Of a stretch of 64,000 nt of DNA, positions 1 to 64,000 are shown piece after piece. Under the pieces are notes generated by a model. It was not told where the DNA came from, searched no databases, and saw only the letters and a list, made by a program, of their open reading frames with translations. The position numbers were made by a program, and so were the translations under genes. The DNA lies in assembly GCA_022113835.1 (NCBI GenBank), contig JAILWY010000015.1, positions 7,230,501 to 7,294,500 on the forward strand, written 5' to 3'. Numbering within the stretch: position 1 is the stretch's first letter; every line of letters starts with the position of its first letter. The stretch is from Atopsyche davidsoni (Eukaryota; Arthropoda; Insecta; Trichoptera; Hydrobiosidae).

Positions 1-270
1 GGTGAAAGGCGTGTGAAAATTGAACAGATATTGTAGGGTCCAATATATGTAAAGTTAAAGCAATGTAAAAGTCTATAGGGCGTAGTTGGGTTGATATAAA
101 TGAGGGGAAAGCCATGTGAAAGTCTGTATGATGTTGCTTGGTTAATATATGTGAGGTGAAAGCCATATGAAAGTCTATACAATGTTGTTGGGTTGATATA
201 AATGAGGGGAAAGCTATATGAAAGTCTAGCTACTATTTTTGAGTTGATGTTTGTAAAGTGAAAATCACCA
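1..270. repeat. 51-bp tandem repeat (minisatellite), cut by window edge
   Basis: Degenerate tandem array with a period of 51 bp. The marker AAAGTCTA or AAAGTCTG begins at 68, 119, 170 and 221, exactly 51 bp apart, and a more diverged unit precedes these. Units share blocks such as TTGATATAAATGAGGGGAAA and CATATGAAAGTCTAT. The array decays after about 260. It lies upstream of the first visible exon of the KIAA1549-like gene, so it is probably intronic. It may continue to the left of the window. Confidence 0.8.
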
Positions 271-1368
271 AAAGTTCTAGCGATCAACTGCATTGAAGAT
301 TACATGATTTTTACTATGTTCTTTTAGTCCTAACGAATACCATACTTACCTCATTTTCTTCCCTGCAAACATCCTTTCTTCTGCAAATTTGCATGTGAAT
401 ACTAATAATTTTAGATACTTGCTGATCTCTCACTTCTTGCTCTGTTTTCTTCTTCGTAAATGTTTGAGTAATTCTCTTTTGTTGATTCCTCAATTTTGGT
501 CCCATCTATAATGCTTAAAGAGGGAATACTAGGGGGTGGGTAATCAAAATATATCAAGGTGCTTACTAATTTAAAGGGCTTCCCTATTTATGGATTTTCA
601 GCAAAATAGTATCGTAAATCACATGTTCTTTGCGTTATATAATTTTTATATAACCTCATCATATTAGCATGCAAACCTAAATACAACGTATAATTTAAGG
701 TAGTAATCTAAAAAGTTAGAGAAATTAGTTCAACAAGGTGAAAACTCCTAATGGTAGCGATGCATGCATTTTACTGTAGCGATGAAGCCTATTGAAATTA
801 TATAATTTCTATTCTTAGAATAAAATTTTCATTTATCATCCCATTTCCTTCCAATGCACTCTGCCTAATTTCCAAATTTCCCCAAGTTTTATCAATAACC
901 CCCGCCACCCCAAGGGGGAGTTTGTGTTCTCCCTCGTGGCAGGTTACCTAACCGACTGGTCTTATTATGCCACCTACAAAAACAAACAAACAACCAACGT
1001 GCTAGCCGAGACAAGCATTTCAAGCTTATAACAAATTTGGCCTAATTTGTATTTATGGACAAACACAACTTCATTTTTAATTACTGATATTTCTGCTTGA
1101 ACTCAATTTCACAGTATACATAAAAACAAAAAAATCACATGCTACAAGGTAACACTAAAATTGAAAAGTATAATTTGGCTGTGCTTTAATTATTATTAAT
1201 CACACGAAGCATCTAATTTTATTTAAGCCAAAATATCCTAAAGATGTCTTTATTATAAATTTAATATTGAGAGTTGGCTGGATCTTAACTATCACTCTCT
1301 TAACTTCCGTTGAAAATAAAATAATTATCAACAAATTCTTACAGTATTTACTTTTTACTTGATTTCAG
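271..1368. other. Intronic AT-rich stretch upstream of the first visible exon
   Basis: No open frame with coding character is visible. A short GC-richer block at about 898-1000 (runs of C and G followed by AAACAAACAAAC) could be a repeat fragment, but I cannot assign it. The stretch ends in a good splice acceptor (GATTTCAG) at 1368, so it is read as the 3' part of an intron of the KIAA1549-like gene. Confidence 0.5.
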
Positions 1369-4300
1369 ACAACAAGAGCGACACCTGGGAATTGTTCCAA
1401 CGTCTTCTTCAAGCTTGCGAAAGAAACATCACACTGATATAAAACAGTTTACCAAAAATCATACACAGAAGAATATCGCCAATCTCAGTGATTCCTCAGT
1501 TGTTGACACTCCATCAAGTACTGAACCTTCAGATTTTACAGAAACAGAAGTAGAATTCATCAATGATAATTTTGCTTCATCATCCACACCGGGAGACATC
1601 GACGACTTCCCCTTTGAATATGTCACCAACTATTTTAACGTCACTCCAAATACTGTTATCAAAGTGAAGCGCTCTACTGACAACCTAAAAGAAACACTCG
1701 GTATCAGTGGACTAAATAATGGATCTATGGAACTGTCGAATTCTTCAAGTGATGTAGTCAAAAGAGACACTTATGGTGACGAGAAACAGCCTTCAGTGGA
1801 GGTGTTTCTTCATAATGTTACAAGGGTACACATATTTATATAATTTGTTTCAATTAGCTGCCATACTCCAGTTTATATTGCCCAAAGCATAGCAGTCCTC
1901 CATCACACCATCCAGTTGTCCCATATTCAGTGTATCCACAGCCCGACACTCCTCAGGGTCACTGTTCTACACCTCCTTTACTTGTTCTCAATTGTCCATG
2001 TAATCCAGATGACCTAGCCAGATCTCAATTTTTATTGACCCTGTAATAAAATCATAGAACTCAGCACTGTAGTCTTCTCCAATTTTTCTCCATAACTTGA
2101 AGTCGAGATCTGTCAAACAATTTATTCATCATTCATTGCATTATCTCAAATAGAGAACCACCGATGGCAGCATTGCACCATAAGATAGACACCTCTATCA
2201 ATTTCCATTATATCTGCACTATATATTCAGAGTTTAATCCATATATCTATTTTAGGAAGATGCGGAGGAGTTGCGAGTGGTGTACTGGGTTTCAGTCGGA
2301 GGTCGTCCTGTTCCAGCGAAGACAGCTGCACGAGACATGAAGCTATTAGCCGATGCCGAAGTCGTTGCAGAACTTGGCTATCCTGTTACTACAAAAGCTG
2401 AACGTAAGCTTACTCAATTTTCTATGTATAAAAAGTTGTACAACCATAATATGATGTTTACTATGATAATAGTAAGTTACAAATGTATAGAAAATGCTAA
2501 CAAATTTATATTAATTTCTTCCAGCTTATCTGAAAATTCCTGAAGCATTAAATGGGGCAACACGTGCCACGAACATGCGTGACACGTGGCTGATAGTTGG
2601 TGGAGCAATCCTAGCGGCTATCTTGCTGCTGTCTCTTTTGGCTCTACTGGCGTGCCGTGTGACTGGACGGCGGAAAGGAGCCGTACCCAGTGGAGTCCTG
2701 AGAGACAGAGCTAGTATGGCTCGCACGGGAGACTTTAAGGACAATGTGGCTTATGTCAAGGATGAGAAGGATGGAAAGGTGTGCAATTAGAATATATAGA
2801 TTTAGATATTCATCTTAACAAGCATTATTTTTTACCATGGACCTATTGACATATTTTCAGAAGTTGATCAGCATGATATCTCCAAGTAAAACGCAGGGAG
2901 GAGAGGATCGTTACGTGAGCCCTGCTCGACATTATGCAAGAGGTCCACCATACCTAATGAGAGCCAACTCCGCTGACAGTACCCAAAGGTACTTATTCAC
3001 TTTTTAAAGACAGCAGTCTGAGTTTTTTAGCTTTTGGGTGATTGGTGAAGTGTGTTTGATTACTTCATACTATAAGTAGCATGCAGGCCATTTTAATCAT
3101 AACTAAAATAACACATATTCAATTAAAAATGCATAAGAAACTAAAAGGTCTGAATGATATTACAATAGATAGACACATTGTATACCTTGGATCCTTTATA
3201 GACTATAGATGCAATGGAAGTAATTGAATGTTTGCCTGAACAGTCAGTTTATTGCTGAGCCGAATAGACTCATTTCAAATCAAATAAGTTAATGAATTAA
3301 CAACATAATTGGTGCCTGAAAATACTCGCAACAAGTAACATATAGTCGAATGTGACTGATTATAAAATCTCATTAACTTCTAGTTTTGTTCAATGCTTCT
3401 TTTTTTTCTTTTAGTTCTTCTAGCTCAGACTTATCCCAAATGAATGCCACACTGCGTCAGCGACAGCGTCTATTCGAAAAACAGATGCAGAGCGAGTATG
3501 CAACTGTTAATAAGAAAAATAAATCACGAAACAGAAGAATCAGATCTAAAAAGGGTAATTTTAATATTTTGGTACATATCCTTTTAATATGATGTTATAA
3601 CTATCAAAAGTACATGACATCAAAATAAATATGAATACTTACGTTTGCAATTTATTTTGTTTCCAGTGGGTATATCAGATCTGCCTTCGGTGCGTCAGGA
3701 GCTAGTGTTAGATGATGAAGGAGTGCTGCAGCAATTCTGTCAACCGCGACCGTCTCCTTCACTCTCCAGCTGCAGTGATGAGGCACTGGCCCCGGGTCCA
3801 CGCCTCGTCAGTCCAACGTCCTATCTGTCTATGCCTTCAGTCAAGTCATTCCCAAGGTAGCAGAAAATGGGCACCAGGCGATTATATTACTTTAAGCTAT
3901 AAATATGAAATTACTATAAAAATAGACATCTATCATCTGTGAAGATGATAGATGTCTATCTTATATTTTTATATCTTAAACTGTGGTAAGCTTAACCCTT
4001 TCCACTCCAAGCATTTTTTTGTATGTTTCCACCAGCTCCCGTACAAAATTTGATATTAAGTAAGTAAACATAATTATTTTTTTTTATATTAAATAAAACG
4101 ATTTTATTAACTTATTATTTTTTATTCTTATTTCTAATATAGTGTACAATATAGTTATCCTTGAAATCAATTTTTAAAATTAATTTGAGTATGATATTTT
4201 TCGAAACATATTCCAGGATGGAGTGATGGTTTTGCCTCGCATGTTTTACAATAATACGAGGTTTCTTTTCTTCCACCTTTAATTTTTCTATTGGAACACA

Positions 4301-6040
4301 CGGCACAATCTTTGTGCTTGCCATCTGAGTGCAAATATATAAAATGTGACGTCCCATCTAATCGTTGCTCTGTGTCAGCTGCGGACCCGCTAGCCATCCT
4401 GGAACACACCATTTTTTGTTCACGTCAGGTAGTAATACGAAGGGTCCCAACGTTCTAAAATGCTTACACAGTTTGTCAAATAGTATGTATTTCGTATATG
4501 TTTCAACAGAAAATAAAAAAAAAAATTGCCTTAAAAAAATCAAACCACAATCAATTTCAGGTCCAATGTCGAGTGACACTCGACATTGGAGTTGGTGGAA
4601 ACCTGCAATGTCGAGTGACACTCGACATTGGAGTGGAAAGGGTTAAGCTAGAAGTCCTATATGATTTTTATTCATAATATTTCAGAAGTAATGCAGTGGA
4701 GCCACTCTCCCGTGTACTGGAACCCCTGAGTGTACGTCATCTCGACATGGACTCGCCCGGCCAGTCCCCACGGCGAGATGATGGCGATGAAGGGGATGGG
4801 GTGAGCGGAGGTCCTCTGCCCTTGCGCAAGGGAGGACCTGTGCGCCTTGGAAGCATGGGTCGTGACCCTGGGGTAATCAGTCCGCGAGTTTGGGACATGC
4901 ACCGCCGGAGAATGCACGGTATATTTCATGAGACTAAATGCTTCCAATGTGTTTATTTTTTTGTTAATTTCAATAAATTTACTATAAATCCACAAACTAA
5001 GAATTTAAGCTGATAAGAACTACAAAAAGTAGGGATGACTGGATATCTTTGGTATTAAAAAAACTTAAGATGTGATTATTAATATAGTTTTAAAACTTCT
5101 TAGAAATTAAATAACACCATTCTTAGTGTGAACATTGAACTGATCATTATTTTTTTTAAAAGTGAAATTGTTTTTTTATAGACAATCCATCAGATCCCCA
5201 AAACCTAGAAGCAGATCACGGAGGAGGAGCAAATATTTCTCGAATGAGACAGCGTTTTAGTGAGCTCGTAGATGACGCTTTCAGCCTGTTTGGAAGCAAC
5301 AACACTAGCCCGCGCTCCCGGAGCTCCGTACCTCAACAACCTGTAACTACAGACAAGCTGGTCACAGCTAGCAACGCCGCCAACAGGAGGCACTCTGCTA
5401 AAGATAGGTATAGAATCACTACATAATAAGTAAAACTATATGTAATACTGCAAAACTAAAATGTTGAACTCTGCACGTATTTAATAAAGTTTTCTAAGCA
5501 ATTACTTGAATGATTGACAATGTCCAATTTTATCGCAGTGACCAAATGCATCATTTGGATGCAGATAGACAAATGGGTAGACCGCAGACTGCCCTACCTC
5601 CGAGACCGCCACTTCCGCGAGAACTACTGGGCCCGACTACAGCCTGGGACTCTGCTGGTCGTCAAGTATGTATTACATTCTAATATAGCTTTAATTACTT
5701 TCAGGAATAATAACCCGAAACATTAATTAGTAATAACAACTCGATGTATAACAAAAATATAAAATTTGTTTATTAAATGTTCCTGGAGAATAAAGACATT
5801 TTTATTAACCTAGAATCCAAAAACTATATGTTCTGTAGTTTTCTACATCAATGAAATCGATTTATCATTTACTGGTCATTTCAGGGCCGAGGCTCAAGCC
5901 CTGAGCTCTCCAGACGTCCAATGGTGGATACAATGATGGTGAATACAGATTCCACCTTACCTCCAACAGACCCTGCCGTACCACTACTGAGAGCCATTCG
6001 CAAAGAATTGGATAAATTACCAGGGACCAGTGATGCGTGA
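1369..6040 (+). CDS. KIAA1549-like (DUF3827 family) single-pass membrane protein, 5'-partial
   Basis: Ten exons join in frame with GT-AG borders: 1369-1825, 2256-2403, 2525-2778, 2861-2988, 3415-3554, 3667-3856, 4686-4918, 5182-5407, 5539-5665 and 5885-6040 (stop TGA 6038-6040), giving 685 residues here. In order the protein has a Ser/Thr-rich ectodomain with N-glycosylation sequons (for example HNVTR), a conserved block reading LRVVYWVSVGGRPVPA that continues to AELGYPV, then a transmembrane helix at about residues 222-246 (WLIVGGAILAAILLLSLLAL). After a basic stop-transfer stretch the long cytoplasmic tail is Ser/Pro/Arg-rich and probably disordered. The tail ends with PAVPLLRAIRKELDKL, which resembles the C-terminus of vertebrate KIAA1549. 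Family assignment is by recognition of the block-TM-tail order and is not computed. Molecular function is not well established for the family. The N-terminal part lies left of the window. The intron between exons 6 and 7 holds a piggyBac remnant. Confidence 0.82.
3922..3959. repeat. Near-perfect short hairpin in intron
   Basis: ATAGACATCTATCATC is followed six bases later by its exact reverse complement, GATGATAGATGTCTAT, and AT-rich flanks extend the pairing. It sits only about 35 bp left of the piggyBac remnant, in the same intron. It may be a separate small MITE relic; no coding or RNA function can be shown. Confidence 0.6.
3992..4646 (-). mobile_element. piggyBac-like element remnant with TTAA target duplication
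   Basis: The ends are a perfect 15-bp terminal inverted repeat, CCCTTTCCACTCCAA at 3996-4010 and its reverse complement at 4628-4642, flanked by TTAA at 3992-3995 and 4643-4646. TTAA insertion and CCC-starting ends are hallmarks of piggyBac transposons. At the right end two copies of the palindrome ATGTCGAGTGACACTCGACAT lie about 43 bp apart (near 4566 and 4608). The minus strand at 4412-4167 still encodes the C-terminal Cys-rich domain of a piggyBac transposase (CAVC, YYCKTC, PSLHPGICFEKYHT), while the catalytic domain is missing. It is therefore an internally deleted, non-autonomous copy inside an intron of the KIAA1549-like gene. Confidence 0.92.
4167..4412 (-). pseudogene. Truncated piggyBac transposase, C-terminal cysteine-rich domain only
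   Basis: Open frame of about 80 codons whose second half has the spacing C-x2-C-x13-C-x2-C-x6-H-x3-C-x4-H typical of the RING-like C-terminal domain that binds DNA ends in piggyBac transposases. The DDD catalytic core is absent and the whole element is only 647 bp, so no active enzyme can be made. The first visible Met is not necessarily meaningful. Confidence 0.8.
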
Positions 6041-6146
6041 TGAAACAATAAGACATTTATAAAGTAGTTGACTTTTGATTAAAAGTTAAGACGTTTAGCG
6101 TGGATACATTTAATTGTGGTGAATATAGTTAGAAGATCATAGGATA

Positions 6147-6152
6147 AATAAA
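6147..6152 (+). terminator. Poly(A) signal of the KIAA1549-like gene
   Basis: AATAAA lies 107 bp after the stop codon, within an AT-rich 3' region. It is the first canonical hexamer downstream. Later AT-rich sequence offers alternatives. Confidence 0.55.
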
Positions 6153-6491
6153 CGTTATGAACTTTTTTTATGAATTTATAAAATAATACAAATAATTTAT
6201 GTTAATTATTGAATTAGTTAGAATTAAGATCACTCCCACTCTGTCCATATTTATTATGAACCCTCATTTATTATTATTAGGTACGTTTGTTTTCTTTTCA
6301 ATTATTAATATGTAGCCTTACTAAATAGAGTGAAAAAACTTATAGTTGAGCTATGTGATGATCACTTATAGAATATTCCTATTTCTGCTTAATTACTTTG
6401 TGTGGTACTTAACAGACTCCATATCATGTCTTCTCTCCAAATACACTAGCAAATCTCATGTATAATATATTGATCATCAAATGTTATAATG

Positions 6492-6682
6492 CAGGTGTCC
6501 TAAAATTACAGAGGTAACTTTAATCAAAAACACAGGCTTATAATTAAAAATTGTAAACTAATTGTAATTCTTTTTCATATATAACCTTATACTCATTCAT
6601 GAATCAATAAAAAATTATAATTTTTAATTATAAACCTGTATTTTCCTTCAAAATTACTTCCTGTGTGAATTTGAGACACTTA
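6492..6682. mobile_element. MITE-like element, about 70-bp imperfect inverted repeats
   Basis: The left arm starts GTGTCCTAAAATTACAG and contains ACAGGCTTATAATTAAAAAT. The right arm read in reverse starts GTGTCTCAAATTCACACAG and contains ACAGGTTTATAATTAAAAAT. The arms are about 70 bp with scattered mismatches around a short centre, and no coding capacity. The order of blocks is typical of short non-autonomous DNA transposons. I did not find a clear target duplication, so the superfamily stays open. Confidence 0.65.
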
Positions 6683-7649
6683 TGGAAATCTTAGTTAGTT
6701 ACTGTGGTCTATGGCCCATGTTGGGGATTCATGGGACATCGGGGAATACACATCGAGTGTTATGGGGAAACATAATAGTTAGAGTTCCCTCTCCTTGACA
6801 CTATGAATAGCACGACACGACAACCCCTGGACGCAACAACTACACAACAGTTACTAACATTTTGACTGTCAATTGACATATTCAGTATCGATCATAGTTG
6901 ATATGAAAACAACCCAATAATATTAAACTCATCATATTGACAAAATTAGTTCGGCAATATATTGTAAAAAGATAAACATTTTAAAGTAAATGTATATTTT
7001 TAATAATTGAAATCATTTCCACAAATTTTACCTACCTAAGGAATCGTGATTATTTTCCAACAATTTTTAAACAATTTTTTAATTTTTACATGACACTAAC
7101 AACTGTTCTGTCTATGCTATTGCAAATAATGAAAAATGTAATATTGTACGTTATTGAATTAAGCCAAAGATAAATATATCCTCTGATAATTTTTCTTGCT
7201 ACTAATAAGATAGGCTAAAGGTATAGTTTTATAAAATACCTCAAACTTTACGTCACAGGTGAAGAACACTATTATCGTACTTTACGTTAAAATATTAAAA
7301 TCGGTTTATGCTTGTACAGATTAAATTGAAAGTCTCGTAGTACAAAATAAAAAAACGCCAACTATTAGGTTACATTTATTACAGTATTACTAAAATACAA
7401 AGTCATTTTATGTGTCATTATAGTAAAAAGAAATATTGATGACCTCTAAATTTGTTAATGTCCAATTCGATGTCCAATTCGCTATTTCTAAAGATCAAAA
7501 GACATGTTAAAGGTTTTTTTTATAATATAAGATGTGATTGTGCTTCATTTTTTAGAAATAATAATGTTTTATACCTATGTATATCCTACAGCTAATTGTC
7601 CAAGAAAAAATCGAAGGAAAAGGGGTCATTGGAAGGAGGAAACTAACGT

Positions 7650-7790
7650 AGAATGCAGAATTTAACGTAGAAGTCGGGGGTGCAGCTGAAATTGTAAGAC
7701 TGGCCCAGGATAAATATGCATTCAGTGAGATGGTACCAACCTCCCTGAGGAGAGGCACTCGTAGAAGAAGATAAAGTATAGGTGCATGAG
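7650..7790. repeat. Possible old dispersed-repeat fragment
   Basis: The block with GGTACCAACCTCCCTGAGGA followed by GAGGCACTCGTAGAAGAAG resembles, with mismatches, the block near 18895-18940 (GGTCGCAAACCTCCACTGAG, then GAAAGGCACCCGACGAAGAAG). Similarity is short and judged by eye; the family is not identified. Confidence 0.35.
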
Positions 7791-10628
7791 ATGTGTTAAC
7801 ACTCACTTAGTGGGTAGTAAATTTGTTTTTATATTGTGAATTGTTTTATAAATTGTATTTCATTGGCCCTGATATATGATATATCTCACCAAAAGGAAAT
7901 CTTCCAGTAAAGTACAAGTCTATTATACCCTTCAATTCAATTAGTCAAAATTATAAACCTTGCTAACCGAAGACTCTCCATCTCAAGGATGGTTGCATCT
8001 GCTATTTATTTTTTTCAAAACTAATCAATATCAATTTGTATTTTAAATAATTCAACATGAAATACATGCGTGCGACTGGCGGTGGATTTGAATAATACTA
8101 TCTCAAGTATATGTTCATTTAACATTAAAAACTTATAGGTATTTTTAGTGAAAACTAGAGGTTGAAGCAGTCATCCTTAAAAACATTAATTTGGTCGGGT
8201 TGTCTGGGCACACTAAAATCTTCTTGATATATTAATTTGCATAATAATAATAGTTTATCGTAGTAGCTGTGTTAATGCATAATAGTATATTAAAGTTATA
8301 GTCACATTAGGATTATAATTGATTTGAATTAGCACAAAATATGTACATTAAGATTTTTATATTTCCAGTTTTGATAACGTAGCCTTCCGTAATAAATATA
8401 ATATCAACAAATCTTTTATATCAGATTTTACTCTTCCATAATTTAATATCTCCTAATAACAACAGTTTTTTAAATACATTGTTTTATATATGGCTTAGGG
8501 TAAGGACAAGTACTGGCACTTGTGGTTAGCCAGATACAAGTTACTTCGTTCGGTCAAACTGGTATTTGGTTAAATAATTATTGTATTATTAATCCATAAG
8601 GTTTATAATTATTTATCATATCTGATTTTTTAAAATTGAATAACTTTCATTATTATATTTATAATATTAATAAGTCTTTGACTCACAGATATCACTCCGT
8701 ACTAAATCAGAAGCATTGTCATGAGTTTTCTTTGACTTAATACATGAGTAAGATAATATACATTTACTTCTCAATACGTGACTTCTTTACATTGAATCTG
8801 ATGAATGATAACTTAGTAAATGCTACTGATTGACTAGTCAATGTCAATGTCAAATAAAAGTATTTAATAGATACCAATTTATAACAAGTACATAATGGGT
8901 TGAATTGTAGTAAATTATTTGTCGAAATTTAATGATATGAAATGTGTATATGTCGAACATATTTTGGTTGTTTATGTTTGCAAAAATTATTATTTAATGT
9001 GTCTGAATGTTACAAAATATATTTTAACAGAATCCAGTTATGATACAATGTCAGCATCCATCACACATAGCCGATGATAGCCTCATCGATTCATGAATGA
9101 TCTCATCTTACACTGATTTGATGCAGTCCTAATTCACTTCCAGGTTTGTTCATCTTCAATCAAACTCTGTACCTTGTTTATAAAATATGGAAGTTTCCTT
9201 GATTTCACTTAAGTCATAAAGCCGGAGTAAATATATCAGTGCCAGAGCGCACAAACATGCCTTAAAATAAAAGTTGGAATCAGATAATTTTTTTTAGAGT
9301 TACTAACATAATTGCGACTGAAAAATGATTTTTTAGTGCGCCTATCGCGACAATAGTGAATTTCCATAGTTTATCGTGCAAGGTACAGTAAAATTTTCCT
9401 GAACTCTAAATTCTTCTGTATTCAAGGTTTGTGATTTCACTTGTGGATTAAGATCCAGCGTTTAGCAATACTTTTGTGCCTTTTTCTTAGAAGTATTAAT
9501 GTTTTGATATTATATGAACGTACTCAATAATTTATTTCTACAAATATATAATATTGTAAGTTAAACTTACTTCGTTTATTATTCTCCGAATATATGCATG
9601 TGCAACATGTAAAGGTATAACTTATAGTAAAATAAATTCATTAAAACTATCCTATTCCTATGGTTTATAAGAAAGTTTCACTTTACCAGGTGCGGGAAAA
9701 ATACACATTTTTGAATGGAACTACAATAATTACACGCAAACATACGATCCCAATGCTTAATAAAAGATCCATGGTATGGATTGATATTTTTTATTTGCAT
9801 TATTTCTATTAAAATTTTGACAAACACTTAACGATAATTTTCAAACTACGCTTTAAATCATCTTCAACCAAGCTGGCTTAAAAACCCCATTAGAATAATT
9901 TGAGATTCTTGGACCATAAATTTAGCCTGCAAATTCTCAAAGAGTAAGATAGATTTATTAGCTTTTTTTTCCATAATTATTAGCCACAACAGGTGATATA
10001 AAACTTAAAGTAAATATACACAGGTATTATTTAACAACTTGATTAGAAATATATTAAAAAATTGCACAAATATAAAAACCACAATTGTTGAGTACGAATC
10101 TTACCAATTATTAATATACAAATCACTAAATTATTTATTGCATCCACGATTTTGGAATAAGACCTTGACGTAAGATCTTCTACCTAAAATTTTATGACCG
10201 TAACAGTTACTCTTTATAAATCTTGAAGATTTGTAACTGTAACACACAAAAATTATTGACAGAAGATCATTGTCACATATAGACCCAATTTCGTAAACAT
10301 ACAATACACTTTCACATATAGTCACAAAAATCACTTAATTATTGCTTAAGCACCTTGATAATTACACATTCGGAAGTAAAATGATTTTGATGTGCAGATA
10401 CTTAAGAGCCCTTCCCAAGATTAAAACTATTCTGATTTTTTACATGAGGGAACTATTTTTATAGAAAAAATTTAGACCTCAACTGGTTTTCTAAATCTCT
10501 CTCCCTCTTTACTCAAACACAATAGAAATGAATTAGTCTATAAGAACATTATTTATCAAAATACCTCTATTGTCAGATGTACTGAAGAAAAAATAGTTTG
10601 GTTCTGATTAAGAAGACAGTATTTGTAT

Positions 10629-10925
10629 TCAAGGCGAGGTAAATGCAAGACAATCAGTCAAAAGCAATACCGACTGCCGAGATGGTGTGTGTCGTGTCAC
10701 GTTGCCCCAACTTGAAGAATAGGGATTGTCAGGAGGAATGCGTCTTGAATATATGAGCTGCCCTTGCCAGACTGGAAATAATGGTATTAGAAAATCAGAA
10801 AGAGGAACATTAAAAACATCATAATATGTTAGAGTTTGTAAAGATATTGAGAGCATCGCTTTACAGAAATGGTGTTCTGCAGCAATGTATCGCCAGACAC
10901 GGAGACAATGACTATTGAATATCAA
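10629..10925 (-). other. Probable 3' terminal exon/UTR region of the FAM114A gene (unresolved)
   Basis: A splice acceptor (TTCAATAG) lies just after 10920 on the minus strand, preceding a moderately GC-rich block with an open frame in one phase. The phase that continues the upstream reading frame stops after 16 codons; the long open phase (about 95 codons) does not fit the donor at 10986/10985. It may be a short C-terminal exon plus 3' UTR. It holds the only GGAATGC heptamer (10735-10741) seen in the first 20 kb. Confidence 0.35.
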
Positions 10926-10985
10926 ATTACTATCTTACCTAAGCATATTATAATTATTATTATATCAAAAGACTTATTTCAATAC

Positions 10986-13900
10986 CTCCAAGAAAACATT
11001 TGTGATAAACTCGTTGGTTGATTCTGAATTTTCCGGCGTATCAGCCATCTGATTGAGCTTCTGAGAATATAATGCTGCAACCTCCCCAATGTGTGAAGAA
11101 AGCACTACGGTCAACCTGAAATTAACAATTAATTCTTATAAAGTAGCGTATAAAGTTTTTAATATGACAGCACCCGATCTAAAAACAGAGAGTACTGACT
11201 GTGTGAGACCATCGGCCTCATCAGCCGTCGATCGCCTCTCTCTGATGGCCAATAATGCTGTGGCTCTCTGCAGTAGCTGTACGGATAGCGCCGAACTTTG
11301 CGCCAGGCTGGCGACAGCACTCTGGGCTATGGTTTCAGCACTGGGAGACGTTTCCGGGGAGTCGGCCTCGGGAGAAACTTCTGCGGAAGTTTCCTTGAGA
11401 GTATCTTCCCAGCATCTAAAAAATGTGAATTAATCCATTAATAAAAAATAAAAAAAAATTGTCATTCGAGATGATTTTAAAAGAATGTGTGCTTAAGGGT
11501 GGCGGTTTGTGTAGAGGTGCAATTGATTAGACACTCACTTTACAATTGGATTGAAGATTAACTGAATTTCCATGTCCTTGGTAGCCTCCACAAGTTTATT
11601 TCTGAACGTCTCTGGATTGTGCTTTTCTTCAGAAGTGCTCATATTGTCTTCATCCTCTTCATCTACGTCGGGTAGTTCGCATATGTCTGAAACAAAAATA
11701 AATGTAGCAGGTGGATTCCTACAGGACACGATTATATTATGTAGTATTGTAAGAATACCTTTGACTTGGTTGAGTGTTTCTCTCAGTTCGGTCAGCTCCT
11801 TTCCTTGTGCATTCATTAACAGAGATTGTATCTTCATATCACATTGCTTAGACAACATTTCCAAGGCTTCCAAGTGTACAAGACCTGCAACAAATGAATT
11901 AATTTTATAAATATCTCCTCAAGTGGTTTCTCTGAAGTCCAGGGTACTAAATAAATTAATGGTACAATTAAAGATTTTACCTTGTCCATCTATTTTAGCA
12001 GCACTATTCTCTTGCTCTATTATCCATTTTTCAGTGTTATTAAATAATTTAAAAAATTAAATGTTTTGTGTTACCTTGGTAGTCATCAAAGAGTGCTTCA
12101 AAGCGCGGAGGTCTCTTCTTAGTAGCCTGCTCTCCTGGAAGTGAACTCGGAGGCAAATCACGGTCCCTTGCCTCCCTGAGCAAGGTTGATAAACGCACTC
12201 GCTGACCTTCCTCCTCGCCCTGCAGCACTCGCATGGTCCGCTTTCCAATCTCCTCCAGTGTATCCAAGCCGCCCGTCACTACTGCAGTACCTGACAATTA
12301 AAATTTATGTTATAATATCAAAACAAAATAATTTTGATTATTATAAAATCAAGGATTCAACATTTTTACATGCTCACATTATCTTGAAAAATATCAAAAT
12401 GAGGACAGAAATTCTGTTAGACTTTAATAGGCTATTTAATAGGTTAGACAAATAAATTAAAAACCATAGACTTAACATTCATAATACATAACAAACGATG
12501 GAAAAATAAAGTTTTACTACTTTTGATAATTATTTTTTGTTTGAATGCCAGTTGACAGCTCAAATTCCAATTAAACTAAAAGTTGCCTGTCTAGAACAGC
12601 CTGTAAGTTTTATAAATTGATTAAACAATAACCTGTGGTTTCAACCAGTTTGGTTACACTCGATACTAATTTTCCAAATTTGAAGACCCCCGTAGTATCT
12701 TCAGCTCCCTCCCTTCCTTCAGCACTGGGAGATAGCTCGTCCTGTATATTCTTTCCATCCTGTTCCTTCATGTCGCCTGCACCGTCAGTTTTGTTCGGAA
12801 TCTCCGATTTTTGTTTCACAAGTTCAGCTTCAGATTCTCTTTTTTCTCTCGAGGCTTTCTGCAATCGAACCAGCTCTTCAGGGTCTGGTGCACCCATACC
12901 GGATTCGATAACGCTGGAGACAGTTGTGAAACCCTAGAATAAGATTAAAGAAAATTATTGCTTTGGTCACTTTCCTTCTCATTATGTGAAATATTTGATC
13001 ACTATTAATTCTACAAAAAAGGTTATATTCATTATATGAATATATTTAAATACAAAGCCCTATCTCAGATCATATTGTGAAGTTTTTCTTTTATACATTA
13101 ATATTATTTGGAACATTGAATTACTTGCCGAGGTCATTTGATAACACTAGTAAAGTGAATCACAATGTATTTTATTAATAAAAATTTAAATACTTACACA
13201 CTACATAATTTATATTTTTACTATAAGGTAAAGATATGAACAATTAATCTAAATACCTTTACATAAATCAAAGTACAATTTTTATTTAAATTATCAATAG
13301 CATAATATATATTTCATAGTAATTGATTTTGTAGTAAGATTACTATTAACTCCCAATTTCTAATTATAATATGAGCAGTATAAGATTCAATCACCTGAGA
13401 TACGTGGGAAGTAAGTTGTGAGACACCCGAAGTAAGCAAACTGGCACCCCAGCCACCCCAGCCACCCCAACCCCCCTTAGCCTCCCCTCCAGCATCTCCT
13501 AGTGAGCTCAAGCGATCCGCGATGGCAGTATATTCACGCTCTGAAGGTTCCACACTGGCTGATTCTTCCTGAAAGTTAGAGATAAATAAGCATTATAATA
13601 AGTTTCAGAAATATCTACATCAAAATAAATACATTTACTGCTACAAAGATTCAAGCCTTGGACTAGCAGCTAAACTAATAATCTAATAAATAGGCATGTT
13701 GACACAGGCATGATCCAATGAAAAAATTAAAAAAATCTTTTCCAAACATAGAAAGGTGTATGGGTAAACCATATATCTGAAAGATGAAGTTGATGGTACG
13801 AAAGATGATAGAGTAGGGATCAAAAGATGCAATGTTATTAAAAATGTGCTAAAATAGGGTGCGGGCGGTTCATAAAGGCAGAAATATTTATGTTATTTTA

Positions 13901-14628
13901 CATAATAATTAGTTGTTGGGTTTTATGCCATGATTCTTTTTTAAAGTTTCTAAAGAAACTGAAATTTCAGATCCCTATCAGAAACTTCTTACGAAAAGTC
14001 TTACTTGTGTTTTCTTTGTAGGCACAATACCCGGTTCATCATCATCATCTCCCCAATCGTCAAAATTATCCCCCCAACCATCATCCTCCCGACTTTGGGT
14101 GACCTCAGGTGCTTTAAATTTGATTTCTTTAGGCTGTGGAGTAGGTTGAATAGTTGCGTCATCTGTATTGTCATCCTCAACATCAAAATCATTCCAATTA
14201 TCATCATCATCCATCGGAGCTTTTTCTTGTGGTATGTCTTTAGCTATTTCTGCAGGTACGTTTGTAATTTGTTCTTCATTTACTTTAACTCCAAGCTTCA
14301 TTGTTTGTTTTGGTTTGCGTTCAACGGGCTGTCGTTTGGGTCTCTCTTTCTTCTTTTTCTCTGGTATTTCAATATTCTTTGCACTTATGGTGGGTTCGGT
14401 GACGACAGAATCTTTTTTCATTTCACTTTCTTCCTGTTCGTTTTCGCGTGAATCTTCAGATTGTGATAAAGAGTCATTTTTCGGAACTGATGTTGACATG
14501 ACAGATGAAACCACAGCAGTATCTTTTGATTTTGATTTGAGATTTGCTTTTGATAAGGTCTTCTTTGGCGTTGATTCCAGAAATTCTTCATCTGCACTCT
14601 CAAAGGCTTCACTATCGGAGGTTGTCAT
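10986..14628 (-). CDS. FAM114A (NOXP20) family protein
   Basis: Eight exons join in frame on the minus strand: 14628-14005 (ATG at 14628), 13568-13395, 12933-12633, 12290-12075, 11884-11759, 11686-11539, 11415-11200 and 11115-10986, giving 645 residues before the C-terminus. Exon 1 is an acidic, Ser/Lys-rich disordered region ending in the Asp/Trp stretch DDWGDDDDEPG. Exon 2 carries the family hallmark GGWGGWGGWGASLL followed by an amphipathic segment. Exon 3 has GFTTVSSVIESGMGAPDPEE, and exon 4 has TAVVTGGLDTLEEIGKRTM, both characteristic of FAM114A proteins. Later exons are helical, rich in Leu/Glu/Ala. Vertebrate relatives are reported at Golgi membranes and as Rab2-binding proteins; that function is carried over from the family. 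After GTT TTC TTG GAG the frame either stops four codons on (read-through) or splices to a 3' exon that I cannot fix. Confidence 0.92.
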
Positions 14629-17600
14629 TGTCGTTTTTTTTAAATAAATACCTCTTTAATTGAAATAAACACGAGATTGACGATGATAAAGTACGTGTCA
14701 AACAGAAGAAAAACACATTGTCAAAAATGTTACCAGTAGACAAAATAAACATGGGCTACTAAATAAATATTTTTTAAGCAAAAATAAATTCTTAATTAAA
14801 AGTATTATAAATAATATAGCTACTTTTTACATATTACTAACATTATTTTTTTATAATTTTGTGCATATTATTTGTATAAATTGATCGTAAAACGAAATTA
14901 AAAATCGGATTGTTAAAACAGTTGTAAAAAGATTTCGACAAAATATCAACTTGTTCTGATCTCATCGATGAGATTCTCCTCGCGAAAAATTACGTCCAAT
15001 CAGATAATATATTTTTTACAGTATTAGCAAAGTTTGATTTTTTTTGTACAACGGAATTTTTTTCATAAGGTTTTATTTTTGACAGCATAAATAATACGTC
15101 AATAAATAAATACATATTTTTTATAATAATTGCTTTGTCCAGTCCCGAGACTTAAACGTCGAAAACTTAAAAGATTAATAGTAAAAAAAATCCAAGTTCT
15201 GCGGTTACAATACGGTGTGTGGCTGTTTCCTGATCCTGGCGCAGGTTGTGGGGCTTACAACATGTGGCTTAGGTGGTAGCGTACGTGGGTCGTTATTGAG
15301 TTTGTGGATGGAAAAATATGTGTAAAAAAAAAAACCATTAATTGCTTGAGTTGAAGAATAAGCTAAACAAATAACAAGGATAAATATGTATTTTACACGG
15401 ATAGAACAAAACAGTCCTGCTGGTGTAAAATGAACGACTCTTGAAACGATTACACACGACCAATTCAATCTGAATAAATTTACATTCGAAAATGTCCCAA
15501 AAAGGCAAATGTAATCATGACTGAACTAGAAATTTGCCTTCTAGAGAATTCGTTGTTTTTTTTTTCCGTGAGATTAGTATCTCCTGCAAACTTATCATTT
15601 CAAAGACTGATTTAAATTTTTGATTTATGATGGCTGTCTCCTCCGTCGCTACCGTTTATATTAACATACATAATAAAAGGGTATTTTTTACGATCGCGGC
15701 TCGGATGCTCGGATGGCTCGGTCGAGTATCGCGGCGGACGGTCTTAAATTAACAAATGGATTATTTATATTGATCAACTATGTAATTTTATATAATATAT
15801 TTTGATTTGATTATACGCACACCGCATATTCATCAAAATGAATCAAGATCTATATTAATTTGTTAATCGGAGAAGCCACTAAAAAGCGGTTGTTTTTATT
15901 CCCATAACATCGTAATAAAATACCAATAAAAAATAATTTGAAAAAAATTATAATCTAAGACATAATCAACGTGTCAGTATTTTGTTATTGTTAGCAATGT
16001 TGTACAATAGATAACATTATGCTATTTTAGCTACAAAGCTACCCTTGTAGTTAGTTATGAAATAATTCTGGTGCCTCTTTTGACCATTTCATCGAATATA
16101 TTCCTATCCTAGGCCTGTCTCATTGATTCGGCCGTACTTTTGACTTCCACTCCTGGCATAAATTCCACATCCATATAAATTTCCTCCTTCCGATGCCCCT
16201 TTTTCCTTAGAGTTTTCCATGGACAATCAGCCGTAGGTTGCTATATTTATTGTTTCGAAAAATAATTCTATAATTTTTAGTTTCCAAGATTTAATATTGA
16301 ATGCCAGGAATTGTGAACATGCTGAGGTGTTTGTGTCTGACCGCAGGCGGGCCTGAGGTTACCTGCGGCATTTTTCCGGAACCCGCGGGTCTCGCAGGGT
16401 CACGGCGACTCTGTGTGCGTGTCTGCTCGCGTGTGTGTAGTCCCCGTCCGACTTGCAGTAATGGCGCTCGGACTGAAGAATTTCAATCTGTATATAATCA
16501 CACACATAATGTATAATGCATGAGGACAGGCCCGGCGCAGATAAGCCCGGCCTGGGGCGCGACCGACAGGACGAGGCAAACACTTGACGAGACGCTGAAG
16601 AAGCGACAAGACGTCATCGGCCATTGAGCACCAGGAGCATGCTGAGGATTGAAGAGCAAAACATGCACTTTGTATATTTGCAATGTGTCCGTACAGAGGG
16701 TTGCCTCGTTCCTAACGTACAGGAACGAAGGTTCTATTAAATTACTCATAATACGTGTTCCCTGGCCGCTTCTCCGTTGCAACACAAAACGATTGAGAAA
16801 AAAGAGATTTTTTTTCAGGGCATTGAAATCTATTATAAACAGTACGCACATGCGATTCTTCTATGATATTGCAGGTAAAAAAATAATTATTAATGTTAAC
16901 CTTTTGGTAAAGCGAACTGATGAATGCAATCGACGCTCTGTCTAACGAGTAACCTAGAATTCACAGGTTTGTCCAAGCTATTTACGCATACTATTATATA
17001 TACTTTTAACTTTCAACGCATCTGCTGGGAAAGAAAGGAAATAAAATTTGAGAAATAGGCATTTTCGCATCTCAAGGTTCGGATCAAGAAAATTAGGAAA
17101 GTTTTGATAAGACAGATCACGCGAGGGTCCAATTCGCTCCTGCGAGGGAATCTCTGGAGGATACCTTCAACCACAATATTTATTTAAATGAATGCGAGAT
17201 GATGCAGTCGCGTGGGGAGGACCCGGCGATATGGGCGCTCATGTCAAGTGTCGTGTACCCCGGAGTTGCTAAATATCAGTTACCACTCTGACTGAGGGGA
17301 CCTAAAACTTGAACGATGGAGCATCCTGCAGGCCAGCATGAAAGTTCGCCCACGTCGCTCGTTATTAAACTCACGCCTGTTGAATGCGAGATGGTTTATG
17401 AGCGAATCGAATTTAATGCCAGTATTTATCACGTAGCAGTCAGTGTATTCTGCAAACATGGTTACCTCCACGCTGCTCTACCACTGAACTATCGGCCTAT
17501 CTTGTAATGGAGAAACTGTAGCAACTTTGCACCGCGAGACGGACGCGTTGTTGAGTAATCCACCACAAGTGAATTCACACGAAAAGCTGAGGAAAGGAGT

Positions 17601-20400
17601 CATAGTATCCATTTCAAATTTTACTAAAAAATAACATCGAAAATACTGAAAAAGTGTGGGTGTAATTATGTACAGCGCAGAATCCAAAAAAATAAAAATA
17701 CACTATATTTCAAAACTCATAGTAACAAACGAAATTGCTTTGGTGAGCAGTAAAATTTTATTGTTATTTATTTACTTACTTCATACATATAATGAATTCA
17801 GAATGATTAAAAGTTTTCAAGGTCCAGGAGTAATCTGTCTCGCTTCTCGGGTGACACCGTGAGTCGCGAGACACCCTGTATGGCACACGCACGAAACGTC
17901 GCACAGGTGGGTGGGTAAATGAATCTGCAAGTGATTTATGCCCGGGGCGTCACTCTACATGCCAGCGTTATTGTACACCGATATCACTTTATTACATTCT
18001 GCCGCGTTTGCATGGGAAAAAAAACGTGGGAATTTCAGGGATTTGTAAAAAAAAATATGATTGTCCATTCTGCATACTATCGATAGTAAAAATACATTTA
18101 TCTTCCCGTTCACTGCGAGATGGAGCGATAGTGAGTGCAACGCCAAAGGTGGTAAGAAGGTCTCTCTCATTGTTTACACACACGACTAGAATTGTGGGAT
18201 GTCGGTATTTGCCTTTATAAAACCATTGGTACCTGTTGTCAACAAAGAATAGGAAGAAATAAAATAGGTATTATAAAAACAGTCAGCGTGAAGAGCAGCT
18301 TTGACAGAAAAAGTTATTGTAACAATTTTTTAATCAAATAATTATAGAAATTATGACTACTCTGGAGAAGGGTAGAATTGGTAATATATATGATAATTAT
18401 TATCTAATTTGACGAGTTAATTTTCAATCACTATGAAGATTCGTCACACATTTAATGTGCAGTCAACAAATCGCTAAACGGACATCTATTCAAAGTACCC
18501 AATTCAATACCGCACAAAAACGATATAATCTGTTTAAAAAAATGCAAATTAAGTAAGTCATACCATTACCTCCCCGCTCTCCCTGTTCTATTGCTTGTGC
18601 ATGGCTGCCATTCTGTACCCTGAGCGTTTGTAAAAGGTCGGTAATAGAGCAGTGGACTTGGAATGATTGTGGAGGAATGTGCTCTGGAAGAACCTTGTCG
18701 AGGTGAGGGGCTCCTACTATTGTTTCTGCAGTCTGCTACCAAATGAGTATCAGATCTAAAAATATTATATAATAATGCTATTGGGCAGCAGCAATACGCA
18801 GACTGCGGTGTAGATGGACCCGGGGACCCACTACACTATTTCCCCCTTAGAAAACCATGAACACTGGCTCAGCATGAGTATATTCTCAGTAAAATGGTCG
18901 CAAACCTCCACTGAGGAAAGGCACCCGACGAAGAAGACATAAAAATTATAAGGAAATAATATTTCCATAAAATACGTAATTTGCTTTCGCTTTTTTTTGT
19001 TGGTTATATATAGATAGAAAAATTTTGACAGTATAAACAATAATTTTGCGAGTAAATAATAAATAATAAAAAATGACGAGTTACTAGTTTTCATTGCAAG
19101 TAAATTACATTTGTTGTTGTCGATTGTACGAAGAGAATGCGACGCCAGTCTCGGGGAGTGATAAAGTACATGTCAGATATCCCAGTTATGCCATGCACCA
19201 TGCACCGCACCATCACACCATGGCACCAGCTCCAGCACCAGCATCTCATTATGGGAGACTGCAGGCTCGCGAGTGTGGACGCGTATTCTCGCGGTGCGTT
19301 TACTACCGAGAGAACTGCATCTTCACAGACATCTCCAGGTATCTCCTATGCACGTATCTTCTATCTTTCAGTTTAGAATTTTAATGTACTTCCTAAAATG
19401 CGACGTTTCAGAAATAAAACCTGAAAGATGGAAACCGAAAAATATGGACAGCGAATATCAATTTTTTTTACAAACTAAGCAATATTAATCGTTTATTTGA
19501 TGTGTGATTTGAAAGACTAGAGAGCTGAGTACTAAGACAGTAATGATTATCTTATATGATAAAAAATATTTTTAAAGTTAAAAAACTAAATAATAAATTA
19601 AATTGAACTGATACGTGCATACAAATCCAGATTTTTTAGTGTTGTAAATATAGATAAATATAAATTAAAAATAACTTCTTTCGTGTATCTCACCTTTATC
19701 TAGCAGTATAGGGGAAAAAATATATTGGTGTCCAATAAAAAAGGTTTGTATAGGTAAATTATGATCGATAGGTCGTGAGTTTATTTTAATACATTAACAT
19801 ATTATTTAAACTATTCGAATAAGTGTCTTAATTTTAATTTTATTTGAAATCATTTACGCAATTAAAAATTTATATTATTTTAATCATAAGAATATTTGTT
19901 TTGTATCTGTGAAACGAGTGGAAGACTCTGCGTATTTTACGAGTTGGTAAATTGATGTATGTAGTTTACATATTTCAAGTTCGACATCTTTTTTTTTCTA
20001 CTCTCAAAATACTCTCTTATTATTTAATTACATAAACATTTACGAGAAAATAATATTTTACTGCGCAAGGACCAAAATTGCAGCCGGGTATCAAAAGCAC
20101 CAAATTGGTAGTTTTTACATCGGAAGAATTAAATTAATTTGGAAATTAGATGTGAATTTAATTTGCGGTATCGGGGGAACCATAATTATTCCCGGGGGAG
20201 GACGTTTTCCCCCTGACAGAGGATATTCGAGATCGACTCCCCGAGTGTCGCGGGCGAGCGCAGCAGGCGTTTCGGTATGCCGGAGGTATTCGGCCATCGA
20301 GAATGTTGCCATATCGCCATCCGTAGACTTTAGGAGAGAAAACGAGCTCCCCGTGGGTGTATCGTAATTATATCGAGAATAATAAACTCCACCACATTAT
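14629..20400. other. Spacer between divergent FAM114A and kibra genes
   Basis: The left end should hold the FAM114A promoter; a palindrome TCTCATCGATGAGA at 14960-14973, containing a DRE-like ATCGAT core, is the clearest candidate site. GC-richer blocks occur at about 15690-15740 and 16330-16640 without gene evidence. A block at 18560-18950 looks like a decayed repeat. Short open frames occur, but none shows a conserved domain and splice-site support. Confidence 0.5.
18560..18950. repeat. Possible decayed dispersed element
   Basis: GC-richer block in AT-rich spacer with internal sequence such as AACCTCCACTGAGGAAAGGC related by eye to 7730-7770. It has no intact frame, and its ends could not be defined. 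Confidence 0.3.
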
Positions 20401-21028
20401 ACGTAATGCGTTCGCCGCGCTCGGCACTTTTTTTATTTACTGCAAGTCCGCGTTATTTTGGAATGCGCTTAGTCGCTCATTGCAGACGCGATTTGGAAAG
20501 GAGTACCGGGAACGCCGCAATTGTTAAAAAAATCACAAGTAGACGGACCGTGGACGCGCGCTTCGCTCTAGATTATCATCACCTTTCGATAAATCGATCG
20601 ATACGTTTTCGCAATAAAATAATGGGTTCGGTCAGGGCGGAGTAATGAACCGGGCGGAATTCGCTGCGTCTGGTGATTTCAATAACAATAGTTAAGGGAT
20701 CGGAGGAGGAGTGGTCGCGCTCGGGGCGGCGGGGACTCGCGGCGGGCGTCGGGGCCGGCAAGGGCGGGAGGGCGCAAGGGCGGGGGCGCGGATCGGACCT
20801 CCGCCCCGCCGGTGACAATACGCTCGCATTTGCATCGGCAGAGTGTGCGATCGTGCCGGGCGATAATGTCGCCGGGAGGAGGCGGCGGCGGGCGGCGGGC
20901 GGCGGGCGGAGCGGGCGCGGGCGGCGGGCGGCCGGGCCGGCGGGCGGCGGCGGGCGCGCGCACAGTCGGCGCTACAGGGTCGCGCGCACCGGTCGCCCGA
21001 TCTCGTGCGGACTACTTTCTCTCGCCGC

Positions 21029-21168
21029 GCATTCCTCCGCCGGCCCCGCCGCGCGATTGGCCGAGCGCCGTGACGTCACGCACTATAATGAGCTATCCAA
21101 CATGGCCGTGTAGCTAGTTTCGCGTGTGCCAGTTCCTATTCGTTTTGAATGGATTTAATCAGTGAAAT
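21029..21168 (+). promoter_or_regulatory. kibra core promoter candidate
   Basis: Within 140 bp upstream of the start codon lie GCATTCC (21029-21035), a reversed CCAAT box (ATTGG 21056-21060), a consensus CRE (TGACGTCA 21071-21078), a TATA-like ACTATAATG (from 21082) and a YY1/Pho-like CATGGCCG (21101-21108). The exact start of transcription cannot be read from sequence alone. Confidence 0.55.
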
Positions 21169-21296
21169 ATGCCAAGGAGAAGAAATGGGGAGATACCCTT
21201 ACCCGACGGTTGGGATTTCGCGAGGGACTACGATGGAAAACTTTACTTTATCGACCACAACAGCAAGAAAACGACGTGGATCGACCCGAGAGACAG
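21169..21296 (+). CDS. kibra: kibra coding exon 1 (WW domain 1)
   Basis: ATG at 21169 in the context GTGAAATATGCC; it encodes [20 protein letters not shown] and the rest of WW1 through DPRD. It ends at AG with donor GTAGGT, phase 2. It lies wholly inside the CpG island. Confidence 0.96.
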
Positions 21297-24200
21297 GTAG
21301 GTTCGAGTGCGCGAGCGTGTTCACCCCGCGGGGCCCCGCGTCAAAACTCCGCATTCCGGAGACGTTTCGCGCGGTCGCGGCGGCCCGGGACCCCGCCGGG
21401 GCCCCGCGGGGCTCCGGGGGCCCGCCGGGACCCGTCCCGGGAGCGCCGGGGCCCGCGCGGACTCCGCGTTCCCGTTGTTTATGTCCAAATGTGAAAAACA
21501 AATCGCCCGCCAGCGCGGAGGTGCCGCCCTCGCTCCGGAGGCGCGCGAGTCGGGTCGGCCGATTTCCCGCGGCATTCCTCGCCCGCATTTCGGGAGCGAC
21601 GAGCGGGAACGGTCGCCTCGGCGGGGAGGGGCGCGGCGGCCCGAGCCCCGCGGCGGTGACGGGTCGGAAGTGCCCCCGTCGGGGACCCGCGGCCCGCGTT
21701 CCTCGCGAGGCCCGCGTCGCTCGGACGCCGCTCGACGGCGCGACCGACTCGCGCGCTGAACGTTCTCTCCCGGCCGACGATTTCGGGAATGCCGGCCCTC
21801 GATCGCGGTCTCCGTCGACGCGGCGAGGACGTCGAGCCCCTCGGAACGCGAGTCGGGGGAAGTCGAGAGACTTCCGAGAGTCGGACCGACGCTCGAGGCG
21901 TTCGCGGGTCGAGACGTCTCGAGACGGGCGATATCGCGGATCGAGTTTCGGCAGGCGCGCCCGTCGGCGGAGAGCCCTCCGCGGGTCGGGACGCGCGGCC
22001 CCCCCGACCGATTCGTTTCGGGACGACCCGCTCGAGTCGTCTCCTCGCGACTCGACCTTGCCGACGTTTTCGTCGCGATAACGATCGCGGCCGGCTCCGG
22101 CGAGGCCGGGACGATCCCGGGTCGCGGGCGAGCGGGTCCGTCGATCGCGAATCTCCGAGTCGATATTCCGCATTCCCCCAGGGCGGGGAGCGGCGGAATC
22201 GATTTTCCGAAAATCGCGAGCGCTCGACCTTGACATCTCCTCCGCCGTTCCGCGGGCGTAAATATTACCGTACCGCATTCCAGGACTGAAATATTTCCCG
22301 GCGCGCTCGCCTCCCCGGAGCGACTCCGACGGAAACCGTCCGGCGCCCGATTCGTTTTTTTCAGGAGTCGAACGCTCTCTTTGGGACCCTTCGGGTCCGT
22401 GGTTGCCGATTTGACGACCTCCTCGGCCCTCCGACTCTCGTCTGTCGCGGATCGCCGGCGCTCGCGATCGTTATCCTTGCGCAAATGCCGCAGCGCGATT
22501 TCTCGTCGATATCCTTTCGACACGCTCAAATTCCAAAATGTGTGAAATACTTTCTAAAAAAGCGCCACCCACCGCATTTTGACGTCAAGACGAGCGACTT
22601 TTTTTGCACAAAATGCTCCTTGCAATTAAAACATGATAAATAGCCTCAAATTAATAGTAGCCGAATGAGAAAACGCTCCGCCTCAGTAGTAGTCCGCGGT
22701 GCCGATATTGGCACTCCGCGATTTTTTTCGCAGCAGAAAATTCATTCAAAAATAGTTTGGGGCTATGATTGCGCTGGCTTTTTATTAGCATCCGAAGGCA
22801 TTTTGAAATGCGGGTCTTGTTGCGCCCCTCGCAGAGCGTCCTCGGCGGCGGTGGCGGTGGCGGTAGAAGCAGCCGGGAATGCGGGCGGCCTGGCCGACCC
22901 GAAGCACCTGTTGAGCGCCGCCCTCCGCTCCCCGGCTCATCGTCGTCCGCAGCATATTTTTTGTGCATTCTTAGAATTCCTATGATGTTTTGACTAAGCA
23001 TTTTTCTGCTTCAGTAGTATTACATAATCACAGCATTTCATTGTAATTATACGTTTGAGCGTAGTATTTTTTAAAACACGATTTTTCTTCATATTCCCCG
23101 CGAGCGGGGCACGATCTGAGGCTGTATTTTGAGAAAAGGGAAGTTGAGTAACATTGCATTGCTATCCCCGTTATCTTCAAATAGTATCGATAAAATATCG
23201 CCACTACCCTTGCCGGTCGAGTTGTTGACACCGACCCGAGCCCCGCAAGGAGTCGGCGTGCTTAAAATTTTCTCAAAAACGATTTAATTTGTTGCGAGTG
23301 CTAATTGTGTTTGTGTCGCAATTTGAGCGAAATATCGGCGGGGGCATTGCCGGCGAGTGGTGGTGAGCCGCGCGTACGCGATCCAAAGCTCGGATAGTGG
23401 TTATGAATTAGTCTTGTTCACGTGATGGCATTCAGCTGTTGAAACTCGGCCCGGCCGCCGTGCCCACATACAATTTGCAATAAAAATTACTAGTCCGATA
23501 TGTAGTGACGTGAGAATATGTTTTGAATGCGTCAAGCTATACCCGGATTCTACGCAAATTCCTTACCAATGCACATGTTTTTGCCGATGTTTGTACACGA
23601 GGCGTAGATTTTTTTTTACAACTCGCTACGTGTTGTTTAGTATCACTTTTTTTGGAATGCATATTATTATTTTTTTTTTTTTTAAATATAATTTTATCTA
23701 GCGTGCTTATTTTTTATACGAATGCATATATAAACAATAAATAATAACACCTAGTGACATTTGAATTTATGTGTATACATTTTTTTTAAATTTAAAAACA
23801 ACACCAAATAATCCCATAAAGGCATCTCGAAACTTTCAATCTGTCGATGCCTTTTTAGGGCGATAGAGCTGCAACCGATAGTGATAAAATAGTATTCTAT
23901 ATAAAATGTGTAGGTTTAATTGACTCCTCAAATTTTATTCTACATTATATATACGTTCAAACCGAGTACCGTGCCCAGAGGGTTAGATGAAAGTGTGGGC
24001 AAAATGAGCCTTGTTTGGCTATCACTTATAAAAATTAAATTCTCCATTAAGCCGCTTCGTGTTGAAATCTAGTTAAGTTCTCAACAGGCATCTTAATAAT
24101 ACAATACAAGCCATCCAAATAATATTAGATATAACATACCTTTCTTACTACCGGACATACTTTTAAATTTATAAAATCCGGCAAGTATACCCAAAACACT

Positions 24201-27200
24201 GAGGAGATCAGAGATCAAGGCATAGATCCGAATTGTAATGAAATAATTATTGTCTTTGTTGTTTTGCCTTTTATAGCAAAATCCATTGGCAGGTATATCT
24301 ATTAATGATAGTTATTTATTTGTTGCCCAGAAATTTGCTTCCTTAAGGGGAGGAGGAGAACGTAATAACAAAACCCTTCACAAAAACGATTCGTTACATA
24401 TAATAATTTTGCATATTTTTGGTCCATTGTTTCTGGTTGCGGGCACTCCTCGCTCGTCGTCTCCTGCAGTCCTCCGTCCTGGTCGAGGATCCTCGTCCAC
24501 GGGCATGTCCGGCGTGCTTCCTCGACCTCGGCTCTCGCCTAATTTCTCTTTCGGGCATTCCGAGCTAAATTATGGCGATATGCATGTTGTGCGCTTCGAC
24601 GATTCCGCTATTTTTTTTTTTTTGCAGATACGCGATTTATTTGCCCACAGTTGAATATTATTGCACATCCATAAATTCCGAATAGGTACTCGATTATAAT
24701 TTGTTTTATTGCATTCTTACAGTAGTTGTGGTTTGCAAAAAAAAACCTATACCCACTTTGGTTGTTCTTCGAATGCCGAAATTGCTATACACACATTATC
24801 TCGAGAGCCTTGGTCTAATTTTAATGGAATGATGGCTATTATATAGTTAATTAGATTATATTATCTCTGCAGATAAAATACCTCCGCGGATAGACATCTG
24901 GTCGTCGATTGACATTGATTCAGACGGTGAGTTATTGAATAAGAATTGCTTAGTTGTTAATAATCGTGATTACTATTATCGACCACTTCGTTCTCGTTTA
25001 TCAATGCTTGTTATAAAATGGGTGTAATTTTAAATTGTTTTATCATGTGAGATAATCGCTCAGGATATTAAAAGAAGTATCTTACGCAGGTGACAGTGCG
25101 GATTTCACTCAAGCGACCAGATAGATTTTTTAAAATTTAGTAGTAAAATATCGACGTGTAGGTTTTTTGCGGTGCATATTAAATATACAACCTCTTTTTT
25201 AAATGAGAATGACACGTGTGAAGTAAATCGATTCCGGGCAACGGTGGTTGCCGGTGTCATCGGCTATTTGAGCCACTCCTTGTAGTCTCTGAGGCTCGCT
25301 TTCTGGAGACGCTTGGTGAACGAGTGTCTCCGCGACTTGCAAGGTCAGCTCCGCAATTGATGATGGGGTAAAGTTCCACATTCCTCAAACTGTTTTTTTA
25401 ATTTTTTTTTATGATATCGCAAACAAACCGAACACGCTAAGTGACACCGCATGTCATTCTTCCTAAATCGAGGTTTTATGACATAATATTAAAATAAGCT
25501 TGCCTCAACGAACGATGGTAAAAATATATTTGACAATAAACAAACAATATTTAATTTTCTATACAAACAATATTTAACATCTATACAGGGTTTATGTGTA
25601 TAAGTTTTAGTTTAGTTTTACTTTAGAAAGATGAAAAACTGAATCAACATACCCTTTGCTATAGCGATCTAATGATTCTTTCCTGTTTTGGATGATATTA
25701 TAACGTTTTAAAACATGAATTACTCAAATTTGATTTTAGGATCGATCGTCAGATTGACGACTATCAATCGATTAAACAGCTGGATATCTGCAATTTACCC
25801 GCGTTGAATAATTTATTACCTTGCTTCGTATGGTTTATTGCATAAGTGTATATTTGTATGATTGTATGAATTAAATATATATATATTTTTAAATGTATTG
25901 CTTAACCTTAACTTTGAATGTTGTTTGGTTTTTGTTCTTGATTAAAAAAGTTTAAATAAATATTATTATTTTATACATAGAGTTTGACAAATCGTGTTAC
26001 AATAGTAATGCAGTCGAGGTGTATATCGATAAGATATTTTGTACAAGTGCACTATCGAAAACTCAGTGCGTTGAATGTCGCAAACGAATTATTCTCGGAC
26101 CATTAAATTATCACATCAGAGTTGTTTGCACCGAGCGACTGGGCTCCTACCGGTTTTCGGCGCCTCTCGGCTACCCCCAGGGTGGAGCCAGCCGCTGGCC
26201 CACTGCCGCCGAATTAGGAAATAATGCGTCATTGTTGTTATTTCCATTTACGCGAAGCGTCCAAACTTTTACTCGACATATCCGAAGGCGTCACGTCGGG
26301 GGGGCCGCTCGTTGTCACTCCACGTCACCGGAGACGGTGCATTTGCATACGGTGACGTCAGGCTCGGCCTCCGTTTGGGGACGCATTTTTTTCCGTCGCG
26401 CTATTAATAATGAGGACGGCACGCCCGGTGTGATTCGGTGATCTGGTGATTTGGCGATTATTGCGCTTATATTGTGATGCCTCCCGTGGCACCTCCACAC
26501 GTGACGCGGCCCGCGCGGCGACCTTGGTCGTTCGCAATAAACGGACGGAATGTGTCCTTACCGGAGATTACTCATGCCGAATTGATGGATTATCGCGTTC
26601 GGCCCGCGGCGACATTTTTGGCAAATTTGTTTATTTAACGTGGCTCTATCCCCCGAGCCACGCCGCAAGCTATTTCTACGGTCAGCTTTGCATAATTATG
26701 TTTGTGACCATACAACGCTTTGGAATACAATTCAGTTTTAATTTGGAATTTATTGGGATGCTTGAATTCCCGCTTATCTTTATCAGACTCTGCTTTTATT
26801 TTTGATTGTGTCTGGAGCGACGGCAATCCCGCAGAGCCATTTCTCCAGCTGGGCAACTTTACGCGCAGATTGTTATATTGGAATGGAGCTGTTTTTTGGG
26901 TGTCGGCGAGTAATGGTCGCGAATCAATCTGCCTGTAGTTTTCGGTGAATTGAATGTTCGGCGGCATCTGCAGCGGTGCGCCGGCGGAGCGACAGGCGGC
27001 GCTGCCGGTGCGCAGAGCTCTCCCCACTCCCCTCCCGTGGCCCCCCCCTCCTCCGCCCCCCGCCCCTCGCGCAGGAATGCCGGGCGAGGCGGGAGGGGGG
27101 GGGGGGGACCGGTCCGACGACTTTTCCATGAGAAAAATGCAAATGCCCGAGCGGCCGGTCCGGCGGAGCGCCGCGCCGCGAGTGCGCCGGGGCCGCGGGG

Positions 27201-30200
27201 CACGGCTTCCGCCCGAATGTCACTCGTCGCGGCCGGGGAGACCGAGCTAACCTCGCCTGACCTAACCCAACCCCGACGTTCCGCCTCACTCGCCGCCGCC
27301 CCGCGCACCGTACACCATCCGAGATCTGCACTGCAAACCGTATAAAAATGTTCAACATCAGCAGCACCTTCCGTACTAGCTTTTAAAAATGCCAAGGCGT
27401 CGCTCCCCACTCCTACATATTGCCCGCTGAAGCTTTCGCGTCGCTTTGTACTGTATCAATAAATTACTTCAAATTAATACCGGACAAAACACTATACTCC
27501 GAGCTGTTCTTATTCGTTAAAATTGACCGTTCAGTGTTGCCGTTTCGCTACCCTGTACGCTGACAAATTAAATAATTATTTCTAAAACTAAATGGATGAA
27601 TCTGTTGCAGGCTTTGCTAAAAAAAAATAGCTCAGTCGGCTTCAGGAGAATTTCCGAGGCGCGATACCCGGCCCCTCTGCGGAGTGACATTTTTTCTAGG
27701 AATTAAGTATGCGTTTGTTTTTTTATCGCTGTGAATAATGGTCGAGTAATTTTATTAATGAGTGCACGCGAAAGTGCATTCACAATTAGTCGCTCGACAT
27801 GCACGCGGTCGTTATTGACCGTCTTTGGAATATGTTGAAGAATTAGTCATGCAAATATATATTTTTTATCGGACGTCAGTCGCTCGAATCGGAGACCGTT
27901 CTCGAGAGACGAGGCGGCGATTTGCGAGCGCGGAGCGAGCATCCGCCGGCAGGGACGGCGACCGTCGGGCGACCGGAACGGGAAACATAGTAGTTTACTA
28001 AATATCATCATTGAATATTTCATAATCCCCGCTCGAGGCTCGGTCCCGCGAGGAAAGACGGCGACCATAGATTGTTGAGTAAAAATTCCGAAAAATCCAC
28101 TCAAATATTTAGTGTATTGTGTGAAGACCGCTGGACGGGTGTCGCAATCCACAACTACCGCACGAATAAAAATAGTTTTTTCACTTGTTCAAAAATGACA
28201 CTGGGTGGAAGGGGTATTTTTTTTTTGAGTCCCTCGCGGGTGGAAGTTTCAGCAAGGTGCAGCTCGCCAGTAGCCCCGCGTGCGTGCAATTTCTCCGCAC
28301 ATTCTCCCGGCCGGAGCCCTCGCGGGGCGCCGCATTCCTGGCGGTGCCGAATCTCCGAGTCGCGCTGCGTCACCTGCGTGCTGCGTGCCGGGACGCTCGG
28401 CCCGACCCGATGTGGCGCTTTTAATCATCAAACTGACCCCCGTCTTCCTGATATAACCGCGGTGTACTCAGGCTCGGGCTCCGAAAGACCATTTTGTGAT
28501 TTGAGTCTGAGCTTTACCCTTGCGGTTCGTCTCGATGGTGGCGGTTGTCCCTTTGCGCGGGTGCGGCGGCGGGGACGTGTCGGCACGCGGGCGTCTGTTT
28601 TGGCAGGGAATCCCCAGTGTGAGGCCGACGTGTGCCCGGAATCGCAAATCGTCGGAGCTGCCGATCGACGGCGAGGACTTCGGTCTCGCTCGGCATTCCG
28701 GCGATACCGAAAGGAGCGCTTGCTCGCGCTGAAATCACCGATTCCATTTTCCGGAACGACCCCTCCCTCCGTTCGTTTGAACTTAAATTTAATTTTAGTA
28801 ATCGCTAGTGTTTTTTTATTTTTTTGATGACACCCCCAACAGTTACGATATTTTGACGCAAGTCAATAGATTAGACAGGTTTAAATTCTTGTGTTGTTTT
28901 CTGCAGAGCCCGCTTTTTGTATTATGAGCACCGGCGTTGTTCGTATTTCTCTCTGTTTACTCCCAGTCGCCGTCCCGCGACAGCGATGCGAGATGATTAT
29001 ACTGTATACACTGAAATCATGCCACACTCCGTATGTATCTTTACTAAACACCCGGCGAGTCGAGGGAAGATAACGGAACCGCGTCATATTTGAGACAGAT
29101 TTGTTGACACCCGCGTGGACGGTATCTTTTGTACGGCTCGAGTATACGGTTTCGTTTATTTTGTGAACCCTCAAATTTCCCCGTCCGGGGCTAATTCCCT
29201 TCACCTGGTACTGTCCGGCGCAGTCCTGCTCGGTTTAGCGGTGTGACAGTTCCCCGTGTCGGGTAGCTTTCGAATTTCACAAACCCATCGTCCTCGGGCG
29301 TCCTCTCGACTTTGCTGCAACGCGCGATCACCGATTTGTTCCGATTATTGTGATATACTTGAGCACGAAACATTGTTTCGCGTATTTATATTTTCTGTTT
29401 TATATACTGCAGTAGCATTAGCATTGAATATCGGTTGTTTTGATTCTCTATTGATTTTAATATAAGAATCAAATATAACTCTTGGGTGGTCTTATATAAA
29501 CAACTAGCCACTTTATTTGATTGCAGTGTATGTGTATTTATATCAGATTGAGCGGTTAATATTGAATAGTATTAGCATAAATAATAATTTTAAATCTTCT
29601 ACTGTGTTAGATTTTCGTAATCCGTGGAGGCTTTGTAACCGGGTGTGATTTTGTAGAGCTTGCCAAAGTTCGGTCTGCGCGGGGATGGGACGTCTCCCGA
29701 GACCCACCCACCCGTGGGCTGCTGCGCGGTGACCTTGGGGCCGGCACGTCTTCTCTCTCGCACGCGAGACAACTCAAATATCATTCGGCATATGAAATTA
29801 CGGTAAAACTAAACACGTTAGGATATAACCCAAGCCGGGCACGCCCGCCGGCGCTGGTACACTTGCGGGGCCTCGCGTGCCGGCCTCGCGCTCGGGAGCG
29901 CCATCGCCATCGTCATCGTCATCACCATCGCCATCGCCGGCCACCTCGGGCCCGCGCTCGTCTCCCTGTGCACCTCCAAGGATCGAACCCGCCGGCCGAC
30001 TCGTGTACGCGGCGCACGCGAAACGACGGCAGAACGCCGGGAAAGTTGGCGTTAAATTATTCAAACGAACGTCAGATCTTTCTGGCGTGATTTTTTGTCA
30101 AATAAAATGCGACAAAAATACGTTGAGTCAGTATATATTTTGTTATGAACTGATAACCCCCTTTTGTGAGTGATACTATAATTTCTGGAACGCTTACAAT

Positions 30201-33200
30201 GAGCGCGCTGATATCTCGCCTAATTCAGTGCAGAGCAGTGTCTTAACAATATTTGTTATTATTTTGATAACGTGGAAACGCACATCTGTTTAGTATTTCA
30301 TACTGCGCGAGCAAATGAATTATCGTGCACGGAGGTGCTCCCATCCGAAACCTGGGATGCTGCAAGGATACCCGGGCAGATTGGCTCCATTGTGTGCAGA
30401 GCATTTACTCGTCCCAGCCCGGCTCCGAAATTACTCCGCCACTTGCGGCGGCCGGTCGTCCGATTGGCCTGCAGCTTTGATACGCGAAATCTAGCATTGT
30501 TAAGGCTGTGGTCAAAATTATAAATCTAAAACCCCCTACCCCCGCTGCGATGCGACTGACAGCCGAACGGTAGCTAGCCGGTAGCATCCTCTTTTTTGTT
30601 TGGGCTAAAATATTAAAGACGCTAATGGATATTAAAAAAAAATATTGATGTATATTTTGAAATCATTATGTTTGTTACACTACGAAACTCAATTGCATCA
30701 TGTTAAAAAGATAGTTTGTTCATTTCAATGGATACTTTTGTGTTTAATATTTTGTTAAAATACACAGCATATTTCATTTACGGTTTAAAAAACCTTCGAT
30801 AAAATTTATAGTTATCACTTGTAAGATACCTTAAGATCGGTTTATCATTATATATTTGTACCATTATACAAACATAACCCCACCGTAACGAATTAATACA
30901 ATACTATAAAATTGACCAAGCAAATATTAATATTTAATTTAAACGTGTTTGTAACTATTCCCCTTCTCCGTGCAACTCCGGCCGACGATGCGGGCTCAGC
31001 GGTATGCTTGCGCAGAAAGCCGCAAGTGAAATGTCACCCGCTCGCTATCTGAGGTTTGCTATTGCGAGGAGCCGGGGAAAACTCCTCGGCCAGACCTCTG
31101 GCGATCCGCGGCGGTTGGATCATCCGACACCCGTCACCGATGTTGACAGAGGCGGCCACTTGGTATTGTTCTCATTATCGAATGCTTTAGCAGCCGATTA
31201 ATTTTATGTATGTGATGCCTTTTTGCAAATTCGCGATGGTTTGTGAATATGGCCATGTCGATCCCTACTTAGAGCCCAACAGGAGGGCGATCGCGAACTC
31301 GTGGACTGGATTACTTTGCATGACATTAATTACACGACTGCGAGGCCATGACAGCAAATTGACGTGCACTGGTGTCGTTTTTCGGTAGAGATTGAACCAA
31401 CACTGCCTTCTGGGTGGAGAAGAGCACCGTCGTATGCAACATCCAAATCAAAATATTTTTCGTACCACCACCCTTGATGTAAAGTTTTGGACAGTAAATT
31501 CCACACTCGTATGCAATTATAAATTTTACAAAGGTTCTCGAGAAGTTTCCACGTATAGTACCTACAATAGCAAACCATTATTTATGTAATTAATGTTTAC
31601 CAATACCACCATTAGTGCGGTATTGTCGTAATTCAATGTAAACATTTAGTAACCCATTTGTGCCCGTGCCTTAATTTACATGCAGATTAAGTAAACGAGC
31701 ATTACAATAATTAACATAATATTTAGGTGGGTTAAGTAGCATTTATGCTGGCATAATTGTCCTATAGTTTAAAATTTACTATTTTTTTTATTTTTAAATG
31801 CTCTAGTTAATATTATTCAAGAATCCATATGGCAGAAAGTTTCAGTTTGAGTCTCATTCTGGGATTGAAAACTCAAATCCCTTTTGATCGTTTTTGTGTT
31901 CCTCTTATATTTTTTGCAGCGGGGGGAGGTCAAATCAATCCAATCGGTATCGGAAGAAGTAAATATATTTCACGGAATCGATAGTCGTTCAATCTCAATT
32001 CCGCAAACAAATAGCTAATGAATGAACGCGCTTCGTACAAAAAAAAAAAAAACAAAAGCTTCAGTCACGGCGCGCCATTATGCAGCTAATTTATTGACAT
32101 CTTTGAATTGAGAGTCCGGCAGTGACGGGCGGGAATCGCGGTCCGTAGTAGACTGAGGTCTGAATGGAGTTTTTTTCTGGCGTATTTCAGCTTAGCCGAA
32201 AAGAGACTGGCGGCTCGCCGCCGGGGCCGGGAATGCGGCCGGAATCCTGCCGCGTTACGCAACCGAGCCATCCTCCGAGCTCGCCAACCCGAGCTCGCCA
32301 ACCCGCGCGGAACACCGGCCAAGGCGCTGACTTTGCCCGCCCGCGATACTCCAATCTACCTCCACTCCCCCCCCCCCCCCCCCCGATCGTTCGGAAACAT
32401 TGCCTAAGGTTGTGATTAAGTTGAACTAAAATGGCAATTCAAATCTTTCCATTACACCGGTAACATTCTTTGCAGTCAATTGAGCAATTTTAATTGTAAT
32501 ATTTTCGCTCGCGCAGTTGCGTTTCATTCATAGTATTTCATTTTTAAGCAAACACGTTGTCGTATTGATTTCTCATTGATCCGAGAAGCGCGGACCGGAG
32601 CGACAGCGATAGTTCTATCGCGAAACGTGCGAGATTGTTTACGCCCAGCTGTCGACAACATTCTGGGGTTTTTCCGACTCTAGTCAACAAACTGCGCGCG
32701 AGGAGATCCTCTCGGGGGTCGCGGGCCGCATTCCTCGCCGTTTGTCAATTTCGCCTCGCACCGAGCAGCGCCGGCGTCACGTGCCGCCACGTCACGTCAC
32801 GTCACCGTTTCCCGCCGGTCGGCAAATAGAAAGGCAAGTGAGCGCAGTAAAGCGATGGCAGATATTTTTACGTTCCCCTATCATCGAGAATTGTATTTTG
32901 GTCAAAGAGAATATGCTGGTGTATCGTTCATTATTATTTACCTTTGAATTTGATATTTCATACTCGGTAACTAAACTGAAAAAAACTAGAAAAGGTTTGC
33001 GCATTGGGATGTAAATATGCCGTTTATGTGGTGTTCCATCGTCAGCATGTCCGAATGCTTTTCGGAAACGATCGACCCGGTTCGCTCGTGTCGTGCATTG
33101 GCACGCCAGTGCGAGTATTTGCTATTGTTTATTTTTTTTTCCTGAATAAATTAATTTTCTCCGCCAGCTCTGATATCGTTTGCATAGTTCCCATCGTTTG

Positions 33201-36200
33201 GAATGCGTCTACTCGCAATTAGCAGCGGAATTTTCTAATCGGGATGCTCAATTGTAAAGCATTTCACAAATTGACGCGAACATATCCGCAGCGATCTATT
33301 TGCACTCACTGCCCGACCTGGTGATGAAGCCAAATACGCTCCGATGCGATTTCTGGGGGGGGGCGTTTCGTTGTGGATATTTTTTAATGACCAAAATGTC
33401 ATAATTTCATTTTAAAATGCAAAAACTAAAATCATCGGCTTGTCTTTTTGTGTGTATCGATTAATATGGTATTGACTCTATGATCGTAATATGCAGGGTG
33501 ATATCTAACTATTCTTACAAAAAAATACCTGATAACTCCCAAATGATAACAGTAGGTAGGAAATTTAATTAAATTCATTGTTTTTCGTAATCAAACTACC
33601 TAAATAATCAATCTTTTTGATAGAGAATACTTGGTGAAATTCCATCTTAATATTTTAAATAAAATACTTAGTGATTTTTCCACATGTTAATTTATCAAAC
33701 TCACATTACTCTTAAATTACCCCTTACCACCTGACAACCATTCTCTCTCTTTTTAACAACATCTCCCTTTAACAATTGTTTACTTAATTGCTTGTTATTA
33801 TATAAATTCTCACTCAGTTCGACAATGCCAACGCGAAAGGTTGGCGAAACTGGTCACCAATAAAAATTAGCACGTGGAAAAATAACTCCAGTATTTTATT
33901 TATAATATTACGTCAATTTGACATTCTCATCGAATAAAAGCGTAACAATTCACAAACAAAACAGTAACGGGAATCTGACGCGTAGGCTCAGGTATCTAGC
34001 ATAAATTGCCATAAATTTACAACAGCCGTGCTTTTTTTCGCGTCGCTTTGTGAAAGGCTCAGTGCAGCGGGCGCACAACTGACAATCGACAGGTAACCGG
34101 TGACCATTGGCGTCTTCTTTTGCATTGCTTACGTTGGCAAAGACAACTGCTTACCCATTCGGTTGTTTCGCAGCGGGTGGAACTCAAGTTCAACAATCTC
34201 CGCTGCGTGCGCAAAGCTCTGCATTTCCTCACCGCGGTGAACTCTGCCGGCTGCTGTTTCCCCGGAGCGTCCGACTTTTAGTACAACGCAAATTATTTTA
34301 TTTCACAAGTCATTTTGTATTACTCCACAAGAGGAGATGTTTAGGCGTATATGTTTTTTTAAATTATTTCGATGAAACTCTAAGTCAGTGCAGTATCCGT
34401 CCTCATTCGAATGCGCCCTCGGTTTTGAGGCGAGAGTTCACCGGTGACCGCTCCACATTTGCCGGCAAGGAAGCTCCTGGGTCTCTCTCGGCCTGGCGCA
34501 ACAAAGACGGCGCATTAAGGCACGGCCTGTCATAGGAAGACTATGCGGCCGGCGGGCCTTTGTCCCCGCCGCGTGCCGGGCCCGCGTTTGGCCCCCGCGC
34601 CCCCGCCCCGTCTATTCGTGGAATGCACCGGCGCAGGAATGCCGGGCGCTCTCGCGGTCTTGTTTACCGCCGGCCAGATGGAGCGCCGGCCTGACCCGCC
34701 GGTCCTTTATCTTCTGTTGACCTCGGCGGGCCGGGATGCTGGGGTTGCGCCCGTTGCGCCCGTCCGTTGTCACCGGGCTGGCGCTGTTCGTCTCTCTCGA
34801 GTTTGTTCAATCGTCTCCTCGGTCCCCGATAATCCCCGGTTGACTTGATCAGTGTTCCACCTTGTGGGTTCATGCCCCATCTTTGGCCTTCAGAGACACC
34901 AACTGGAGAGCCAATGCCGACAGGAGGGCCTGAAGTCAGCGGCGAGACACCCACAATTGATAAAGTCACTGGATAGCTTATTAAAGAGTGTCATCGGAAC
35001 CATAAAGAAGATAAACCAGCACAATTTCGGTTGACTAGTTTGGAAAGTTTCCCCAAATTGTGATGACAAACCTTGTACATAACAAGCAAGGTACCAAACC
35101 TATAAAACCCCGGATGACTTTCTGCATCTCGGTGCTTTGTCAATCAATTTAAAAAGCTTTATAATGTATATATATCGCCGAGTGCATCGTTAATCAATTC
35201 TCAAATGTTCATATTAATGAACATGTGTTGTAGATTTTTTAAAATAGAGTACGCGTGACAGTAATTTTCCTTTATGCATTGAATAGAGTCAAGTGTGTTA
35301 ATTGTGTCTCGATTTGCAGCGCTCAATTGCAAGCTGCTCGTGGTACTTCAGTACTGTCGCCTATTCATATGCAAGTAAATCGTTTTTCAATACGAGTATA
35401 CCTCACTCACCATAGAGTACCATTAGAATCCCACTGTGTTGTGCGTATCTTGACTATTTGTGGATTGTGGCTCGCCCGCGGATGGGAACTCCGGCCGATA
35501 CCATTCTATCGCGTATCGGCGCCGGGCTTAATTGCCGGGGAGTCTCGATTATGAATGCATTTATTCCGCCAGCGTTGCATTGTGCGGCGCGCCCGGCCCG
35601 CCCCGCACTTCCTAATTATCACATCCTCTGTTCCTGGCCAGATTCCATTCTCACGCTGGCGGACGGAGACGAGCAGGTTCCGCTGAAGGGTGGAACCCGC
35701 GGCCCCGAGAAAAAACCGGCCAGCCCTACAAGGCTCGCCAGCGCCGTCGTGCCGGGCTCTAGTCGTAGGTCACGAATGGGGATAGCTAGTATTTACTGTA
35801 AAAAATGGGGGAGACTTCTATAAAAATGATGAATAATCGAAGCGCAGTGGTGTGCAGTCTCCTTATAAGTGATAAAGCGTTGAATGTAAATATGCATTTT
35901 TCCACATATTAAAAAAAAAAAAAAAACCATTTGTTACTTTATTTTCAGCGAAATCGATAACGAAAGATGCAAACTTAATTATATTAATAGACTTTCTCAT
36001 TCAAGTACTCATCGTCTTTTATTAGAATTGAATGCATATAATTGAAATACTATTCACCTATGACACCTGAGAATAAATGCGGTACCGTCAATACGCTTTA
36101 CAAATACTTATTTTAAAATTCTGTAAGCATGGTTTAACCGTGTATCATTTCTAGTTGTATGAAGGAACGGCTTTAATTAAATTAAGTTGGTCTATGGACA

Positions 36201-39200
36201 GTTTGGCCAGCTAGGCCGTCCCCAGACCCTGCGGTGGCGCTCTCCAGCTGATGCTTGGATGCTTATCCCTCCGTTGATCTGCGGCCGCAATACCCTTACG
36301 GGAGCAGGTCCGAGGGATAAGGAGTAAGATGCAATCTTCATCGCGGGTTTTGTCGATAGTGGCCAACGTGACCGTTACTCAAAAAAATAGACAAGACTAA
36401 AATATTATGAGCTTGCAACTCACTTATTTTAAAAACATCTATCTTATTCAAATTCTTATACTTAACTAGTAAATCGGTCGCGTACATGCACATAAAGTAA
36501 AATTAATACTTAAAATGGCTTATTGCACCAGGCCGCAATACCAAGAAGGTGAAGATTCAAAATTATTTGTGCCTTTTGAGGGTTTTTTTTCTCATCATTG
36601 TATGTGTACCGTTGTTCCTAAAATACAATTGTGTTTTTCTCTTTAACTTTACTGATTATCACTAATAGCGTTTCTATCCAGAAAAAAATAATCCTCCATT
36701 AAGAACAAAATTTTCAAAACGATTTTACCCTGAACTGCTTATGCTGTTACTATGTCTTCTAACGATTCAAGGAACTTTGTCCATTGGCTTCATAAATCAT
36801 CAAATAATTGCACTTATTTCGATTGAATTGACCTTGCCTGCTGCATCCGAAGCGAATTGTGTAATTTGCGATTGCACGTTTCCAACATGTGGCCAACATC
36901 AACCCGCGAGTTCCCAGTCTGGGGTATCGCCTCAAGGAGAGGACGGTTTGCGCGTACCAGTGTGTATCCATGGACAGAAATAGATTATCGATGCACGGAA
37001 TCGTAAATTATATCACTACTTGATGTTTCATCGATTGAAATGTCGGTGACGATAAGATACCATTTGGCGAAAGATAACATTTTTTGATTTATAAAAAAAA
37101 ACTTAACCTAACACAACGTATGTAGAACATTAAATTACGTTGTATTTCTCATAAAACTAAAGACATAACTTTGCTTCAGTGGTTTGTAACATGTTCTAGG
37201 ATTCTGGTATCGAGTGGGATCGAATAGTACAATATTAAGGTGATTATCATATTTGCTATAAAAAAAAGCTCGAAATATGTTTCCTTTTTTTAATTATCCC
37301 ACCAACCACCCTGTTTGGCACGTGCGGGAAGGTCGTTGACAGCGGAAAATGAAAATGACAGAAAACGGCCGATTCCATTATAAACAGTAGTCTGTTGAAT
37401 GTACCCGACGATAGCATGATAATGGTTTTGGGTCGCCGAGATTGTAGACCATCTACCTGTAGGTTATATGAAAAACTTTGGAATTTCCTTGTACTGTGCA
37501 GTGCAAATTAAGCTGGGTTTTTTTGGGTGATTGCAGTGTCTAGTTATAATATATTAACAATATATTTACACGCTAATTCAAAAACTGCATATATAAATAT
37601 ATATAATTCCTGATCTGAGTGTGCTCGCCCCCGCCCCCGCCGTGTCGCCCCGTAGTCTGTCCGGTCTGGGGCGAGTGCCAAGTCCGCGCAGACGAACCGG
37701 CGAGGACTCGCCCATTCGTCTTGATTACTGTTGACTTTATTGCGCGACGATTTCGCCGATTGTCTAACGGCCTCTTTTATTTTACCGACGTCTCCCCAGC
37801 CGCGTCACTGGGTATTTTCATTTTTTTTTTTTTTTATGCTAGAGTAGGCAGGCAGGCGGGCGGGCGGGTCTCTCACTCGCGCCCGCGAGTGCACTCGAAC
37901 GTTTATTGATCGAGGACTCGCGTCATTGAGATTAACGGTGACGTCACTGCGAAATCCTAAGAAAGTACCCGTGTGTTCAACCACATATAACCACAGAGGT
38001 GGTTCAGCCGTGCGAGTTTAAAAGATATCAGTGTGCACATCTCGGGCAGTTTAAAAAATGCACAAGCGTCGTATGTTAGATTATACTACTGAATATGTTT
38101 TAAAACATGTAATTCGTTGATACTAATTTACAAGTAATGTTGCTTGTTGTAATTGAACTGTTCATATTTGAAATTTGTTTTTAGTATGAAACCGTAATTT
38201 TTTCGAGACAAGACACTGTATCACCGTTTTCGTTTTTCTAATAGCATTGCTTTGGTAGTACATTCTATGTAACAGGACTTCTGCATTTGATGTTGCGTCT
38301 ATCCATTGCTTTGATTATCATCAGCCGATTAACTCTAATGTCTTTCTTTTTGGCGACGTGTCCAGACATTTGGGTCGTTCATTTTGGAATCTTTTGTGTA
38401 GATCTGTTGAAATTCCACGCGGACCTTAGTCGCCGTGAGTGTCGCGAGAAGTCGACGGAGCTTTGGAAGATTTCCAGCGCCTGTTCTCCGGTTTGATAAA
38501 ATCCTCATTAGCGATCATAGCTGAGCGGGTGCGGCGGGCGCGGGGGGAGGAGGCTCGCATTCCCGCGCTATCTTATCTAACTTCGCTCTTATCTAAGAAA
38601 TGCGCCCATCCAGGGCCGCAAAAGCCACAGCGTGGCCGCAACACACACGTTGATGAGATTTCAAGAAAAACTCACATCACTGAGTGCACATAATAAAACA
38701 AAACATTTTTATAAGCGTGAGCTCTTTTATATTTTTAAGCTTTATATACTTCACCTTGTATTCTCACAATATTAGCTCTTCGACCCTACCGCCCTCCTCA
38801 GTTGTTGACTATCTCACTCTTCGGCGAATTCACCCACCCTCAACGCAATTATATAAATCCACGAATAAGTAACTTAACATAAGCATATTCACCTCTGCAA
38901 TTGAAGTGAATATTTTTTATGTTTTTTACATCTAATATACATGTATTAAAAAAAATAATTATATTCTAATTTCCCCATGCATTCGCGGTTGCAGCCACCT
39001 AATCAATTAGTACACGCCGGCGCTGCGTGTGTAGGTAACAGACATAATGACACATTATCTCTTTGTATTGACAGAATGTCGCGTCACTGTCAATAGTAAA
39101 TATTTTTTGCGTCCATGTCAACATAACACCAGATTCGCACCGTTATCTGCACACTAGGCATTATATTTCTGCTTAACTCTTTTATTGGCATCGGTGGTCA

Positions 39201-42200
39201 TCTCGAGCTTTCCAAAAACGCATCATGACTGCAGTGTAGTTAAAAGTTGACCATCGATCATATGACAGAAATGTAGATACGCCATACTTTTTCATCTAGC
39301 AACTATCGTAGAGACTAATAGTTGAGGCTCATCGAGACTACTATACTTGTGGTACCTCTTATCTTGAATGAAAATATGAGATCTTTGTATTCATTTTCTG
39401 TGGTGTCGAGCTGGACACCCTGAGCTGAGATGCCATGATCGAATAACTTTTGATTATTCTCGGTAACGCTTGCCTGTTGTTTCCCAGAAGGAGTAGGTGG
39501 CGCGTGCCTCTGCCAATTTAGAGGGGAATTCCAACGAGACGTATGATTATACCAAAAAACCCAATTAAAATATGTTTTAGATTTATTTTTACCGATTATC
39601 ACACCGATGCGATCAGTAACGCTGTAGACATACTGGGCACTGCCGATAGGAACAAGTTTTATTTATAAACGATAAACTGTCGATATATATGTATAATGAT
39701 ACACGTTTTGATTACTTAAGAACCTAAATAATTTATTGGTTCTTATGTAATTTTAAAGATAATTTAACACCTCGAGTAATATATCAATATAAAAATTAAG
39801 GTAGGTTTGATCAAATATGGTTTGCTTCTGTACTATACTATAAATTAGAATGCGATTAACTGTCTGTCAAACCATTTGCATGTTGTGTCGCTGCGTGTGT
39901 AGCCGGCATAATGTGACAGTGCAATAGTCCCCAACTAAAGAGCAACAGCATCCCGCCCAGCGTCCGATGTTATTGTTGAGATAGGAGCCGCATTCTGGCC
40001 GGCCGAGGTGAGCGATAGCGGCGGTCGGGGACGCGTCGGCGCGCGGGGACTGCTTGTAAATTATCTGCCCATTGATAAGGCATTACGATAGGCCACGGAC
40101 TAACTAGACATTCTGACGCTATGAGGCGTGGCGGTGAGGTTTTATATTTATTGTACAATTTTATTAGTACTCAGTTTTATACTCATTGAAATACAAACAA
40201 TATTATATAGCTATTAATTATCTAACTGATTGCTTTTAGTGCTAATGCTAGTGATGGGACTTCGCATTATATCAATTTATTTCTTTAAACTTTAACTGTT
40301 GTTTTCTATCATTATTCTTGTCTAGTCTTTTATGTCTTAGAAGAATTGCGAGACTTGATTAATATATATGATGGACGTAACAAGCGTAAGCGTTTCAAAA
40401 TACTGATTACTAAGAAGTGCCATTTTAAAATATAATTCAATATCATTACTATTAGCAAGGAACTACTGTACCGTTTAATCAAAAATTTATTTCACACCTT
40501 GTTTGTGTTGTCTTGATAGTTCTGTCGGGTGTGAGCCGACCGTGGCGTGTCTTGCCTTATCGCATTCCACCGGCGGCGGATTAGTGGAGTGTTGACACAA
40601 TTGATGAGTGCAGAGCTCGCGTGCGCAGGCACGATAATATTTTTTTTAATTAATGATTATTTATGAAATGTGAGACTTGTCCGAGAAAAGCCCCGGACAA
40701 TATTGTCAATTAATACTAGAACTTGTCCGCTTGGTTTCTGCCTATGTAAACACAGCGATTCACAATCTCTCAAACGGCAGTATGTCGACATCTTGTCAAG
40801 TGGTCCAACTCCCAAAAACTATATTAAAATATTTTGGCTTGATTTTATTTATGTCTTAGTTGCGGTTATATCAAAGCCCTGTCGTAACTCCTCCATTAAT
40901 TTAGAAAATACCTGGCATAACAGTATTCATTTGCGTGCTCAATTCCAAATCAATAGATATGCCTGCTGCAGTCCCTCTGTCTTGCAGAGCTGGAAGGATA
41001 ATCCTGGAATTTTAAAAAAAATTGAATCATTTTGTTTTGGTTGTTTTTTTCAACATTTCAATTTCATACCGTAAAATGTGATAGAGAGAAACATCTGAAT
41101 AAGTACTAATAGTTAATGAGCGCTGGACGAGGCATCGAGCAGTTCAGGACGATCCCGGAGTACAAGCGGCGTCGAGTTGCCGGGAGAAAGCCACTCGACG
41201 AAAAGAGCGTGCCCGAAGTTGTTGAACCTTTAATTCGCCGGCGGTGTGGGTGGGGTCGGGCCGGGCGAGTGCCTCCGTCCGCTGGAATTCCATATCTCGG
41301 GCATGCAGATCGATAAAGTTCTTATATGGCTTGCCTCGCCTCGCCAATAAATTCCTATTTTTACGACCGACAAGTCTCCCAGCGGTGCCGGGCCTGCGCC
41401 GCGGACGTACCGGGTTGACTGCCCCACCGATAAGCTCCTATCTATCGGAATACCTTCTTCGGTTTCACAACTCGACGAAATTTAATAATTATCAAACGTC
41501 GATGTGATACATCGTTTTAGATAGCTCGAACTGGCATGACCGGCAGCGATCGAACGTAGCACTATGTGTGAAGTTGTAAAGTATATTTTTTTATTCAACA
41601 TTTTAGTGAATCTGATATTATTTGTGAGTTGCTAAAAGCAGCTGGCTACGCACGCTGCGACACCGCATGGTGATTGGCCAATAGTTTCTCCTTTTGCATT
41701 GTTTACTTTAAGCGTTTAAGCCCTCTCTCTCTACTACACACTTCGCGATATAACTTCGATTGTAGTTTGTGTCGCTGCGTGTATTATTAGGTCTCTTTTT
41801 TGAGTAAACTATATAAATAATTTTAATCATGTGGTGGATATGGAGAAATAGATTTAATATGTCTATGACAATATCGTGCATATTTCCATTCTGTAAATGA
41901 ATTGAGAATTGAGCGCTCCGAGCGCTTACGCGATATGCTACAGCCAGCCACCTTGTAGCAAGAGGACTATCCCTGCACACTGTTTTCCGTGTTATTTCAA
42001 CGGTCGAATCCACGAGAAAAATATCACGTTGATCACTTGAGCGTCAGTCTACCGATGTTGTCTTTGTTTAAGGTTTGTTTTTTTTGTTGATAAAATGTTA
42101 CATCGCTTATCGATGTTTTCGGGAAACGATATCCATAAACTAGGGCAATGCATGATAGCAATATTTCTCATGTGTAATTTAATGAAACTCGTGATCATAA

Positions 42201-45200
42201 TTTAGTTTTAATACATGACTAATGTTCAACAATTTAGCATGATATGCGCGAAAGGTCCGGACAGGCGGAAGACACGTACACGGGGAGATTCACGATCCTG
42301 GCGCGGTCCGGTCCAAGGAATACCATCACACCAGAGGAAGGATGTATCATCCTTGTATGGGCTCCCGGCGAGTGGGCGCGTCGGCAAATTTGACTCCTCG
42401 CCTGAAGGTCAGAGACAGCGATAGCTATAGAATCCACCCTGCCGGCGTGCCGATCCTCGAATGTGGGAACGTCAAGTAGGCGTGTTAAGCTCTGCCTCGT
42501 CATTGTTTGTAATTGCGCATTTTTATGGAAATGAGAGTTAAACTAATGTTTTAAAAGTCATGGACTTTTCCTTGTTCACCGTCCTTGGCTCCTGCTTTGG
42601 TGCAATATCATCAGAAGTCTCTGTGGTTATTTCAGGACATCACGTGCGTGCATTGTCTCACGTCTTATCGCCTTGCCGGACGGGCGGAATATCAAACGAC
42701 ATTATGCAAGTGAAGTCCTCTAACTGCGTGATGCCCCTTGCAATTCTGTCAAAATCAAATTCGTACCGTCTACCTTAACTTTAAATCGTCGGATCCATTT
42801 ATTTAACTGGTTTTTATGTTGATCGATATCGATGAGTCGAGGGGTTTATGACCTGTAAAATACATACCTCTATCTTCTTTGCGTGGAATTACTTGATTGT
42901 AAACTGAAGTTTTGTATATTTTAATATAAACACTCCACTATTTTATGCAGTAAGGTATCTAAGTTTTTTTTAAAGTGATTGTAATATTAATGCCGTATTG
43001 AGTGTGCCTTACAAATATTAGCCCGTCGGTGGAATGTTCTTCACGCAATTCAATGTGATAAAATTAGTAAGCAAATATTACCACTTTCACTTGGTGAAGT
43101 ACGTAATATCAATTGTTTACCTCTTCTCTGGCTCGATAGACATCATAACGCCTCTCGGGCTGCTCTCACAAGAGCAATTGGATATTTTAATACGGCAATT
43201 CATTTAGCAACTAATTGCACTTTTATTTTCAACGATTCAAGTATTTCTCAACACCAATATAGGAAATTATAAAATATGGTGTACGTTTTTCGTATTTAAT
43301 GTATGAATCGTCAAATATCTCATTTTTAATTTTTTTTTAACTGAGCATTGCGTTTGAGTAATACTTTTTCAATTATAATGATAAACGAGTTTAATATTCG
43401 TGATTTGTAGTTTGAAATAAAAATGGTAAATCTAGTTAAACTATCTTTATTATGCTACAAATGGAGTCTACTTACACTAAATATTAAATCCTTTGTCTTT
43501 AATAGCTTAATATATATTTTTTTAAAAGTATTTTAAAAAAATATTTTTTTTACTCTGTATAGAACTATCAATGTGTAATTCGCTTGAAGCATTTATAGCA
43601 GTAAACTTACAAGGTACGATAAGGTGTAGTTATGCAAGCGAGCGAACTGCCTTTTGTCTATTACTCGTTGCCGTAACGCAAAAAAACATGCTAATATTGA
43701 TAGCAAAACGAACACAATAGCTAAAAATGGCTCAATTAATCCCAAAGAAAGTTGGTTTTTATCTGATCCTCGTGACGTGATTCATTACACAATGCATTTA
43801 AATTTGACAGAAGCGAGAGCCGCCACGGTGTAGGAGTTTCCGTCCATATGGCATGGTATCGCTTCCCATGACGCCGCTCTCCATGCCCCGTATGCTAATA
43901 TGCTGGTCTTCCTTGCAGGCTCACGAAGCCGCAGACGTTTGCCGATTGCATCGGTAACGAGTTGCCCCTCGGCTGGGAGGAGGCGTACGACCCCCACATC
44001 GGGCCCTACTACATCAACCATGTCAACCGTGAGTACCTCTGCATCTTCCTCTCTTTATCTTGTGGCTGCTTCCACCGTTTTTACTGCGACAAAAAAAAAC
44101 CGCTTGCTTTGGTGGTATTAACATATGTAAATATTTTTAAATAATAGTATTAATTATTGCGATACTTATTTAAAGGATTAATTATTTATTTCAAAGCTTA
44201 TTTAGATTAATGTTATTGTAAATAAAAGTTTATATACTAAGAAAAAAAAAACATAATTTATGATATTGTTACGGTCCAGCAGTAAGTTTGAAAAACGAAC
44301 ACCATAAACAAAGGGGCTCTGGAAGGATCGAGCGACCATCGATTAGGAGCGCCGAGACGCGGTTTTAGAGAAGCGAGGAGTGCGCCTCGCGCGAGCTCCC
44401 GAATGTTAGAGATGCAAGGGGGGAAGCCATTTTGTGATTAGTGTCAAACAGGGCTTCGGCCTGTCTGCATTCATAACAATGTTAATATAAATATATAATG
44501 TGGAAATAAATACTCTGTACGTAGATAAATAAATATAACTTGAGTTGACATAAATAAGCGTTTAAATGTGAACCCCGGCACGTTACAATATCATTGATTT
44601 TTGTGCAGAAACACGACGGAAGTATTCACCTTTAAAACCGATACAGATATTTTGTTTCTTTTGTACATTTTATTATATTATTATCATTGTGCTCGAATCG
44701 AATCTACTTTATTTTTTTCATCAGTGAGCCGATATCGTTTTAGTTGTATAATATGTTTTCGGTTTTTGCTTAATGGTTAAATTCTTAGACTGCATTTACG
44801 CCAGGATCGTCGAGTTCTTCTCGCCGCTTCTTTTCCAGCCCTCGTTGCTATTCGGCAATTTCTTCCCTCAGACTCCTCGGCCCGGTCCGCAGCTGATCGC
44901 GCGCATGTTTTCCTTCCCTTTCCTAGAAGCGCGCTCCGTCACCGGTCGTGAGTGACGGCGGAGCTCCCGGAAGAGCGGCTCTGACGTCATCGGCAGGTGA
45001 ATTTTTTTGCGATGATTTTGGAACGATCAATCCGAGGAATGCGCGCGCAGGGACGAGGCAAGGGGAATGCGACCTTGAACGAATCGCGTACGAAAACGTC
45101 GCCGGGAAAGTCAACTACCGCAACATATATAGCTGCACAGTTTGTTATTATTTATTGGCAAGGAAAATTGTGCATTTGTACTCTGAAATGCGGGAGTTCA

Positions 45201-48200
45201 AGTAATATCCCAACGCTCAATAGAGATGCGTCAAGCGCCGTTATCTTGTCGGGCGAATAGATCGCATAAATTTATTTGAACGATTGCGCATATTTTCAAT
45301 TTCAATTCATGCCGGCTACCCGGTCGGATACAGTCGAATTTTAGCAAGGCAAGCCAGGCTTGCGCGGCAGTTACGCCACTCGATAATAATTTCGGCTTAA
45401 TTGTTTGGGTTACTCGTTGCACGCGGAGCAAACGGTCGTTGGGAAATAATCTTGCCAGATTTTCAGATAAAGTAAACCAGTGCTACTGACTCAATAACTA
45501 CTTTAAATCGTCGGATAGATGCATACGTCCAAAAAATAATTATATTCAGTTGTTAGTAAAAAATGAAAAATAACATATATGTAGTATCACGATATCGAGG
45601 GCAGACGACACACCCTTCGATTCAGAAAATTCCGACGTCGTTCGGCGCACCCGCGGAGCTCCGCGACGCGATCGACTCGGGAGCGCCGCTGCGAACAATG
45701 CGACTGCAATAACTGGAGCGCCGTCCCGCTCGGGCGGCCGTCGCCCCGTCCCGCCGCGCAGTCTGGCCGGGTGTCGCCGCGGGTCCCGGGTCCTCCCCGC
45801 CCGGGGACCTCCCCGCCCGGGACCTCCCCGCCCGGGGACCTCCCCGCCCGCCCGGGAGCGCCGCCGCCGCGCGACGATTACAACAAAAGGCAATTGTGCA
45901 ATCGGCGATGCGGCCGGCGCGGGGGTCCGGCGCGGGGTCCGGCCGGAACGCGAGATTCTCGACCACTCGAAATAGTCGCCGCGGTCCACGTGGGAACTCG
46001 CTCGGCCGCGGCGCCGGCCGGGGCGAGGGAACTCCTCTCGGAATGTCCCCCACCGAGAGGGGCACCTCGAATAAACGAGTTCTCGGAAGCCCCGATATAG
46101 TGGCCAAGCCCGGCCGGGCCGCCAGCGCCGCGGACCACTCCGCTCGCATCTCGGAGCGCGCTTCGTGCTTTTTAATTATCGGATTGACTGCGCCTGCGAA
46201 AATACCTCCCCGCGGGTGCGATCCCGTCACCTAATGCCAATAAAAGCTTACTTTTGAAACTTTAATTGATTATATCTCTTGATTGATATCTTGTACACTT
46301 TGCACCAAACGAACGGTTATTTTTGTTAGTTGGGCGATCGATTAGTCAATTCAATTTATTATTGAAATTTTCATACCGGCTTGTCGTGCAGGCGATTCCT
46401 TCAATGACGGCAATATTTATATTATAGCTTACCAAATACCTCATCAATAATCATCAGATTCGCAAAATATATTGCGTTTATAATATAATATACCCGAAAC
46501 TCAACTCAAACGATTACTAGAATAACCGTGATTGCATAAAAAATGCATATTCTAAAAATCCATCCGCTCCTATTAGTTATCTTGCAATTTAGAATATTTA
46601 CATAACATTTTTATCCAACCGATCGGTTATTTTCTCGAGACCATAACTTATCTTGTATTACTATGAATGTTTGCAACTGTGGCACATGCACTTCCATACA
46701 ATTTGGAGTTATGAATATTTAATATACCTGCCTACACATTCGTTCATTTGACTCGAGATATCGCGTTAAATGAACGAATATATATTTTTTATTTATGTTT
46801 GAGGTCGTAAAAAAATACTCGATAAAAACTAATTTATTTGCATGTGCCGCTTTCGGTGCTCTGCCGGTGGAGGGGTCATTGTGTCGCTTTATTTTTTATT
46901 ATTTGTAGCAACTGACTTTTTTAGGCTCACATATCATCAGAGCGTTAAATTAAAAAAAAAAAAATAAATAAATAAAAAAAACGGTACGCAATCCGCGCAT
47001 TCCCGCGGCGTGAGTCATGCGGGCACAATGGGGCACCGGTGATAATATTTGCCGATCGGGCCGCATTCCCCGCATTCCGCTCGCGGCCTGATCAAACATT
47101 TGCCAGCGGAGCGCTTCCCGAGCCGCGACCTGCGCTCTACACTACACTCGAGACTGCCAAACTCACCGAGTGCCACACACCGATCGCGAAGAACGCCCAA
47201 TCACCGGTCATGTCATCTACTACAGTCATTATTATTGGACACGTCTGGTTGTATGCGGAGATCTGTTCAAGTGAGGGTTTCTTTAGCTCTAATGCTGTAC
47301 CCGAATTTGAAGACTTCTAACCTAATCACGAGGTCGCATGCTTTGATATATTTGTATAAAATGTCCAATTTACGATCGTTTTGAGTATCAAAATTTTTTT
47401 TACACCTAAATGCTAGCACATGCGTACAAACAAATGTAAAGTAAATATTAGGATGTGGTGGCAATTATTTTATTATCAATAAACACTGATAGCGATAATT
47501 ATTTAAATTTATGATTTATTCGTGGCCTAATTCATCATAATTAGACGATTTATATTTTGTGTCATAAATAAGAGTCTGCCACTCGTATACTGTTTGGCAT
47601 TGTACGGGATATGCACACGATCGTTTTGAGTTTAGTAAAAAATAATCAACGAAAGGTTTTATAAAATAATACCACAGCCATCGGTTCGGAGGCGCCACGA
47701 GCCCGCATGGGAGACTTCGCTTTGGAAAGTAAAGCCAGCTCCGAGGACAGCAGCTCGGAGCATGCATGAAAGTAGTGAGAGATGTTATGGCATTTAGAAA
47801 GGGAAGTCTGCGAGCGCGCGGCTCCTCCGCCGGGAGAGTGCCGCTCCACAGCCTCGGCTCGGGGTGATTACTTACTTGCCGCGTGCTTACTTACTTACCG
47901 GCTGCGGTTGAACTGGGGGGCGAGGAAGGCAAGGGAGCCGCTCTCGGTGCTGACGATGATCTCCACGGCGAGCGTGGAGCTACCTTCAAAAGTAGTAGTC
48001 GTTATTAATAAGAAAACACAAGTGGTTGCTGAACCTCATTGGAGTGCCTCTCCTCGGACACATTTATCCTGGGCCGGTCTTGGTACTCCCGACTGCCAGC
48101 CGCTGGTGCAAATCCCGCATCCACGCGAGCTTTCTCCTATAGGTGCTTTGGATTTTTCCTACGCTGTGAACAATCAGCTGGAGTAGGCTATACTCGCGTC

Positions 48201-50372
48201 CCAGAATGCGCAGAGGAGAAATCCCGTCGACGGAAAAGAGCGGAGTATATTTCATTTGGGAGAATTCATTGGATAATGCTTTTAAAAATAAAATAATCTA
48301 CGGCAGTAATTGAACCGGGTGCTAGTGGTCGATTGTGCCCGGCCGGGAATATGAAATCGCGGGTAATCCGAAAACGATGATTACAATTCTGCCGACGTCT
48401 CGAATCGCAGATTATGGAGTGGACTAATTGCGCCAGTTCTATTGTTCGACTCGCAAATGACTAATTGCTTCGGGATTCAATACGGCCATGCCCAAATGTG
48501 ACTTTGATTTCTGTTATTCTTTTCTGATAAAGCAGCGCCCGGTCTGATTGCCCGCCCACTGCGAAGGTCCGACTCCATCCGCGCCGGCCCACCTCCGAGT
48601 GCACTGTTTTCAACGTGAGCCTTCTTTCATCGCGTTAGGGTTAAACTGCCGCTCTGCGACGCGTTTTGAAGTGAATTTAAATAAACTACTAGCTCAGATG
48701 AAGCTGCAGGTGGCATACTATTCTGGAAAGTCACGCACGATACCACAGCATGCGTAATCCGGTACAGCCGCATTCTCAAGTCGGTCCGATTCCGCCGACT
48801 GTCACCTCGCGCCCGGCGCAGACGAGCAGACTCGTCGCACGCGGCTGCAGCGCTGTCGTGGCGAGATGCATGTCATTACCGGCTGCGGTCGCGTCTCTGC
48901 GGTGCGGATGTGGGGCGGACCTAAAAACTAACTGCGACTAATTCAAATTAAATCAACTGCAAGATCGTTTCGCTGCACAGCGGCGGTTAACCGGCAGGCG
49001 CTTTTTGCCGCGCGCGCGTGGATGTGCCCGCGGAACTGCATTCCTCCCTCGGCGCCCCGTCCACCCATGGATCGACAGTGTCGAGAATCGACGACGCGTT
49101 GCATAACAATGTCCGCCCCCCAACAGGCGAGGCGAACTAAAAGCTACCATCTAGCTTACTTATCGTGAGACATAGTAAGCTAACGAGGCTTTGATACCGC
49201 TACAAATCTGCAACAGCACTGCAGATTCCCTAGGCAAAAGTCAAAGTACCCGCCGCAAAAGGCTTCTAGATACGAGTTTATTTTACGACTTTGGAGATGG
49301 GACGGCATCTACTCATTATTCTGATTAATCCTGACTTCTGCCGGCGTGGAATGCCGGCCTGGGCCGCATCGACAGGAAGTAGCGGCCGGGCGGCGTCGTG
49401 AACTCATCTTGTCCTTTGCCGGTGTGCACCTCGTTGTGGTCGATCTTCAAACACTATGTTCAGTCAGATACGATAATTATTACTTTTTATCAGATATCGC
49501 TTGTTAAATAATGGAATTAATTGTCTTTGTATGTACTACTAACTTTTATAAATCTCAAAATGTATCTTTCGCTGGCAAGAATACAAGCACTACGCATTTC
49601 ATATCTATATTCTCTGAATTAATTTTATGTTTGTTAAGTAATTCTGATGCAAACAATATAGTTAAAATATACAACAAAATCATTTTGTATGCATTTATTA
49701 TATAAATAAGACATTATAGTGATGTTGTCGCATTTCGAATTACCGAATAGTCAGTGAGTGAGTATGTTTTTGTCGCCATATTTGGCCATTTGCGCCACAC
49801 CGACTCGGAAATGCCATCTCGCCGGAGCCACCCGGAGCGGCCGGCCGCGCCGCCGCCCACTCGAGGACAGTGTGCCGATCCGCGCTCCTCGGCTTCCTGT
49901 CGGCTGTGACTAATACCGCATACCTTGCGGCATGAGTTAATTGGTGAAGTTGGGGAGAGAAAAAAAACACAACACGACGCGTGGAATTTGTTTACTTTGG
50001 TCGGATCTCAGCACGTGAACTCGTGTTTCAGATCTAATGTGTCGCTCGAAAAATTGCACCCAGCACTTGGTGTTTATTCTCCAGCTATCAAGTCTTCATT
50101 GAGAAGCTGCTCGTACCTTCTGGGATGTTCTAGTTTCTCGATTTTCTGACGTCTATATTGTGCAGTATAGACGTTTGTATATTTTACATACTTTCATTAT
50201 GTTACTGTGCGTCGCATCGCTTAGCGCAGTTCGTTTTTACGTTTTCGTCTGTACCCTAATGTTGTTTCTTGTTGCAGAGGTGACGCAGCTCGAAGACCCG
50301 CGGCTGGAATGGCTGGGGGTGCAGGAAGCCATGCTGCGGGACTACCTCCAGACGGCACAGGATGCGTTGCAG
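21169..50372 (+). CDS. kibra: Kibra / WWC-family Hippo-pathway scaffold, N-terminal part (3'-partial)
   Basis: Three exons, 21169-21296, 43919-44028 and 50278-50372, join in frame (128+110+95 bp) to give the first 111 residues. WW domain 1 spans about residues 10-41 ([14 protein letters not shown], then [16 protein letters not shown]) with both signature Trp residues, W15 and W37. WW domain 2 spans about 57-88 ([20 protein letters not shown], then QVTQLEDPR); its second Trp is replaced by Leu84, as in other WWC proteins that carry Ile or Leu there. Residues 89-111 ([19 protein letters not shown]) start the coiled coil. Kibra acts at the apical cell cortex with Merlin and Expanded to activate Hippo/Warts and restrain Yorkie. 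The start ATG is the first in frame and the WW domain follows at the usual distance. The C2 domain and aPKC-binding region must lie right of the window. Confidence 0.97.
24555..28699. promoter_or_regulatory. TEAD/Scalloped-type motif group 2
   Basis: Heptamers at 24555, 27074, 28332 and 28693, each inside a CpG-rich patch. The copy at 27074 lies in an 18-mer, GCGCAGGAATGCCGGGCG (27069-27086), that recurs exactly at 34631-34648. A CRE octamer TGACGTCA is at 26353-26360. Confidence 0.5.
29899..29938. repeat. CATCGC/CATCGT simple repeat
   Basis: About 40 bp of the trinucleotide-like series GCCATCGCCATCGTCATCG inside a CpG-rich patch of kibra intron 1. The runs of Asp or Ile/Val codons this produces in open frames are not a protein. 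Confidence 0.7.
32230..34642. promoter_or_regulatory. TEAD/Scalloped-type motif group 3
   Basis: Heptamers at 32230, 32728, 33200, 34620 and 34636. The last two are in the same orientation, 16 bp apart start to start, in a CpG-rich patch. The neighbourhood of 32728 also has repeated CACGTCACGTCACG-type CRE-like half sites at 32770-32815. Confidence 0.5.
33615..33950. mobile_element. MITE-like element with long imperfect inverted repeats
   Basis: The left part has AATAAAATACTTAGTGATTT then TTCCACATGTTAATTT. The right part read in reverse has AATAAAATACTGGAGTTATT then TTTCCACGTGCTAATTT. The inverted similarity extends outward to GATAGAGAATAC / GATGAGAATG, for an arm of roughly 75-80 bp. Internally it carries CCAACGCGAAAGGTTGGCGA and AACTGGTCACCAATAAAAA, also found in the hairpin at 62 kb, so the two belong to one family. 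No coding capacity. Confidence 0.65.
36262..36321. repeat. Inverted repeat CTTATCCCTC/GAGGGATAAG
   Basis: Ten-base perfect arms at 36262-36271 and 36312-36321 enclose a GC-rich loop with GCGGCCGC. The surrounding 36190-36380 is GC-richer than its neighbours and may be a fragment of an old element; no family recognised. Confidence 0.4.
38557..40568. promoter_or_regulatory. TEAD/Scalloped-type motif group 4
   Basis: Heptamers at 38557 and 40562, the second as CGCATTCCACCGG. Both are within CpG-rich patches of intron 1. A near match with one mismatch (GCATTCT) is at about 39988. Confidence 0.45.
43919..44028 (+). CDS. kibra: kibra coding exon 2 (linker and most of WW domain 2)
   Basis: Acceptor CTTGCAG, donor GTGAGT. 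It encodes [20 protein letters not shown] and continues to INHVN. The junction to the next exon splits the codon of residue 80 (C then AG, Gln), inside the WW2 sheet, so both exons are needed for a folded domain. Confidence 0.96.
44267..44587. mobile_element. Solo LTR (LTR retrotransposon remnant)
   Basis: A 321-bp block starts TGTTACGG and ends CGTTACA, giving the TG...CA termini of LTRs with short inverted ends (TGT/ACA). It is flanked on both sides by ATAT (44263-44266 and 44588-44591), a 4-bp target duplication. Inside, a GC-rich first half is followed by AT-rich sequence with AATAAA motifs, as expected for U3-R-U5. No internal gag-pol sequence is present, so it is a solo LTR, probably Ty3/Gypsy-type by target-site length. 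It lies 238 bp after kibra exon 2. Confidence 0.78.
45036..49354. promoter_or_regulatory. TEAD/Scalloped-type motif group 5, with a 3-bp-spaced direct repeat
   Basis: Heptamers at 45036, 45064, 46997, 47063, 47072, 49038 and 49348, plus GGAATGT at 46040. The pair at 47063-47078 reads CATTCC-CCG-CATTCC, a direct repeat with a 3-bp gap, the arrangement known to favour cooperative binding of two TEAD DNA-binding domains. A CRE octamer is at 44982-44989. All are in intron 2. Confidence 0.58.
45784..45856. repeat. GC-rich minisatellite, unit about 17-18 bp
   Basis: About four copies of GGACCTCCCCGCCCGG with small length changes, inside the CpG patch at 45600-46220 of kibra intron 2. Its C-runs could form structured DNA on the opposite strand. 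No coding role. Confidence 0.75.
50278..50372 (+). CDS. kibra: kibra coding exon 3 (end of WW2, start of coiled coil)
   Basis: Acceptor GTTGCAG, donor GTAGGA. It encodes [20 protein letters not shown] and [12 protein letters not shown], ending on a complete codon. The sequence closely follows the conserved WWC segment after WW2. Confidence 0.96.
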
Positions 50373-51520
50373 GTAGGACCTTTACCGACTACCGTTGACG
50401 GTGATATTGACGAACAAAATCAGAACCTCAACTTGGCTGAATATAATAATTCTCAATTTACACCCTATGAATTAATCGGTGGTTGTAATTATGCTAATGC
50501 AAGGGCTCACCGCAGCACACCCCTGTGCAATATATTACTGTTTTGAAAAAACAGCTTTAAAGACCCGCTTTTTTATGGTTATCAGTCTGAAATTTAGATA
50601 ACACTATTAAAAATTGTTTAATTTAACCACCAATGATTAATTAGCAAAATTACGTTTAAGCAACATATGTGATGTATTGGACAGGTTAGCTGTCACTGCT
50701 TATTTTAATTGATCTTAAAGAATTCGGGTAGTATCTGGCTTAGCACCAATAATAGCAGATTTATGTAGCAGTTTAACATCTCGGTATTATGTTTATATGT
50801 TTTAAAAGGTAAAAAAATCGATCAACGCAGCCACATTATGAAATGATACAAAGTGGTTTTCTCTTACTGTTGCCAACTGCCAACCCGACCATAAATATAA
50901 GTTTTGTTATTTAGATTTGTCACACTTTAAAATCAAGGTGAAACTAGAAATAATATGTTATTGTAAGAACGATAACTACCACACAAGGGTGGAGTTAGTA
51001 ATGAAGTGTTGTACTTCTACTATAAATTGTGAAAACACACGTGTCTCACCACTAAAGAATGTGACCGGAATTTTATCTTTAAAGTCTTGCACACGTGCAA
51101 GTGATAAACGTCTTTGTTTAAAAGCCGATCTCGATAATTTTGTATAATTTAGATAACTGAAGTTAGTTTTATGATGGGCGTGGACACGGATTTTTTTATA
51201 GTTTTCGTTGATTGTAAAATATAATTAAGATAACTGAGCGTGTGAACTTGTAAACATGTTCTTCTTTATGATTACTAATATTCGCGAACTTTGGCGAATT
51301 CGTAAATTAACCCAGACGAAATCAATCGGCTGCTTTAAGCCTTCGTTAAAGAGAAGAATACTTGGCGGCCGTCACCGACACTTACACAACATACTTTATT
51401 ATCACGCACGAAAATTACAGATATACACAATTAATCACTCATTAAGGACTATATATCCGTAATCCATGCTTTTGGTTGATATTTTGCCTAAAATTTACCG
51501 CACCAATTACAAAAAAAGAT

Positions 51521-51630
51521 GCAAAAAGTTAGATATATTCCTTCTTATTAACAAGATATACTTATTTATTACCTTAATTGACTTGAGAAATATATGTTTT
51601 CCTGAGTGAAGTTGAGACATTTAGGAGTTC
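51521..51630. repeat. Dispersed repeat, copy 1
   Basis: Begins GCAAAAAGTTAGATATATTC and stays similar, with gaps, to 62645-62760 (GCAAAAAGTTAGATACATTC) through a shared TTTTCC-GA-TGAAGT block. About 110 bp of diverged similarity in the same orientation. Family unknown. Confidence 0.45.
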
Positions 51631-52225
51631 ATAAAAAATATGTTACAAAAAACCTGAACATAAAAATTAACATGTAAACTTATCGCATAGGAAGAGTTTT
51701 AATAAGCGTATAAAACGTAGGAAATCCGACTAAATCACGCAATTTAATGAAATCTCTCACGTTTATAATTCTACACAAACAGTAAAAACTACTTGAAATT
51801 AACATTTGAAATCGCCAGCTTATTTGCGCACGAACCGAGTATCTACCCTTGTGTCAATAATATACTTTATCTAATGCTCACCACTGGTGGCCTGCACACC
51901 TCATGCGTCCATAATCGATAAGGTATTTCCATATTTACTATAGGTGCGCGATTATAAAATATGTTTGCAACTATGAATTTTCATAAAAATATATTTATTT
52001 TAAATTGGATTTTTGGATTCCGTTAAAACGATGTCGGGTTGCATAGACGGAAGGACCCGCACTTCAATGATTAAGGGGAACGAGACTCCTCGTCTATTCT
52101 CGGTCGGCCATTACGGGGGCCATTAGAAATGCTCTGATCCGAAGATATGTAAACATGAGAAAAACACAGGCGGTCGGGCGCGGGACAATAATGCAGCAAG
52201 AAGCGTATAAATTAACACGCTCCGG

Positions 52226-55200
52226 GCATTCCCGGCGTGCATACATGGATTGCATGCCCCGGGTATCTCACACTTTGATTGGTTTACTTTTTCAACGGAT
52301 GTTCATATTTTAACAACGCAATATTTTATGAGTTGGAAATCAAAATCATCAATCAAGTGTCTGAAATTATTTTTTTAAACAACTTGCAATGGCATCGCAT
52401 TAGCCAATAGCGACAATGAATTTTGATGTTATTTATTTTTAAAAAAATGCAATGCACTGTCAATACAAATCGCTTGCCGCAGAACTGAAGCAGGGACTAC
52501 AAAAAATATTATTAATTTTAATATCAAACACGTTACTCAAAAAAGCGGGATCAAGAGGTGGACTTGGTCTCCATGAAACGGTGAATTTTTAACGTCGCGC
52601 ATACGGCACGAATGCTACTCGCCTCGCTCTGAGGTCGCGGCTCGTCTGGCACATTTCTATCGTATTCAAATAAACGGCGGTGTCGACACCTCCGTTACAA
52701 AATCGGCACCGCCGCGATCGTGAATCTTGTCACCTGCGCGACGCACGCTCGGCCAAAATCTAACGTGACTTTCGCTTTTGATATCGGGGACTGCCATGAC
52801 ATCCTGCGAGCGCATCCGGCGGGCCGCGGGCTCTTCCCACGCCGGGGGCGCCGGAAACGGCCCAGGTGTGCCCCAACTCCCAATCGGAGCCCCGGACGTG
52901 GCTCCCCGGAGCTCGTTCCCCGGGACGCAGGCACCGGCGAGGCGTCAGTCTCCCGGCAGACAATCATTTGGATGACACCCGAGACGCAGCTGGCCTACTC
53001 TTATCCGAGCTCGGATGCTTCAGTGGAATAAATATTAGGGGAAGATTTTATACAATGCCAAACATAATTCATTTACTTGATGTATTTGAACATAGTTTTA
53101 TAATTTATATTATAGTTCGATACCGTGAGGCTTGTGGTAGAGGCATTGTGATTATTAATTTTACTCGGTTGAAATTTCTACCACGAAAAGAAAGGAGTCA
53201 TGACTAACGCCACGTTGAAGCGGCACTCGGCGGGCACGTCCTAATACAATTTTATTGTTCGCGTGTGCATGAGTACTACACGCACCGTAGTCCAGTGAAA
53301 ACACCGCCGGTCATTCCACGTCGGTCCCGGTGCTTCTGGATCGTGGGAACCCGTCCATCCATTATCCAAACCGCACAGCCGTCCACGGCAGCCGACAGTG
53401 TATAGTGTATAATATTCCCAGAAGTCTTCATCGAGGAGCGTCTATCCCGAGGATTGTCTGCGTGCTTTTAATTTTCAATGTCGAAGTTGTGAGGATTTTT
53501 TGAGGAGTCAACAATAGATAGTGATATTGGTGCATTATGTGTGACTTGTCTCTTTAAACCAGGGTGCACTCTAGAAACCGCAATGGATGAAAGAAAAGAA
53601 ATCTTTTGAATTTTTATTTTCTTACCAATACAGATTTTAATATTAATACCCTGCTTTATGATTAATGAAGATAAATAAATAAATTTATTAAAATAACACA
53701 ATTACTACAATTGGAAATAATGATTTTTTTTTTAATTATTTCTTTTTAAAAATTTAAATAAAGACAATATGTCTGCTATTGCAAGGATATTTCACCTAAA
53801 CCAACCACTAGTATATTTTTATTTTAGATACAACCTAAACACATAAATATGTATAAACATACATATTAAGAACCGACGCGCACGCAGATTTTTTTCTCAG
53901 AATCGATCTGAATCTCACAAATGGTAATCTGGGCGCGAAGTGAGTGCCCGATTCCAAAAAAAGCAATTTAAAATGTTTTGAACAGTACACGCCTTAAATC
54001 TTTTATCTACGACCTGTCTTCCTCCTCGGTGATTTCTTCGAATCGTTCATAAATCATGAATCATACCTTCTTTTAATTCGGATGAACAATCGTTTCCAGG
54101 ATATCTTTCATTATTGCGAACGATAATATTTACTATCTTTTCAATTGTCACGAACGTGAAAAAAATAATTTAAAAAAGCACTACTGCTAATCTTAATCTT
54201 GTGAGTGTGAAATTTTATTACTCCGAATTCAAAAGAAGCAGGCGTCTGGAACCGGCGGTCGTGAGAGCGAGCCTCGGAGCAATAAATTAACCTTTAAATC
54301 GACACACATACCGCGGAGTAAAATTCCAGTAGCCGATAACACGTACCGAGCGCAGACGGAAAACCTGCATTCCCAGATCCCCGCCCCCCGCGCCGCGCAC
54401 CGCGGGGCCTTAAAAAATAAAAATTATTTATCATACGCGAGCGGCCGGACGTCTACATTTTAATTCACCATTAGCCGGCCGTAAAGTACCCCGCGCCCCG
54501 CAGCCCCGCAGCCCCGCAGCCCCGCAGTCCCGCCGCCCTCGGGAGCGTCCTGCGGGGTGGGGGCGGTGGCGGTGGCGTTCGCGCTAACCTCAGAGCTCGT
54601 GGCTACTTTTTGCTTACATCACATTTTCATTGTTGCACGCACGTGCGCAGCCATTATCTAAGGATGATAGTTCAATTGATAGAATTCGAGTTGTCTGCTT
54701 CCGCGTGTTTCAGCGCAAGCATGCGAGGAATCTTTGAAATCGTTCGCTTCCGCAACTGCATTGCGCATCCAACTGCACCGCTGCAGGCTGTGTCCCACTG
54801 AAATACGTACATTTTTAATATCATCAAACGTATAAATATTTATATATTTAAAAATAGTGTTCCACTGTGAGATCATCTGTCATCTGATCGATCGACGGGA
54901 AGGTGTAGCCTCGCACCTGTCGTTTGTCACACCTTTGATGTGATAATTCTAACGCTCGTTCGCGCTAACACATGGCTTTTGTATTGCCTTATATAACGCG
55001 GCATTGAAATCACAATCACACCGTGACACACGAGCACGCGTAGTGGCGCATAGCATCTTCGGCGAGTGACCCTGGGAACTATCAAACTGCTCTGGACGGT
55101 ATTCCGATCACGCTCCCGACGACGACGGACTGCTTCTGATGATGAAGAGAATTCGCTGCCCAAAGGGAACTAGCTCTCTCAAGAAAACTTCTTGCAGGTC

Positions 55201-55977
55201 TGGCCATTTTCAAAACTATTTTGACAGCACTGCTAGTGGTCCCACAAAAGTCGTCACGATATGCTAAATTAGAAATTGCATCAGAATAAAAAAAAGTCAA
55301 TGTAGGAAGTGTTTCTCCGTGGAATCTCGTCTCCAAGGTTTCAATAAATTACTTATTTCGTTCAACAATGCTATGAATTAATGAGGTCGGTTCGGGCGCC
55401 CGTCGCGTTTTCGCAAAACGAATCCTAAATAATAGCGTTTGTTTATCATAATGAACTGACACATAAACAAATACATAAAAAAAATAATGTATACAAACAC
55501 GCGGCGCGCAAACGTTTGAGGGCCACAGGCTCCGGAATGCACGGAGAAGGTTGCGCAGTGCCCTTGTGCGGCCTCAGAGACCACCAATCCGTGGCCCGCG
55601 ATGATCGTATTTATTTTATAAATTGTATTTTTTACAACATGCTAATTTAGTCGGGCTTAATTCACGGATCTCCAATTGGAAGCGGTCGCCCGGGAACAGG
55701 TTTTGAACCACGCTTGCACGGTGTAGTATATTTATGATTACCTCGCGAGAGCCGCATCCGCGCGTATGCGTATTCGTATGATATTTCCTCCCTCCGCCCG
55801 CCCAGTTTGGTTTCGAATTGCCCTTGGAAAACCTTTTTGGCCCAAAAGTGCGGCCTTCGAGCACTACTTGTTTACAAACAGACGGCTCGCCGTGGCGGCG
55901 GGTCGGATAAAAAGCATCGCTAGGATTATTTGCGATGTCCACATGCGCATAAATTAAAGCCTTTTTGTGCGCATTCC
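52226..55977. promoter_or_regulatory. TEAD/Scalloped-type motif group 6
   Basis: Heptamers at 52226, 54367, 55534 and 55971, with a weaker TCATTCCA at 53311. Each sits in or next to a CpG-rich patch of intron 3. Confidence 0.45.
54498..54530. repeat. 8-bp tandem repeat GCAGCCCC
   Basis: Four copies in a row in a CpG-rich patch of kibra intron 3, followed by diverged C-rich sequence and a GGGGTGGGGGCGGTGGCGG tract. No coding role. Confidence 0.7.
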
Positions 55978-58654
55978 TCGGCAGTTGTTAAAAGGTTGAC
56001 GCGCCGGTGTTTGTATTGTGCTCGCGCAAAAACGACCCGTGCCATACTGCGCGACCCGGCGGAAACTTCTGCCGTTCTGCTGAATGTATTGCGGCGATAT
56101 GTTGCGAGTCAATCGCCACTCGGATGTGTTGACTCGTTCATTTTTTTTTAACAATTAAATACACATTCCAAACAGCACGATAACAAAAATATTTATCCGC
56201 TTTTACCAATAAATGATATTTTTTGTACAAGGAATGTTTTATTGTGATTAGCCAAATAATATCGCGTTCGCCTCTCTCACTCGCGTTCAACAAACAGTCT
56301 ATCGTTTTGTAACCCTTTGAAAGATAAGCATAAAACATTTTTACTAAAAATATAGTCATTCAGAATGAAATCATTACCTTGGCGTTCATTTGGATCGAGT
56401 ATAGCAAAGAATGTGGCTAATTACCCCCGGTAGGTGTCGAGGTGGCCCGGAGGCGGCGCCGAGGATGCAGCAATGTAAAAAGAAGGGAGCGAACTGGAGA
56501 GGAGCGCGCGCCGAGACTGCTTTGTGATGATCTTAACGTATTATTTATCATGCACCGAATTCCACAGCGGTGACCGAAAACCACACGAGAATTCACAAAT
56601 ATATTTTTTACTGCGCCAACATTTACCACACAGCCCACTTAAAAAAAATACAAAAAAAAAAATAATACGCGGCGATCCCTCGCTATCCGCGAGGCTCCGT
56701 TTCGCGGACATGCAAAAAAATAAAATAACAAGGACTGTGTAAAAGTTTGAAAAGTTATAGTGCGAATAGAAAATGAAATAATTTGGGCAGTATAAATATT
56801 TTATTTCAGAGTGCACGCTGCACTTATTTATACTTGCCAGTAGCTTACACATAAGCTAGATATATTGCAATAACGTAGTCATTGGCCACAATTATGTTTC
56901 ATTTTTATTGCGGAATTTTTTTAGGCCGTCGTGTGTGCTGCAATTTTTCAATATTTCGCTCTGCTAGATTTGTATGCATTATTCAAGAGACACTTGAAAG
57001 TATTTCTTTCAAAGAATGCCTCGAAAACTGTAATCACGCCTGTAATGACTGTAATGTGGACGCGCGTCCAAAAAGGATCACCTCTTACATTTGGATTGTT
57101 AAACCACTACACTGGGATATCAATCTATCATTTTCTTTTCCAGTGAACAAAGCATTGTCGGTTAAATTATGTGGGATTCTTTGAATTCCTTTTTTTTTTT
57201 TTTACTAATAATACTTGGTTACCAAATGTACTTCAATTGACCCACGGTTGTTTGCCTTATTTGCTCATTCACATGCAAAGCTTGTACGAGAGGTAACATG
57301 TAAGCCAGTCGTCTTATCCGGATTGGCATATTTTTGTACGTGTTCTTAGTGATGTCGACACCGCGGATAACAAGGGGTCATTCGTACATTGCTAAAAACA
57401 ATGCTTTGATAACACAATCAATCTTTAATGTTTTATTGTTATAAACAATATTTTGGATTTATAACGTGTTATATTAAAATTTCCAACTATTCTTTGATAA
57501 TTTCAGTGGGCGCTTATTTATATATATATTGTTACTTCTTGCCTAATGCCTCTTCTCAGAGGAGAATGGTGACCATCTCTCTGTACATATATTTTTACTA
57601 ATTTGGCTGTGATGGGTTAATTTCCCGATGCTTATTTTTCCTTGTATTTTGTTACAAGTGTGCACAATGGAATCCGCGGATAACGAGGGCCCGCCCTCGC
57701 TATCCCTCCCCCCGCCCCGGTCCATCTCCGCGAGCGTAATTATATGAAATTTGTTAGCCGCCGAATCAAACATCACACTCCTCCCCGCGGCCGCTTCTAG
57801 GAAGGCCCGCATCCCCGCATCCCCCGCATCCCCCTCATCCCCCGCCACGGGCCGCGACTCCCGCGGTAGCCGGGCGGGTGATTTATCGCGCAGGCTCCCC
57901 GGGCGACGAGCGGGTCCTCGCCTTGATTTATCTCCCTCGCGCTGCAGACTTCATCTGCGGGACCTCTCCGGCCCGACGCTGGGATTCGCGCGGTTTTTTG
58001 CTGCGACCCTCGTCTCCCGCGCCGGTTTCCTCTGTCACGGCGGGCACACTATCAATCGGGGGGGGTTCTTATTTTTCGGCTATTTTTTTTAATTCGGAGT
58101 GATTTATTAATTGTATTCTGAAATTGAGATTAACTGTTCAATTTAACGATAGGAAAGCTTCGAATTCCTCGGATCTGCTCCTCGCGCCTTCGGTGATGAC
58201 GTGCTAATGTAGGATCGCTCCTGCGATCTTGCGGTTTTTTTAACAATGGAAAAAATTCGATTGCCTTTTATTGTTTTTAAATATCATTGTATATGCTCGT
58301 CGGTAGCGGCGAGTGGGTTTTGGCGCAGAGAAAGCTTCTGTTCCATAGGACTCTCGAGTCAAATGTTCTCGAAAACCCACTGCTTTCTGTTTACAAAACA
58401 GTAGTAACTCGTGTCATAGAAGGTGGGACATCCCTGATGATGTCCTGCGCTGTCGTGATGTTTCTCCGAGATATTCTGTCAGTGCTGGACGAATAGAGGC
58501 TTCGTTCAGAAATTCCAACCGATCCATCATTTCCCGGAATGTTTCCTTGCACCGTTGCCTTTTTTTCACGATTTGCGTTGAAAAATAATGAACCATTCGG
58601 AACGCGATGCGAACGCGATGGAACATATTTCACTTACTAGTATTCCGAGGAGTT

Positions 58655-61600
58655 GGAATGCTAAAATTTTATCATAAATCTGGCTATGACGTATGTAGAT
58701 TCTCTTGCACATTTCCAAGATGCGAAAACAATTCAAATTCTTCACGAGTACTATGAAGACGGATATATTTTTTATGAAATATCATATTTTATTGGTATCA
58801 GAACGAAGCGACGCTTTTCATCGCCCGGGCGTGGATATCGCGGAGTCGCCGCGGTATTCCGTCCACAATCCTCATCGTCGCCCATTAATTATTGCCTACA
58901 CATAGTTCCGATTCCATTGTCTGCTGTATTATGAGGCGGTCCGAACACGCGCCCGGCCTTCTGGGTCAAGGCCAGGCGCGATCCTCGTCCAGCGCTCGTC
59001 GTCTTCTCGCATTCCGATGTCCAGGGAGTCGGAGAGCTTGCCCGCCCCGCGGCCGCTCGCCTCCGATCGACGGCCATTGGAAGTAATGTCCAATTAGCAA
59101 TAAGCAGAATTGCAAAACTGCGAGATAAACGCCGGCCGAGATGCCCATTGTTTGTGTACGCAACTGTTAATCTTACCACACGCCGAGCCGGAGGAATGCG
59201 CTAGAACAACACCCAGGATTACCAGCTATTAATACTGGACGGATTCTATATTCTGCCGGTATTTTATTTAAAGAAATACAAATGCGCACATACAGGGAGG
59301 TTTAAACATTTTGCAGGCGTGCATACCACCACATTTCAATAAATCTTGCGTTTAAATACTTTGATTCAATTCGGACCTATATTGGGTTTAAATTATATCC
59401 TAGTAATATTGATCGATAGTTTTTTGTGCATATGCTATAACGAATTTTTGCGTTTTGCATTTGTGTCTGGTTTTTTTCGAATAGCACGCATACAACGTTT
59501 TATTTCAAACTCGTGTTGAAGGAGTGATACACTGTAAAGACTCTAAAACAGGATGTATTCGTTCTTTCTCAGTGTAGTTTCCTTTTTTTTTTTATTTGAA
59601 ATCAGCGAGTTGAAGGTGTTTCCGATGCTCCAAAACACGACCTTCGAATAGGGACAATCTTAGTTCTCAGTGTCTAGTTACTTCGGTCACGCGATCCGAG
59701 CCTTCCCGGAACGTTCCCTAATGATCGTCCCTCCCCCGGTTCCTGGCTCCGTTTCCCTTCGCCGTAATCGCCGCCGTCCAAATTGCAAATTTCGGATCTT
59801 TCCTGGTCAACTTCGGGCACAAAAAACTGCCCGACCTTCGAAGGATGGGCCGGCCCCTGCCGCCCCGCGCAATGGAGGCGCATTCCTCGCGAGGAAAGCG
59901 GTCGGGGCCCCTCGAGCCCTCCTCCTCGCCCTGTGCTCCTCACCACCACAAAATCTACTCATTACCATTTATTGCAATATAAGATTCACGCTCGAACTCC
60001 GCTACTGGCGTGTATTTTATATATATTATATATATATATGAAGGCTGATTTCTTGGCGCCCCTTCCATTCTCGTTGTAAAATTTCTCTATTGTTTATTGA
60101 GTAAGAATAAATATTCCATTGTTTCTGTTTACTATGATAAGTGACCTTGTGCGTAGTTCACACCTGTTGCGTATGTCGTACACATATTTTACTTTACAAT
60201 AGCTTAACAAACAACTGTGTATTATAAAAATAAAAAGTCATTAAATTTTAGTATCAAATTTATGAACACCTTTGCTATTGTTTTTAATTAATACCATCAA
60301 TGTTGAATTAAATTGAAAATAAGCTGTCGGGAGCGAGATTGGTTTTACTGTTCTTCGTTTTGTGTAACCTTAGCTTCAGTGTGACTATTCAATAACGCCA
60401 AATCAAGTTATTAATGCATAAAAAATGTACAAAAAATTAAATTTAAATAATTTATAAAATATTAATGTTTTGTATCAGTTTATACTTGGTTCTCACATAT
60501 GAATATCGCAATGGCGAGTACGGTAGTCCGGGGTTCATGTGACGATATGCAAAGTGGAGCTCGTCCAAGGAATGCAGTTTGATAAAGTGTTATTTGTCCA
60601 TGTCGGGTCCAGCGGCTACCGAATTCGGAGCCGGCTACCTCGTATCCTAAATTCTACCTGACAACCACTCCGAGCACCCGCAATTAGGATTGTTAAATGC
60701 GTTCATTATTCAGATCCTAATACATATTTTTTTCCGTCTCAAGAGGATAGCATAACCTCACCAAGAGAGGCATCCGCCTAATAGAAAATATTCACTCAAA
60801 ACCGTGTTAGACTTTTGGGTGATTTTAAAATGTTATATCTTATTTTTGTCAAGACATTTTTTTGGTATACAAACCTTTACACGACTTGTTTAGATATAAA
60901 TTCGTGTTAACATCTGTTAAGTTGGATAGAATAACATGTAAAAATATATTGGCGTGTGGGGCTCGCACATCGCCCACTCGTAAAATTTTTATAATATTAT
61001 TGACAAATATTAAAATAATATGGTGTAAAGGAGATATATTTTTAGCTCAATTTCGTCGATATGTAACCCTTCATATAACAAAAAAAAAAAAACAGTTTTA
61101 CTAATGTTTACTTGTAAAACACGCATCACATTGTCATCCGAGCATTTAAATATATGTAAATGCTTTGAAAAAAAAAAAAAAAAAAAGCCGTCCACAACAA
61201 CCCGCGCATTATATCACGGCGCGATGCATCTCATGCTGCCTGGAAAAAATAATAAAAGTACAAAAGTATGTTTACGGCCACTATGAACGGGAAGCAAGCG
61301 GGTAACACCGGTGGCGCGTGCGACGGAGACAACCGCGCAACAGGCGCGCGGGTGCGAGCGGGACGGACAACGGGACGGACTGCTGCACGGCCAGAAGGGC
61401 CGAGTGGGTGTTTTGTGTTTTTCGATTATTATTTATACACACTCACGCATTTCTGTCGATACACCTCGTGATTGTATTTTTAGCGGGCAGCAATCCATAC
61501 CTGCTCAAAAACACTAGGCACACTGAATTTCAAGCTATATTAAATTCAAACTAACGTGTACAGCAGCATATATTCAGCACAGCTTTATTCCAAGTCAGGG

Positions 61601-61673
61601 TGTTCGCCCCGGGTGCGTGCGTGGCGTGGCTCGCGTGGCTCGCGTGGCTCGGCGGTGGGCGGCTGCGGAATGC
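58655..61673. promoter_or_regulatory. TEAD/Scalloped-type motif group 7
   Basis: Heptamers at 58655, 59009, 59193, 59880, 60569 and 61667, plus GGAATGT at 58536. Six exact copies in 3 kb make this the second densest group. The flanks vary while the seven bases stay fixed, which is what a protein-binding site rather than a copied repeat would look like. Confidence 0.52.
61606..61652. repeat. GTGGC/TCGCGTGGCT tandem repeat
   Basis: GTGCGTGCGTGG is followed by three copies of the 10-bp unit TCGCGTGGCT, just left of the heptamer at 61667. On the minus strand it translates to a His/Ala/Ser series that is an artefact of the repeat. Confidence 0.65.
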
Positions 61674-62022
61674 GGCCGTGAAGGACGAGGTCGGTCGCCA
61701 GTCAGTCTTAATAAATGTATGAGCGCTGCAGGTACGTGTGCGCCGTGCATACGCTCTCGGGGAACAATGCACGCCCTGGAGTGGTAACCCGACCGGCGCT
61801 GCCAACTCTTGCAGCGTTTTAAATGCTAAATCCGGCCGAGTGATCATTGCCGTTCACAATGGAGACCTCTCGATATGTCAACCCTCTGCAACTACACTTG
61901 ACGCGTCTCACTACAAATCAAAACATCGTTTTTACACGATTCGATCAATAAGCGGTTCAGATTTTATTTTCACGTTTGACTGATACGTATTTACAAAAAA
62001 AAAAACTTATATAAATGTGAAC

Positions 62023-62240
62023 ACTTGAGTGATTTTCCACATTTTTGTTTTTATTAGTGACCGGTTTCGCCAACCTTTCACGTTGGCATTATCATACAGA
62101 GTGATAACTCTGTTAAAGGTTGGCGAAACCGGTCACTAATAAAAACAAAAATGTGGAAAATCACTCAAGTATTTTTATTCAAAATATTAAAATGGAATTC
62201 CACCAAGTACTCTCTGTCAAAAATATTGAATTTCATAAAT
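62023..62240. mobile_element. Hairpin element with perfect 56-bp arms
   Basis: The left arm 62023-62078 (starting ACTTGAGTGATTTTCCAC) and right arm 62115-62170 are perfect reverse complements over all 56 bases, separated by 36 bp. The right side continues with GGAATTCCACCAAGTACTCT, the reverse of the left end of the element at 33.6 kb, so this is a second, rearranged or end-truncated copy of that family. Perfect arms suggest recent formation or gene conversion between arms. Confidence 0.75.
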
Positions 62241-62644
62241 GTGAACTGTAAAATTTTTTTTTGCAGCTCTTGTACTATATAGATGACGAATTGCAATTAT
62301 TAACGACTTGCAACAATGATCGCGTGCAGTTTATGAATGTGGCATCACACTACTGTTTAATTGTCTCATATTTTGCTAAGCAACAAAAAACATCGACAGA
62401 CGGACTCTCACAGACTAAGAAATCGCCTGAAAACAATAATTTTCTGTTTTTTTTTTTTTTTTTAAACACAAAAAAGTGCAAGATTTTTTTTATTAGTTGT
62501 GTGCACTGATATCTATAGAAAGTCGAATGAGACATATTTGTAAGAATGTGTCCTTAAGGGCCAAGTCCCACTTCTCGAGTTTTTTTGATCATTTTCAGGT
62601 CGATTTTGCGAAAAATCGACTGCACTAATCAAAAAAATTTTAAT

Positions 62645-62760
62645 GCAAAAAGTTAGATACATTCTTTCTTCCGAACACAATATATTTTTATTCCTTATAA
62701 ATTTACTATTAATATGATAAATGTGTGTTTTTCCGATTGAAGTGTAGGAATTGTGAGATT
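62645..62760. repeat. Dispersed repeat, copy 2
   Basis: Partner of the repeat at 51521-51630, same orientation, diverged. Just upstream, GGTCGATTTTGCGAAAAATCGAC forms a short palindrome that may belong to the same element. Confidence 0.45.
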
Positions 62761-64000
62761 CGTCCGGTACATTTTCCAAGAATCCTTAACATTTAAAAGT
62801 CTTTTTTTCAATTGGAATTAAAAGATTAAATATAAACCATGTGCGCCTTATTAATTTAAAAATTAAAAAAAAAAAATCTTTATCAAACTTTGGTTTTAAA
62901 AAGTCGTCATTTTATCCAATTTTTCAACATCTTCAAGATTTTATTTTACCCTGAAAATGGACGTTAATTAAATAATAAAAAATAGATAAATATAATTTAA
63001 TATTTTTTTAATACTCTGTAAGAAAATCAACTCTATCAATAGAATAATAAACTAAGAATTAAATAAATCAAATGACACGATTTCTCCAGGTAAAACGGCC
63101 CTCTATTTCTGTCAGAACGGAGATAGCCTCCAAGCGAGCATGACGCCAATTCGTTTCTCGGTATTTAAAAATCGTTATTGGTTGATTTATCGCTGTACAA
63201 GGCTTGACATCTATTAAAAAAGATATTTAAGCTCATCATGTCACTTTTTAAACATTAATTGTATTAAATTTGTGCGTATTTTGCGAGTAAAATACAAAAA
63301 TGTATTTTATTTAAAAATCTACTTAGAATATTTGTGACGTGTCAGCCATGCTTGATCCATAGAGAACGGAGCAGATGACAGCTTAGGCTACTGTGGTCGT
63401 TTGTCGTTGTTAGTATTGGCAACATTGCATTGAAAGCATGTCTCTCTCTAAGATGTCAATTTGGCAACATAGCTACTTTGTACAAATGACAATTTCGACA
63501 CAGGAGCATTTGCGACCGTAATACCCGACCCAGTGATACTCAACATTTTTTTTCTTACAAGTCACACATGCAATATTTTTGAGTAATGGCTTTTTTCAGG
63601 CAATTAGTTAGTGGGGACTTGGTTTTACACTTATTTCCCATGTATTAAATCTTAATCTTTAAAACCTAAATATATCCAAACGCCTATTTCAAATTTAGTG
63701 TGATATTGAGATAAAACTTTTTTATTTTAGAAAAATCGGGTTTATAATTGCTACACACTACTCTCAATACGTTATCAAGGTGAGAATCAGTAAGTCGATT
63801 TCTATATACATTTCTTGCATATTTCACTTTGGAATACGTGTTTCGGGCTGGAGGTTGAGGATGCCTGGTCTAACAGTCATTGGTCGTGAGATCATAACGA
63901 AGTCTAACCTAAAAATTCATAATTGCATGTACAGTGGCGACGGACAGTTTGTGACAAAATTCAAAATGCCAAGAAAATACTCGCTTTCATATACATACTA

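Follow-up and report, generated by a model that had tools for sequence, protein, structure and literature searches.

A cluster of GCATTCC heptamers bounded by the kibra gene of a caddisfly and its candidate role in Scalloped/Yorkie feedback

Background

Why should a single gene carry dozens of copies of one seven-base word, scattered from its promoter through its introns? The question is raised by the kibra locus of the caddisfly Atopsyche davidsoni. A stretch of 64,000 nucleotides of this locus (the window) is rich in GCATTCC, which contains the CATTCC core of sites for TEAD (Scalloped). The original prediction read these copies as a distributed enhancer through which Yorkie and Scalloped would drive the expression of their own inhibitor. 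It relied on kibra being a Yorkie target in Drosophila, and this is stated in PMC5029684 and PMC5345706.

In this work we have analyzed the abundance, extent and surroundings of GCATTCC in kibra, the explanations by composition and by repeats, and the fit of the sites to TEAD/Scalloped.

Methods

Positions are those of the window. Extended coordinates continue for a further 40 kb downstream of it along the chromosome, and the 3' exons of kibra are placed roughly. Block dinucleotide shuffles, which preserve GC patches, were run with blocks of 100, 200, 500 and 1000 bases and 200 shuffles per size. The first same-genome control comprised 22 GC-rich places (68.4 kb) picked by an unrelated GC-rich pattern, blind to GCATTCC; these places come exclusively from the first 2.7 Mb of contig 1, and since they are unannotated some may be coding. 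The second control comprised 254 kb compared per local-GC bin, with L006, L007 and L023 omitted on account of overlaps and with masking of the sites that had served to select loci; it errs on the conservative side, part of it adjoining GCATTCC sites or pairs, and some of its patches may be coding. In the genome-wide search for close pairs the overlapping GCATTCC copies at C5:3987703 were scored as one place. Papers are cited by their PMC numbers.

Results and discussion

Identity of the gene and placement of the sites

Judged from its translated exons, the gene carrying the cluster is kibra. After manual joining, its exons 1-3 aligned over 103 residues with the solved KIBRA WW1-WW2 structure 6j68 (165 bits; the runner-up protein reached 101 bits) and gave two WW domain matches, in agreement with the gene call made originally. 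The division of the sites reported at the same time, with two before the start codon and 18, 7 and 10 in introns 1, 2 and 3, fits the exons as now placed (21169-21296, ~43.9-44.0 kb and ~50.3-50.5 kb; Table 1). Intron 3 extends beyond the window to ~76.6 kb, and 10 further GCATTCC sites precede exon 4, found at extended ~76.6 kb. Probable later exons reach ~87.5 kb, the later ones being placed by resemblance alone.

Table 1 Exons, GCATTCC sites and close site pairs of kibra in window coordinates
Feature	Position	Span	Strand	Remarks
Promoter/5' GCATTCC sites (n=2)	20460 (-), 21029 (+)	20460..21035		upstream of kibra ATG
kibra coding exon 1		21169..21296	+	start codon (ATG 21169) and first WW domain; donor GTAGGT next
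Intron 1 GCATTCC sites (n=18)	21351, 21572, 21786, 22170, 22275, 22876, 23654, 24555, 27074, 28332, 28693, 32230, 32728, 33200, 34620, 34636, 38557, 40562	21351..40568	both
GCATTCC same-direction pair, intron 1		34620..34642	-	gap 9
kibra exon 2		43923..44030	+	second WW domain; boundaries approximate
Intron 2 GCATTCC sites (n=7)	45036, 45064, 46997, 47063, 47072, 49038, 49348	45036..49354
GCATTCC same-direction pair, intron 2		45036..45070	-	gap 21
GCATTCC-CC-GCATTCC same-direction pair		47063..47078	+	TEAD double-motif geometry CATTCC-NNN-CATTCC (PMC4546604)
kibra exon 3		50260..50500	+	QLEDPRLEW...; boundaries approximate
Intron 3 GCATTCC sites inside the window (n=10)	52226, 54367, 55534, 55971, 58655, 59009, 59193, 59880, 60569, 61667	52226..61673

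Number of copies and extent of the cluster

The GCATTCC cluster, as observed, is real. GCATTCC and its reverse complement match the window exactly 38 times, with 37 of the matches at 20460-61673 and one at 10735, and this recount reproduces the numbers originally given. Whole-window dinucleotide shuffles (n=100) gave a mean of 8.8 copies and a maximum of 14, against the 38 present. It had been proposed that the count be held against dinucleotide shuffles keeping the GC patches; when this was done over 20001-62000, 5-6 copies were expected (means of 5.0-6.1 for the different block sizes, maximum 14) against 37. In the ranking of 7-mers under the 200-base null GCATTCC came second, with poly-A alone above it. 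The letters of GCATTCC can be permuted into 239 other CpG-free words, the most frequent of which has 11 copies, and the most frequent of all 420 permutations has 13, self-site-shifted versions of the word being excluded.

Twelve more sites lie past the window, the last at extended position 84100. Altogether extended positions 20301-88000 contain 49 copies, against one in the preceding 1-20300 and none in the following 88001-104000. Since the 49 sites run from 20460 to 84100 with one before and none after, the cluster starts at the promoter and stops inside the gene, and is thus bounded by kibra.

Composition and repeats as explanations

Across the whole genome (370,702,741 bp in 80 contigs) there are 25,219 copies of GCATTCC, one per 14.7 kb, and 11,286 copies of the same word read backwards, which served as a control word. 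A functionless accumulation in kibra could result from GC-rich, high-CpG patches or from biased gene conversion. Such an origin would agree with the rise of GCATTCC density with local GC within kibra, from 0.09 to 3.1 per kb, and with the abundance of GC patches in kibra relative to the sampled remainder of the genome. In GC-rich control DNA from elsewhere in the genome, however, the word is scarce. The first control held 4 copies in the 63.9 kb scored, against 37 in 41.8 kb of kibra, and at a GC content of at least 0.55 the figures were 1 in 9.7 kb and 22 in 8.4 kb, respectively. Against the second control, non-coding kibra (extended 20301-76590, 55.8 kb) contained 47 copies where 7.0 were expected from GC-matched bins (6.6 without pseudocounts), which gave GCATTCC the top kibra-versus-control score among all 7-mers, with an all-bin ratio of ~7. 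At a GC content of at least 0.55 there were 27 copies in 11.8 kb of kibra versus 3 in 15.7 kb of control (12-fold, p 1.4e-7), and kibra stood above control also at GC 0.35-0.45 (9 in 16.0 kb versus 5 in 75.3 kb). The equal density in GC-rich DNA that marks a generic GC/CpG-patch word was seen in neither control; an equal density in CpG-rich patches had been named as fatal to the feedback idea, which survives the comparison. The local shuffles with their 5-6 copies, and the permutations of equal letter content, which show no rise, speak against composition as well.

Some other words are also in excess over the GC-matched expectation in kibra, as a compositional origin would allow: ACTCCTC (15 versus 4.8), CGGTGAC (15 versus 6.0) and CGAGGAG (22 versus 11.2). 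The Homothorax-like TGACAG stood at 30 versus 23.6. All the shuffle-enriched words other than GCATTCC showed a weaker excess against this control, a few of them two- to threefold. The two same-genome controls largely reject the GC patches as the explanation, and we regard a compositional origin as improbable.

The other trivial source would be a dispersed repeat, or a local amplification, bearing GCATTCC. Certain 12-mers containing the word are indeed present two or three times in 20001-62000, with a maximum of three copies each, but the flanks of the 37 sites are unalignable, the 49 sites are divided between the strands (29 and 20), and what the sites share is essentially the 7-mer alone with mild flank preferences. 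The listing of the flanks shows no single repeat, as the original prediction had held from their copy-to-copy differences, and contradicts a dispersed repeat; we assign this origin a negligible probability.

Close pairs of sites in the genome

Same-direction pairs of GCATTCC within 30 bases number 102 genome-wide, and among the 100 listed five are in kibra, between C15:7265120 and 7298522, where 0.014 would be expected by area. Among the pairs listed, other 100-kb stretches hold at most two separate pairs each. Three 10-kb stretches at runner-up places (L043-L045) contain 2 to 4 sites, as against ~9 per 10 kb in kibra. Inverted GCATTCC pairs were found at 28 places genome-wide, none of them (0/28) in kibra. 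The bias towards the same direction (102 versus 28 inverted places) was dropped as evidence, the reversed-word control showing 16 versus 3.

Outside kibra, a triple GCATTCC with 1-base gaps is present at G000:C5:3987703-3987725 and is possibly a strong site. An inverted GCATTCC pair of 42 bases occurs in identical form at G000:C9:1114708-1114749 and 1119286-1119327, 4.6 kb from each other, probably through a local duplication.

Fit of the sites to TEAD/Scalloped

The over-representation of the CATTCC core that a TEAD/Scalloped cluster should display is present in kibra (47 versus 7.0, as above), and TEAD-like features extend to the spacing of pairs. The double motif CATTCC-NNN-CATTCC is enriched and functional for TEAD/YAP1 (PMC4546604). 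Genome-wide, 22 of the 100 listed (115 in all) same-direction RCATTCC pairs with gaps of 0-8 have the corresponding gap of 2, while the other eight gaps have 7-12 each (mean 9.75); the peak has p 0.0013 among the pairs listed and p 0.0026 when the kibra pair is left out. For GCATTCC-only pairs with gaps of 0-30, 9 of the 100 listed fall at gap 2 (p 0.005), and GG-type pairs with gaps of 0-8 contribute 9/33 at gap 2 among the pairs listed. Kibra itself has one dimer-spaced GCATTCC pair only, at 47063-47078. Mixed pairs at gap 2 among those listed are A-then-G in 8 cases and G-then-A in 1, against 20 and 17 at other gaps (p 0.07); A-then-G is the order in the mouse TEAD double motif ACATTCCTGGCATTCC (PMC12008814).

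The flanks follow the TEAD pattern too. In the TEAD sites CACATTCCTA and ACATTCCTG the heptamer is preceded by C and followed by A/T (PMC12008814), and the kibra sites show both preferences, with C at -1 in 29/49 versus G in 10, and A/T at +1 in 27/49 versus 41/147 at +2 to +4 (p 0.0009). A standard Scalloped DNA-binding domain is encoded in the same genome: manual joining of two exons gave a TEA domain with 80/81 aligned residues identical to TEAD4 (5gzb). The TEA exon of scalloped has a GCATTCC pair 3.5 kb upstream, and the Tondu exon of vestigial has an inverted pair 9.0 kb upstream; with 130 pair places in the genome, ~0.007 would be expected by area within 10 kb of a given gene, although developmental loci may have more. 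IAP genes (possible diap1) were located at seven distinct places: GCATTCC-GCATTCC pairs and inverted pairs were both absent within 10 kb (0/7), and one of the seven, in a tandem array on C5, had a mixed RCATTCC pair ~0.5 kb upstream. A tandem array of IAP (BIR) genes at G000:C5:4531077-4657175 has roughly a dozen members, in several of which one long frame encodes two BIR domains. AP-1 is a usual partner motif, and AP-1 words in kibra were at the number expected from shuffles (3 versus 3.0); CTCF, NRF1, ETS and E2F consensus words were at shuffle level.

The first position of the word does not follow TEAD. ACATTCC is the highest-affinity single TEAD site in mouse (PMC12008814), and a TEAD cluster should have a purine as its first base, with A accepted or preferred. 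In kibra only G is raised, with 9 copies of ACATTCC versus 5.7 expected (P 0.12). Composition alone would not hide ACATTCC, because control DNA at a GC content of at least 0.45 has 4 ACATTCC versus 10 GCATTCC. No neighbour of GCATTCC at one mismatch has more than 12 copies in 42 kb; in relative terms GCAGTCC rises most (8 versus 2.4-3.3). For a plain TEAD cluster, such a near-absence of an ACATTCC excess is unexpected.

The sites might accordingly belong to another DNA-binding protein, e.g. a zinc-finger protein, whose site is strictly GCATTCC (perhaps CGCATTCC), the likeness to TEAD being coincidental or partial. The strict G at the first position would suit such a factor, as would the lack of strong enrichment of the 1-mismatch neighbours and the C preceding the word in 29/49 sites. 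It would leave unexplained the genome-wide peak at the TEAD dimer spacing, to which the GG type contributes (9/33 at gap 2 among the pairs listed), the A/T at +1 and the pairs near sd and vg. We know of no insect factor with a strict GCATTCC site and consider this explanation rather unlikely. The identification of TEAD/Scalloped as the factor, made in the original prediction, is supported independently by the dimer spacing, by the flanks and by the pairs near sd and vg; ACATTCC, also bound by TEAD, shows little excess.

A candidate feedback on kibra

The GCATTCC sites probably form a gene-wide homotypic Scalloped (TEAD) cluster in a Scalloped/Yorkie feedback on kibra, a reading in which we place moderate confidence. 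Scalloped would bind the putative sites one by one and, in at least one place (the pair with TEAD spacing), as a cooperative dimer. Under low Hippo signalling Yorkie would pass into the nucleus and join Scalloped at the promoter and at numerous enhancers scattered over the introns, and Yorkie-Scalloped on kibra would lead to more kibra transcription. The Kibra protein would in turn activate the Hippo/Warts kinases, so that Yorkie would be pushed out of the nucleus and Hippo signalling restored. The many scattered sites would provide a graded negative feedback across many tissues, and would also allow the level of kibra to be tuned by Scalloped paired with Vestigial or with a repressor. The pathway may in this manner switch on its own brake via the whole gene and not via one short control element. 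A bolder proposal, which we put forward tentatively and with some doubt, is that the non-coding body of caddisfly kibra could be one distributed feedback device with ~50 sites of high specificity, its reader being either Scalloped in a context demanding GCATTCC over ACATTCC or an undescribed strict-GCATTCC factor. The distributed feedback enhancer originally predicted is partly supported: it withstood the GC-patch comparison and gained from spacing and flanks, whereas ACATTCC remained near expectation.

The feedback elements known for Yorkie-Scalloped in Drosophila are compact, in contrast to the 49 predicted sites over ~64 kb of one gene in caddisfly kibra. The likeness to the Drosophila negative feedback (expanded, Merlin, kibra, crumbs; warts) consists in the same gene, the same core motif of the factor and an equal predicted sign, the effector raising its own inhibitor (PMC5029684, PMC5345706). 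With homotypic, double-motif TEAD/YAP enhancers the locus shares the CATTCC core, the flanks and the same-direction 3-bp spacer; in TEAD/YAP sites A is tolerated or favoured as the first base, and the mammalian motifs stand inside single binding peaks, whereas in kibra the excess is of G only and spread gene-wide (PMC4546604, PMC12008814). The bantam wing enhancer likewise gathers several putative Sd sites in one target: when all seven were mutated most of the expression was lost, and mutation of fewer caused a subtler loss (PMC3764184). Unlike caddisfly kibra, bantam has its seven sites in one enhancer and a core, GGAATG, without the strict C; the word kibra is absent from the main text of that paper, a Drosophila Scalloped ChIP study (PMC3764184). 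The unusual traits here are the whole-gene spread and the strict G. No report of a gene-wide kibra cluster came up in full-text searches of the literature or in the portions consulted of PMC12008814, PMC3764184, PMC4546604, PMC6558396, PMC5029684 and PMC5345706. Should the proposed feedback be true, the strength of a growth-control feedback could be read from the genome and compared across insects, being gene-bounded and visible in raw sequence. It also makes testable the question why only G is found at the first position, given a Scalloped DNA-binding domain nearly identical to that of mammalian TEAD.

Other features of the locus

Two palindromes recur in the locus. TGACGTCA (CRE) is present five times, at 21071, 22580, 26353, 37939 and 44982 (0.5 in shuffles), and in non-coding kibra there are 6 copies versus 2.6 from the GC-matched control. 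TCTCGAGA is also present five times, at 21917, 24799, 27900, 31536 and 46633 (0.4 in shuffles; 5 versus 1.5 from the GC-matched control). GC-rich DNA of kibra intron 3 contains an open frame of ~550 amino acids (L041:7396-9057, C15), which may be an additional exon or a gene in its own right. The neighbouring FAM114A2-like gene has 52% identity over 73% of the query to a protein of another caddisfly, Arctopsyche grandis, the other 119 proteins among the matches listed having at most 45% identity. A 51/102-base tandem repeat occupies positions 42-263 at the start of the window.
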